A stretch of DNA of 64,000 nucleotides from Lodderomyces elongisporus (Eukaryota; Ascomycota; Pichiomycetes; Serinales; Debaryomycetaceae). This document shows, in pieces, positions 1 to 64,000 of the stretch. How positions within the stretch are numbered: the first letter of the stretch is position 1; the number at the start of each line of letters is the position of its first letter. The notes below the pieces were generated by a model. That model had not been told where the DNA came from. It was given only the letters and a program-made list of their open reading frames with translations, and did no database searches. Where the stretch lies: contig NC_083680.1 in the NCBI RefSeq assembly GCF_030384665.1, positions 901,001-965,000 of the forward strand, written 5' to 3'. The position numbers and the translations under genes are program-made.

Positions 1-176
1 AGAACTGATATAGGATCCAACGTAGGGTTCAACCTGGAACCCGGCCTATATGATGTAAATGTATGGGGCGGGGAGAAGGGGAGGGAGTAGCTGAGCCCAC
101 AGTTTTCCTCAAACTTCAGTAGAAAAATGTTTCCCTGTAAATTCGCACCAGACTTGCTGGAATAATCAACACGCAA

Positions 177-228
177 AAACAATTCTCGACTCATTGCCGT
201 CAAACTTGCAATGAGTCGAGAATTGTTT
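177..228. repeat. Perfect hairpin, 21-bp arms and 10-nt loop (unit 1)
   Basis: Left arm 177-197 and right arm 208-228 are exact reverse complements around the loop cgtcaaactt. The arm core reads ttctcgactcattgc. It lies about 330 bp upstream of the TATA-like box. It could extrude as a cruciform or fold in RNA. No tract of T follows, so it is not a simple terminator, and its role is unknown. Confidence 0.95.
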
Positions 229-387
229 GTGGAGATAGAATGCATTGCAGGATGTATAAGGTTGTAGATTGTGTTAAGCCAACATGCATCCAAACATACA
301 ATTTATCCACTCTGGTCGTCCGCTATCTGATACAGCCACACACTATTGGCAGCACCCATTTGGTTTTTTTGATATGACGCGTTTGGT

Positions 388-668
388 AGCGCATACAATT
401 GCACACGCACTGCTGAGCTACCAGAAGGGACTTCCTCGCCCTTCTGTTCCCCTCACTTCCTCGCGGGTTTTGCAACCAAAATGTATATGGCATAACACAA
501 GTTACTTGTTAATCCCCAACCACAAGGCGTGACTGGAGGGCTACCTGGTGAAGTATAAATATCCACAAACAAAACCCTTGTGACCTCAAACCTTCTTTTA
601 CCCTTTTCTTCTTCTTCTTTTCCTTCTTCTTTTCCTTCTTCTTTTCTTTCTTCTTTTCCTTCTTTTAC
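388..668 (+). promoter_or_regulatory. Main-ORF promoter and leader (unit 1; same layout in all units)
   Basis: The block at 388-424 matches the inverted relic at 34861-34897 at 33 of 37 positions. Further matches follow around 470-500 (atgtatatggcat) and at the TATA-like box 554-560 (tataaat). A pyrimidine tract of cttcttttc-type repeats runs from about 591 to 668 and varies in copy number among units (short in units 5 and 6, longest in 3 and 7). The ATG lies about 90 bp further on. Conservation between the array and a long-diverged copy supports a promoter role. No transcript data are available. Confidence 0.55.
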
Positions 669-759
669 CAGAATTAAACATACAACCAAGCCTTACTCGA
701 TAACCTTAACCAGATTTTATCATCAATAATCGAGGAAGACTACAATTTAAAAATTAACA

Positions 760-2371
760 ATGCCCTTTTTTAATAAATGTTTTCAAAATGTCTTTGCAAA
801 GGATTCCGAACCCGCCAAACCCAAGGTTCGGTTTTTACTTCCAGGGGAGTCATCAGGCTCACCAATCTTAGAACCCAGCTCAGTCTATAGGGACTTCAGG
901 TATCTAAGAAAAGCTGGAACTGAAACTTATGGCGAGATTTTTCAGAATAAGCTGGATTACACAGAGCCATCAACCGGAATACCATTAATTAGAAGGCGCG
1001 CTTTAGAAGCTGAGAATGCAAAGCAACCACCAAAGAACAGCCCTCCGCATTTCTCTCCACCAAAGTCGATCTTTGTACGCATTGCGGAGGATCCACGTGT
1101 TTTTCCCGATGATTTTATGGATATGCTGGATGGCACAGAAGTATCAGTTGCGTCAGAATCAGTTGTTTTGCAAAATGCAGAGTCAAGTTTGATCTATAAT
1201 AAACTTAGAGGTCCAGTAAATTTTGGAATTGATTTTTCCTCCGAGAGTCGCCAGACAAGGAGGGAGGATATAATTACGGAATCTGACACAGTAACAATCC
1301 TGAGGAGTGCTTCCCAAGTAGAGGAGGCATCCAATAACAGCTTCACCTCGCCCTATGACAGTCCAAGCCAACTTCAATTTCATGTTGCTAATGAAACCAC
1401 AGATGGAAACGCGGATGTACCATGTACATCTGCCTTATCAGAATTTGAGTCTAGCTCGGTGTATGATGATGAAATCATTCCGAGAGAGGCTCCATATCAT
1501 ATTGCTATTAAAACCACAGATGGAAACGCGGATGTACCATGTACATCTGCCTTATCAGAATTTGAGTCTAGCTCGGTGTATGATGATGAAATCATTCCGA
1601 GAGAGGCTCCATATCATGTTGCTATTAAAACCACAGATGGAAACGCGGATGTACCATGTACATCTGCCTTATCAGAATTTGAGTCTAGCTCGGTGTATGA
1701 TGATGAAATCATTCCGAGAGAGGCTCCATATCATGTTGCTATTGAAACCACAGATGGAAACGCGGATGTACCATGTACATCTGCCTTATCAGAATTTGAG
1801 TCTAGCTCGGTGTATGATGATGAAATCATTCCGAGAGAGGCTCCATATCATGTTGCTATTGAAACCACAGATGGAAACACGGATGTACCGTATACATCTT
1901 TTATACCAGAATTAGAGTCTAGCTCGCCCTATGACTTTCCAAGCGCATTTCCATTTCATGTTGCTATTGAAACCATAGATGGAAACGCGGATATACCGTA
2001 TACATCTGTCTTACTGGTATCAGCCCCCTTGTCAGATGCTGTGAGCTCAGTTGAAAGAACCAATTGGAATGACCAAAACTCAGAGGACTGCGATTTTGTT
2101 TCTGTGGATATTAGGATTCCAGAGGAAAACGATTCCTGTATGAATCAATTAAAGGAGCCTAAAAAGAGTAGGATACCACTGTTCAAATTGTTTGCACGGC
2201 TCAAGAAGAGCAGAAAGACTCTGTTTAAACCGTTTTCATGGTTCAAGAAGAGCAAAACGACTCTGTTCAAACCGTTTGCATGGCTAAAGAAACGGGCAGA
2301 AAAGAAGGAGTTAATAGAAAAAGTTGTTTTGGCTGAAAGTGATGATCAACAACAACAACTGCTGCTAAAAG

Positions 2372-2403
<32 letters not shown>

Positions 2404-2416
2404 CTGCTGCTAAAAG

Positions 2417-2484
<68 letters not shown>

Positions 2485-2877
2485 CTGCTGCTAAAAGAAC
2501 TACAACAACAACAACAACAACAACAGCTACAACAACTACTACAACAACAACAACTACAACAACAACAACAACTATTACAACAACAACAACTATTACAACA
2601 ACAACAACAACAACAACTATTACAACAACAACTACTATTACAACAACAACAACTATTACAACAACAACAACTATTACAACAACAACAACTATTACAACAA
2701 CAACAACTATTACAACAACAACTACAACAACAACAACAACAACTACTATTACAACAACAACAACTACAACAACTACAACAACAACTACAACAACAACAAC
2801 AACAACTACAACAACAACAACAACAACTACAACAACAACAACAACCGTCGCTACCTCAACCATTTGAACTAGTGTGA
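760..2877 (+). CDS. Array ORF unit 1: repeat-rich, probably disordered protein of unknown function (705 aa)
   Basis: I do not recognise this protein. Seen: a unique N-terminal part (1-207); four nearly perfect 39-residue repeats (208-363) rich in Asp, Glu and Ser; two degenerate repeats (to about 426); a basic region with three 14-residue repeats of the type KKS-x-x-x-LFKPF-x-W-x from residue 468; and a 166-residue Gln/Leu tract (530-695) coded almost only by CAA, CTA and TTA. A ten-residue tail ends in PFELV. No signal peptide or membrane segment is visible. The ATG at 760 is the first of the frame and follows a TATA-like box by about 200 bp. All seven copies stay open, and the repeat-number changes keep the frame, which argues for a coding role. 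CTG codons (for example residue 123 and the LLLKE motifs) would be Ser in a CUG-Ser yeast. The acid, base and Gln blocks suggest an assembly or prion-like protein, but this is inference. Confidence 0.72.
1381..1848 (+). repeat. 117-bp in-frame repeat, 4 copies (unit 1)
   Basis: Each copy encodes 39 residues that start with His and run through TTDGNADVPC, a Ser/Glu-rich stretch and YDDEIIPREAPY. Copies differ mainly at the linker codons (AAT GAA, AAA or GAA before ACC ACA) and in GTT/ATT. Two degenerate copies follow to about 2030. Motifs of this size inside yeast ORFs fit what is called a megasatellite, known for example from Candida glabrata genes. Confidence 0.97.
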
Positions 2878-2957
2878 TATCGATATCACAAAAGAAACAC
2901 AAAACACGAAAAACACAACACAAACTAAAAATAAAAACAATATTAACCAGAAAAACA

Positions 2958-3758
2958 TCAATTTCTTCCACTTTGACAAGTTTAAGACTCCCGTCGATTC
3001 ATACTGCGGTGAATTGTGCCAATAGATCTGAGCTGCAGTTAACTTTGCAGACATCCATTACATGAATAGCACTAAACTGGGAACTAAGAGCCATTCTGAG
3101 GGCGACTTCATTACACTTTATAAGAGGGTCCCCATACTGCAGGTCACAGAAGAAGCCTTCAATAAGGTGATCTCGTCCCGCCCAGAGTTGCTTGATATGG
3201 TCCTTAGAAATTCCCTTCTCTGTCTAAAGCTACCACCGATACTGTCACTGATGCTATTTCTGATGTTACCTCTGTTGCTGCTTCACGGATGACTATATCA
3301 CAAACCCAACCATGATCCCAAAGCAGGGGAGCCCACTGACCTCTGCTACCGTTTCCCATAGCCTACCACAACATTGCACTAGTGTAGCTGCTGACTCACA
3401 CATTTATTCTGAACTTGGCAGATCCTGCGACAAAATGGCGCCTTTGTCGTATGATCTTGTACGGGGGACGAAAAATGTCGAGGACGCATATGCACTAGGG
3501 GTATCAACAAGGCACAGCGGGATCATATAATCACAGGTTGAGTTGTATAAGTCACCGTGCAAGTTGTTTCAGATGGTGCAGAAGAAAAGCTTGTGGAATC
3601 TGCTTCCGGGGTCTGTTAATGTTGCATCAAAATCATTGTTTGCTCGTGTTGGAATAGCACCACTAATATTTATCATATTTATCATATTTATTATATCCAA
3701 CATATTTATTATAGTGTGTGCTATCCGACGTCGACCAAACTCAAACTATGCCATTTAA
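2958..3758 (+). pseudogene. Frameshifted coding fossil with C-terminal membrane segment (unit 1)
   Basis: Protein-like stretches occur one after another in changing frames: INFFHFDKFKTPVDSYCGEL, then two stops (3023, 3029), then the frame through 3208 with EEAFNKVISSRPELLDMVLR. Next come SKATTDTVTDAISDV (to 3311), SHIYSELGRSCDKMAPLSYD (to 3530) and a short VVSDGAEEKLVESASGV. The last is GIAPLIFIIFIIFIISNIF followed by IIVCAIRRR and a stop at 3758. The final part looks like one membrane helix with a basic cytosolic end. This could be the lost C-terminal part of the upstream ORF or a separate dead gene. All seven units carry the same breaks, so decay came before amplification. Confidence 0.4.
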
Positions 3759-3787
3759 ACTTGTCAAAAATGTTTCTGGTGTTATTC

Positions 3788-4180
3788 CTGGTTGTGTCAC
3801 TGGTTGTGTCACTGGTTGTGTTACTGGTTGAGTCACTGGTTGAGTTACTGGTTGTGTCACTGGTTGTGTCACTGGTTGAGTTACTAGTTGAGTTACTAGT
3901 TGAGTTACTAGTTGTGTCACTGGTTGTGTCACTGGTTGTGTCACTGGTTGTGTCACTGGTTGAGTTACTGGTTGTGTCACTGGTTGAGTTACTAGTTGAG
4001 TTACTGGTTGTGTCACTGGTTGAGTTACTGGTTGAGTTACTGGTTGAGTCACTGGTTGTGTCACTGGTTGAGTTACTGGTTGAGTCACTGGTTGTGTTGC
4101 TGGTTGTGTTGCTGATGGTGTTGCTGATGGTGTTGCTGATGGTGTTGCTGATGGTGTTGCTGATGGTGTTGCTGTTCCTG
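3788..4180. repeat. 12-bp minisatellite, about 31 copies; antisense frame reads Thr-Gln-Pro-Val (unit 1)
   Basis: Plus-strand variants are gtcactggttgt, gttactggttga, gttactagttga and relatives, followed by gctgatggtgtt copies. On the minus strand one frame is open from 4238 to 3741 and reads five TPSA, one TQPA and then TQPV/TQLV repeats. Two of the three common variable positions are third codon positions in this frame (GTG/GTA and ACA/ACT); the third gives Pro or Leu. The frame has no ATG: it opens at a GTG at 4238. The nearest ATG (4261, minus strand) is in another frame and would join it only with one extra base in an A9 run. It may be a decayed Thr/Pro-rich gene or a non-coding minisatellite. 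Confidence 0.9.
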
Positions 4181-4411
4181 CTATTAATCTTTGCACTTTT
4201 TTTTTAATATTAACACACCTTTCTGTTTTTGTATGCACTCTGCTATTTGTAATTGAACCATTTTTCTATTTCGCACTCAGCCTACAAATTATTTCTCAAA
4301 TTGAACGTTCTGTATATTTCGCGCAATCGCTGTCATTGTAAACTGTAGTATCTCGGGTTGGAGTATGTGTATGTGTGCGCGCACGTGAGCTGCTGTGAAC
4401 GAGTCAACCTT

Positions 4412-4532
4412 AGATACACGTAGGATACACGTAGGATACACGTAAGAAACACGTAGGACACAGGTAGGATACACGTAAGACACATGTAGGAGACAGGTAG
4501 GATACAGGTAAGGTACAGGTTAGATACACATA
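4412..4532. repeat. 11-bp tandem repeat, 11 copies, consensus ggatacacgta (unit 1)
   Basis: Eleven consecutive 11-mers with one to three differences each. A gcgcgcacgtg stretch precedes and three copies of an aaaactttaca-type repeat follow (about 4556-4595). The period is not a multiple of three, so it is unlikely to be coding. It is longer than a dinucleotide satellite and unlike the yeast telomere repeats I know. Confidence 0.9.
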
Positions 4533-4819
4533 AGATGGACGCGCGGGTGCGTGTATACTTTACAAAAAACTTTACATAAAACTTTACAAAAACCACTACA
4601 GTGGGCAGCAGCATTGATAGGAGCACGATTCCCCCTATGTTCTAGAACTGATATAGGATCCAACGTAGGGTTCAACCTGGAACCCGGCCTATATGATGTA
4701 AATGTATGGGGCGGGGAGAAGGGGAGGGAGTAGCTGAGCCCACAGTTTTCCTCAAACTTCAGTAGAAAAATGTTTCCCTGTAAATTCGCACCAGACTTGC
4801 TGGAATAATCAACACGCAA

Positions 4820-4871
4820 AAACAATTCTCGACTCATTGCCGTCAAACTTGCAATGAGTCGAGAATTGTTT
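4820..4871. repeat. Perfect hairpin (unit 2)
   Basis: Identical in arms and loop to the unit 1 hairpin. Confidence 0.95.
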
Positions 4872-5402
4872 GTGGAGATAGAATGCATTGCAGGATGTAT
4901 AAGGTTGTAGATTGTGTTAAGCCAACATGCATCCAAACATACAATTTATCCACTCTGGTCGTCCGCTATCTGATACAGCCACACACTATTGGCAGCACCC
5001 ATTTGGTTTTTTTGATATGACGCGTTTGGTAGCGCATACAATTGCACACGCACTGCTGAGCTACCAGAAGGGACTTCCTCGCCCTTCTGTTCCCCTCACT
5101 TCCTCGCGGGTTTTGCAACCAAAATGTATATGGCATAACACAAGTTACTTGTTAATCCCCAACCACAAGGCGTGACTGGAGGGCTACCTGGTGAAGTATA
5201 AATATCCACAAACAAAACCCTTGTGACCTCAAACCTTCTTTTACCCTTTTCTTCTTCTTCTTTTCCTTCTTCTTTTCCTTCTTCTTTTCTTTCTTCTTTT
5301 CCTTCTTTTACCAGAATTAAACATACAACCAAGCCTTACTCGATAACCTTAACCAGATTTTATCATCAATAATCGAGGAAGACTACAATTTAAAAATTAA
5401 CA

Positions 5403-7014
5403 ATGCCCTTTTTTAATAAATGTTTTCAAAATGTCTTTGCAAAGGATTCCGAACCCGCCAAACCCAAGGTTCGGTTTTTACTTCCAGGGGAGTCATCAGG
5501 CTCACCAATCTTAGAACCCAGCTCAGTCTATAGGGACTTCAGGTATCTAAGAAAAGCTGGAACTGAAACTTATGGCGAGATTTTTCAGAATAAGCTGGAT
5601 TACACAGAGCCATCAACCGGAATACCATTAATTAGAAGGCGCGCTTTAGAAGCTGAGAATGCAAAGCAACCACCAAAGAACAGCCCTCCGCATTTCTCTC
5701 CACCAAAGTCGATCTTTGTACGCATTGCGGAGGATCCACGTGTTTTTCCCGATGATTTTATGGATATGCTGGATGGCACAGAAGTATCAGTTGCGTCAGA
5801 ATCAGTTGTTTTGCAAAATGCAGAGTCAAGTTTGATCTATAATAAACTTAGAGGTCCAGTAAATTTTGGAATTGATTTTTCCTCCGAGAGTCGCCAGACA
5901 AGGAGGGAGGATATAATTACGGAATCTGACACAGTAACAATCCTGAGGAGTGCTTCCCAAGTAGAGGAGGCATCCAATAACAGCTTCACCTCGCCCTATG
6001 ACAGTCCAAGCCAACTTCAATTTCATGTTGCTAATGAAACCACAGATGGAAACGCGGATGTACCATGTACATCTGCCTTATCAGAATTTGAGTCTAGCTC
6101 GGTGTATGATGATGAAATCATTCCGAGAGAGGCTCCATATCATGTTGCTATTGAAACCACAGATGGAAACGCGGATGTACCATGTACATCTGCCTTATCA
6201 GAATTTGAGTCTAGCTCGGTGTATGATGATGAAATCATTCCGAGAGAGGCTCCATATCATGTTGCTATTAAAACCACAGATGGAAACGCGGATGTACCAT
6301 GTACATCTGCCTTATCAGAATTTGAGTCTAGCTCGGTGTATGATGATGAAATCATTCCGAGAGAGGCTCCATATCATGTTGCTATTGAAACCACAGATGG
6401 AAACGCGGATGTACCATGTACATCTGCCTTATCAGAATTTGAGTCTAGCTCGGTGTATGATGATGAAATCATTCCGAGAGAGGCTCCATATCATGTTGCT
6501 ATTGAAACCACAGATGGAAACACGGATGTACCGTATACATCTTTTATACCAGAATTAGAGTCTAGCTCGCCCTATGACTTTCCAAGCGCATTTCCATTTC
6601 ATGTTGCTATTGAAACCATAGATGGAAACGCGGATATACCGTATACATCTGTCTTACTGGTATCAGCCCCCTTGTCAGATGCTGTGAGCTCAGTTGAAAG
6701 AACCAATTGGAATGACCAAAACTCAGAGGACTGCGATTTTGTTTCTGTGGATATTAGGATTCCAGAGGAAAACGATTCCTGTATGAATCAATTAAAGGAG
6801 CCTAAAAAGAGTAGGATACCACTGTTCAAATTGTTTGCACGGCTCAAGAAGAGCAGAAAGACTCTGTTTAAACCGTTTTCATGGTTCAAGAAGAGCAAAA
6901 CGACTCTGTTCAAACCGTTTGCATGGCTAAAGAAACGGGCAGAAAAGAAGGAGTTAATAGAAAAAGTTGTTTTGGCTGAAAGTGATGATCAACAACAACA
7001 ACTGCTGCTAAAAG

Positions 7015-7046
<32 letters not shown>

Positions 7047-7059
7047 CTGCTGCTAAAAG

Positions 7060-7127
<68 letters not shown>

Positions 7128-7520
7128 CTGCTGCTAAAAGAACTACAACAACAACAACAACAACAACAGCTACAACAACTACTACAACAACAACAACTAC
7201 AACAACAACAACAACTATTACAACAACAACAACTATTACAACAACAACAACAACAACAACTATTACAACAACAACTACTATTACAACAACAACAACTATT
7301 ACAACAACAACAACTATTACAACAACAACAACTATTACAACAACAACAACTATTACAACAACAACTACAACAACAACAACAACAACTACTATTACAACAA
7401 CAACAACTACAACAACAACAACAACAACTACAACAACAACAACAACAACTACAACAACAACAACAACAACTACAACAACAACAACAACCGTCGCTACCTC
7501 AACCATTTGAACTAGTGTGA
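5403..7520 (+). CDS. Array ORF unit 2 (705 aa)
   Basis: Paralogue of the unit 1 ORF with the same length, four 39-residue repeats (6024-6491) and a 166-residue Gln/Leu tract. It carries Phe46, Asn147 and Phe155 as in unit 1. The second repeat begins with a Glu-type linker (AIETT) where unit 1 has Lys, and one Leu in the last part of the Gln tract is replaced by Gln. These look like shuffling of repeat variants and not point mutation of the whole gene. Confidence 0.72.
6024..6491 (+). repeat. 117-bp in-frame repeat, 4 copies (unit 2)
   Basis: Linker order Asn-Glu, Ile-Glu, Ile-Lys, Ile-Glu, which differs from unit 1 at the second copy. Confidence 0.97.
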
Positions 7521-7600
7521 TATCGATATCACAAAAGAAACACAAAACACGAAAAACACAACACAAACTAAAAATAAAAACAATATTAACCAGAAAAACA

Positions 7601-8401
7601 TCAATTTCTTCCACTTTGACAAGTTTAAGACTCCCGTCGATTCATACTGCGGTGAATTGTGCCAATAGATCTGAGCTGCAGTTAACTTTGCAGACATCCA
7701 TTACATGAATAGCACTAAACTGGGAACTAAGAGCCATTCTGAGGGCGACTTCATTACACTTTATAAGAGGGTCCCCATACTGCAGGTCACAGAAGAAGCC
7801 TTCAATAAGGTGATCTCGTCCCGCCCAGAGTTGCTTGATATGGTCCTTAGAAATTCCCTTCTCTGTCTAAAGCTACCACCGATACTGTCACTGATGCTAT
7901 TTCTGATGTTACCTCTGTTGCTGCTTCACGGATGACTATATCACAAACCCAACCATGATCCCAAAGCAGGGGAGCCCACTGACCTCTGCTACCGTTTCCC
8001 ATAGCCTACCACAACATTGCACTAGTGTAGCTGCTGACTCACACATTTATTCTGAACTTGGCAGATCCTGCGACAAAATGGCGCCTTTGTCGTATGATCT
8101 TGTACGGGGGACGAAAAATGTCGAGGACGCATATGCACTAGGGGTATCAACAAGGCACAGCGGGATCATATAATCACAGGTTGAGTTGTATAAGTCACCG
8201 TGCAAGTTGTTTCAGATGGTGCAGAAGAAAAGCTTGTGGAATCTGCTTCCGGGGTCTGTTAATGTTGCATCAAAATCATTGTTTGCTCGTGTTGGAATAG
8301 CACCACTAATATTTATCATATTTATCATATTTATTATATCCAACATATTTATTATAGTGTGTGCTATCCGACGTCGACCAAACTCAAACTATGCCATTTA
8401 A
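7601..8401 (+). pseudogene. Frameshifted coding fossil (unit 2)
   Basis: Same stops, frame changes and terminal hydrophobic segment as unit 1, with no length change over the 881 bp after the main stop. Confidence 0.4.
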
Positions 8402-8430
8402 ACTTGTCAAAAATGTTTCTGGTGTTATTC

Positions 8431-8823
8431 CTGGTTGTGTCACTGGTTGTGTCACTGGTTGTGTTACTGGTTGAGTTACTAGTTGTGTCACTGGTTGTGT
8501 CACTGGTTGTGTTACTGGTTGAGTTACTAGTTGAGTTACTGGTTGTGTCACTGGTTGAGTTACTGGTTGTGTCACTGGTTGTGTCACTGGTTGTGTCACT
8601 GGTTGAGTTACTGGTTGTGTCACTGGTTGAGTTACTAGTTGAGTTACTGGTTGTGTCACTGGTTGAGTTACTGGTTGAGTTACTGGTTGAGTCACTGGTT
8701 GTGTCACTGGTTGAGTTACTGGTTGAGTCACTGGTTGTGTTGCTGGTTGTGTTGCTGATGGTGTTGCTGATGGTGTTGCTGATGGTGTTGCTGATGGTGT
8801 TGCTGATGGTGTTGCTGTTCCTG
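8431..8823. repeat. 12-bp minisatellite, about 31 copies (unit 2)
   Basis: Same length as unit 1 but with a different order of the agtt (Leu) and ggtt (Pro) variants in the first half. Antisense open frame 8881-8384. Confidence 0.9.
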
Positions 8824-9054
8824 CTATTAATCTTTGCACTTTTTTTTTAATATTAACACACCTTTCTGTTTTTGTATGCACTCTGCTATTTGTAATTGAA
8901 CCATTTTTCTATTTCGCACTCAGCCTACAAATTATTTCTCAAATTGAACGTTCTGTATATTTCGCGCAATCGCTGTCATTGTAAACTGTAGTATCTCGGG
9001 TTGGAGTATGTGTATGTGTGCGCGCACGTGAGCTGCTGTGAACGAGTCAACCTT

Positions 9055-9175
9055 AGATACACGTAGGATACACGTAGGATACACGTAAGAAACACGTAGG
9101 ACACAGGTAGGATACACGTAAGACACATGTAGGAGACAGGTAGGATACAGGTAAGGTACAGGTTAGATACACATA
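9055..9175. repeat. 11-bp tandem repeat (unit 2)
   Basis: Same order of variants as unit 1. Confidence 0.9.
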
Positions 9176-9462
9176 AGATGGACGCGCGGGTGCGTGTATA
9201 CTTTACAAAAAACTTTACATAAAACTTTACAAAAACCACTACAGTGGGCAGCAGCATTGATAGGAGCACGATTCCCCCTATGTTCTAGAACTGATATAGG
9301 ATCCAACGTAGGGTTCAACCTGGAACCCGGCCTATATGATGTAAATGTATGGGGCGGGGAGAAGGGGAGGGAGTAGCTGAGCCCACAGTTTTCCTCAAAC
9401 TTCAGTAGAAAAATGTTTCCCTGTAAATTCGCACCAGACTTGCTGGAATAATCAACACGCAA

Positions 9463-9514
9463 AAACAATTCTCGACTCATTGCCGTCAAACTTGCAATGA
9501 GTCGAGAATTGTTT
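9463..9514. repeat. Perfect hairpin (unit 3)
   Basis: Identical in arms and loop to the unit 1 hairpin. Confidence 0.95.
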
Positions 9515-10057
9515 GTGGAGATAGAATGCATTGCAGGATGTATAAGGTTGTAGATTGTGTTAAGCCAACATGCATCCAAACATACAATTTATCCACTCTG
9601 GTCGTCCGCTATCTGATACAGCCACACACTATTGGCAGCACCCATTTGGTTTTTTTGATATGACGCGTTTGGTAGCGCATACAATTGCACACGCACTGCT
9701 GAGCTACCAGAAGGGACTTCCTCGCCCTTCTGTTCCCCTCACTTCCTCGCGGGTTTTGCAACCAAAATGTATATGGCATAACACAAGTTACTTGTTAATC
9801 CCCAACCACAAGGCGTGACTGGAGGGCTACCTGGTGAAGTATAAATATCCACAAACAAAACCCTTGTGACCTCAAACCTTCTTTTACCCTTTTCTTCTTC
9901 TTCTTTTCCTTCTTCTTTTCCTTCTTCTTTTCCTTCTTCTTTTCCTTCTTCTTTTCCTTCTTTTACCAGAATTAAACATACAACCAAGCCTTACTCGATA
10001 ACCTTAACCAGATTTTATCATCAATAATCGAGGAAGACTACAATTTAAAAATTAACA

Positions 10058-11669
10058 ATGCCCTTTTTTAATAAATGTTTTCAAAATGTCTTTGCAAAGG
10101 ATTCCGAACCCGCCAAACCCAAGGTTCGGTTTTTACTTCCAGGGGAGTCATCAGGCTCACCAATCTTAGAACCCAGCTCAGTCTATAGGGACTCCAGGTA
10201 TCTAAGAAAAGCTGGAACTGAAACTTATGGCGAGATTTTTCAGAATAAGCTGGATTACACAGAGCCATCAACCGGAATACCATTAATCAGAAGGCGCGCT
10301 TTAGAAGCTGAGAATGCAAAGCAACCACCAAAGAACAGCCCTCCGCATTTCTCTCCACCAAAGTCGATCTTTGTACGCATTGCGGAGGATCCACGTGTTT
10401 TTCCCGATGATTTTATGGATATGCTGGATGGCACAGAAGTATCAGTTGCGTCAGAATCAGTTGTTTTGCAAAATGCAGAGTCAAGTTTGATCTATGATAA
10501 ACTTAGAGGTCCAGTAAATATTGGAATTGATTTTTCCTCCGAGAGTCGCCAGACAAGGAGGGAGGATATAATTACGGAATCTGACACAGTAACAATCCTG
10601 AGGAGTGCTTCACAAGTAGAGGAGGCATCCAATAACAGCTTCACCTCGCCCTATGACAGTCCAAGCCAACTTCAATTTCATGTTGCTAATGAAACCACAG
10701 ATGGAAACGCGGATGTACCATGTACATCTGCCTTATCAGAATTTGAGTCTAGCTCGGTGTATGATGATGAAATCATTCCGAGAGAGGCTCCATATCATAT
10801 TGCTATTAAAACCACAGATGGAAACGCGGATGTACCATGTACATCTGCCTTATCAGAATTTGAGTCTAGCTCGGTGTATGATGATGAAATCATTCCGAGA
10901 GAGGCTCCATATCATGTTGCTATTAAAACCACAGATGGAAACGCGGATGTACCATGTACATCTGCCTTATCAGAATTTGAGTCTAGCTCGGTGTATGATG
11001 ATGAAATCATTCCGAGAGAGGCTCCATATCATGTTGCTATTGAAACCACAGATGGAAACGCGGATGTACCATGTACATCTGCCTTATCAGAATTTGAGTC
11101 TAGCTCGGTGTATGATGATGAAATCATTCCGAGAGAGGCTCCATATCATGTTGCTATTGAAACCACAGATGGAAACACGGATGTACCGTATACATCTTTT
11201 ATACCAGAATTAGAGTCTAGCTCTCCCTATGACTTTCCAAGCGCATTTCCATTTCATGTTGCTATTGAAACCATAGATGGAAACGCGGATATACCGTATA
11301 CATCTGTCTTACTGGTATCAGCCCCCTTGTCAGATGCTGTGAGCTCAGTTGAAAGAACCAATTGGAATGACCAAAACTCAGAGGACTGCGATTTTGTTTC
11401 TGTGGATATTAGGATTCCAGAGGAAAACGATTCCTGTATGAATCAATTAAAGGAGCCTAAAAAGAGTAGGATACCACTGTTCAAATTGTTTGCACGGCTC
11501 AAGAAGAGCAGAAAGACTCTGTTTAAACCGTTTTCATGGTTCAAGAAGAGCAAAACGACTCTGTTCAAACCGTTTGCATGGCTAAAGAAACGGGCAGAAA
11601 AGAAGGAGTTAATAGAAAAAGTTGTTTTGGCTGAAAGTGATGATCAACAACAACAACTGCTGCTAAAAG

Positions 11670-11701
<32 letters not shown>

Positions 11702-11714
11702 CTGCTGCTAAAAG

Positions 11715-11791
<77 letters not shown>

Positions 11792-12169
11792 CTGCTGCTA
11801 AAAGAACTACAACAACAACAACAACAGCTACAACAACTACTACAACAACAACAACTACAACAACAACAACAACTATTACAACAACAACAACTATTACAAC
11901 AACAACAACAACAACAACTATTACAACAACAACTACTATTACAACAACAACAACTATTACAACAACAACAACTATTACAACAACAACAACTATTACAACA
12001 ACAACAACAACAACAACAACTATTACAACAACAACTACAACAACAACAACAACAACTACTATTACAACAACAACAACTACAACAACAACAACAACAACTA
12101 CAACAACAACAACAACAACTACAACAACAACAACAACCGTCGCTACCTCAACCATTTGAACTAGTGTGA
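10058..12169 (+). CDS. Array ORF unit 3 (703 aa)
   Basis: Paralogue of the unit 1 ORF with four 39-residue repeats (10679-11146) and a 164-residue Gln/Leu tract. Distinguishing residues are Ser46, Asp147 and Ile155, with a silent TCA at Ser184 and a private silent change near 11223. The first pure Gln run after the second LLLKE motif is longer than in unit 1, while the following run is shorter. Confidence 0.72.
10679..11146 (+). repeat. 117-bp in-frame repeat, 4 copies (unit 3)
   Basis: Same linker order as unit 1 (Asn, Lys, Lys, Glu), with the His-Ile variant before the second copy. Confidence 0.97.
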
Positions 12170-12249
12170 TATCGATATCACAAAAGAAACACAAAACACG
12201 AAAAACACAACACAAACTAAAAATAAAAACAATATTAACCAGAAAAACA

Positions 12250-13050
12250 TCAATTTCTTCCACTTTGACAAGTTTAAGACTCCCGTCGATTCATACTGCG
12301 GTGAATTGTGCCAATAGATCTGAGCTGCAGTTAACTTTGCAGACATCCATTACATGAATAGCACTAAACTGGGAACTAAGAGCCATTCTGAGGGCGACTT
12401 CATTACACTTTATAAGAGGGTCCCCATACTGCAGGTCACAGAAGAAGCCTTCAATAAGGTGATCTCGTCCCGCCCAGAGTTGCTTGATATGGTCCTTAGA
12501 AATTCCCTTCTCTGTCTAAAGCTACCACCGATACTGTCACTGATGCTATTTCTGATGTTACCTCTGTTGCTGCTTCACGGATGACTATATCACAAACCCA
12601 ACCATGATCCCAAAGCAGGGGAGCCCACTGACCTCTGCTACCGTTTCCCATAGCCTACCACAACATTGCACTAGTGTAGCTGCTGACTCACACATTTATT
12701 CTGAACTTGGCAGATCCTGCGACAAAATGGCGCCTTTGTCGTATGATCTTGTACGGGGGACGAAAAATGTCGAGGACGCATATGCACTAGGGGTATCAAC
12801 AAGGCACAGCGGGATCATATAATCACAGGTTGAGTTGTATAAGTCACCGTGCAAGTTGTTTCAGATGGTGCAGAAGAAAAGCTTGTGGAATCTGCTTCCG
12901 GGGTCTGTTAATGTTGCATCAAAATCATTGTTTGCTCGTGTTGGAATAGCACCACTAATATTTATCATATTTATCATATTTATTATATCCAACATATTTA
13001 TTATAGTGTGTGCTATCCGACGTCGACCAAACTCAAACTATGCCATTTAA
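12250..13050 (+). pseudogene. Frameshifted coding fossil (unit 3)
   Basis: Same breaks as in unit 1; I saw no private lesion. Confidence 0.4.
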
Positions 13051-13079
13051 ACTTGTCAAAAATGTTTCTGGTGTTATTC

Positions 13080-13556
13080 CTGGTTGTGTCACTGGTTGTG
13101 TCACTGGTTGTGTTACTGGTTGAGTCACTGGTTGAGTTACTGGTTGAGTTACTAGTTGTGTTACTGGTTGAGTTACTGGTTGTGTCACTGGTTGAGTTAC
13201 TGGTTGTGTCACTGGTTGTGTCACTGGTTGTGTCACTGGTTGTGTTACTGGTTGTGTCACTGGTTGTGTCACTAGTTGTGTTACTGGTTGTGTCACTGGT
13301 TGAGTTACTGGTTGTGTCACTGGTTGTGTCACTGGTTGAGTTACTGGTTGTGTCACTGGTTGAGTTACTAGTTGAGTTACTGGTTGTGTCACTGGTTGAG
13401 TTACTGGTTGAGTCACTGGTTGTGTTGCTGGTTGTGTTGCTGATGGTGTTGCTGATGGTGTTGCTGATGGTGTTGCTGATGGTGTTGCTGATGGTGTTGC
13501 TGATGGTGTTGCTGATGGTGTTGCTGATGGTGTTGCTGATGGTGTTGCTGTTCCTG
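13080..13556. repeat. 12-bp minisatellite, about 38 copies (unit 3)
   Basis: Longest version. The gctgatggtgtt sub-block has nine copies against five elsewhere. Antisense open frame 13614-13033. Confidence 0.9.
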
Positions 13557-13787
13557 CTATTAATCTTTGCACTTTTTTTTTAATATTAACACACCTTTCT
13601 GTTTTTGTATGCACTCTGCTATTTGTAATTGAACCATTTTTCTATTTCGCACTCAGCCTACAAATTATTTCTCAAATTGAACGTTCTGTATATTTCGCGC
13701 AATCGCTGTCATTGTAAACTGTAGTATCTCGGGTTGGAGTATGTGTATGTGTGCGCGCACGTGAGCTGCTGTGAACGAGTCAACCTT

Positions 13788-13908
13788 AGATACACGTAGG
13801 ATACACGTAGGATACACGTAAGAAACACGTAGGACACAGGTAGGATACACGTAAGACACATGTAGGAGACAGGTAGGATACAGGTAAGGTACAGGTTAGA
13901 TACACATA
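13788..13908. repeat. 11-bp tandem repeat (unit 3)
   Basis: Same order of variants as unit 1. Confidence 0.9.
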
Positions 13909-14195
13909 AGATGGACGCGCGGGTGCGTGTATACTTTACAAAAAACTTTACATAAAACTTTACAAAAACCACTACAGTGGGCAGCAGCATTGATAGGAGC
14001 ACGATTCCCCCTATGTTCTAGAACTGATATAGGATCCAACGTAGGGTTCAACCTGGAACCCGGCCTATATGATGTAAATGTATGGGGCGGGGAGAAGGGG
14101 AGGGAGTAGCTGAGCCCACAGTTTTCCTCAAACTTCAGTAGAAAAATGTTTCCCTGTAAATTCGCACCAGACTTGCTGGAATAATCAACACGCAA

Positions 14196-14247
14196 AAACA
14201 ATTCTCGACTCATTGCCGTCAAACTTGCAATGAGTCGAGAATTGTTT
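14196..14247. repeat. Perfect hairpin (unit 4)
   Basis: Identical in arms and loop to the unit 1 hairpin. Confidence 0.95.
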
Positions 14248-14778
14248 GTGGAGATAGAATGCATTGCAGGATGTATAAGGTTGTAGATTGTGTTAAGCCA
14301 ACATGCATCCAAACATACAATTTATCCACTCTGGTCGTCCGCTATCTGATACAGCCACACACTATTGGCAGCACCCATTTGGTTTTTTTGATATGACGCG
14401 TTTGGTAGCGCATACAATTGCACACGCACTGCTGAGCTACCAGAAGGGACTTCCTCGCCCTTCTGTTCCCCTCACTTCCTCGCGGGTTTTGCAACCAAAA
14501 TGTATATGGCATAACACAAGTTACTTGTTAATCCCCAACCACAAGGCGTGACTGGAGGGCTACCTGGTGAAGTATAAATATCCACAAACAAAACCCTTGT
14601 GACCTCAAACCTTCTTTTACCCTTTTCTTCTTCTTCTTTTCCTTCTTCTTTTCCTTCTTCTTTTCTTTCTTCTTTTCCTTCTTTTACCAGAATTAAACAT
14701 ACAACCAAGCCTTACTCGATAACCTTAACCAGATTTTATCATCAATAATCGAGGAAGACTACAATTTAAAAATTAACA

Positions 14779-16628
14779 ATGCCCTTTTTTAATAAATGTT
14801 TTCAAAATGTCTTTGCAAAGGATTCCGAACCCGCCAAACCCAAGGTTCGGTTTTTACTTCCAGGGGAGTCATCAGGCTCACCAATCTTAGAACCCAGCTC
14901 AGTCTATAGGGACTCCAGGTATCTAAGAAAAGCTGGAACTGAAACTTATGGCGAGATTTTTCAGAATAAGCTGGATTACACAGAGCCATCAACCGGAATA
15001 CCATTAATCAGAAGGCGCGCTTTAGAAGCTGAGAATGCAAAGCAACCACCAAAGAACAGCCCTCCGCATTTCTCTCCACCAAAGTCGATCTTTGTACGCA
15101 TTGCGGAGGATCCACGTGTTTTTCCCGATGATTTTATGGATATGCTGGATGGCACAGAAGTATCAGTTGCGTCAGAATCAGTTGTTTTGCAAAATGCAGA
15201 GTCAAGTTTGATCTATGATAAACTTAGAGGTCCAGTAAATATTGGAATTGATTTTTCCTCCGAGAGTCGCCAGACAAGGAGGGAGGATATAATTACGGAA
15301 TCTGACACAGTAACAATCCTGAGGAGTGCTTCACAAGTAGAGGAGGCATCCAATAACAGCTTCACCTCGCCCTATGACAGTCCAAGCCAACTTCAATTTC
15401 ATGTTGCTAATGAAACCACAGATGGAAACGCGGATGTACCATGTACATCTGCCTTATCAGAATTTGAGTCTAGCTCGGTGTATGATGATGAAATCATTCC
15501 GAGAGAGGCTCCATATCATATTGCTATTAAAACCACAGATGGAAACGCGGATGTACCATGTACATCTGCCTTATCAGAATTTGAGTCTAGCTCGGTGTAT
15601 GATGATGAAATCATTCCGAGAGAGGCTCCATATCATATTGCTATTAAAACCACAGATGGAAACGCGGATGTACCATGTACATCTGCCTTATCAGAATTTG
15701 AGTCTAGCTCGGTGTATGATGATGAAATCATTCCGAGAGAGACTCCATATCATGTTGCTATTAAAACCACAGATGGAAACGCGGATGTACCATGTACATC
15801 TGCCTTATCAGAATTTGAGTCTAGCTCGGTGTATGATGATGAAATCATTCCGAGAGAGGCTCCATATCATGTTGCTATTGAAACCACAGATGGAAACGCG
15901 GATGTACCATGTACATCTGCCTTATCAGAATTTGAGTCTAGCTCGGTGTATGATGATGAAATCATTCCGAGAGAGGCTCCATATCATGTTGCTATTGAAA
16001 CCACAGATGGAAACACGGATGTACCGTATACATCTTTTATACCAGAATTAGAGTCTAGCTCGCCCTATGACTTTCCAAGCGCATTTCCATTTCATGTTGC
16101 TATTGAAACCATAGATGGAAACGCGGATATACCGTATACATCTGTCTTACTGGTATCAGCCCCCTTGTCAGATGCTGTGAGCTCAGTTGAAAGAACCAAT
16201 TGGAATGACCAAAACTCAGAGGACTGCGATTTTGTTTCTGTGGATATTAGGATTCCAGAGGAAAACGATTCCTGTATGAATCAATTAAAGGAGCCTAAAA
16301 AGAGTAGGATACCACTGTTCAAATTGTTTGCACGGCTCAAGAAGAGCAGAAAGACTCTGTTTAAACCGTTTTCATGGTTCAAGAAGAGCAAAACGACTCT
16401 GTTCAAACCGTTTGCATGGCTAAAGAAACGGGCAGAAAAGAAGGAGTTAATAGAAAAAGTTGTTTTGGCTGAAAGTGATGATCAACAACAACAACTGCTG
16501 CTAAAAGAACAACAACAACAACTATTACAACAACAACAACTATTACAACAACAACAACAACAACAACAACTATTACAACAACAACTACAACAACAACAAC
16601 AACAACTACTATTACAACAACAACAACT

Positions 16629-16671
<43 letters not shown>

Positions 16672-16722
16672 CTACAACAACAACAACAACCGTCGCTACC
16701 TCAACCATTTGAACTAGTGTGA
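14779..16722 (+). CDS. Array ORF unit 4, contracted Gln tract (647 aa)
   Basis: Shortest paralogue. It has five 39-residue repeats (15400-15984), one with a private Ala-to-Thr change (PRETPYH). The Gln/Leu tract is only 69 residues (16483-16689), about 97 shorter than in unit 1. Two of the three LLLKE-type motifs are lost, as from one in-frame deletion inside the CAA repeats. The reading frame survives to the same C-terminal tail, so this copy is a natural test of whether the long tract is needed. Confidence 0.72.
15400..15984 (+). repeat. 117-bp in-frame repeat, 5 copies (unit 4)
   Basis: Linker order Asn, Lys, Lys, Lys, Glu. One Lys copy is duplicated relative to unit 3. Confidence 0.97.
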
Positions 16723-16802
16723 TATCGATATCACAAAAGAAACACAAAACACGAAAAACACAACACAAACTAAAAATAAAAACAATATTAACCAGAAAAA
16801 CA

Positions 16803-17603
16803 TCAATTTCTTCCACTTTGACAAGTTTAAGACTCCCGTCGATTCATACTGCGGTGAATTGTGCCAATAGATCTGAGCTGCAGTTAACTTTGCAGACATC
16901 CATTACATGAATAGCACTAAACTGGGAACTAAGAGCCATTCTGAGGGCGACTTCATTACACTTTATAAGAGGGTCCCCATACTGCAGGTCACAGAAGAAG
17001 CCTTCAATAAGGTGATCTCGTCCCGCCCAGAGTTGCTTGATATGGTCCTTAGAAATTCCCTTCTCTGTCTAAAGCTACCACCGATACTGTCACTGATGCT
17101 ATTTCTGATGTTACCTCTGTTGCTGCTTCACGGATGACTATATCACAAACCCAACCATGATCCCAAAGCAGGGGAGCCCACTGACCTCTGCTACCGTTTC
17201 CCATAGCCTACCACAACATTGCACTAGTGTAGCTGCTGACTCACACATTTATTCTGAACTTGGCAGATCCTGCGACAAAATGGCGCCTTTGTCGTATGAT
17301 CTTGTACGGGGGACGAAAAATGTCGAGGACGCATATGCACTAGGGGTATCAACAAGGCACAGCGGGATCATATAATCACAGGTTGAGTTGTATAAGTCAC
17401 CGTGCAAGTTGTTTCAGATGGTGCAGAAGAAAAGCTTGTGGAATCTGCTTCCGGGGTCTGTTAATGTTGCATCAAAATCATTGTTTGCTCGTGTTGGAAT
17501 AGCACCACTAATATTTATCATATTTATCATATTTATTATATCCAACATATTTATTATAGTGTGTGCTATCCGACGTCGACCAAACTCAAACTATGCCATT
17601 TAA
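16803..17603 (+). pseudogene. Frameshifted coding fossil (unit 4)
   Basis: Same breaks as in unit 1; I saw no private lesion. Confidence 0.4.
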
Positions 17604-17632
17604 ACTTGTCAAAAATGTTTCTGGTGTTATTC

Positions 17633-18097
17633 CTGGTTGTGTCACTGGTTGTGTCACTGGTTGTGTTACTGGTTGAGTCACTGGTTGAGTTACTGGTTGA
17701 GTTACTAGTTGAGTTACTGGTTGAGTTACTGGTTGTGTCACTGGTTGTGTCACTGGTTGAGTTACTAGTTGAGTTACTAGTTGTGTCACTGGTTGTGTCA
17801 CTGGTTGTGTTACTGGTTGTGTCACTGGTTGAGTTACTAGTTGAGTTACTGGTTGTGTCACTGGTTGAGTTACTGGTTGTGTCACTGGTTGTGTCACTGG
17901 TTGAGTTACTGGTTGTGTCACTGGTTGAGTTACTAGTTGAGTTACTGGTTGTGTCACTGGTTGAGTTACTGGTTGAGTTACTGGTTGAGTTACTGGTTGA
18001 GTCACTGGTTGTGTTGCTGGTTGTGTTGCTGATGGTGTTGCTGATGGTGTTGCTGATGGTGTTGCTGATGGTGTTGCTGATGGTGTTGCTGTTCCTG
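17633..18097. repeat. 12-bp minisatellite, about 37 copies (unit 4)
   Basis: Nearly identical in variant order to units 5 and 6, with one early copy differing. Antisense open frame 18155-17586. Confidence 0.9.
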
Positions 18098-18328
18098 CTA
18101 TTAATCTTTGCACTTTTTTTTTAATATTAACACACCTTTCTGTTTTTGTATGCACTCTGCTATTTGTAATTGAACCATTTTTCTATTTCGCACTCAGCCT
18201 ACAAATTATTTCTCAAATTGAACGTTCTGTATATTTCGCGCAATCGCTGTCATTGTAAACTGTAGTATCTCGGGTTGGAGTATGTGTATGTGTGCGCGCA
18301 CGTGAGCTGCTGTGAACGAGTCAACCTT

Positions 18329-18449
18329 AGATACACGTAGGATACACGTAGGATACACGTAAGAAACACGTAGGACACAGGTAGGATACACGTAAGACAC
18401 ATGTAGGAGACAGGTAGGATACAGGTAAGGTACAGGTTAGATACACATA
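18329..18449. repeat. 11-bp tandem repeat (unit 4)
   Basis: Same order of variants as unit 1. Confidence 0.9.
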
Positions 18450-18736
18450 AGATGGACGCGCGGGTGCGTGTATACTTTACAAAAAACTTTACATAAAACT
18501 TTACAAAAACCACTACAGTGGGCAGCAGCATTGATAGGAGCACGATTCCCCCTATGTTCTAGAACTGATATAGGATCCAACGTAGGGTTCAACCTGGAAC
18601 CCGGCCTATATGATGTAAATGTATGGGGCGGGGAGAAGGGGAGGGAGTAGCTGAGCCCACAGTTTTCCTCAAACTTCAGTAGAAAAATGTTTCCCTGTAA
18701 ATTCGCACCAGACTTGCTGGAATAATCAACACGCAA

Positions 18737-18788
18737 AAACAATTCTCGACTCATTGCCGTCAAACTTGCAATGAGTCGAGAATTGTTT
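18737..18788. repeat. Perfect hairpin (unit 5)
   Basis: Identical in arms and loop to the unit 1 hairpin. Confidence 0.95.
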
Positions 18789-19295
18789 GTGGAGATAGAA
18801 TGCATTGCAGGATGTATAAGGTTGTAGATTGTGTTAAGCCAACATGCATCCAAACATACAATTTATCCACTCTGGTCGTCCGCTATCTGATACAGCCACA
18901 CACTATTGGCAGCACCCATTTGGTTTTTTTGATATGACGCGTTTGGTAGCGCATACAATTGCACACGCACTGCTGAGCTACCAGAAGGGACTTCCTCGCC
19001 CTTCTGTTCCCCTCACTTCCTCGCGGGTTTTGCAACCAAAATGTATATGGCATAACACAAGTTACTTGTTAATCCCCAACCACAAGGCGTGACTGGAGGG
19101 CTACCTGGTGAAGTATAAATATCCACAAACAAAACCCTTGTGACCTCAAACCTTCTTTTACCCTTTTCTTCTTCTTCTTTTCCTTCTTCTTTTCCTTCTT
19201 TTACCAGAATTAAACATACAACCAAGCCTTACTCGATAACCTTAACCAGATTTTATCATCAATAATCGAGGAAGACTACAATTTAAAAATTAACA

Positions 19296-21492
19296 ATGCC
19301 CTTTTTTAATAAATGTTTTCAAAATGTCTTTGCAAAGGATTCCGAACCCGCCAAACCCAAGGTTCGGTTTTTACTTCCAGGGGAGTCATCAGGCTCACCA
19401 ATCTTAGAACCCAGCTCAGTCTATAGGGACTCCAGGTATCTAAGAAAAGCTGGAACTGAAACTTATGGCGAGATTTTTCAGAATAAGCTGGATTACACAG
19501 AGCCATCAACCGGAATACCATTAATCAGAAGGCGCGCTTTAGAAGCTGAGAATGCAAAGCAACCACCAAAGAACAGCCCTCCGCATTTCTCTCCACCAAA
19601 GTCGATCTTTGTACGCATTGCGGAGGATCCACGTGTTTTTCCCGATGATTTTATGGATATGCTGGATGGCACAGAAGTATCAGTTGCGTCAGAATCAGTT
19701 GTTTTGCAAAATGCAGAGTCAAGTTTGATCTATAATAAACTTAGAGGTCCAGTAAATTTTGGAATTGATTTTTCCTCCGAGAGTCGCCAGACAAGGAGGG
19801 AGGATATAATTACGGAATCTGACACAGTAACAATCCTGAGGAGTGCTTCCCAAGTAGAGGAGGCATCCAATAACAGCTTCACCTCGCCCTATGACAGTCC
19901 AAGCCAACTTCAATTTCATGTTGCTAATGAAACCACAGATGGAAACGCGGATGTACCATGTACATCTGCCTTATCAGAATTTGAGTCTAGCTCGGTGTAT
20001 GATGATGAAATCATTCCGAGAGAGGCTCCATATCATATTGCTATTAAAACCACAGATGGAAACGCGGATGTACCATGTACATCTGCCTTATCAGAATTTG
20101 AGTCTAGCTCGGTGTATGATGATGAAATCATTCCGAGAGAGGCTCCATATCATGTTGCTATTAAAACCACAGATGGAAACGCGGATGTACCATGTACATC
20201 TGCCTTATCAGAATTTGAGTCTAGCTCGGTGTATGATGATGAAATCATTCCGAGAGAGGCTCCATATCATGTTGCTATTGAAACCACAGATGGAAACGCG
20301 GATGTACCATGTACATCTGCCTTATCAGAATTTGAGTCTAGCTCGGTGTATGATGATGAAATCATTCCGAGAGAGGCTCCATATCATGTTGCTATTGAAA
20401 CCACAGATGGAAACGCGGATGTACCATGTACATCTGCCTTATCAGAATTTGAGTCTAGCTCGGTGTATGATGATGAAATCATTCCGAGAGAGGCTCCATA
20501 TCATGTTGCTATTGAAACCACAGATGGAAACGCGGATGTACCATGTACATCTGCCTTATCAGAATTTGAGTCTAGCTCGGTGTATGATGATGAAATCATT
20601 CCGAGAGAGGCTCCATATCATGTTGCTATTGAAACCACAGATGGAAACGCGGATGTACCATGTACATCTGCCTTATCAGAATTTGAGTCTAGCTCGGTGT
20701 ATGATGATGAAATCATTCCGAGAGAGGCTCCATATCATGTTGCTATTGAAACCACAGATGGAAACGCGGATGTACCATGTACATCTGCCTTATCAGAATT
20801 TGAGTCTAGCTCGGTGTATGATGATGAAATCATTCCGAGAGAGGCTCCATATCATGTTGCTATTGAAACCACAGATGGAAACGCGGATGTACCATGTACA
20901 TCTGCCTTATCAGAATTTGAGTCTAGCTCGGTGTATGATGATGAAATCATTCCGAGAGAGGCTCCATATCATGTTGCTATTGAAACCACAGATGGAAACA
21001 CGGATGTACCGTATACATCTTTTATACCAGAATTAGAGTCTAGCTCGCCCTATGACGTTCCAAGCGCATTTCCATTTCATGTTGCTATTGAAACCATAGA
21101 TGGAAACGCGGATATACCGTATACATCTGTCTTACTGGTATCAGCCCCCTTGTCAGATGCTGTGAGCTCAGTTGAAAGAACCAATTGGAATGACCAAAAC
21201 TCAGAGGACTGCGATTTTGTTTCTGTGGATATTAGGATTCCAGAGGAAAACGATTCCTGTATGAATCAATTAAAGGAGCCTAAAAAGAGTAGGATACCAC
21301 TGTTCAAATTGTTTGCACGGCTCAAGAAGAGCAGAAAGACTCTGTTTAAACCGTTTTCATGGTTCAAGAAGAGCAAAACGACTCTGTTCAAACCGTTTGC
21401 ATGGCTAAAGAAACGGGCAGAAAAGAAGGAGTTAATAGAAAAAGTTGTTTTGGCTGAAAGTGATGATCAACAACAACAACTGCTGCTAAAAG

Positions 21493-21524
<32 letters not shown>

Positions 21525-21537
21525 CTGCTGCTAAAAG

Positions 21538-21593
<56 letters not shown>

Positions 21594-21880
21594 CTGCTGC
21601 TAAAAGAACTACAACAACAACAACAACAGCTACAACAACTACTACAACAACAACAACTACAACAACAACAACAACTATTACAACAACAACAACTATTACA
21701 ACAACAACAACAACAACAACTATTACAACAACAACTACTATTACAACAACAACAACTATTACAACAACAACAACTATTACAACAACAACAACTATTACAA
21801 CAACAACAACAACAACAACAACTATTACAACAACAACTACAACAACAACAACAACAACTACTATTACAACAACAACAACT

Positions 21881-21923
<43 letters not shown>

Positions 21924-21974
21924 CTACAACAACAACAACAACCGTCGCTACCTCAACCATTTGAACTAGTGTGA
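19296..21974 (+). CDS. Array ORF unit 5, nine 39-residue repeats (892 aa)
   Basis: Paralogue with nine 39-residue repeats (19917-20969), mostly of the Glu-linker type (AIETT), and a 158-residue Gln/Leu tract. The first repeats keep the older order of Asn, Lys, Lys, Glu linkers, and the extra copies are all of the Glu type. Expansion therefore came from duplicating that variant internally. It shares Val in the DVPSAF motif after the repeats with unit 7 only. Confidence 0.72.
19917..20969 (+). repeat. 117-bp in-frame repeat, 9 copies (unit 5)
   Basis: Linker order Asn, Lys, Lys, then six Glu copies that appear identical to each other. Confidence 0.97.
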
Positions 21975-22054
21975 TATCGATATCACAAAAGAAACACAAA
22001 ACACGAAAAACACAACACAAACTAAAAATAAAAACAATATTAACCAGAAAAACA

Positions 22055-22855
22055 TCAATTTCTTCCACTTTGACAAGTTTAAGACTCCCGTCGATTCATA
22101 CTGCGGTGAATTGTGCCAATAGATCTGAGCTGCAGTTAACTTTGCAGACATCCATTACATGAATAGCACTAAACTGGGAACTAAGAGCCATTCTGAGGGC
22201 GACTTCATTACACTTTATAAGAGGGTCCCCATACTGCAGGTCACAGAAGAAGCCTTCAATAAGGTGATCTCGTCCCGCCCAGAGTTGCTTGATATGGTCC
22301 TTAGAAATTCCCTTCTCTGTCTAAAGCTACCACCGATACTGTCACTGATGCTATTTCTGATGTTACCTCTGTTGCTGCTTCACGGATGACTATATCACAA
22401 ACCCAACCATGATCCCAAAGCAGGGGAGCCCACTGACCTCTGCTACCGTTTCCCATAGCCTACCACAACATTGCACTAGTGTAGCTGCTGACTCACACAT
22501 TTATTCTGAACTTGGCAGATCCTGCGACAAAATGGCGCCTTTGTCGTATGATCTTGTACGGGGGACGAAAAATGTCGAGGACGCATATGCACTAGGGGTA
22601 TCAACAAGGCACAGCGGGATCATATAATCACAGGTTGAGTTGTATAAGTCACCGTGCAAGTTGTTTCAGATGGTGCAGAAGAAAAGCTTGTGGAATCTGC
22701 TTCCGGGGTCTGTTAATGTTGCATCAAAATCATTGTTTGCTCGTGTTGGAATAGCACCACTAATATTTATCATATTTATCATATTTATTATATCCAACAT
22801 ATTTATTATAGTGTGTGCTATCCGACGTCGACCAAACTCAAACTATGCCATTTAA
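22055..22855 (+). pseudogene. Frameshifted coding fossil (unit 5)
   Basis: Same breaks as in unit 1; I saw no private lesion. Confidence 0.4.
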
Positions 22856-22884
22856 ACTTGTCAAAAATGTTTCTGGTGTTATTC

Positions 22885-23349
22885 CTGGTTGTGTCACTGG
22901 TTGTGTCACTGGTTGTGTTACTGGTTGAGTCACTGGTTGAGTTACTGGTTGAGTTACTAGTTGTGTTACTGGTTGAGTTACTGGTTGTGTCACTGGTTGT
23001 GTCACTGGTTGAGTTACTAGTTGAGTTACTAGTTGTGTCACTGGTTGTGTCACTGGTTGTGTTACTGGTTGTGTCACTGGTTGAGTTACTAGTTGAGTTA
23101 CTGGTTGTGTCACTGGTTGAGTTACTGGTTGTGTCACTGGTTGTGTCACTGGTTGAGTTACTGGTTGTGTCACTGGTTGAGTTACTAGTTGAGTTACTGG
23201 TTGTGTCACTGGTTGAGTTACTGGTTGAGTTACTGGTTGAGTTACTGGTTGAGTCACTGGTTGTGTTGCTGGTTGTGTTGCTGATGGTGTTGCTGATGGT
23301 GTTGCTGATGGTGTTGCTGATGGTGTTGCTGATGGTGTTGCTGTTCCTG
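22885..23349. repeat. 12-bp minisatellite, about 37 copies (unit 5)
   Basis: Variant order is the same as in unit 6. Antisense open frame 23407-22838. Confidence 0.9.
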
Positions 23350-23580
23350 CTATTAATCTTTGCACTTTTTTTTTAATATTAACACACCTTTCTGTTTTTG
23401 TATGCACTCTGCTATTTGTAATTGAACCATTTTTCTATTTCGCACTCAGCCTACAAATTATTTCTCAAATTGAACGTTCTGTATATTTCGCGCAATCGCT
23501 GTCATTGTAAACTGTAGTATCTCGGGTTGGAGTATGTGTATGTGTGCGCGCACGTGAGCTGCTGTGAACGAGTCAACCTT

Positions 23581-23701
23581 AGATACACGTAGGATACACG
23601 TAGGATACACGTAAGAAACACGTAGGACACAGGTAGGATACACGTAAGACACATGTAGGAGACAGGTAGGATACAGGTAAGGTACAGGTTAGATACACAT
23701 A
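23581..23701. repeat. 11-bp tandem repeat (unit 5)
   Basis: Same order of variants as unit 1. Confidence 0.9.
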
Positions 23702-23988
23702 AGATGGACGCGCGGGTGCGTGTATACTTTACAAAAAACTTTACATAAAACTTTACAAAAACCACTACAGTGGGCAGCAGCATTGATAGGAGCACGATTC
23801 CCCCTATGTTCTAGAACTGATATAGGATCCAACGTAGGGTTCAACCTGGAACCCGGCCTATATGATGTAAATGTATGGGGCGGGGAGAAGGGGAGGGAGT
23901 AGCTGAGCCCACAGTTTTCCTCAAACTTCAGTAGAAAAATGTTTCCCTGTAAATTCGCACCAGACTTGCTGGAATAATCAACACGCAA

Positions 23989-24040
23989 AAACAATTCTCG
24001 ACTCATTGCCGTCAAACTTGCAATGAGTCGAGAATTGTTT
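23989..24040. repeat. Perfect hairpin (unit 6)
   Basis: Identical in arms and loop to the unit 1 hairpin. Confidence 0.95.
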
Positions 24041-24547
24041 GTGGAGATAGAATGCATTGCAGGATGTATAAGGTTGTAGATTGTGTTAAGCCAACATGCA
24101 TCCAAACATACAATTTATCCACTCTGGTCGTCCGCTATCTGATACAGCCACACACTATTGGCAGCACCCATTTGGTTTTTTTGATATGACGCGTTTGGTA
24201 GCGCATACAATTGCACACGCACTGCTGAGCTACCAGAAGGGACTTCCTCGCCCTTCTGTTCCCCTCACTTCCTCGCGGGTTTTGCAACCAAAATGTATAT
24301 GGCATAACACAAGTTACTTGTTAATCCCCAACCACAAGGCGTGACTGGAGGGCTACCTGGTGAAGTATAAATATCCACAAACAAAACCCTTGTGACCTCA
24401 AACCTTCTTTTACCCTTTTCTTCTTCTTCTTTTCCTTCTTCTTTTCCTTCTTTTACCAGAATTAAACATACAACCAAGCCTTACTCGATAACCTTAACCA
24501 GATTTTATCATCAATAATCGAGGAAGACTACAATTTAAAAATTAACA

Positions 24548-26744
24548 ATGCCCTTTTTTAATAAATGTTTTCAAAATGTCTTTGCAAAGGATTCCGAACC
24601 CGCCAAACCCAAGGTTCGGTTTTTACTTCCAGGGGAGTCATCAGGCTCACCAATCTTAGAACCCAGCTCAGTCTATAGGGACTCCAGGTATCTAAGAAAA
24701 GCTGGAACTGAAACTTATGGCGAGATTTTTCAGAATAAGCTGGATTACACAGAGCCATCAACCGGAATACCATTAATCAGAAGGCGCGCTTTAGAAGCTG
24801 AGAATGCAAAGCAACCACCAAAGAACAGCCCTCCGCATTTCTCTCCACCAAAGTCGATCTTTGTACGCATTGCGGAGGATCCACGTGTTTTTCCCGATGA
24901 TTTTATGGATATGCTGGATGGCACAGAAGTATCAGTTGCGTCAGAATCAGTTGTTTTGCAAAATGCAGAGTCAAGTTTGATCTATGATAAACTTAGAGGT
25001 CCAGTAAATATTGGAATTGATTTTTCCTCCGAGAGTCGCCAGACAAGGAGGGAGGATATAATTACGGAATCTGACACAGTAACAATCCTGAGGAGTGCTT
25101 CCCAAGTAGAGGAGGCATCCAATAACAGCTTCACCTCGCCCTATGACAGTCCAAGCCAACTTCAATTTCATGTTGCTAATGAAACCACAGATGGAAACGC
25201 GGATGTACCATGTACATCTGCCTTATCAGAATTTGAGTCTAGCTCGGTGTATGATGATGAAATCATTCCGAGAGAGGCTCCATATCATATTGCTATTAAA
25301 ACCACAGATGGAAACGCGGATGTACCATGTACATCTGCCTTATCAGAATTTGAGTCTAGCTCGGTGTATGATGATGAAATCATTCCGAGAGAGGCTCCAT
25401 ATCATATTGCTATTAAAACCACAGATGGAAACGCGGATGTACCATGTACATCTGCCTTATCAGAATTTGAGTCTAGCTCGGTGTATGATGATGAAATCAT
25501 TCCGAGAGAGGCTCCATATCATGTTGCTATTGAAACCACAGATGGAAATGCGGATGTACCATGTACATCTGCCTTATCAGAATTTGAGTCTAGCTCGGTG
25601 TATGATGATGAAATCATTCCGAGAGAGGCTCCATATCATGTTGCTATTGAAACCACAGATGGAAACGCGGATGTACCATGTACATCTGCCTTATCAGAAT
25701 TTGAGTCTAGCTCGGTGTATGATGATGAAATCATTCCGAGAGAGGCTCCATATCATGTTGCTATTGAAACCACAGATGGAAACGCGGATGTACCATGTAC
25801 ATCTGCCTTATCAGAATTTGAGTCTAGCTCGGTGTATGATGATGAAATCATTCCGAGAGAGGCTCCATATCATGTTGCTATTGAAACCACAGATGGAAAC
25901 GCGGATGTACCATGTACATCTGCCTTATCAGAATTTGAGTCTAGCTCGGTGTATGATGATGAAATCATTCCGAGAGAGGCTCCATATCATGTTGCTATTG
26001 AAACCACAGATGGAAACGCGGATGTACCATGTACATCTGCCTTATCAGAATTTGAGTCTAGCTCGGTGTATGATGATGAAATCATTCCGAGAGAGGCTCC
26101 ATATCATGTTGCTATTGAAACCACAGATGGAAACGCGGATGTACCATGTACATCTGCCTTATCAGAATTTGAGTCTAGCTCGGTGTATGATGATGAAATC
26201 ATTCCGAGAGAGGCTCCATATCATGTTGCTATTGAAACCACAGATGGAAACACGGATGTACCGTATACATCTTTTATACCAGAATTAGAGTCTAGCTCGC
26301 CCTATGACTTTCCAAGCGCATTTCCATTTCATGTTGCTATTGAAACCATAGATGGAAACGCGGATATACCGTATACATCTGTCTTACTGGTATCAGCCCC
26401 CTTGTCAGATGCTGTGAGCTCAGTTGAAAGAACCAATTGGAATGACCAAAACTCAGAGGACTGCGATTTTGTTTCTGTGGATATTAGGATTCCAGAGGAA
26501 AACGATTCCTGTATGAATCAATTAAAGGAGCCTAAAAAGAGTAGGATACCACTGTTCAAATTGTTTGCACGGCTCAAGAAGAGCAGAAAGACTCTGTTTA
26601 AACCGTTTTCATGGTTCAAGAAGAGCAAAACGACTCTGTTCAAACCGTTTGCATGGCTAAAGAAACGGGCAGAAAAGAAGGAGTTAATAGAAAAAGTTGT
26701 TTTGGCTGAAAGTGATGATCAACAACAACAACTGCTGCTAAAAG

Positions 26745-26785
<41 letters not shown>

Positions 26786-26801
26786 CTGCTGCTGCTAAAA
26801 G

Positions 26802-26857
<56 letters not shown>

Positions 26858-27142
26858 CTACAACAACAACAACAACAACAACAACAACAGCTACAACAAC
26901 AACTACTACAACAACAACAACAACTATTACAACAACAACAACAACTACTACTATTACAACAACAACAACTATTACAACAACAACAACTATTACAACAACA
27001 ACAACTATTACAACAACAACAACTATTACAACAACAACAACTACAACAACTACAACAACAACAACAACAACTACAACAACAACAACAACAACTACAACAA
27101 CAACAACAACCGTCGCTACCTCAACCATTTGAACTAGTGTGA
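24548..27142 (+). CDS. Array ORF unit 6, nine repeats and rearranged Gln tract (864 aa)
   Basis: Nine 39-residue repeats (25169-26221), with a private silent C-to-T change in the fourth. The Gln/Leu tract is 130 residues and differs from the other copies in structure: one motif has four Leu (LLLLKE), the third LLLKE-type motif is missing, and the Leu spacing downstream differs. N-terminal markers match units 3 and 4, but the Ser184 codon matches the others. Confidence 0.72.
25169..26221 (+). repeat. 117-bp in-frame repeat, 9 copies (unit 6)
   Basis: Linker order Asn, Lys, Lys, then six Glu copies. The first Glu copy has a private silent substitution (near 25549). Confidence 0.97.
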
Positions 27143-27222
27143 TATCGATATCACGAAAGAAACACAAAACACGAAAAACACAACACAAACTAAAAATAAA
27201 AACAATATTAACCAGAAAAACA

Positions 27223-28023
27223 TCAATTTCTTCCACTTTGACAAGTTTAAGACTCCCGTCGATTCATACTGCGGTGAATTGTGCCAATAGATCTGAGCTG
27301 CAGTTAACTTTGCAGACATCCATTACATGAATAGCACTAAACTGGGAACTAAGAGCCATTCTGAGGGCGACTTCATTACACTTTATAAGAGGGTCCCCAT
27401 ACTGCAGGTCACAGAAGAAGCCTTCAATAAGGTGATCTCGTCCCGCCCAGAGTTGCTTGATATGGTCCTTAGAAATTCCCTTCTCTGTCTAAAGCTACCA
27501 CCGATACTGTCACTGATGCTATTTCTGATGTTACCTCTGTTGCTGCTTCACGGATGACTATATCACAAACCCAACCATGATCCCAAAGCAGGGGAGCCCA
27601 CTGACCTCTGCTACCGTTTCCCATAGCCTACCACAACATTGCACTAGTGTAGCTGCTGACTCACACATTTATTCTGAACTTGGCAGATCCTGCGACAAAA
27701 TGGCGCCTTTGTCGTATGATCTTGTACGGGGGACGAAAAATGTCGAGGACGCATATGCACTAGGGGTATCAACAAGGCACAGCGGGATCATATAATCACA
27801 GGTTGAGTTGTATAAGTCACCGTGCAAGTTGTTTCAGATGGTGCAGAAGAAAAGCTTGTGGAATCTGCTTCCGGGGTCTGTTAATGTTGCATCAAAATCA
27901 TTGTTTGCTCGTGTTGGAATAGCACCACTAATATTTATCATATTTATCATATTTATTATATCCAACATATTTATTATAGTGTGTGCTATCCGACGTCGAC
28001 CAAACTCAAACTATGCCATTTAA
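27223..28023 (+). pseudogene. Frameshifted coding fossil (unit 6)
   Basis: Same breaks as in unit 1. The private substitution of this unit lies just upstream, near 27154. Confidence 0.4.
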
Positions 28024-28052
28024 ACTTGTCAAAAATGTTTCTGGTGTTATTC

Positions 28053-28517
28053 CTGGTTGTGTCACTGGTTGTGTCACTGGTTGTGTTACTGGTTGAGTCA
28101 CTGGTTGAGTTACTGGTTGAGTTACTAGTTGTGTTACTGGTTGAGTTACTGGTTGTGTCACTGGTTGTGTCACTGGTTGAGTTACTAGTTGAGTTACTAG
28201 TTGTGTCACTGGTTGTGTCACTGGTTGTGTTACTGGTTGTGTCACTGGTTGAGTTACTAGTTGAGTTACTGGTTGTGTCACTGGTTGAGTTACTGGTTGT
28301 GTCACTGGTTGTGTCACTGGTTGAGTTACTGGTTGTGTCACTGGTTGAGTTACTAGTTGAGTTACTGGTTGTGTCACTGGTTGAGTTACTGGTTGAGTTA
28401 CTGGTTGAGTTACTGGTTGAGTCACTGGTTGTGTTGCTGGTTGTGTTGCTGATGGTGTTGCTGATGGTGTTGCTGATGGTGTTGCTGATGGTGTTGCTGA
28501 TGGTGTTGCTGTTCCTG
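28053..28517. repeat. 12-bp minisatellite, about 37 copies (unit 6)
   Basis: Variant order is the same as in unit 5. Antisense open frame 28575-28006. Confidence 0.9.
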
Positions 28518-28748
28518 CTATTAATCTTTGCACTTTTTTTTTAATATTAACACACCTTTCTGTTTTTGTATGCACTCTGCTATTTGTAATTGAACCATTT
28601 TTCTATTTCGCACTCAGCCTACAAATTATTTCTCAAATTGAACGTTCTGTATATTTCGCGCAATCGCTGTCATTGTAAACTGTAGTATCTCGGGTTGGAG
28701 TATGTGTATGTGTGCGCGCACGTGAGCTGCTGTGAACGAGTCAACCTT

Positions 28749-28869
28749 AGATACACGTAGGATACACGTAGGATACACGTAAGAAACACGTAGGACACAG
28801 GTAGGATACACGTAAGACACATGTAGGAGACAGGTAGGATACAGGTAAGGTACAGGTTAGATACACATA
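28749..28869. repeat. 11-bp tandem repeat (unit 6)
   Basis: Same order of variants as unit 1. This is the last copy, because unit 7 breaks off before this element. Confidence 0.9.
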
Positions 28870-29156
28870 AGATGGACGCGCGGGTGCGTGTATACTTTAC
28901 AAAAAACTTTACATAAAACTTTACAAAAACCACTACAGTGGGCAGCAGCATTGATAGGAGCACGATTCCCCCTATGTTCTAGAACTGATATAGGATCCAA
29001 CGTAGGGTTCAACCTGGAACCCGGCCTATATGATGTAAATGTATGGGGCGGGGAGAAGGGGAGGGAGTAGCTGAGCCCACAGTTTTCCTCAAACTTCAGT
29101 AGAAAAATGTTTCCCTGTAAATTCGCACCAGACTTGCTGGAATAATCAACACGCAA

Positions 29157-29208
29157 AAACAATTCTCGACTCATTGCCGTCAAACTTGCAATGAGTCGAG
29201 AATTGTTT
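29157..29208. repeat. Perfect hairpin (unit 7)
   Basis: Identical in arms and loop to the unit 1 hairpin. The inverted relic beyond the array edge shows no clear counterpart. Confidence 0.95.
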
Positions 29209-29751
29209 GTGGAGATAGAATGCATTGCAGGATGTATAAGGTTGTAGATTGTGTTGAGCCAACATGCATCCAAACATACAATTTATCCACTCTGGTCGTC
29301 CGCTATCTGATACAGCCACACACTATTGGCAGCACCCATTTGGTTTTTTTGATATGACGCGTTTGGTAGCGCATACAATTGCACACGCACTGCTGAGCTA
29401 CCAGAAGGGACTTCCTCGCCCTTCTGTTCCCCTCACTTCCTCGCGGGTTTTGCAACCAAAATGTATATGGCATAACACAAGTTACTTGTTAATCCCCAAC
29501 CACAAGGCGTGACTGGAGGGCTACCTGGTGAAGTATAAATATCCACAAACAAAACCCTTGTGACCTCAAACCTTCTTTTACCCTTTTCTTCTTCTTCTTT
29601 TCCTTCTTCTTTTCCTTCTTCTTTTCCTTCTTCTTTTCCTTCTTCTTTTCCTTCTTTTACCAGAATTAAACATACAACCAAGCCTTACTCGATAACCTTA
29701 ACCAGATTTTATCATCAATAATCGAGGAAGACTACAATTTAAAAATTAACA

Positions 29752-32416
29752 ATGCCCTTTTTTAATAAATGTTTTCAAAATGTCTTTGCAAAGGATTCCG
29801 AACCCGCCAAACCCAAGGTTCGGTTTTTACTTCCAGGGGAGTCATCAGGCTCACCAATCTTAGAACCCAGCTCAGTCTATAGGGACTCCAGGTATCTAAG
29901 AAAAGCTGGAACTGAAACTTATGGCGAGATTTTTCAGAATAAGCTGGATTACACAGAGCCATCAACCGGAATACCATTAATCAGAAGGCGCGCTTTAGAA
30001 GCTGAGAATGCAAAGCAACCACCAAAGAACAGCCCTCCGCATTTCTCTCCACCAAAGTCGATCTTTGTACGCATTGCGGAGGATCCACGTGTTTTTCCCG
30101 ATGATTTTATGGATATGCTGGATGGCACAGAAGTATCAGTTGCGTCAGAATCAGTTGTTTTGCAAAATGCAGAGTCAAGTTTGATCTATAATAAACTTAG
30201 AGGTCCAGTAAATTTTGGAATTGATTTTTCCTCCGAGAGTCGCCAGACAAGGAGGGAGGATATAATTACGGAATCTGACACAGTAACAATCCTGAGGAGT
30301 GCTTCCCAAGTAGAGGAGGCATCCAATAACAGCTTCACCTCGCCCTATGACAGTCCAAGCCAACTTCAATTTCATGTTGCTAATGAAACCACAGATGGAA
30401 ACGCGGATGTACCATGTACATCTGCCTTATCAGAATTTGAGTCTAGCTCGGTGTATGATGATGAAATCATTCCGAGAGAGGCTCCATATCATATTGCTAT
30501 TAAAACCACAGATGGAAACGCGGATGTACCATGTACATCTGCCTTATCAGAATTTGAGTCTAGCTCGGTGTATGATGATGAAATCATTCCGAGAGAGGCT
30601 CCATATCATGTTGCTATTGAAACCACAGATGGAAACGCGGATGTACCATGTACATCTGCCTTATCAGAATTTGAGTCTAGCTCGGTGTATGATGATGAAA
30701 TCATTCCGAGAGAGGCTCCATATCATGTTGCTATTGAAACCACAGATGGAAACGCGGATGTACCATGTACATCTGCCTTATCAGAATTTGAGTCTAGCTC
30801 GGTGTATGATGATGAAATCATTCCGAGAGAGGCTCCATATCATGTTGCTATTGAAACCACAGATGGAAACGCGGATGTACCATGTACATCTGCCTTATCA
30901 GAATTTGAGTCTAGCTCGGTGTATGATGATGAAATCATTCCGAGAGAGGCTCCATATCATGTTGCTATTGAAACCACAGATGGAAACGCGGATGTACCAT
31001 GTACATCTGCCTTATCAGAATTTGAGTCTAGCTCGGTGTATGATGATGAAATCATTCCGAGAGAGGCTCCATATCATGTTGCTATTGAAACCACAGATGG
31101 AAACGCGGATGTACCATGTACATCTGCCTTATCAGAATTTGAGTCTAGCTCGGTGTATGATGATGAAATCATTCCGAGAGAGGCTCCATATCATGTTGCT
31201 ATTGAAACCACAGATGGAAACGCGGATGTACCATGTACATCTGCCTTATCAGAATTTGAGTCTAGCTCGGTGTATGATGATGAAATCATTCCGAGAGAGG
31301 CTCCATATCATGTTGCTATTGAAACCACAGATGGAAACGCGGATGTACCATGTACATCTGCCTTATCAGAATTTGAGTCTAGCTCGGTGTATGATGATGA
31401 AATCATTCCGAGAGAGGCTCCATATCATGTTGCTATTGAAACCACAGATGGAAACGCGGATGTACCATGTACATCTGCCTTATCAGAATTTGAGTCTAGC
31501 TCGGTGTATGATGATGAAATCATTCCGAGAGAGGCTCCATATCATGTTGCTATTGAAACCACAGATGGAAACGCGGATGTACCATGTACATCTGCCTTAT
31601 CAGAATTTGAGTCTAGCTCGGTGTATGATGATGAAATCATTCCGAGAGAGGCTCCATATCATGTTGCTATTGAAACCACAGATGGAAACGCGGATGTACC
31701 ATGTACATCTGCCTTATCAGAATTTGAGTCTAGCTCGGTGTATGATGATGAAATCATTCCGAGAGAGGCTCCATATCATGTTGCTATTGAAACCACAGAT
31801 GGAAACGCGGATGTACCATGTACATCTGCCTTATCAGAATTTGAGTCTAGCTCGGTGTATGATGATGAAATCATTCCGAGAGAGGCTCCATATCATGTTG
31901 CTATTGAAACCACAGATGGAAACACGGATGTACCGTATACATCTTTTATACCAGAATTAGAGTCTAGCTCGCCCTATGACGTTCCAAGCGCATTTCCATT
32001 TCATGTTGCTATTGAAACCATAGATGGAAACGCGGATATACCGTATACATCTGTCTTACTGGTATCAGCCCCCTTGTCAGATGCTGTGAGCTCAGTTGAA
32101 AGAACCAATTGGAATGACCAAAACTCAGAGGACTGCGATTTTGTTTCTGTGGATATTAGGATTCCAGAGGAAAACGATTCCTGTATGAATCAATTAAAGG
32201 AGCCTAAAAAGAGTAGGATACCACTGTTCAAATTGTTTGCACGGCTCAAGAAGAGCAGAAAGACTCTGTTTAAACCGTTTTCATGGTTCAAGAAGAGCAA
32301 AACGACTCTGTTCAAACCGTTTGCATGGCTAAAGAAACGGGCAGAAAAGAAGGAGTTAATAGAAAAAGTTGTTTTGGCTGAAAGTGATGATCAACAACAA
32401 CAACTGCTGCTAAAAG

Positions 32417-32448
<32 letters not shown>

Positions 32449-32461
32449 CTGCTGCTAAAAG

Positions 32462-32514
<53 letters not shown>

Positions 32515-32783
32515 CTGCTGCTAAAAGAACTACAACAACAACAACAACAGCTACAACAACTACTACAACAACAACAACTACAACAACAACAACAACTATT
32601 ACAACAACAACAACTATTACAACAACAACAACAACAACAACTATTACAACAACAACTACTATTACAACAACAACAACTATTACAACATCAACAACTATTA
32701 CAACAACAACAACTATTACAACAACAACAACAACAACAACTATTACAACAACAACTACAACAACAACAACAACAACTACTATT

Positions 32784-32817
<34 letters not shown>

Positions 32818-32889
32818 CTACAACAACAACAACAACAACTACAACAACAACAACAACCGTCGCTACCTCAACCATTTGAACTAGTGTGA
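29752..32889 (+). CDS. Array ORF unit 7, thirteen 39-residue repeats (1045 aa)
   Basis: Longest paralogue, at the right end of the array. Thirteen 39-residue repeats (30373-31893) make up nearly half the protein: the first has the Asn linker, the second Lys, and eleven the Glu linker with almost no differences among them, so the expansion is recent. The Gln/Leu tract has 155 residues with one His interruption (near 32687). N-terminal markers and Val in DVPSAF match unit 5. Confidence 0.72.
30373..31893 (+). repeat. 117-bp in-frame repeat, 13 copies (unit 7)
   Basis: Linker order Asn, Lys, then eleven Glu copies with no difference that I could see between them. Confidence 0.97.
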
Positions 32890-32969
32890 TATCGATATCA
32901 CAAAAGAAACACAAAACACGAAAAACACAACACAAACTAAAAATAAAAACAATATTAACCAGAAAAACA

Positions 32970-33770
32970 TCAATTTCTTCCACTTTGACAAGTTTAAGAC
33001 TCCCGTCGATTCATACTGCGGTGAATTGTGCCAATAGATCTGAGCTGCAGTTAACTTTGCAGACATCCATTACATGAATAGCACTAAACTGGGAACTAAG
33101 AGCCATTCTGAGGGCGACTTCATTACACTTTATAAGAGGGTCCCCATACTGCAGGTCACAGAAGAAGCCTTCAATAAGGTGATCTCGTCCCGCCCAGAGT
33201 TGCTTGATATGGTCCTTAGAAATTCCCTTCTCTGTCTAAAGCTACCACCGATACTGTCACTGATGCTATTTCTGATGTTACCTCTGTTGCTGCTTCACGG
33301 ATGACTATATCACAAACCCAACCATGATCCCAAAGCAGGGGAGCCCACTGACCTCTGCTACCGTTTCCCATAGCCTACCACAACATTGCACTAGTGTAGC
33401 TGCTGACTCACACATTTATTCTGAACTTGGCAGATCCTGCGACAAAATGGCGCCTTTGTCGTATGATCTTGTACGGGGGACGAAAAATGTCGAGGACGCA
33501 TATGCACTAGGGGTATCAACAAGGCACAGCGGGATCATATAATCACAGGTTGAGTTGTATAAGTCACCGTGCAAGTTGTTTCAGATGGTGCAGAAGAAAA
33601 GCTTGTGGAATCTGCTTCCGGGGTCTGTTAATGTTGCATCAAAATCATTGTTTGCTCGTGTTGGAATAGCACCACTAATATTTATCATATTTATCATATT
33701 TATTATATCCAACATATTTATTATAGTGTGTGCTATCCGACGTCGACCAAACTCAAACTATGCCATTTAA
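32970..33770 (+). pseudogene. Frameshifted coding fossil (unit 7)
   Basis: Same breaks as in unit 1, although this is the terminal unit. Confidence 0.4.
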
Positions 33771-33799
33771 ACTTGTCAAAAATGTTTCTGGTGTTATTC

Positions 33800-34252
33800 C
33801 TGGTTGTGTCACTGGTTGTGTCACTGGTTGTGTTACTGGTTGAGTCACTGGTTGAGTTACTGGTTGAGTTACTAGTTGTGTTACTGGTTGAGTTACTGGT
33901 TGTGTCACTGGTTGTGTCACTGGTTGAGTTACTAGTTGAGTTACTAGTTGTGTCACTGGTTGTGTCACTGGTTGTGTTACTGGTTGTGTCACTGGTTGAG
34001 TTACTAGTTGAGTTACTGGTTGTGTCACTGGTTGAGTTACTGGTTGTGTCACTGGTTGTGTCACTGGTTGAGTTACTGGTTGTGTCACTGGTTGAGTTAC
34101 TAGTTGAGTTACTGGTTGTGTCACTGGTTGAGTTACTGGTTGAGTTACTGGTTGAGTCACTGGTTGTGTTGCTGGTTGTGTTGCTGATGGTGTTGCTGAT
34201 GGTGTTGCTGATGGTGTTGCTGATGGTGTTGCTGATGGTGTTGCTGTTCCTG
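33800..34252. repeat. 12-bp minisatellite, about 36 copies (unit 7)
   Basis: One gttactggttga copy fewer than units 5 and 6 near the end. Antisense open frame 34310-33753. Confidence 0.9.
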
Positions 34253-34410
34253 CTATTAATCTTTGCACTTTTTTTTTAATATTAACACACCTTTCTATTT
34301 TTGTATGCACTCTGCTATTTGTAATTGAACCATTTTTCTATTTCGCACTCAGCCTACAAATTATCTCCCAAATTGAACGTTCTGTATATTTCGCGCAATC
34401 GCTGTCATTG

Positions 34411-34556
34411 AACCTAAATCTACCTCATAAACAGAATTGGACTCTGAAGTTGGCGAGACTATTTCCTCCTTTGGGAGTTTAAACCGAACCTTGGCTTCGG
34501 CGGGTTTTTCCCCCTTTGATGTGGGGGAGGTGTTAAAAATTTTTGAAAAATGACAT
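34411..34556 (-). pseudogene. Inverted, truncated and frameshifted relic of the array gene (N-terminal 45 codons)
   Basis: On the minus strand an ATG at 34556 starts MSFFKNF and hits a stop. After a one-base shift the other frame reads KGEKPAEAKVRFKLP and then SPTSESNSVY. This aligns with the array ORF start (MPFFNKCF, then SEPAKPKVRFLLP and SPILEPSSVY). Similarity is far lower than among the array units, so this is an old paralogue. It is cut at 34410/34411, where array unit 7 abuts it tail-to-tail. With a frameshift and no C-terminal part it cannot make the array protein. Confidence 0.85.
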
Positions 34557-34910
34557 TCTTTGAGATTTAATTAAGTAAACTAACTGGTAAAGTCTGACTC
34601 GTTTAAACTGTACTAAGTGAGACTTTGGTTGTGTGTTTAATTCTGGCGAAAGAAGAAGAAGAAGACGATGGAAAAGAAGAAGAGAAAGGTGAAGAAAGTT
34701 TAAAACTACAAGAAACAGATTCGTAGGTATTTATAACTTATAAAGTAGCTAGCTATCTTGTTATGTCTTGTAGTTGGAAATAAACAAATATACTTGTATA
34801 TGCCATATACATTGTAGTTGCAAAAGCTCTAGAGAATTGAGAGGAAAAAAACGGTATCTCCTAGTAGCTCAGCAGTACGTGTGTAATTGTATACGCTGAA
34901 CAATAGGTGA
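34557..34910 (-). promoter_or_regulatory. Promoter and leader of the inverted relic
   Basis: Read on the minus strand, this region matches the array promoter in order. The block 34897-34861 equals 33 of 37 bases of the unit block at 388-424. After it come a match at atgtatatggcat (near 34810), a ttataaatac TATA-like site (near 34735), a CTT-rich tract (34645-34690) and a ccagaattaaac match near 34640. All four mismatches in the 37-base block are C or G in the array and T or A here. Such order and identity next to a broken coding part suggest that the control region was kept longer, or evolves more slowly, than the protein. Confidence 0.75.
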
Positions 34911-35409
34911 TGCTAAAAGTGAGTGAGTGAGTGAGTGTGTGTGTGTGTGTGTGTTTTTAGGCACAAATTTTATATAAATACAATAAGTAAACAGGGATTG
35001 CAAATGATATGTTTGTATGGGATTTAATATTCCTATCTTTGACGTAAAATCATGAGCGTCTCTCTAATAGTCTATATTAGTAAATGCCATCTTGGCCTCT
35101 CATAATTTTTTATTGGTATTTGTCTTTTTTTTTATTATTTTTTTATTTTTTTGCATTTTTCTTCGCGCATCTAAGAAATCGCAAAGGTTGCATCTTTGTC
35201 GAAATCTTAGATTTGATATCTGATGCATGTAGATGTGATTGGTGATGGTTGTTTAAGCATCTGGGTTTAAAGACTAGTTCAAATCATTATCCATACTCCC
35301 GGTTTAAAATATCAACCCTTGTTAATAAGCATACTGCTTTATTTGTAATAGCACCGTTAGCATTACTCGTCTGCTTCTTGAGAGTTTTAGTGTCACCGAT
35401 AGCATCTAA
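34911..35409. other. Spacer between relic and RNH1
   Basis: Contains a gagt/gt simple repeat (34919-34954) and T-rich runs around 35127-35160. The RNH1 promoter must lie here or overlap the relic promoter, as the two face away from each other. No further gene is seen. Confidence 0.6.
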
Positions 35410-36417
35410 ATGCCATACTACGGGGTTGCCAGAGGCCGCGCCATTGGCGTATACGATAGTTGGCCTGAATGTAAAGATTCAGTGGTTGGGTTCAGTAATG
35501 CCAAATTCAGAAAATTTAACGATTATTTTGAGGCTCAACTATTTGTCGATATGGAATCAGATTATGCTTACGGGTACAATCTGCGATACTCTGATGAGTA
35601 TAGTGATGAGTATAGTGATGAGTATGGTGATGAGTATAGTGATGAGTATAGTGATGAGTATAGTGATGAGTGTGGTTATGAGTATGGTTATGGGTATGGT
35701 TATGGGTATGGTTATGGGTATAGTGATGAGTATAGTGATGAGTATAGTGATGAGTCCGATGATGAAGATGAGAATGCTTGTGAGGTAATTGTCTCGTCCC
35801 CATTTTCAAAAGATCACACTAATTCTCGGAAACTTAAAATATCGTCAAATTCCATGCCCAACGTGACTAGAATTTACACCGATGGGGCCTGTCGAGGTAA
35901 TAACAGACGGCGCCTTGCTGCTTCGGGCTATGGGGTTTATTATGGTAAACACGATATACGAAATAAAGCTGTTCCATTAAGCGATGTGGATGATGTTGAT
36001 AATATTCCACCAACGAATCAACGCGCAGAATTGCATGCTGTGCTTCATGCCTTACGAAACATAGACAAAGAGCTTGATAAAGCAATATACAAGTGTCGGT
36101 ATGCTATTTGTTCTGATTCTATATATGCTTTGAAATGCATTAAAATATGGTCCGCAAAATGGTTAAAAAATGGATGGCAAAATGTCGCTAAAAGACCAGT
36201 GGCCAATGCTGACATTATCAAAGAAGCTGTAAGATTGACTGCAAAGATTGATGATGTGTATGGCCAGTTAGGGTGGAACTCATTGCAATTTATTCATGTT
36301 AGAGGACATTCTGGAAACAAAGGGAACGATATTGCTGATAATTTGGCCAGCATTGGTGCAGATGAGATGGCAATGGAGTTGAATTTGAAGGTTCATCAAA
36401 GCAAAAAGAAGAAATAA
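35410..36417 (+). CDS. RNH1: Ribonuclease H1 with an Asp-Glu-Tyr-Ser repeat linker
   Basis: RNase H1 cuts the RNA strand of RNA-DNA hybrids, removing R-loops and primers in the nucleus. Residues 1-50 (YYGVARGRAIGVYDSW, then FSNAKFRKFNDYFEA) form the hybrid-binding domain. Residues 152-325 form the catalytic domain, with acidic residues Asp158 (YTDGAC), Glu207 (QRAELHA), Asp236 (CSDSIYA) and Asp310 (ADNLA), and His in VRGHSGN. The linker (about 60-118) is made of DEYS and GYGY repeats from 12-bp direct repeats, much more acidic than usual for the family. At 335 aa the length is close to yeast Rnh1 (348 aa), but only one hybrid-binding domain is visible. The start ATG at 35410 is right at the domain edge. 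The gene converges with AYR1. Confidence 0.93.
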   Translation: MPYYGVARGRAIGVYDSWPECKDSVVGFSNAKFRKFNDYFEAQLFVDMESDYAYGYNLRYSDEYSDEYSDEYGDEYSDEYSDEYSDECGYEYGYGYGYGYGYGYSDEYSDEYSDESDDEDENACEVIVSSPFSKDHTNSRKLKISSNSMPNVTRIYTDGACRGNNRRRLAASGYGVYYGKHDIRNKAVPLSDVDDVDNIPPTNQRAELHAVLHALRNIDKELDKAIYKCRYAICSDSIYALKCIKIWSAKWLKNGWQNVAKRPVANADIIKEAVRLTAKIDDVYGQLGWNSLQFIHVRGHSGNKGNDIADNLASIGADEMAMELNLKVHQSKKKK

Positions 36418-36867
36418 TGGAATCAAAAGTACTATTAGCCATGAGAATAAAAAAAAAATAATGAAGGAAAAAAAGATAAAAAAAGATAAAGGAAAGAAAA
36501 GGAGAAGAAACGAAAAGCCAACCTTTTCAAATGCATTTGTTTTTGTTTTTGTTTTCTTGTTTTTACATTTCTTGGGGGGAAAGGGGACTTCTTTTGTTTG
36601 TTCCAATTTTTGGTTTTGATTTTGATTTTGCATTACAATTTGCTTACTATTAGAAATGATCGTTTTTTTTTATTTATTAAAAAAAAGAATATTTGATTGG
36701 AGTTTGTATTCTAGTCTAGTTTTACATTTTTAGAATAAATACCACTTTGCATGTACCCACTAAAACAATGTACATTTTCGTTTTTTCTTTTTTTCTTTCT
36801 TTCTCTCTTTCTTTTTTTCTTTCCATCTTTTCTGTTCTTTTTTTTTTTATGGATTGTTTCGTACCTG
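36418..36867. other. Convergent 3' spacer of RNH1 and AYR1
   Basis: A-rich then T-rich low-complexity sequence (for example tttgtttttgttttt at about 36537-36555 and ctttctttctct around 36790). It presumably holds both polyadenylation regions. No gene is seen. Confidence 0.6.
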
Positions 36868-37761
36868 TTATTGGTTTTTCTTGGTGTATCTTTTTTGACT
36901 AACTAACCTTGCCAAGGTTCTCAACACTTTCCATTGTTTAAAATGGTACTGGACACCAAACTCGACCAACCACAAGGGCATCCACCTACTTACCCAGTGC
37001 AAGAAATATGCTCTTGCCCCATGGTACAAATTGAAGCCAGGGTTTCTCCACCTTGTTAACTCTTTAACGATTTCTTTTGCATACTTTTCGGGGCTTATAT
37101 TCAAATCGCGACTCATCATTGCACTTGACCTAATTGAGTCGTATACTCCCGGTACTTCGTAGTAGGAGTCGCCCAATGTTGTTTTTACGTTGGCGTCGCA
37201 TATTGCAGTGTCTACTCCACCGGTAATGACGCTGTGTACTCGGACTCCGAATGGTGCCATTTCCCCGTGCAATGTTAGTGCATAAGCGTCAATGGCAGCC
37301 TTGGTTGCATTGTATACGCTAACCCAACTCAAGGGAACTCTTGCTGCCACCGATGAAGTGTAAACTATTGTTCCTTTGGCGTTGATGACTTGCGGGGAAA
37401 GGTATTTTGTCACATTGATATGACCAATGACATTGACTTGGAAAATCTTGTCGAGGTCTTTTTCATCAGTTTCAATTGCTGGTCCAGCAATTGAAATTCC
37501 AGCATTGTTGTAGAGAATGTGTAGTTTACCCCCGGTGATTTCTTCTACTTGCGTGGCTACCAATTTGATGTTCTCAGGATCAGTGATGTCCAATGGGATT
37601 GAAATCAATCCGTATTCTTTTTCGAGGGGCTTTTGTGCAAAAATGACTGAGGCAGGCGAGCACCCAATTACTGTGTACCCTTTGCGAGAAAGCTCTGTAG
37701 CAAGAGCATAGCCAATACCTGAGGATGCCCCTGTGATTAATGCATACTTTTTGGTACTCAT
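36868..37761 (-). CDS. AYR1: NADPH-dependent 1-acyldihydroxyacetone-phosphate reductase (short-chain dehydrogenase)
   Basis: Ayr1 reduces 1-acyl-DHAP to lysophosphatidic acid in phosphatidic acid synthesis, on lipid droplets and ER. Seen: the Rossmann nucleotide motif TGASSGIG (residues 10-17), NNAG (85-88), a Ser pair before the active site (SS at 136-137) and the catalytic YNATK (Tyr150, Lys154). The protein is 297 aa, the same length as I recall for the S. cerevisiae protein. The C-terminal part carries a hydrophobic/aromatic stretch (ARAYFLHWVSRWMPLWLVEF) that suits membrane or droplet binding. The ATG at 37761 is preferred, because the frame upstream of it holds only a non-ATG start and Phe-rich sequence. 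Other short-chain reductases share these motifs, so the exact substrate is inferred. Confidence 0.85.
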   Translation of the reverse strand: MSTKKYALITGASSGIGYALATELSRKGYTVIGCSPASVIFAQKPLEKEYGLISIPLDITDPENIKLVATQVEEITGGKLHILYNNAGISIAGPAIETDEKDLDKIFQVNVIGHINVTKYLSPQVINAKGTIVYTSSVAARVPLSWVSVYNATKAAIDAYALTLHGEMAPFGVRVHSVITGGVDTAICDANVKTTLGDSYYEVPGVYDSIRSSAMMSRDLNISPEKYAKEIVKELTRWRNPGFNLYHGARAYFLHWVSRWMPLWLVEFGVQYHFKQWKVLRTLARLVSQKRYTKKNQ

Positions 37762-39610
37762 CTGGAAAGTGGAATGTTGAAAAAAAAAAAACAATAAAAA
37801 AAACAATAAAAAAAAAGGTAAAGAAAAACTTATAATAAATTTGAATGTATTAACCGTGACACTAGGATGGTAATTGTATAAAGGGGTTTTGAAATATGGA
37901 GAAAGTAAGTGGTGGATAGGAAATAAATCAAGAAACTAAGCACTGTATATATATATATGTATATATATATATAGGTTAGCTCAACATTTATCTTTTCTTT
38001 TTTATTTTTTATTTTTTATTTTTTTATTTTTTTATTTTTAGCGGGGGAGGGGGGGAGGGAAGAAAGAGGGGAAGCACTACGCAAATTGAGGAGAACAAAA
38101 AAAATAGAGAAAAAGAACGAGCACGAGCACGAGCACGAGGAGGAGGAGGAGAGGAGTAAGAGGATGATAAATTTCATTGTTTTGCTAATTCCAATGGAGT
38201 TCTGTTTGTTCGAGCAATTTGGATTTTTGTTTTTCATCCAAACATCCTCTTGAACAGTACAATATTTCTATAAAGAGAAATATATATATATATATAACAA
38301 TCAGAGACAAACAAACAAACAAACAAACAAACAAACAAAATAGTGGAACTTGTTTTGTTGAGCCTAATTTGGATAAATAGGGGCTACATGGTAGCATCTA
38401 TTTTATTTGTAATAAATAAAAAATAAAGAGAGAGAGAGAGACAGACTGAATGGTTATTGTAATGTGGGGTACATTGAGCCAAAAAGAGAAATTGTAATTA
38501 AAAAAGTTAGAAATATTAAAAATATTAAAGCAGAAAAGGGGGTGGAAGTGAGAAGGGGAGAAGGAGGGAGGTTGATGGCTACGGTGGTTATGGTTATGGT
38601 GGTGGTAGTTTGCATTGAGCATTGAAAATAAAATTTCTCTTTTGTAATTAATATAAATTTACATTTAGTTTTTTGTTGAGTACAGTACTTTTCATAAAGA
38701 ATCCATGTGATTGATAAGATTATTTGTTTTTTGTTTTTAAAAAAAAATATTATAGAAAGATAAAGAAGAAGATAAATCACGTGACAAAATTTTACGTTTA
38801 CGTTTTGAGCAGCTTGGTATTCAGGGTCTAAGCTTTGGCTACGTGACCTTTACGCTAATAGTTTTTTTTTTTTTTGTTTTATCTAGAGACCTCTTAAAGG
38901 ATCCTATTGACTCATTTATATAGTTGATATCTTTTAAGTTCAAGTCAAGTGAATGCGATAGATATATAGGAAGGCATCTTCTTTTTCTTCTTCTTTTTCT
39001 TCTTTTTCTTCTTTTTCTTCTTTTTCTTCTCCTTGTTGTTGTTGTTGTTTTTCCAATAGAATTGATCCCATAAAGTCATTTACTCAAGAAAGAAAACAAT
39101 AAAATAAAAAAAAAAAAAACATGAACAAATAAAACATTTGAATACAAGTTAGAATCTCTCAATGAACCATTGATGAAAAATGTGCAATTGTATTGAAAAA
39201 GAACAAAATAAAGTAAAAGAAAAGTTTAGTTACAATGAAAGAAGAAGTAAAAAAAAAAAAAAGAAAAAAGAAAAAAGAAAAAGAGATATCACGTGATACA
39301 TTATTATATAGACTAGATGAGGTTGTTTTTATTTTTCTCTTTCCATGTTTTTCACATGTATTTGGAAATATATATATATAGACATTCATTTTTATGTTTG
39401 TTTTTTTTTTATTTTTTTTTAACAAATTTTTAACAAATTTTTGGTGGTGCGAGAGAACACAATAAGTGAGAGAAGAAAAATAAAATACAAGAATAAAATA
39501 AGCACTTTAGCTGGGGGATATTGGGGAGAAGGGGTTGCGAGATGACAAAAAACAAGGAAGAACGAAAGAAAGAAATTGTACATTTCTACTAAGGTAGGTA
39601 ACAAACACTG
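37762..39610. other. Divergent promoter region of AYR1 and the 149-codon gene
   Basis: Simple repeats dominate: TA runs at 37949-37973 and 38281-38296, a gcacga repeat near 38117-38140, an acaa repeat at 38308-38340, and ctttttctt repeats at 38985-39030. Two CACGTG sites (38777-38782, and 39290-39295 inside a longer palindrome tatcacgtgata) could bind a bHLH factor such as Cbf1. I see no coding sequence that is convincing. Confidence 0.55.
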
Positions 39611-40060
39611 ATGGCCATCACTATTTCAACAGCTGAGATTCTTGCACTGGCACCTTTAAATTACCATAAAGGGTGTTCCAGCAATGTTCATGACTTGATT
39701 TATCAATGCGTCACTAATTGTATTAGTGCCAAAAAGTTTCCTTGTGAAGCAAAACAAATAGCATCTACAAAACCACACCAAGTTCTACCAACACATGTGG
39801 AGATTGATATGAGTCAACTAATTGTTGACGAAGAGAGCTTACCAGGATACATTGCAAATACACCCACACTATATCTAGAAGACTATGACAACTGCAATTC
39901 GCAAAAAGAAGTTGAGGCATATTTGGAGTCGCAACGATTGCACAAGTTGAGATTTTTGAAAGAAGTCAAGGACCGTGGATTGGTTTTGAAAAGAAAGAAA
40001 AGTTATCAGAATGGGGTTGATGAGCCAAGCTTATCACAAAATACATTTATGAACTATTAA
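39611..40060 (+). CDS. Hypothetical protein, 149 aa
   Basis: I do not recognise it. The ATG at 39611 opens a frame with ordinary amino-acid composition, unlike the low-complexity shadow ORFs around it. It has a Cys-containing N-terminal half (Cys at positions 22, 33, 37 and 44, in the segments HKGCSS and CVTNCIS). An acidic middle follows (IDMSQLIVDEESLPGYIANT), then a charged helix-prone end (KEVEAYLESQRLHKLRFLKE, then VKDRGLVLKRKKS). No signal peptide or membrane segment is seen. It sits alone between long spacers. The two CxxxC-like Cys spacings recall small mitochondrial or metal-binding proteins, but this is only a hint. Confidence 0.6.
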   Translation: MAITISTAEILALAPLNYHKGCSSNVHDLIYQCVTNCISAKKFPCEAKQIASTKPHQVLPTHVEIDMSQLIVDEESLPGYIANTPTLYLEDYDNCNSQKEVEAYLESQRLHKLRFLKEVKDRGLVLKRKKSYQNGVDEPSLSQNTFMNY

Positions 40061-43000
40061 AGTTTATGAAAAAAAAATGTGTCCAAGAGAAGAAGAAGAA
40101 TAAGAATAGGAATAGGAAGATGTTGGGAAGAGGAATGGAACGATGAGGGAGGGAGCGAGAGAGTGAGCGAGAGACAGATGGATGTTTAGCAATTGTCTTG
40201 ATTGCCTTGTAATTCTTTGCTTAATTTTGTATTGTTATATTGACAATGCAAATTTTGCAATCGTATAATCGCCAACAACAATATTTATTAACTGTTTTTT
40301 TTTTTCTTCTCAGTATCGGCACAGATCTATTTACACATTCGTATACTTTTTCTTTTCCAGAAGATCATTGTTAACGTTTTTGGAGGTAACCTTGATTGTC
40401 AATAGTGAATACATTCTTTTCTAGTTATTTAGTTAAATTGTTTCTCGTTTTTTTTTTTTTTGCGGTGTTTTCTTCCTAAATTTTGAGTACCAAAAAATTT
40501 TATTAAACAAAAACAACAAGCAACAAGCAACAAGCGAAAGAAAAAACAAGAATACAGAGATTGAGACAATCTTTTAACACTGCATCACTCAGTATTGGTT
40601 TCCAAGGTATACGGCAAAAAGCAGAAAAAAAACAAGAAAAGAGGAAAAGAGGAAAAGAGGAAAAAAAGCAACAGAATAACCATCTCTTTCTAGATCAAAA
40701 TCATTTGCATAGCACCTTCTCCTCTCCTGTCACTTAAATTCCAAGACACTACAAAACATTAAACATATTTAGTCGGAGTATAATATACGGGATAATTAGG
40801 ACAAGTGTTTTGTGGAGAAGATAGGTATATAGTAGGTAAAGGAGAGATTGAGGTAGAGAATGGCAAATTTGGAGGCTTATTCATCAATTCTACATATTCT
40901 AGTACAATGCGCTTTGGTGTCTACCCCACCTTTCTTAACCTACTTGTATATACTGAGTGATGTGAAATTTGGAAGAGTGTGCTGCAATTTATGTATATTG
41001 TAACCTTATTAATCAATGCACATATCCATTCCGGACTATTTATACACTGTTGTACATTGCACATAGAGTGGGGTTTTCCAAAAGAGTTGGGCTCCTCAGT
41101 AAGTGTGGTAGTGGTAGTAGTGGTGGTAGTGGTTTTAAGGTCAAACGATAAATTAGTGTAAGAAGGAGAAGAATGAAGAATGAAGAATGAAGAATGAAGA
41201 ATGAAGAATGAAGAGTGGTAATTGGCATTTAGAGCGGGTGCTGCTGTAGAAATCATGTGTTATTTTTTTGTTATTTTTTTTTTTGCAGACAATAGACAAA
41301 AAACATTGTTGGTGAGTTAATAGTACAAGATTATTGTATTGGTTTTGTCTATTGTTTCATAATATCGCGTCGTCTCCATTCCTTTTACTTTTTTTTTTGG
41401 CCTTGCAACAATAATTTATTGCCACTCGAGGAAACATATTGTTCTTAAATTTAAATTTTTTTTTGGATTTTTTTTTTTTTTTTTTAAAAGAAATTCTGGT
41501 TTTGCTTTTAGTATTATCATGTATATACACATAAACGTATCCTGTATCAATAGTACTTTGGGTTGGTTTTGCACTTTTGCACTTTTGCACTTTTGCAGTT
41601 TCGCAGTTTTGTAGTTTTGTAGTTTATGGTGTATGGTGTATGGCTATTACTATTATTATTGTTGCAATTGTTGCAATTGTTGCAGTAAATGCTCTATGAT
41701 GTAAAGATGTATGCTAAAAGGTAGTGGCAAATTGGCAAAAAAAGAAAAGGAAGAAAAAAAAAAGAGGCCAAACAAATTAAAGAAATAAAGAAAATAAAGA
41801 AAATAAAGAAATAGTGTTTTTCACTACAATGTGTGAGGAAGCGAGTTAGAGCCCTTACATTGTGTTTTGCTTTGTGCCAGTAATAAGTCAAAGCTATTGT
41901 CTACTCAGGCTACAAGTTTTAAAAATAACCAATGTGTCTGTGTTTGTGTCTGTGTTTGTGTCTGTGTAAGTGTCTGTGTAAGTGTAAATGTAAATGTGAG
42001 TGTGTCTTGTTGTTCTAAAAAAAAAAAAAAAGAGAGAAACCCCTCTTCCAGAACAAAGAAACCACGAAACGATTTTTTAAACTATTAACCGGGACATCCT
42101 TATTACTAGAACCAGCCATGAAACAAAAAGCACTCTCACTTCCACCCCCCCTCAATATTTTATCTGAAACCAAAAGTGGGGAAACTAGAGAAGATAATAA
42201 GCTTTTGAGTTAATAATAGGCAAAAGAATAAAAAGGTTTCATAAACTATTTTTCCTGTATGTGTGTGTGTGTGTGTGGGGAGGGGGGAGGGTGAAGAGGG
42301 GAAGAAGAAGAAGAGGAAAAAGGTTTTGATAAAGATTGTCATGAGCAAAGTGACCTCGACCTCGCTAAAATATATATTTATAAATATTGGCATGTAGAAG
42401 GAGAAAACTGATAGAATTGGGTTATGAACCTATAAAGTGTAATCTCGGACTCAGAAGTGAGGTGATGAACAGAGCCCCCCAAAAAAAAAACAAACAATAT
42501 ATTCTATACTACCAAAATTTCAGTATTACCTTTGTTCAACATTGCGAATGTTATGGAATGTCTTGCCAGCACGGCGATGCCCTATCCCAAGTGAGCTTCC
42601 TACCTTTTTTTTTTTTTTTTTCTTTCCTTTGCCAAGAAGAATGACGTTTGGTGGGTTCATGTACTATACATTTGCCGTTGGTAACATACCTTACAATACA
42701 CAAAATGGAAAATGAAAAATGAAAATATTAAAGGAAAAGAACTTGCAATGGTAAAACAAGTAAAACATATAGCGTAAACTAGAACCCGGGAATCTCGTCT
42801 CGATCCGACAAATAACGTAAGGAATAGCTCCATAAATAAATAAAGTGAGGAAACAGAAGCTCATCTCAAAAAGAAAAAGTACACAAGAAGAAATTTCTAT
42901 GTGAAAAATTTTTTTTTTTTTTTACTCATCTTCCATATATAATATATATATATAATATATATATGGTTCGGTTATAGGGAAGGACGCATCAAATGCAGGT

Positions 43001-43638
43001 AGAATAGAAAGGTTTAGTTTAGTTTATTTAAGCCTAGCTTAGTTCTACTTCACTTTTTTTTTTTTTTTGTTTGTAATTGTTCTTTCTTTTTCAATAATAA
43101 TCCTTTTCCTAATTCATTTTGTGGATAATTACTTAGAGAAGGCCGTCTCCCCCCCCTCCCATCGCAGAATGCAGGTGGATATATTGAGAGTATAGGCTAT
43201 TACACTTTAATAAAAAATTTTTTTTTTTCTTTTTGATGCTGGCCAATAACCTATAAAAACGAAATAAGTTGAAAAAAACAAAAGTTTGACTCTTGCAAGC
43301 AACAAAGTAAAGATATGGAAGAAATAATAATAAATAAATAAATAATTGATAAAAAAAAAGAGAGATTCTGAAATTATATTGAGGCAGGATACGGTTAAAG
43401 AAAAGGTTCATTAAGTTTTACCTGACATCACCTATTGCTAAGTTTTCTTTCCCTATACTCTTGTGGGGTTCTATATATCTGCTTCATCCCGCTTCTAGTA
43501 TATTACGATGCATTCTTTTTCTCTAATTTTCTTTATGTTTTTCTTTTAGTTTAATATCCCAAAATTAGCAATTTGCAGCAATCTATCCATCCAAGAAAAC
43601 CAAGAGTAGTTTAAAAGATATTTATATATATAGACATG

Positions 43639-43670
<32 letters not shown>

Positions 43671-45796
43671 GATGTAAAATGAATAAGTAAAAACAATCAA
43701 AAAAAACAAACAGCAACGAAAACTAAAAAAAAAAGAGATAAGATCTGCTGGTTATGATTTTCATATTTTATTTCTCACTCTACTTTTTTTTGTTTTTTTT
43801 TATTTAATTTGTTTCTTCAGCTTTCTGATTATACTACTTCTCTTCCCCACCCTTCTCCCTATAAGTTGTGTTTTACTTAAACTTGCTATCTGAATGACCC
43901 TTGTATACTATATGGGTGATTGTAATAGCAAGACACGTACTTGTCTCTTTAATTACTCTTGGACTTGTCTCTCCAACACAAGATAGACAAAAACTTGTGC
44001 TTGAAATTACTCTATACAACAGCTGTGTAAATTTAAATACATTTCCCTCTTGTCTCTCTATTCGAGCATCCCAGTAAACATTCATCTTGCTTTTGTGGGC
44101 CGAGGAATAATATTCGGATAAATGAAAGCCGTTGTGTGCAGTATGTTATGTCATAAAGAAATAATTACGTCAAAAAAAAAGAAAAAGAAAAAAAAAAGGA
44201 ATACAAAATACAAAATACAAAATACAGAGAACTACTACTACTTCAGCAGCAGCATCATCATTAGCTTACAAGGAGCCGTCTCTTGTTTCTACTTTGATTG
44301 AAAAGTAAAACAGAAAAGCAAAAAAAAAAAAAAAAGAGAAAAAAAGAAACATTAGAAAGCGTGCAAAAGAGAGAGAATAATGTACTGTGTTTATATCAGT
44401 AAGTGCTGAACTAGATGTAGGAAAATAGTGCTGGCAACGTATCTTGACGTCATACCAGTCTATACTATATTGTATATATTGTACATGGTAGTGTATATAC
44501 AGAACATGGTAGTGTCTTTTGTCTATATTCCACCTGTTCATTTCGTCTCCTCCACTTTGTCTGCACCTGCTTTTGTTACATTTTCCTCTCCACCATCTGC
44601 TTGCTTTGCATCTGATGCATTTAGTGTATATGCCAAACAGAGAAAAATAGAGATAGACAAAAAGACAAAAAGACAAACAAACAAATAGTCAAAAGAAAAA
44701 AGACAAAAGACAAAAGACAAAAGACAAAAGGCAAAAGAGACAGGAACGATAAATAATCTGTTGATTACTTTTATGTCTAGGTCCTTTCTCTTTCTATTTA
44801 TTTTCTCCTTGATGTCTTTTTTCCTTCCTCTTCATCATCATCATCATCGTCATCATTCTCTTATTCATTTTCAACAATTTCTAAACAAAAGAAATGTACA
44901 AAGCTTTAGCAGCTCCTACTTCGATCCTCAAAGTTTATTTCTGTTTCTCATCATTCCTCTTTCCTCAATTTGCTCTTTTTCATTTTTTTTTCTTAAGTTG
45001 TTGGCAGTTGTATGCTTATACGCTTGAAGGGCACACGGAATGTGAAATGTAAATGTGCTGATATGCACGATGTTCTTAGTCTTGATATAAACAAAATGCT
45101 TCTTTGCAAAAACATATTTTAATTTTTTATTTTTTATTTCTATTTTTTGGTACATTACTAAGTTGTAGCATCTGCACTGTTCTTTATTTCTTTATTACTA
45201 TTATTGTTATTACTCTCTCTTTCCTTTTGTATCTATTCTTCACTTTTAACCACTCCAACCTCATTTCACATTGCAAGTAAAAAAAAAAAAAGGAAAAACA
45301 AACAGAAAAAACAACAACAACAATAGAAACAATAGACGGAAGGTGGAAAATATATAAATATGGTGGGGAATCCGCCTTTTCTAGGACAAGGCCAAGCCCA
45401 GAAGTTGTTTTTCCTTTTTCCAAGAAGAAAATTCTCTCCAAGAAAATATCAAAGATTAAAAAAAAGAAGGAAGTAAAGAAAACAAACTTTGTTCCCCTTG
45501 CAAACCTTTTTTTTTAATTTTTCTTTCAAACTCTTCAAAACAATTCTTGATACTTTTTCTTTTGACAGAGTCTATTTCAAAGTTTTGTTATTTTCTTGTC
45601 CAACAAAAACTACAAGCTACGATCAGCAGCGTCAATAATTGTCAACATCAACATCAACATTGACATTGCTAACAACACACTACCATCACTTGCTCATTAA
45701 GGTTCTATCGATACTAGATCAGACAAATTAATAACGCAAATACAAACGCAAACGCAAACGCAAACTATCGGTAATATCACAAAAAAAAACAACAAA
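40061..45796. other. 5.7-kb gene-free region upstream of the STL1 pair
   Basis: No recognisable gene, tRNA or large inverted repeat was found by eye. Simple repeats are frequent: a 7-bp gaatgaa repeat (41168-41214), a ttttgcact repeat (41568-41610), a TG-rich run (41937-42000), a TA run (43620-43666), an aaaatac repeat (44201-44226) and a gacaaaa repeat (44698-44735). A TATA-like box (tatataaata, 45351-45360) lies about 440 bp before the STL1 ATG. The right part is probably STL1 promoter and long leader; the rest may hold a non-coding RNA. Confidence 0.5.
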
Positions 45797-47515
45797 ATGG
45801 GTGCAGGCAATATTTCCAGCAAATTCAGCTGGATGTCTGCTAGAACAGCAACTATGGGGTTGCGTGGCAGGAAATTGCGTTTGGCAGTTACCATCATTGC
45901 CACTACCGGTTTCTCCCTTTTCGGTTACGATCAAGGTCTTATGTCGGGATTGATTTCTGGTGACCAATTCAACAAGGAGTTCCCACCTACTAAAGGTAAC
46001 GCTACTATCCAAGGTGCAGTCACTGCATGTTACGAGTTGGGTTGTTTCTTTGGTGCCATCTTTGCCTTGATGAGAGGTGACAGAATTGGTAGAAAACCAT
46101 TGATTGTCTGTGGTGCCTTGATCATCATCATTGGTACAGTTATCTCCACCGCTGCTATAAAGCCATACTGGCAAACTGGTCAATTCGTTATTGGAAGAGT
46201 CATTACCGGTATAGGTAACGGTATGAACACCGCTACCATTCCAGTTTGGCAATCCGAGATGTCACGTGCAGAAAACAGAGGTCTTTTGGTGAATATGGAA
46301 GGTGCTGTTGTTGCTGTTGGTACATTTTTGGCCTACTGGATCGATTTCGGATTCTCATACATTGACAACTCAGTGCAATGGAGATTCCCAGTTGCTTTCC
46401 AAATTGTGTTTGCCATGATCTTGTTTGGTGGTGTCATCAACTTGCCTGAATCGCCACGTTGGTTGATTGCTCACAATAGAAAAGCTGAAGCATACGAAAT
46501 TTTGGGATACTTGAACGACTGCTCACCAGATGATGACCAAGTCGTTGCCGAAGCCTCTGCCATTGTCGATGCCGTCAACAGATTTGCCAACTTGCAAACC
46601 GGATTCAAGGACTTGTTTACCGGTGGCAAAGCTCAACACTTTCAAAGAATGATTATTGGTTCTTCTACCCAATTTTTCCAACAAATTACCGGTTGTAATG
46701 CTGCTATTTACTACTCGACCTTGTTGTTTTACCAAACTATTTTCAACTACTCCAAATACAGATTGTCATTGATCTTGGGTGGTGTGTTTGCAACCATTTA
46801 CGCATTAGCAACCATTCCATCATTCTTTTTGATTGATACCTTGGGTAGAAGAAAATTGTTCCTTATTGGTGCTACAGGACAAGCCATTTCTTTCACCATC
46901 TCATTTGCTTGTTTGATTGATGACACTGAACAAAATGCCAAGGGTGCTGCCGTCGGTATTTATTTGTTTATCGTGTTTTTCGCATTTACAATCTTGCCAT
47001 TGCCATGGATCTACCCACCAGAAATTAACCCAATGAGAACCAGAACTACTGCGTCAGCCGTGTCTACATGTACTAATTGGTTGATGAACTTTGCAGTTGT
47101 TATGTTTACTCCAGCATTTATTGAGAAATCAGGATGGGGTTGTTATTTGTTCTTTGCTTGTATGAACTATGCATTCATTCCAATCATTTTCTTCTTTTAC
47201 CCAGAAACCGCTGGAAGATCATTGGAAGAAATCGATATCATCTTTGCCAAGGCATACGTTGACAAGAGACAACCATGGAGAGTTGCTGCAACCATGCCTA
47301 AATTGTCATTGCAAGACATTGAAGACGAGGCCAAGAACTTGGGTCTTTACGATGATGATTTCGAGAAGGATAACTTTGAAACTAAGGAAGACATCAGCGA
47401 CGATTCAAGCAACCCAAACAACGGCGGCGGTATGTTTGAGAAGCAAGAAAATGTCGAAGGCGACGAAAACACTCCAGCTCCTGAGTCTCCAAGCAGCAGG
47501 AAATTGGATGTTTAA
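45797..47515 (+). CDS. STL1: Glycerol/H+ symporter, Stl1 family, first copy (572 aa)
   Basis: Stl1 is a plasma-membrane sugar-porter-family protein that takes up glycerol with protons; in yeast it is induced by osmotic stress and on non-fermentable carbon. Seen: the family N-terminal signature GFSLFGYDQGLMSGLIS, the cytosolic loop GDRIGRKP, PESPRWLI (from residue 217), FFQQITGCNAAIYYST, DTLGRRKLFLIG, and PETAGRSLEEIDIIFAKAY (from residue 469). The end of this segment and the following PWRVAATMPKLS are typical of Stl1 and not of hexose transporters. Twelve hydrophobic segments fit. The acidic, Ser-rich C-terminal tail (about 60 residues) is cytosolic. The ATG at 45797 lies in a good context (caaaatgg). 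I saw no CTG codon in frame, as expected for a well-expressed gene of the CUG-Ser clade. Confidence 0.92.
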   Translation: MGAGNISSKFSWMSARTATMGLRGRKLRLAVTIIATTGFSLFGYDQGLMSGLISGDQFNKEFPPTKGNATIQGAVTACYELGCFFGAIFALMRGDRIGRKPLIVCGALIIIIGTVISTAAIKPYWQTGQFVIGRVITGIGNGMNTATIPVWQSEMSRAENRGLLVNMEGAVVAVGTFLAYWIDFGFSYIDNSVQWRFPVAFQIVFAMILFGGVINLPESPRWLIAHNRKAEAYEILGYLNDCSPDDDQVVAEASAIVDAVNRFANLQTGFKDLFTGGKAQHFQRMIIGSSTQFFQQITGCNAAIYYSTLLFYQTIFNYSKYRLSLILGGVFATIYALATIPSFFLIDTLGRRKLFLIGATGQAISFTISFACLIDDTEQNAKGAAVGIYLFIVFFAFTILPLPWIYPPEINPMRTRTTASAVSTCTNWLMNFAVVMFTPAFIEKSGWGCYLFFACMNYAFIPIIFFFYPETAGRSLEEIDIIFAKAYVDKRQPWRVAATMPKLSLQDIEDEAKNLGLYDDDFEKDNFETKEDISDDSSNPNNGGGMFEKQENVEGDENTPAPESPSSRKLDV

Positions 47516-49094
47516 GTGAGGCGAAACTTTTGAATTTTTTTTCTTCTATGGGATACCACCCTTACTTATACATGCGTGTATTTTGTAATCTTTTTTGTAT
47601 GTTTGATTTTTTTTAGACTTATACACTATCTATAGACGAGAATAGATACACTAATTATGTTATATTAAATTTGGTAGAGAAAGTAAAGTAAAGTAAAGTA
47701 AAGTAAAGTAAAGTAAGCGAAAGTAAAGGAAAACGAAACAAAACGAAACAAAACAAAACAAAACTAAACAAAACAAAACAAAACAACAAAACGAAACAAA
47801 ACAGAACATAAAGAAGGATAAAATAATGGACGACATGGAGGAAGAAAGAACTGTAGTTGCCATCCTACTCCTCCTCTTCCTCTCCCCCACAGTTTCGTAT
47901 CTGTACTTCTGGTGCTGGGTGTTGTTGAAGGTGCAGTTGAAGAGATGCGATAAGCGGCGAAGGTATTAAGCAATACAGGTGGCAGTCTTGAAGAAATTTT
48001 CTTTTTTTTTTTGTATTTTTTTTTGTATTTTTTTTTGTTTTATGGCAATTGTTTGACAATTGTTTGACAATTGTTTTGCACGCTCTGTTGTTCATCTGTT
48101 CCTCATCTGTTCCTCATGTGTTTTGTGTTGAGTTGCCAAGGAATTACCAAATACGCTAAGAAAATAATTTTCGCAGCCAGTCTTTCTATTTGCAATTTGC
48201 AATTTGCTACTTTATCCCTTCTTCCATCAATTTTTTCTTATCTATATGTAAATATGTTTACATATAATTTTATTTTCTTGCTTGCTATAAGGATTGTTCC
48301 TATAAAGTTAATCCGCTTAAGTGCTAGAAGAAGTAAGACACGAGTAATAATAAGAAGATGCAATATGAGCAAATGATGTAATGGCAAGTAAACATTATTA
48401 GTCTTCCCCACCTTCTATACCTATATGTCCTCCCCACCTTTAATATTTTTTCTTTTCTTCTTCTTCAACAACTATTTTGTATGAAAATTTGTTGTTTCTT
48501 TTCTTTTCTTTTCCTTTCTTTTTTTTTTTTTTTCTTTTCTGGTATTGGTATTGTTTTGTCTTTATCATATCTTGTGTCGTGTTAATTTAATTTAATTTAT
48601 TTTGTTTTGATTTGTTTTGTTTTATTTTACTTTGCCGTGCCTAGAGAAACGTCATTATATTTGACCAACCCTCCGAGGGTTGTTTGCCAAGTTTATAAAT
48701 GTTTTCAGTGCAAAGAAAAAGTCAATTATAACTTTTCAAATTTTGTTCCAAAGTTTGCTCCAGTTTGAACTTTCTGCTTTTACAACATCCCCCCCCTCTT
48801 CATATTGGGGTGGGAAGAACCTGTAGAAAAAAGTATATAAACAAGTATCGATTCCCACTTTGATATCAGACTTGAGTAACCTATTTTTTATACTAATTGT
48901 ACTCTCTATTGGGAATTATTCACCAAAGAATAAGAGTAATAACGAAACCACACACCTGACAACCACAACAACAGCCACAACAAGAAGACCAATAGGAACT
49001 TTAACAAAGAATAATAATAACAATAATAATAACAATAATAATAACAATAATAATAATAATTATAATAAAAACTATAAAATAAAAGGTAGGAGTT
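47516..49094. other. Spacer and promoter between the two STL1 genes
   Basis: Holds an aagta 5-bp repeat (47678-47716) and an aaac-rich run (47735-47795) after the first gene. Before the second gene are an inverted repeat caaccct-ccg-agggttg (48666-48682), a C8 run ending CCCCT and a ggggtggg motif (48790-48813), possible stress-response elements. A TATA box tatataaac (48834-48842) follows, and the leader has an aataataac repeat (49008-49060). No gene is seen. Confidence 0.5.
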
Positions 49095-50717
49095 ATGTGG
49101 GCCAAACTCAAAAGTAGAACAAACACATATGGCCTTTCAGGCAAACTACTTCGTATTGCCATCACCGCTACTGCCGTCTCGGGGTTCTCTCTTTTTGGGT
49201 ACGACCAAGGTTTGATGTCGGGTTTGATTTCGGCTGACAAATTCAACGAGGAGTTTCCGGCTACACGGGATAACGGTACCATTCAAGGTGCAGTCACTGC
49301 ATCGTACGAATTGGGTTGTTTCTTTGGTGCATTATTTGCATTAATGAAAGGTGAAAGAACTGGAAGAAGACCTTTGGTCTTTGTTGGGTCAATTCTCATC
49401 ATTGTTGGTGCCATTATTTCAACAACACCAGTCAGACCACACTGGCCATTGGGTCATTTTGTTGTTGGAAGAGTCATTACTGGATTGGGTAACGGGTTGA
49501 ACACAGCAACAATCCCAGTTTGGCAATCTGAAATGTCGAGGGCCGAAAACAGAGGATTTTTAGTCAATATGGAAGGTGCATTCATTGCAGTAGGTACATT
49601 TGTCGCCTACTGGGTTGACTTTGGATTCTCATATGCTGATTCTTCTATATTGTGGAGATTCCCCGTTGCATTCCAAGTCGTGTTTGCCCTCTTTGTATTC
49701 GTTGGTATAATAGGTTTACCAGAGTCACCACGGTGGTTAATCAAAAATCATCACGAGGAAGATGCCAAAGTAGTCTTGGCAGCATTGAGAGGCGTTGAAG
49801 TGGCAGACGATACAGTAACCGCCGAATTTGTATTCATCAGCGACTCTGTGAGAAGATCAGCAAAACTCACGAAAGGTGGCATTTCCCAAGTCTTCACTGG
49901 TGGAAAAACAGCACATTGGCAAAGAATGGTGATTGGTGCCAGCACACAGTTTTTCCAACAACTCACTGGATGTAATGCTGCTATTTACTACTCGACCTTG
50001 TTGTTTTATCAAACCATCTTTAATCATTCACAATACAGGTTATCCATGATCTTGGGTGGTGTGTTTGCAACCATTTACGCATTAGCAACCATTCCATCAT
50101 TCTTTTTGATTGATACCTTGGGTAGAAGAAAATTGTTTCTCATTGGTGCTACTGGACAAGGAGTTGCATTTACCATTTCGTTTGCATGCTTGATTGATGA
50201 CACTGAACAAAATGCCAAGGGTGCTGCTGTGGGAATCTTTTTGTTTATCGTTTTCTTTGCCTTTACAATCTTGCCATTGCCATGGATCTACCCACCAGAA
50301 ATAAACCCTTTGAAAACGAGAACTTATGCCACCGCAATTTCAACATGTACCAATTGGTTGATGAACTTTGCTGTCGTGATGTTTGTTCCAAGATTCCTTG
50401 AAGCTTCAAACTGGGGTTGTTACTTGTTTTTCGCAGTGGTGAATTTTTGCTTTGTCCCCGTTATATTTTTCTTTTACCCAGAAACCGCTGGAAGATCATT
50501 GGAAGAGATTGATGTCATCTTTGCCAAGGCCCATGTAGAAAAAAGACAACCATGGAGAGTTGCTGCCACTTTGCCCAAATTGAGTCACGACGAAGTAGAC
50601 CAGTATGGTAGAGATTTGGGATTGTATGGCGAGGGTGATGAACAAGATTTTGAAAAACAAGAGCTTGAAGTAGAAGACAATAGCGAGAAAAGTATGCAAG
50701 AAAATCAAACAAGATAG
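49095..50717 (+). CDS. STL1: Glycerol/H+ symporter, Stl1 family, second copy (540 aa)
   Basis: Tandem paralogue of the upstream gene, same strand. It has the same signatures: GYDQGLMSGLIS, GERTGRRP, LPESPRWLI, FFQQLTGCNAAIYYST, DTLGRRKLFLIG and PETAGRSLEEIDVIFAKA. It is shorter at both ends. The loop after PESPRWL and the C-terminal tail are the most divergent, while several internal blocks are identical in DNA to the first gene (50048-50137 equals 46771-46860). The promoter is its own, so the two copies may answer to different signals. The ATG at 49095 follows an A-rich leader. The stop lies 23 bp from the stop of the convergent RBF1. Confidence 0.92.
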   Translation: MWAKLKSRTNTYGLSGKLLRIAITATAVSGFSLFGYDQGLMSGLISADKFNEEFPATRDNGTIQGAVTASYELGCFFGALFALMKGERTGRRPLVFVGSILIIVGAIISTTPVRPHWPLGHFVVGRVITGLGNGLNTATIPVWQSEMSRAENRGFLVNMEGAFIAVGTFVAYWVDFGFSYADSSILWRFPVAFQVVFALFVFVGIIGLPESPRWLIKNHHEEDAKVVLAALRGVEVADDTVTAEFVFISDSVRRSAKLTKGGISQVFTGGKTAHWQRMVIGASTQFFQQLTGCNAAIYYSTLLFYQTIFNHSQYRLSMILGGVFATIYALATIPSFFLIDTLGRRKLFLIGATGQGVAFTISFACLIDDTEQNAKGAAVGIFLFIVFFAFTILPLPWIYPPEINPLKTRTYATAISTCTNWLMNFAVVMFVPRFLEASNWGCYLFFAVVNFCFVPVIFFFYPETAGRSLEEIDVIFAKAHVEKRQPWRVAATLPKLSHDEVDQYGRDLGLYGEGDEQDFEKQELEVEDNSEKSMQENQTR

Positions 50718-50740
50718 TGTATAAAAATTTTATAAACTTT

Positions 50741-52945
50741 CTAAAACAAAACATTTCTTCTCAAATTACTAGAATGATCATGTGATTGTACATTGGGGTC
50801 GACATTGGGATCAAGCGTAGCTTCGAATCCTGTAGTACTTTGATTCAATGCTGGCGATGCAGTGGCCGTAGTAGAATGAGACGCATTTGCTGCTCCGGTA
50901 ATCCCAGTGACTACTTGAGCAGCAGTAGCGGCGCCAACAGATTCAGGGGTAGCAGCATTAGCAGCAACAGCATTGGCATCAGCAACAGCAGTGGCATCAG
51001 TGGCATCAACGGCATCAACGGCATCAACGCCTGCAATATTGTTAGTGGCTGTGGGTATTGCTCTTCCTCCATCACCAATTACTGATGTCATTGCTCGATT
51101 ATCATCATCCAAAGCTGTATACATTGATGCTTCATGCTGCAACATCAGCAGAGTATTGTCGGTGTTGCCAAGGGTGGTATTATTATTGCTATTATTTTTG
51201 ATAATATTCTCATTATTGTGATTATTGTTATTAATGTTATTCTTATTATCATTATTATTATTGTTATTATTGTTATAATTACTATTATTATTGTTATTGC
51301 TCTTTTTATCTAACTGTGGTTGCTGTGCTTGAAGAAGTGCTCTTTGGTTTTGTTGTCCTTGTTTTTCCTGTTGCTGTGTTTGCTGACGCGTTTGCAGTTG
51401 AGTTGATATATGAGGTTGCGAAGCTTGTGGGTGCTGATGGTTCAAGTGGTTCAGCAGATTTTGCAAACTGCTCAAATGGCCAATCAAGTCATTATAGTTA
51501 GGCGTCGCAGGAAGATTTGCAAGGACGGAATCAATATGCAGCAGTTGCGGTTGTTGAAATTGCATTGTTTGAAGAGGAATATGCTGCGAAAGCTGTTGCT
51601 GGAGCTGTTGCTCACTTTGTAAATGATGGTTCAATTGATTACTCTGCGATGTCGGGGATATATCCACAACTCTGCTTGCAGGTTTCGGTTTATTAATTGG
51701 TTTCTCAACCAACGTTCTTGACGTCTTTTGCCTCTTTTTCTTATTCGTCGGATCGGGTGGATGGTTATGTTGAGGGTTTATCATTCGTAAAATCCACATC
51801 TCTCCAGAATCACTCTTTTCAACGCCGCTGTCATCATTTAAACCACCTTCTGTGTTATCTTGCTGCACGCCATTTTTCTGATCCTTCTCCGATGGATATA
51901 AATTGGCCACCATTCTAAAGGCGCATTTGTTTCTCTTTGTATACGCGATTCTCTGTCTCTGTTGTGGATTCTTGACAGTAGTTCTGAATGACCCGGACCT
52001 TTCACACTGGAAGTATACCGCTTTCGGTTTCGATGAGTTAATCACGATTCGACAATTTTCATTGGGACCAAATATATACTTGACGTATCTAACTAATTCA
52101 GCCTTACTGGTGAAAGTTTTGATTATCTCATTCTCCCCATACCTTGATCGCAAATCCTCACTCGGGTTTGTAAAACTATCATTGTAATCAGCTTGTATTG
52201 TATGTTGGTTGTGATGGTGTTGTTGTAGCTGTTGTACTTGTTGCTGTAACTGTGGCTGTGCTGATTGATGATGATGTTGTTGCTGTTGTTGAATATGAGC
52301 TACACCGTGAGATGGCAGAATCGTCGATTCTAAGCCTCTTTGAAGTTGCTGAGTTAAATTTTGGGCAATAGAGTTTGCATTACCTTGAGCACGGGCCTCG
52401 GCTTCTATCTGTGCCTGGTATTGTGCATGTACTTGTTTTTGATTCCTCTCCCTTGTTTGAGCTTCCAATTGAGCTTGAGCCTGTCTCAAATGAGCTTGCA
52501 TCTGAGCTTGGGCTTGTGCTTGCGCTTGCGCTTGCGCACGTGCTTGAGCCTGGGCTTGGGCTTGTTGAACCTGAGCTTGAGCTTGAGCCAACTCTCTCTG
52601 TTGTTGTTGGTATTTCTGCAATTGCTGATGTTGCAACTCCTGTTGCTGTAATTGGTGTTGTCTCCTTTGCAATTCAGCGCGGTGTTGAAGCTCAGCAGAA
52701 TATGATGCGTATGGGTTAGCATGAAGGCTGGCATGGCTCTGTGTTTGTTGTTGTTGCTGTTGCTGTTGCTGTTGCTGTTGTTGCTGTTGTTGTTGTTGCT
52801 GTTGCTGCCGTGCTTGAGAAAAAGAGGCATTTGGGTCGCCTGCAGCTGCAACAAGATAGCTTATATGAGGATCATATACATCTTTAACTTCACTTTGAAG
52901 AGAATGGTTATTACTCTGAGATTGATTTCCAGTGTTAGACGACAT
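50741..52945 (-). CDS. RBF1: Rbf1-type transcription factor with Gln-rich regions (734 aa)
   Basis: Rbf1 was described in Candida albicans as a nuclear factor that binds RPG-box DNA and affects the yeast-hypha switch. Seen: a Gln run (about 47-68), a long Gln/Ala region rich in AQAQ repeats (to about 220), then a conserved core at about 268-410. The core includes CRIVINSSKPKAVYFQCERS, NKCAFRMVANL, WILRMINPQHNHPPDPT and a basic KKKRQK. The order Cys, Cys and His-x-His with a basic end resembles a WRKY/GCM1- or FAR1-like zinc fold (inference). The C-terminal half is Gln-, Asn- and Ala-rich, with a run of Asn codons around 51200-51300. The start at 52945 is the first ATG of the frame. The gene converges with the second STL1. 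Confidence 0.88.
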   Translation of the reverse strand: MSSNTGNQSQSNNHSLQSEVKDVYDPHISYLVAAAGDPNASFSQARQQQQQQQQQQQQQQQQQQQQQTQSHASLHANPYASYSAELQHRAELQRRQHQLQQQELQHQQLQKYQQQQRELAQAQAQVQQAQAQAQARAQAQAQAQAQAQMQAHLRQAQAQLEAQTRERNQKQVHAQYQAQIEAEARAQGNANSIAQNLTQQLQRGLESTILPSHGVAHIQQQQQHHHQSAQPQLQQQVQQLQQHHHNQHTIQADYNDSFTNPSEDLRSRYGENEIIKTFTSKAELVRYVKYIFGPNENCRIVINSSKPKAVYFQCERSGSFRTTVKNPQQRQRIAYTKRNKCAFRMVANLYPSEKDQKNGVQQDNTEGGLNDDSGVEKSDSGEMWILRMINPQHNHPPDPTNKKKRQKTSRTLVEKPINKPKPASRVVDISPTSQSNQLNHHLQSEQQLQQQLSQHIPLQTMQFQQPQLLHIDSVLANLPATPNYNDLIGHLSSLQNLLNHLNHQHPQASQPHISTQLQTRQQTQQQEKQGQQNQRALLQAQQPQLDKKSNNNNNSNYNNNNNNNNDNKNNINNNNHNNENIIKNNSNNNTTLGNTDNTLLMLQHEASMYTALDDDNRAMTSVIGDGGRAIPTATNNIAGVDAVDAVDATDATAVADANAVAANAATPESVGAATAAQVVTGITGAANASHSTTATASPALNQSTTGFEATLDPNVDPNVQSHDHSSNLRRNVLF

Positions 52946-54290
52946 TCCTGAAAAATTTGTAAATTACTCAGTACTGCAATCTCCCTATTCTTTGTTTTTC
53001 GCCCTTGTGAGAAAGTATAAACACCGTAATACGAGTACAGCTTGGTGTGAGTATATATATATATATGTATATGTATATGGATTCAAGCGTTTGATAGTTT
53101 TGTTTTTAAAAGGGTCGACTCCTGCTATGAACTTTGATCTTTGGATCTAAAGTGTTTTGAAGTTGCAAAATGGATTGTGCAAGTACAATCTGAAAAAGCG
53201 TATAGCCTGCAGGACTCCTGTATAGATGAAGGAACACGAAAAAGTTTGGTGCCTGGAACAGAAGAAGAAATTATCAGATGGCGTTGCAAAGAGAGAGTGA
53301 GAGAGAGAGGGGGGGGGGGGGGTAGGAAAAAAAAAAAGAGAAAGAGAGAAAGAGAAACATAGGAGGGTGCCATTACATCAGAGACGGTAATTGTGCATCT
53401 TTACACGACTACTTTTTTAAGAAAATTGGAGCAGAGAATAGCTTTGTACCAATGCGCAATATTCAACAATATATATGCCATGGATTTCGAGCTCAAACTT
53501 GAGTCTTTGAAGTACCTACAACGAACTCGAATAGTTATGGACATCGCAGTAAAAGTTTTGAATTTGGGACTTTTCTTTCAAAAGAATAAATTAATTTATA
53601 AGCTCTTTGTTTCTTCTTCTTCTTTTTATTTTTCATTCCTTTTTTCCTTTATCTGGGGTAGAGGTTGGTACATGTGGGGTACTATATACCATGATGATAT
53701 ATCAGGGTTACCAATATACTTATTAATATGATAGGCCAATAGATATCAATAGATTGTTGTTGTTGTTGTTGTTGCTGTTTCTTCTCCCCCCCCCCCCTTT
53801 TTTGTTGTTCTTTTACTATTCTACGTAGTAATAGACCCTACATTTTTAAACCAAAAAAAAAATACATCTGGTTTTTTTAAAGAACCTTTCGAATATGGTG
53901 AAATGGCATAAAGTCTAAAGCATATTCTCACTGTCAAAAGTACTGTTCTTTGTTTGTCCCTTTGTTCAAGGTACCTGATGATCTAGTATATGAGCCAACA
54001 TCAGATTGTTTTTCTCGAACGCTACCTAGATTAAAAAATGTAAATGTGGAGGTTATTGCCTTGTACGCTTAGCCTACAGTCACAAACCCGAATATTTCTT
54101 TTCAAAAACGGTCATCATATATAAAAACATCATTAAGCATCGTCATTTTTCCATTGTCATATATCATCGTCATATACCGTTCTTACTTTTAGAACTCACA
54201 TCCACTCCCATTGTTCTGTCCTACTCTTTCTGTTTGTCTTTTCTTTTTCTTGTTTCTTTTTCTTTTTCTTTTTCCTTGAGACTTTTGGAT
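52946..54290. other. Divergent spacer of RBF1 and RAV2
   Basis: TA-rich run (53051-53080) close to the RBF1 start, a G12 run (53309-53320), a tgt repeat (53755-53774) and a C run (53786-53798). A 112-codon open frame at 53393-53731 has no convincing protein character. RAV2 is preceded by a T/C-rich tract. Confidence 0.5.
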
Positions 54291-55505
54291 ATGTCGTTTG
54301 CCCAGCACCAAGAGTTTGTGAATTCAGTTTCACAGATACAAAAGGAAAATGAGGAAAGAGAATTGCACTGGTTTATCAACCATACTGTGATACCTGAGTT
54401 TCCCCAGATCATCGAAACTCTTTCAATGTGCTCCAACTTATTACTTTACAACTCTCCACAGCACCCGGACCCCAAAAATAGAATTGAACGAGGTCCACCA
54501 GTTAAACTTCCTGTGTCAACAAGTAAACTGGAAAAATTGAAGGGAATAGTTGTACGGGACGGAGCATACGTCACCCAATTTCAAGTTGCAACCAGAGACC
54601 ATTATTTTAACAAATGTTTCAACAAATTGAATTTGACCAAACCCATTTTGCTCAGCCAAGTTATCGATACTAAAGTGGCCATTGATGACTCGATTCAACT
54701 AATGGAAAGTCTTTCAAAGTTAAGTAAAGCTGAGCACGAGCATAAGGATGACAAAGACCACGAGGATTACCACAGAAAGCTATACACCTCTTTTCGGGAT
54801 CTTTTATTTAAAGTTCAGACTGCAAAGACAAGCTTGCAACTACCGACGGACCCGCATTTGGTATTTCCTATGAAATTGACTCCTCGTGATTATTTTGCTC
54901 CGGAACTTCCTCCTACGATAACAGTGGATTTCTACATCAGCCAAGCCGAAATATGCATTGACATGAAGAGTCTCCATCGAATAACTGAGAAACCATGGAG
55001 CGAGGTTGATTCCAAGACGGGCAAGTCGTATGTCGACAAACTACGTGAAGAAATGAAACTCACAAGTACTGACTTGGTAATGATAGAGGGAAAAGAAAAG
55101 AAAAAAGGAGTTGGAGGAACTGCAGAAAGTAGTTCAACATTGAACAGCAGTAAAGTGGCTCTGCGATCAAACTCGGTAACCCCTGCTGCCTCTATCTCAG
55201 ATATTTCAGAGCGCGCAGATCTGGAGGGACTGGCTAGCCATACGTTACTGAAACAAAGTAGCTCTGATGATCAAAACCAAGGCTTTCTTAGTAGCATGAT
55301 GAGCCATATACAATTTAAGCCCAAGCACGATCCCAATGAATACATTATGAGATGTGTTACGTATAACCATATGGTGGTTACGATCAATTCCAAGATTGAA
55401 GTGTCATCAGAGGATCCTATCCTAGTAAGTTGCTTCACCAAGCTAAATACAATCGAGTATTTGATTAGAAAGATCTTGGATAGTTTGGATATTTTCATTA
55501 GTTAG
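54291..55505 (+). CDS. RAV2: Rav2/Rogdi-family subunit of the RAVE V-ATPase assembly complex
   Basis: Rav2 works with Rav1 and Skp1 in the RAVE complex, which helps reassemble the vacuolar H+-ATPase. Seen: an N-terminal helix with EREL-x-WFINHTVIPEFPQII, the conserved PPVKLPVSTSKLEKLKGIVV, FQVATRDHYFNKCFNKLNL, and a C-terminal HMVVTINSKIEVSSEDPIL. These fit the Rogdi leucine-zipper family as I know it. The protein is 404 aa, longer than S. cerevisiae Rav2 (351 aa), mainly through a Ser/Lys-rich insert at about 262-325. The ATG at 54291 is chosen because the frame before it lacks an ATG and encodes a Phe-rich run. A CTG codon in SKLEKL would be Ser in a CUG-Ser yeast. Confidence 0.85.
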   Translation: MSFAQHQEFVNSVSQIQKENEERELHWFINHTVIPEFPQIIETLSMCSNLLLYNSPQHPDPKNRIERGPPVKLPVSTSKLEKLKGIVVRDGAYVTQFQVATRDHYFNKCFNKLNLTKPILLSQVIDTKVAIDDSIQLMESLSKLSKAEHEHKDDKDHEDYHRKLYTSFRDLLFKVQTAKTSLQLPTDPHLVFPMKLTPRDYFAPELPPTITVDFYISQAEICIDMKSLHRITEKPWSEVDSKTGKSYVDKLREEMKLTSTDLVMIEGKEKKKGVGGTAESSSTLNSSKVALRSNSVTPAASISDISERADLEGLASHTLLKQSSSDDQNQGFLSSMMSHIQFKPKHDPNEYIMRCVTYNHMVVTINSKIEVSSEDPILVSCFTKLNTIEYLIRKILDSLDIFIS

Positions 55506-55518
55506 TCAACAAGTTGTT

Positions 55519-55550
<32 letters not shown>

Positions 55551-56180
55551 GGAGTTTTGGTTTTGGTTTTGGTTTTGCGTAGTTATGTACCTTATAATTT
55601 TGGATTCAACACTCAATTTGTGAGCTTGAAACATCAACAACCATTTCAATACATTTATCATGTCCTAACAGTTGTATGTATTGCACCTTCGATGAAGCTC
55701 GTAGAAAGACCTAAATCTTCATCTTTTTTGCGCACTTTTTGATGGAAATGTGAATTTAATAACATTACAGTTTTCATTATCGTCATAGTCGTAACTATGA
55801 GTGGCAGTAACTCTAGTATTATTTCTGCACATTTATGTGCACAAAATTTGCCAGTTTCCTTTTTTTTTGCTATAAGTCGTTTTATTTAATATTTATTAAT
55901 TTATTTATTTATCTTACTTTTTTCTTTATCTTAAAACAAAAGACAAGAGATAATAATAATAATTATAATAATAAAAAAAGAGAAAGAAACGAAAATTGTG
56001 GTTGTATGCGCATTCGTAACCTTCAAGGTTGACATTTCGACACTAGCGACCACTTAATCTTGTTCTTGTTCTTGCTCTTGCTCTTATTTTTAAGCGTATT
56101 CTAAATCTTCTTTTGTACATGGAAAAACAGGCAAGTTGTTTCTACAATCTTTATTAATTAAACGGATCTTGCTACTATTT
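55506..56180. other. Spacer between RAV2 and STE23, with a short upstream ORF
   Basis: Poly-T runs after the RAV2 stop, A/T-rich sequence with a taata repeat (55952-55975) and cttgtt-type repeats (56058-56085). An ATG at 56119 opens a 12-codon ORF ending at 56157, just before the candidate STE23 starts. It could reduce or redirect translation of STE23. Confidence 0.5.
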
Positions 56181-59100
56181 ATGCTCCTTTGGGCTTTTCG
56201 AAAACTTTCGCTGTCTCCTTTACAACTCAGTTGGTCGCCATTGACTAGTCAAAATCTTTTACCGAGGTACAAGTACATTAGCCATCTTTTTTCAACATCA
56301 ACGACAACATCAACAACAACATCAACAACATCAACAACAACCAATACTTCTAACACCACTACCTGCATAAGTCGCTCTACTTCTAAAACTAATATGCCAG
56401 ACCTTACCAGCCAGTATACTATAGTTGTCGATGACAGCCAGATTGAAAAACCAGTCATTGACGATAGGAGCTACAGATTTATAAAGTTAAACTCTAATGA
56501 TCTTAAAGTCTTGCTCATACACGACCCGCAGGCAGATAAGTCAGCAGCAGCTTTGGATGTCAATGTGGGATCGTTTGCAGACAAGCAGTATGGAATACCC
56601 GGTTTGGCACATTTTTGTGAACACTTGTTATTTATGGGTACTGAAAAATACCCAAAGGAGAATGAATACTCTAATTACTTGTCAAAACATTCAGGCCACT
56701 CCAATGCATATACTTCGTCGGAACACACGAATTACTATTTCCAAGTAGGCTCCAATCATTTGGAAGGAGCATTGGACAGATTTGCACAATTTTTCATCTC
56801 GCCTCTATTCAGCAAGACTTGTAAAGATCGGGAAATCAATGCTGTTGATTCCGAAAACAAAAAAAACTTGCAAAATGACGATTGGAGATTGTACCAGTTG
56901 GACAAGATGTTTAGTAATCCTGATCATCCGTATAATGGGTTCTCTACAGGTAATTATCAAACATTGCACGTTGAACCTGAGCTGCGGGGCGTGAATGTGC
57001 GTGATGTGCTCATGCAATTCCACAAGGACTACTACTCTTCCAATTTGATGAGTTTGGTGATTATGGGCAAGGAGGATTTAGATACATTGTCCAAATGGGC
57101 AATTGAAAAGTTTCTGCCCATCTTGAACCAAAGTCTTTCGGTGCCCTCTTATGAAGGTCAATTGATTTATAAACAGAGCCATCACTTGGGCAAAGTTATC
57201 AAGGCAAAGCCAGTCAAAGAAATGCATCAGCTTGAGTTGAGTTTTATGGTTCCAGATGATTTGGAAAACAAATGGGCCAGCAAACCACAAAGTTATTTCT
57301 CTCATTTACTTGGCCACGAAAGTGAAGGCTCTATATTGTATTATCTTAAGCACAAAGGATGGGTAACTGAATTATCTTCTGGAAATATGAAAGTGAGTCT
57401 GGGAAACTCTGTTTACATGGTCGAATTCCAATTAACACCAACGGGTTTGAAGAATTGGGAGACTATTGTTGCCACCACATTTGAATATTTGGCTTTAATT
57501 CTCAAAGACGATCCAAAGAAGTGGATTTGGGAAGAAATTAGAAATATTTCAGAGATCAACTTCAAGTTCAAACAAAAGGCAGATGCTTCGTCTACCGTGT
57601 CCAGCATGAGTAACTCGTTGTACAAGTTTGACAAATACATCCCTGCTGAGAATATTCTTTGCTCATCAGTTGTACGCGATTTCGACCCTTTAGCAATTAA
57701 GAAGTTTGGTTCATATCTCAATCCTGATAATTTCCGTATTACTTTGGTGTCACAGTCTTTTGATAATTTAACGCAAAAAGAACCCTGGTACGGTACTGAG
57801 TATGAGATTGAAGATGTGCCAAAGAATTTGAAAAAGATTATTGATAATCCACTGCCAAATAAACATTTGCATTACCCTGAACCCAACCCTTTCATACCAA
57901 CGAATTTTAACATATCGAAAATAAAAGTGCAAACCCCGCAAACTGCACCATATTTGATTCACCACGACAATAAGATGAATGTGTGGTATAAGCAAGATGA
58001 TCAATTTGAAGTACCAAAGGGAACCATTGAGCTTGTTTTCCATTTACCAAGCTCGAATGTTGATGTTGTCTCGTCAACAAAATCAGGTGTATTTACGGAA
58101 ATGCTCTCGGACCAGTTGAATCAAATCACGTATTTTGCATCATTAGTCGGACTCCGTGTTGGCATCAATACTTGGCGCGATGGTTTTGCAATTTTCATCT
58201 CAGGTTATAATGACAAGTTGCCTATTTTGCTTGACCAAGTTTTGAATAAATTTATCGAATTTTCCCCCGACAAGAACAGGTTTGAGCCAATAAAGTTCAA
58301 ATTATTAAAGGAGTATAGAAATTTTGGTTTCATGGTCCCTTACAATCAAATTGGCTCGCACCATTTACAGTTGGTGAATGAAAAAGTATATGATTTTGAG
58401 GAAAGGATTAAGGCATTAGAGCAATTGCAGTTCCAGGATGTTGAAAGTTTTATCAACAAAACTATTTGGTCTTTAGGAATTTTTGCAGAAGTTTTGATAC
58501 ACGGGAATTTTGACATTACAACTGCACGCAAAATCAAGACATCAGTGTCGGATCATATATCACGAATTCCCCCATTGATGGAGGAATATGATCCAAGTAA
58601 AATCTATTTACAAAACTTCATATTGCAAGAAGGGGAAGCGATTCGTTTTGAGAAAGAACTCCTGGATAAAAACAATATAAACTCGTGTATTGAGTATTAT
58701 TTGCAATTTAGTCCCAATAATGATGACCCCAAGTTGCGCGTGCTAACAGATTTACTTGCAACCATTATCCGCGAACCGTGCTTTGACCAATTGAGAACAA
58801 AAGAACAATTGGGATACGTTGTGTTTTCTGGGGTCAAAAAGGGTCGTACATCTTTGGGATTCCGTATACTTGTGCAATCTGAGCGTTCAAGCGAATATTT
58901 GGAATATAGAATTGAAGAGTTTCTTGCCAAATTTGGCAGTTTTGTGAATCTGGAATTGAGTGATAAGGATTTCGCCAAATTCAAACAAGCATTGAAGGAT
59001 ATGAAATTGCAAAAATTGAAACATCTCAATGAGGAAACCAATAGAATATGGAACTCCATTACAGACGGATACTATGATTTTGATGCTAGACAGAAACATG

Positions 59101-59579
59101 TTGATATACTTGAAAATATCACCAAAGATGACTTTACTCAATTTTTTAACGCGTACGTTGGAGATAAAGACTACTCCAGGACTGGTAAACTTGTTGTTCA
59201 TTTGAAATCTGCTAAAGTTAATAAACCAGCCGATGCGAAACTTGTGCAAAGTGCTTTCATCAATTATGCATATAAGCATGGTCTTAAAATTGAACATGAA
59301 TTTATTGAACAATTAGCCACCGATAGTAATTCTATACCTGAAGCTATTGAGAAGTTCTTAGCCGAAATAAAGAAGCAAAGAATTGCAGGTGAAAATTTGA
59401 ATTCGGAAGAAGCACACAAACAGATCAAAGAGGCAATTGTTAATCCAGTACCTGCGGAATATCCAAAGGGCAAACCAGTTTCATCAATTAAACAATTTAG
59501 ATTAGAGCACAAGTTGGGTGGAATACCTAAACCAGTTTGTGATTTATCTAAATTTAGCTATGAACAGTCACATTTATAG
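56181..59579 (+). CDS. STE23: Insulinase-family zinc metalloprotease Ste23 (1132 aa from this start)
   Basis: Ste23 is an insulin-degrading-enzyme relative that cleaves peptides, including the a-factor precursor in S. cerevisiae. Seen: the inverted zinc motif HFCEH (His144, Glu147, His148), a third ligand Glu225 in DSENKKNLQND, HSNAYTSSEHTNYYF, and late blocks VNSCIEYYLQF and FDQLRTKEQLGYVVF. This is the complete four-domain length. The first in-frame ATG is at 56181. It adds a basic/aromatic leader (AFRKLSLSPLQLSW) and a Ser/Thr run coded by aca/tca repeats. An ATG at 56394 (MPDLTSQ) would give a 1061-aa protein whose start matches the family core. The long form could carry a mitochondrial presequence; which one is used is open. 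Confidence 0.93.
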   Translation: MLLWAFRKLSLSPLQLSWSPLTSQNLLPRYKYISHLFSTSTTTSTTTSTTSTTTNTSNTTTCISRSTSKTNMPDLTSQYTIVVDDSQIEKPVIDDRSYRFIKLNSNDLKVLLIHDPQADKSAAALDVNVGSFADKQYGIPGLAHFCEHLLFMGTEKYPKENEYSNYLSKHSGHSNAYTSSEHTNYYFQVGSNHLEGALDRFAQFFISPLFSKTCKDREINAVDSENKKNLQNDDWRLYQLDKMFSNPDHPYNGFSTGNYQTLHVEPELRGVNVRDVLMQFHKDYYSSNLMSLVIMGKEDLDTLSKWAIEKFLPILNQSLSVPSYEGQLIYKQSHHLGKVIKAKPVKEMHQLELSFMVPDDLENKWASKPQSYFSHLLGHESEGSILYYLKHKGWVTELSSGNMKVSLGNSVYMVEFQLTPTGLKNWETIVATTFEYLALILKDDPKKWIWEEIRNISEINFKFKQKADASSTVSSMSNSLYKFDKYIPAENILCSSVVRDFDPLAIKKFGSYLNPDNFRITLVSQSFDNLTQKEPWYGTEYEIEDVPKNLKKIIDNPLPNKHLHYPEPNPFIPTNFNISKIKVQTPQTAPYLIHHDNKMNVWYKQDDQFEVPKGTIELVFHLPSSNVDVVSSTKSGVFTEMLSDQLNQITYFASLVGLRVGINTWRDGFAIFISGYNDKLPILLDQVLNKFIEFSPDKNRFEPIKFKLLKEYRNFGFMVPYNQIGSHHLQLVNEKVYDFEERIKALEQLQFQDVESFINKTIWSLGIFAEVLIHGNFDITTARKIKTSVSDHISRIPPLMEEYDPSKIYLQNFILQEGEAIRFEKELLDKNNINSCIEYYLQFSPNNDDPKLRVLTDLLATIIREPCFDQLRTKEQLGYVVFSGVKKGRTSLGFRILVQSERSSEYLEYRIEEFLAKFGSFVNLELSDKDFAKFKQALKDMKLQKLKHLNEETNRIWNSITDGYYDFDARQKHVDILENITKDDFTQFFNAYVGDKDYSRTGKLVVHLKSAKVNKPADAKLVQSAFINYAYKHGLKIEHEFIEQLATDSNSIPEAIEKFLAEIKKQRIAGENLNSEEAHKQIKEAIVNPVPAEYPKGKPVSSIKQFRLEHKLGGIPKPVCDLSKFSYEQSHL

Positions 59580-60010
59580 AGATAGAAAATAGATAGACTA
59601 AAAGTAAAGAATGTAAATGTTAAGTGAAGGATTATAAAGGATGAGACAAAACAAAAAAAAAAAAAGAAGAAAGAGAAAAAAAAATAAAGGAGCTCTCTTT
59701 AAATAAACTACAGGTTATTCATTTTTGCTTTTGATAAACAAATAAAGTGTATAAACGTTGCTTTAATGTCAATTTGAGTTTTTGTCTAGGATTTTGTATT
59801 TTTATTTTTTTTAAATTTTTTTTATTTTTTTTATTTTTTTTATTCTGTTTTACATTCTTCTGGTCGCAATTCTATCGGTCACGAGCGTATGATATATATA
59901 GATATAAATATATATATATGCATATTGATTGATTTTGAGTAATGTTTTGCCTTAATCAACCACAGTGTTTACACCACAACCAGTTTCAACGGGTGTAGAA
60001 CAAAGAACTT
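59580..60010. other. Spacer between STE23 and FIG4
   Basis: A-rich run after STE23, ttatttttttt repeats (59808-59842) and a TA-rich block (59892-59921) that may serve as the FIG4 TATA region. No gene is seen. Confidence 0.55.
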
Positions 60011-63000
60011 ATGACAAACACGTCAAATGCTCCACTTTCAACCGCGCTGTCCATAAAGCAATATGATCTCAAAGCAAACCACCTGTTGCCAGCGGATAAT
60101 GTAAACGGAGAAGAAAGAAAATTTGCACAAGATGATTACGATTCCCAAGGTGGTGATATAAGTATTATTAGTGATGGCGAGAATGTTGCTAACAATAAAG
60201 TTGGCGTGAATCATGATATTGAAAATGGCGGGGATAGTACTATTGAAAATCAAGATAGCAAAAGTGATGGTGAAAACATTGATGGGGTATCTATTGATAG
60301 CAATGATGGCAATGGTTCGAACAAAGTCCACAACACAGAGGAGACTCCTGATAGCAAACGAATTCTTCTTCAGAGGTTCACTATATATAACTCGGCTTCA
60401 ACGATGTATATAGTTGGAAGCAATGCCAAAGAGTCGCTATATCGAGTGATGGAAATAAGCACGGATCCCGAAGATGAGACCAATTTGACCATTGTGGAGG
60501 ACAAGAGCTATTTTTACACTAGAAAGGATTTGATTGAACTTCTCAATGGCCTTAATGAATCAATTGAAGGTGGTATCCACAAATTGGCGCATGGGTATGG
60601 ATTACTTGGTTTGATCAGGTTTACTAAAGGCTACTATATGTGTTTGATTACCAAGTGTTCTCAAGTGGCCATCTTGGGTGGCCATTTTATATACCACATT
60701 GATGAAACAAAACTAATTCCGTTGGGTAGTTATCGAAAACCTGAAAAGTATAGCGATGAGGAGAGGTTATTATCAATTTTTCGGTATATGGATTTGAGCA
60801 AGACGTTTTATTTTAGTTACAATTATGATATCACAAATTCGCTACAAACAAATCTTATGCGCCAAAAATTGGCAGGAAAGGCAAACGTAGCAAACAAGTT
60901 GGACAAAACTAAAAACAAAAACAACGATACCAACTACAACTGTAGCTGCAGCTGTAGCTGTAGCTGCAACTGCAACTGCACCTTTATCAACAACAGTTTG
61001 TATAATACATGGCTGCATAATGAACGGTTTGTTTGGAACAAAGTGTTACTCAAGCCGCTCTTGCAAAATGAAGAGGTTGCTACGTTTGAGTGGTTTCAAC
61101 CTATTGTGCACGGCTTCATAGATCAGGCCAATATTAGCATATATGGCAAGAAATTCTACATCACCATTATAGCCAGGAGATCGCACCATTTTGCAGGTGC
61201 AAGGTTTCTCAAACGAGGCATCAATAATAGAGGCAATGTTGCAAATGAGATTGAAACAGAGCAAATTGTTAGTGATATGATGACTTCGAGTTTTCATGAT
61301 CCTCAATATGGCATGTACAATAATCCAAGATACACGAGTTTTGTTCAACATCGTGGGTCCATTCCAGTCTATTGGACGCAGGAAGTGAATAAGATAAAGC
61401 CACCGATCCAGATCAACATGGCTGACCCATTTTACCAAAGTTCGGCTTTGCACTTTGATGACTTGTTTTATCGATATGGCTCGCCCATCATTATATTAAA
61501 TCTAATCAAGCAAAAGGAAAAGCAACCGAGGGAACTGAAATTAAATTTGCAGTATATTGCCTGTATCAAATACCTCAATCAGTTTTTACCCTTGAAGCAT
61601 CGATTAATATATCATTCATTTGATATGTCGAAACATTCGAAAAAGAATCTCGATGTTATCACACCTTTGCAAAAAATTGCTCATGGAGAAATCAACCAGA
61701 TAGGTATATTCCACAATGGAACGACATTGGCGACTACCAAGCTCCAGCGTGGTATTATACGCACCAATTGCATCGACTGCTTGGATAGGACTAATGCGGC
61801 ACAATTTATTATTTGCAAAGAAGCGTTAACAAAGCAACTACAAAGCTTGAATCTAATATCCAACGAGCGTACTTTAGACTATGACTCTGACTTGGTCAAT
61901 ATATTGACGGAGATTTTTCATGATCACGGCGATACGATTGCAATCCAGTATGGAGGATCTAATTTGGTCAATACAATGGATTCGTATAGGCGAATCAATC
62001 AATGGTCTTCCCACACGCGTGATATGCTTAATAGTATCAAGAGAATGTATTCCAACTCATTTATAGATACAATTCGACAAGAGGCGATAAATTTGTTTTT
62101 GGGCAACTATGTTTATCATCCTGATAAGCCTAAGCTTTGGGAGTTGAGCAATGATTTTGCGTTGCATAATGACTTGTCCGTCAGCTATGGTGCGCCAGTA
62201 AAGAGGAGTTACCGCGCGTGGTATAAGAAGGAAAATATTGACAAGAATAGATTTATTATTAGAAGTGGCTGTCAAGATTATGGTGTGTGTGAGCCAATAG
62301 GTGGAACGATCAGTGAACCAATAGGTGAACCAGTAGGTGAAACAGCGGGTGAAACAGCGGGTGAAACAGTGGGTGAAACAGTGGATGAAACACTGGATGG
62401 CAAGCTGGGTAAGACACTGGGTGGTGCTTTTGAGAATGAAAAGAGAGTAGTAGCTGCTAATACCATAACTCCACTGGATATGAATGATAAGTGGTTTAAC
62501 GAGTGTTATGTTCCTCGAAAGTATCAATCTTTTAAGGATCTTTTTCTGTACAATATGAATTCCAATTCTAGGTACTTCCCGCTGATTGTGCAGATGCATA
62601 AGCAACAGAATAGCTCAAGTGGAGAAGCAGGAGCTGCAGCTTTTGAAAGTTTTGGCGCGACTACAGCAAAAACAACAAGTGCAGTAACTGGTGGTACTTT
62701 GGTTGCAACTACTGCATCGGTACTGCCACCAATGTTGTTTGATTATAGTCCATTTGAGAGTCGTAAGATGAGAGGTGGGGATAAGAAGGTTGGAGAAGAG
62801 GAGCTTAGTTATCTTGACCACGAAGTTGAAAATGATGAGCATGGGCAAGTTGATAAACATCAGTTTGGCAACGATTCTCCTGGAAAGAAATCGAGGACAA
62901 AGAATATCACATCGTTTCTTGCATCAAAAATCACCTCCAAGCATAAAAGTCGAGAGAATAGGAAGAATGTGGGAATTGAGAGCGAGAGTAGTAAAAGTGA

Positions 63001-63472
63001 AGGAGGGAGGTACCTACATGGTGATGATGATGATGATGGTGAAGAAGAAGAAGGAGATATTGGAATGAGCAGGGGTAATTATTATGCTATGTTTGATAAA
63101 CAGCGATGTCCTGTTGCGAGCAAAAGAGATTTGGAAATGTATAAATCACAATTTGATTACAGCAATATCATTAGCCAGCTACCGGTGCAGCGACAAGCTC
63201 TGCAATTAGGGGCAGAGAAAAATAGTGGTGTTGAATATGGTACTGCTAACTTGAAGCCGAGTGAAGAAGATATTGAATTGTACAGGTTTAGTTCTGATGA
63301 GCTTTTGCATAAGATCAATGGGGTTATTCCAGGCCATGGTCATTTGGCGAGTGGGAATTTAGTGTCTGATGCAGATATCAGGTTGTATGCTAAATATTGT
63401 GCTGAAAGAGACAGTGGTGGTGGTGGTAGCAGTGAGCTTCATAATTCAGGGCTTATACTGAATTATGTTTAG
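60011..63472 (+). CDS. FIG4: Fig4 phosphoinositide 5-phosphatase, Sac domain (1153 aa)
   Basis: Fig4 dephosphorylates PI(3,5)P2 on the vacuole and works with Vac14 and the kinase Fab1. Seen: an acidic Asp/Asn/Gly-rich start (1-118), the Sac N-terminal part (FTIYNSASTMYIVGSN, then HGYGLLGLIRFTKGYYMCLI), EVATFEWFQPIVHGFIDQ, and the catalytic CIDCLDRT (Cys587, Arg593), the CX5R(T/S) motif. HGDTIAIQYGGSNLVNT follows. The protein is longer than S. cerevisiae Fig4 (879 aa). Extra parts are a Cys-Ser/Cys-Asn run (residues 311-323), a GET-type 12-bp repeat block (about 764-807) and an acidic C-terminal region. An ATG at 60011 opens the frame, and the next motifs come much later, so the exact start is not proven. 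Confidence 0.93.
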   Translation: MTNTSNAPLSTALSIKQYDLKANHLLPADNVNGEERKFAQDDYDSQGGDISIISDGENVANNKVGVNHDIENGGDSTIENQDSKSDGENIDGVSIDSNDGNGSNKVHNTEETPDSKRILLQRFTIYNSASTMYIVGSNAKESLYRVMEISTDPEDETNLTIVEDKSYFYTRKDLIELLNGLNESIEGGIHKLAHGYGLLGLIRFTKGYYMCLITKCSQVAILGGHFIYHIDETKLIPLGSYRKPEKYSDEERLLSIFRYMDLSKTFYFSYNYDITNSLQTNLMRQKLAGKANVANKLDKTKNKNNDTNYNCSCSCSCSCNCNCTFINNSLYNTWLHNERFVWNKVLLKPLLQNEEVATFEWFQPIVHGFIDQANISIYGKKFYITIIARRSHHFAGARFLKRGINNRGNVANEIETEQIVSDMMTSSFHDPQYGMYNNPRYTSFVQHRGSIPVYWTQEVNKIKPPIQINMADPFYQSSALHFDDLFYRYGSPIIILNLIKQKEKQPRELKLNLQYIACIKYLNQFLPLKHRLIYHSFDMSKHSKKNLDVITPLQKIAHGEINQIGIFHNGTTLATTKLQRGIIRTNCIDCLDRTNAAQFIICKEALTKQLQSLNLISNERTLDYDSDLVNILTEIFHDHGDTIAIQYGGSNLVNTMDSYRRINQWSSHTRDMLNSIKRMYSNSFIDTIRQEAINLFLGNYVYHPDKPKLWELSNDFALHNDLSVSYGAPVKRSYRAWYKKENIDKNRFIIRSGCQDYGVCEPIGGTISEPIGEPVGETAGETAGETVGETVDETLDGKLGKTLGGAFENEKRVVAANTITPLDMNDKWFNECYVPRKYQSFKDLFLYNMNSNSRYFPLIVQMHKQQNSSSGEAGAAAFESFGATTAKTTSAVTGGTLVATTASVLPPMLFDYSPFESRKMRGGDKKVGEEELSYLDHEVENDEHGQVDKHQFGNDSPGKKSRTKNITSFLASKITSKHKSRENRKNVGIESESSKSEGGRYLHGDDDDDGEEEEGDIGMSRGNYYAMFDKQRCPVASKRDLEMYKSQFDYSNIISQLPVQRQALQLGAEKNSGVEYGTANLKPSEEDIELYRFSSDELLHKINGVIPGHGHLASGNLVSDADIRLYAKYCAERDSGGGGSSELHNSGLILNYV

Positions 63473-64000
63473 TGTAGAGAAAGGGAGAGAAAGCCGAAAA
63501 GAAAAAGGAGATGAAATGTAGTGTTACTGAGATGTTGTTAAATCCCTTTTCTTTTTTTATTTGGATATTGTAGGCGGTAATTTTACAAGGTTGAATTTGC
63601 AGGTCAATTTTATTAGATAGACTTGAATTGGTGATTATAGTTGTAGTAGATATTTAGTTAAATACAAGGTTTATATATATATTTCTTTTCTTGTTTGCAT
63701 AAATGATATGGAAAAGTATATATATATAGAGATCATAGGTGTTGGAGAATTGTTGATTTGTAAACAATAACATCTGGAACTGAAACTCTTTATGTGTTTG
63801 TGTGTTATATTTTAATTTGTTAACTTTAGAGCTCAGCGGCGATAAGCGGAGTTCTCTTTCTCTTTCTCTATTCTTTGGTTTCTCGAGCAAGTAGGAGAAA
63901 TTTTCCTACTTTTTAACGGCAAAGTGGGGCAAAGAAGAGGAAGAGGAAGGAGGGGGGGAAAATAGAAAAAAAGTATACACTAAATATTGAAAACGGAGTA
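63473..64000. other. 3' region of FIG4
   Basis: A/T-rich, with a tatatata block (63716-63727) and a ctttct-type run (63855-63868). Near the end is a purine-rich stretch. I see no gene; a 78-codon minus-strand open frame here looks like chance. Confidence 0.5.

Follow-up and report, generated by a model that had tools for sequence, protein, structure and literature searches.

A satellite-like family of tandemly arrayed genes in Lodderomyces elongisporus with signs of descent from a PIP-kinase-fold protein

The window, a stretch of 64,000 nucleotides from contig C8 of Lodderomyces elongisporus, contains the right-hand part of a tandem array of eight genes, and this array is real. It belongs to a family of about 140 near-copied genes, which form long tandem arrays spread over contigs C2 to C8. 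Sequence comparisons indicate that the family descends from a protein with the PIP-kinase fold and that its recognisable enzyme motifs have been lost. Judged in the same way, the window genes are a truncated branch of this family with a changed reading frame. No prior description of these gene arrays was found in the literature searched.

Seven complete ORFs of 647 to 1045 codons were located in the window, and all seven are accompanied by a TATA stretch (Table 1 for gene 8; the others lie at 553, 5196, 9839, 14572, 19113 and 24365). This agrees with the first-pass annotation, which had described seven near-identical gene-sized units, each a promoter-plus-ORF cassette. Its proposal that the array continues beyond the left edge of the window was true, but the extension amounts to one gene only, which starts at C8:897171, just left of the window. 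The start-to-start spacing of the units is 4517 to 5252 bp. Divergence between the eight units ranges from 0.18 to 1.43% of the aligned bases; the homogenisation suggested earlier is supported. Adjacent units group into two blocks, 1–3 and 5–8, with unit 4 separate, and unit 8 is closer to unit 6 than to the adjacent unit 7. The array has an RNase H1 gene on either side, and no further RNase H1 gene was found; the RNase H1 database record at 44% identity is the left-flanking paralogue.

Table 1. Features of the array, of its reference unit and of its flanks (window positions unless a C8 coordinate is given)
Feature	Position	Strand	Remark
Other RNase H1, left flank	C8:895243-896208		
8-gene tandem array, right-hand part in window	1..34410	+	whole array ~C8:896671-935410
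Array gene 2 of 8	760..2877	+	705 codons
Array gene 3 of 8	5403..7520	+	705 codons
Array gene 4 of 8	10058..12169	+	703 codons
Array gene 5 of 8	14779..16722	+	647 codons
Array gene 6 of 8	19296..21974	+	892 codons
Array gene 7 of 8	24548..27142	+	864 codons
11-bp spacer repeats	28750..28866	+	six such arrays in window
Spacer hairpin, 21-bp stem and 10-nt loop	29157..29208	.	
TATA-box stretch upstream of gene 8	29533..29550	+	
Array gene 8 of 8, reference unit	29752..32889	+	1045 codons
117-bp (39-codon) acidic repeats in gene 8	30372..31971	+	
42-bp (14-codon) basic/aromatic repeats	32224..32336	+	
Gln/Leu tract	32392..32857	+	Asn-rich linker in relic frame
Broken relic, first part of PIP-kinase-like domain, after ORF stop	32890..33244	+	different frame
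Non-coding 3' spacer common to array types compared	33243..33680	+	
12-bp spacer repeats	33800..34246	+	repeat unit varies between some array types
Inverted degenerate copy of C4/C2-minus-type promoter and gene start, just outside array	34473..34897	-	
RNase H1 paralogue, right flank	35410..36417	+	

Tandem Repeats Finder (TRF) recovered all the nested repeats reported earlier in the window, with periods of 117, 42, 12, 11 and 3 bp, together with two further arrays, a CT-rich 12-bp array and a 9/18-bp array. Across the eight-gene array, each gene carries 3 to 13 tagged copies of the 117-bp repeat. The SF(K/R)..W(L/F)K-type motif of the 42-bp repeats is also found in the C2-plus and P0128 array types. 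The last unit has no 11-bp array after its gene (TRF, window), because its similarity to the other units ends at about 34410. Copies of the spacer hairpin lie near 180, 4823, 9466, 14199, 18740 and 23992, and related inverted repeats are present in the five other array types that were aligned. The 3' spacer was also considered as a second gene and rejected, since in the single frame examined codon positions one to three hold 3/8/5 of the variable sites. An array of RNA genes, rDNA or other, was likewise rejected, as the window contains no Rfam or tRNA match.

The first-pass annotation had treated the array as a single isolated locus. This was not borne out, as several arrays of one family sit on seven chromosomes. 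A 53-bp conserved spacer tag occurs 144 times in the genome, a 31-bp gene-start tag gives 64 matches, and a search with the N-terminal protein sequence gives 107. The listed family clusters together span approximately 0.54 Mb, or 3.3% of the 16-Mb genome; among the matches listed, none is on C1. Opposite-strand arrays occur on C2, C3 and C8, and C8 carries two separate family clusters and one solo copy. All 37 N-terminal matches of the window type lie in stop-free frames of at least 634 codons, and the listed C5, C6 and C2-plus matches are also in open frames. Six C4 matches run through two TAA codons, and one C8 family copy contains a TGA. Among eight database relatives, the six that are named are all from L. 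elongisporus and are labelled only as hypothetical or predicted protein or similar. The genome holding these roughly 140 copies is a compact one.

Two family profiles, which overlap and have six sequences in common, match PI5P4K chains in the Protein Data Bank with E values of 1.3e-16 (PI5P4K-beta) and 2.5e-14. The alignment to the PI5P4K structures covers about 180 residues and comes from related arrays. With a family HMM, FAB1 scores 31 bits, MSS4 13 and the window ORF 18 through the shared N terminus, against 70 for the relic of the window gene, which scores in a single frame; eight neighbouring proteins score at most 3.1. A comparison of the family with the single MSS4 sequence by hhalign was weak (probability 7%). 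The Pfam PIP5K cut-off is passed by two of seven database relatives, both of one type, and by none of four proteins translated straight from the genome sequence. DLKGS and MDYSLL are catalytic motifs of PIP kinases, and the genome's own MSS4 carries both. Among six family rows aligned to MSS4, no conserved counterpart of DLKGS was found, and at the position of MDYSLL the rows read GYKLL, NYKLV, GFKFV or DFKWL. Compared with the PIP kinases (PF01504; MSS4, FAB1 and PI5P4K), the related arrays show profile similarity over the kinase core, but the family rows do not keep DLKGS and MDYSLL as such, except for the Asp of MDYSLL, which is retained in P0128. The window ORF is without the core similarity and has only the broken relic beyond its stop codon.

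No Pfam family matches the window protein at E 0.01. The first-pass annotation had called for a protein search with residues 1-207; the N-terminal 210 residues have no match at E 0.001 in a set of 1069 candidate proteins. Its best 19-residue hydropathy window reaches only 0.78, and there is no strongly hydrophobic stretch. The window genes retain the N terminus common to the family and the basic motif. Of the 37 window-type units, 34 are listed with a relic that has an identical set of stops (one TGA and two TAG; 103 of 223 candidates were scored), and the frame change and truncation are common to these 34 copies. The gene, formerly taken to be of unknown origin, derives by truncation from a PIP-kinase-like pseudokinase gene, and the Gln/Leu tract, taken earlier as a hint of condensate formation, arises from an Asn-rich linker through a change of reading frame. 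Taken as a whole, the earlier interpretation of the array is partly supported.

Conservation along the spacer is uneven. In the 3' spacer, array types whose coding dS ranges from 0.8 to saturated are 4 to 10% apart. The largest difference between types is 20% for the hairpin module and 29% for the promoter module. The modules are mosaic: between C5 and C2-plus, 2 of 263 bases differ in the hairpin module, the promoter module differs by 28.7%, and coding dS is saturated. Coding dN/dS values are 0.42/0.85 for C5–C6 and 0.50/1.43 for C5–C4. The low divergence of the 3' spacer and the mosaic modules suggest that arrays on different chromosomes exchange spacer DNA while their coding cores diverge.

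We consider it probable that this is a satellite-like L. elongisporus family of PIP-kinase-fold descent, in which the window branch is an amplified one without the kinase-like domain, the arrays exchange spacers and the proteins act as pseudo-enzymes. The sequences show a family of PIP-kinase-fold ancestry, without recognisable enzyme motifs, that forms tandem arrays on C2 to C8. They also show that a frame change and truncation removed the kinase-like domain from the window branch, and that this branch was amplified. Unequal exchange may make the arrays grow, shrink and homogenise, and spacer modules may swap between arrays on different chromosomes while each array retains its own coding core. 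The conserved TATA promoter is predicted to drive transcription of the array genes. The proteins might work at membranes or on phosphoinositides. Basic patches would mediate this, or a hydrophobic C terminus in two other types, and the proteins could be dosage-dependent pseudo-enzyme regulators or scaffolds.

That an assembly artefact inflates the copy number is hardly credible, because the units differ in repeat numbers and in single bases, and two of the family types also occur, in somewhat diverged form, in ENA records. The available text of PMC10586162 describes an assembly of strain NRRL YB-4239 from HiFi reads of more than 20 kb, with eight gapless contigs that agree with the karyotype, and an assembly error behind the window array is therefore unlikely; all array copy numbers given here are as in the assembly. 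The window branch could instead be a dead by-product, a truncated pseudogene swept along by amplification and either not translated or functionless, with only the full-length types at work. Its domain loss through frame change and truncation is common to the copies listed, the Gln/Leu tract is of low complexity, and the evidence for selection is weak. In the first 630 bp of 30 of the 37 copies, five variable sites are synonymous and four non-synonymous (binomial p 0.026), and with nine sites the codon evidence for constraint is thin. Gap lengths do not discriminate, being multiples of three in 28 of 28 coding and 7 of 7 spacer cases with the last unit left out. For the 3' half, the anchor for codon comparison was found in 8 of 20 units, and as these are all on C8, C7 is absent from it. 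Such an origin is possible, if unlikely, given that all 37 copies are open, the N terminus and TATA stretch are kept, and the seven C8 units vary at 38 of 3222 coding columns versus 64 of 2633 columns elsewhere in the unit.

The arrays might also be chromosomal landmarks, pericentromeric or similar to a major repeat, maintained because they serve chromosome structure, with the ORFs as passengers. Clusters lie on seven of the eight chromosomes, as do the tandem repeats of Candida albicans in the accessible part of PMC6896093; the 3' spacer is more conserved than the genes, and arrays on C2, C3 and C8 run on opposite strands. Against this stand the open frames of the window-type, C5, C6 and C2-plus matches, an argument tempered by the stop codons that certain copies on C4 and C8 contain, together with a dN lower than dS between types and the two C8 clusters with their solo copy, which make a landmark role rather improbable. 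The wtf genes of fission yeast are self-promoting and show fast coding turnover and copy-number growth; known wtf-type drivers are dispersed, unlike the long arrays described here. This difference and the lower dN leave a selfish family of the wtf kind, a meiotic driver or another self-promoting gene whose fast coding turnover and growing copy number would aid its own transmission, quite improbable, even though the high copy number, the variable core within shared flanks, the mosaic exchange and the restriction of the six named relatives (of eight) to L. elongisporus favour it. The species also forms asci containing ascospores, according to the available text of PMC10484426. We offer more tentatively, as a fairly unlikely generalisation, that the family is a cassette system in which a non-coding spacer shell, common to several chromosomes, recombines, homogenises and carries fast-changing ORF cores from one captured lipid-kinase-like gene. 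It would then be a gene satellite that propagates itself, perhaps as a driver or as an organiser of chromosomes, and not an ordinary duplicated family. The arrays illustrate a lipid-kinase-like gene losing its motifs, with one branch amplified despite the loss of its domain. As the strain can be obtained and its arrays could be deleted, a benefit to the host, the chromosome or the satellite itself becomes testable.

Several known repeat systems resemble these arrays in part. The Candida albicans major repeat sequence (MRS), made of RPS units, likewise consists of kilobase-sized tandem units with nested repeats on several chromosomes, but the RPS units are about 2 kb and often lie between RB2 and HOK, whereas the L. 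elongisporus unit is a whole gene. Membership of the window array in the MRS was rejected, as the window has no COM29 sequence (at up to 3 mismatches) and no SfiI site. The megasatellites of Candida glabrata, with motifs of about 100 to 400 bp in 3 to 32 copies in the portion of PMC4556013 at hand, are also large repeats within genes, comparable to the 117-bp repeats here. There, however, they lie inside genes possibly related to adhesion, and here whole genes are repeated too; Pfam search and 19-residue hydropathy gave no adhesin-like cell-wall character for the window protein. Human gene-bearing megasatellites such as RS447/USP17 are likewise gene-containing tandem units, transmitted unstably according to a title in the reference list of PMC2588610. 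In contrast to RS447/USP17, the L. elongisporus family extends over seven chromosomes of a 16-Mb genome, and its coding cores have diverged between related spacers.

The tandem gene array proposed by the first-pass annotation at the left of the window is borne out. Seven complete genes lie there in tandem, and an eighth lies immediately to the left of the window. The eight units, numbered from left to right, are spaced 4517 to 5252 bp from start to start, and their genes are 647 to 1045 codons long. Most of the variation among the genes comes from how many 117-bp repeats they hold (3 to 13 tagged copies) and from the length of the Gln/Leu tract before the stop codon; divergence at aligned bases is 0.18 to 1.43%. 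Units 1-3 and units 5-8 form two blocks of similar neighbors, with unit 4 separate and unit 8 closest to unit 6; these blocks would be compatible with unequal exchange. An identical TATA stretch is present in all seven units of the window, its core being common to six other aligned units, and the hairpin of the window (z -7.8) has a stem of 21 bp. An RNase H1 gene flanks the array on each side; no others were found in the genome, and the two are 60% identical across the RNase H domain.

Coordinates of features in and around the arrays
Feature	Location	Observation
Tandem array	window 1 to about 34410	seven complete genes
Hairpin core of a window unit	window 29157-29208	matches other types when reversed
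Relic of kinase-like domain	window 32890-33244	follows ORF stop
Degenerate inverted promoter and gene start	window 34473-34897 (-)	C4/C2-minus type; just past array
RNase H1 gene, right	window 35410-36417	acidic linker of DEYS repeats
RNase H1 gene, left	C8:895243-896208	
Solo C6-type gene	C8:872764-874407	flanking spacer pieces in direct orientation
P0128-type relative	C8:824553-825625	broken, diverged, with stop codons
Opposite-strand arrays around a gap	C2:2182-2398 kb	converge
Opposite-strand arrays around a gap	C3:550-664 kb	diverge
Opposite-strand arrays around a gap	C8:747-935 kb	diverge

The array is not an isolated locus. The genome comprises eight contigs (C1 to C8) and 16,086,460 bases, and the window is located at C8:901001-965000. 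Across the genome a 53-bp spacer tag gave 144 matches with up to 3 mismatches, 43 of them plus-strand and 101 minus-strand; those listed, 100 in all, fall on C2 (58), C3 (13), C4 (9), C6 (13), and C7 (7). A gene-start tag gave 64 matches, and the N-terminal 210 residues gave 107, including 37 genes of the window type (8 on C8, 13 on C3, and 16 on C7). A 701-bp spacer stretch from the last window unit has a full-score match in 15 of the 16 C7 units. Further arrays, whose types are named here by contig and strand, are situated on C2 (both strands), C4, C5, C6, and a second site on C8, and the listed clusters together span about 0.54 Mb. The solo C6-type gene on C8 looks as if it were the remnant of a collapsed longer array. 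No family copy was found on C1 among the matches listed (100 of 144 for the spacer tag), where the sole related match is the PIP kinase gene FAB1.

To characterize the other types, one unit each was read from the C5, C6, C2-plus, C4, and C2-minus arrays. All five encode proteins that begin with M-x-(F/I)-F and have a central domain in common. Against the PDB, a profile built from seven relatives matched PI5P4K chains with an E value of 1.3e-16, and a second family profile, with six sequences in common with the first, gave 2.5e-14. Two C2-minus-type proteins, P0121 (29.6 bits) and P0123 (28.9 bits), pass the Pfam PIP5K cut-off of 27 bits. Three of the other five relatives fall under it and two have no match, and four proteins read from the genome divide into two with a sub-threshold match and two with none. 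Profile comparison with the genome's own PIP kinase MSS4 as a single sequence was weak (probability 7%). DLKGS and MDYSLL are catalytic motifs in PIP kinases. In the alignment with MSS4, DLKGS has no conserved counterpart in the family, and the MDYSLL position is occupied by GYKLL, NYKLV, GFKFV, or DFKWL, the last being that of P0128, which keeps the Asp. Judged by these motifs, full-length family members are read as putative pseudokinases. The C-terminal end of the C6-type protein is a hydrophobic stretch, as is, less clearly, that of the C5 type.

The nearest full-length relative found for the window branch is P0128, a type with four genes on C3, two on each strand. The window ORF is 57% identical to P0128 over the first 42 residues and more weakly similar from the basic motif to VLAE, downstream of which the reading frames diverge. 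In the ORF frame the tract DNA encodes Gln/Leu and terminates at the stop, and in another frame it reads as an Asn-rich linker followed by the relic, which derives from the initial portion of the kinase-like domain. The family HMM scores the relic at 70 bits in a single frame, which contains one TGA and two TAG codons. Among 103 of 223 candidates scored, a relic with this stop set is present in 34 of the 37 window-type units (C8 8/8, C7 16/16, and C3 10/13). The truncation is therefore likely to be older than the amplification and the spread to three chromosomes.

Between types the shell of the unit is shared and its core varies. The 3' spacer, which showed no coding look in the one frame tested, differs by 4 to 10% (0.4 and 1.3% in two same-type pairs), whereas coding dS ranges from 0.82 to saturated and protein identity from 19 to 44%; the window type, having no such domain, does not enter the coding comparison. 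With same-type pairs and the degenerate relic excluded, the hairpin module differs by 0.8 to 20% and the promoter module by 8 to 29%. The module relationships conflict: C5 differs from C2-plus by 0.8% in the hairpin module and by 28.7% in the promoter module, where it differs from the window type by 8.1%. When reversed, the core of the window unit's hairpin is 91% identical to C5, C2-plus, and C2-minus and 80% identical to C6 and C4, as if it had been flipped. Because the modules are mosaics, exchange between arrays on different chromosomes is strongly supported as the best explanation.

Between types dN is lower than dS (C5-C6, 0.42/0.85; C5-C4, 0.50/1.43). Within the window branch, a 630-bp comparison of 30 of the 37 copies, drawn from three chromosomes, shows 5 synonymous and 4 non-synonymous variable sites (p 0.026 against a neutral synonymous share of 21.5%, uncorrected for mutation bias), and a further 486-bp region in the eight C8 units contains one of each. 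Seven C8 units have 38 variable columns in 3222 coding columns versus 64 in 2633 others; gap lengths do not discriminate between the two. The codon evidence for constraint on this branch is modest, and two TAA codons crossed by six C4 matches and a TGA in one C8 copy speak against constraint on all copies.

A search of 5.8 billion proteins with the family profile found eight members among 7999 candidates scored: six named L. elongisporus and two ENA records. The latter differ from one read unit of their type by 6 and 12 residues, excluding CTG-caused Leu/Ser differences, and may come from other strains or other copies. The NCBI gene models P0123 and P0124 deviate from plain ORFs, as though introns had been predicted; P0123 extends into the spacer, and Asn/Thr tracts have been left out. 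No description of the arrays was found in the open-licence PMC literature searched, and the portion available of the paper on the HiFi assembly of the type strain NRRL YB-4239 leaves them unmentioned (PMC10586162).

The arrays constitute a gene-bearing satellite family in a compact yeast genome, unusual among such families in its size, its apparent pseudokinase origin, and its pattern of shared shell and variable core. Array, family, origin, and truncation are legible at the sequence level, and from there we infer what the protein may do. Its basic repeats carry a net charge of +11 across residues 801-880. MARCKS has a basic patch that binds membranes or phosphoinositides, and the basic repeats of the window protein would resemble patches of this kind.
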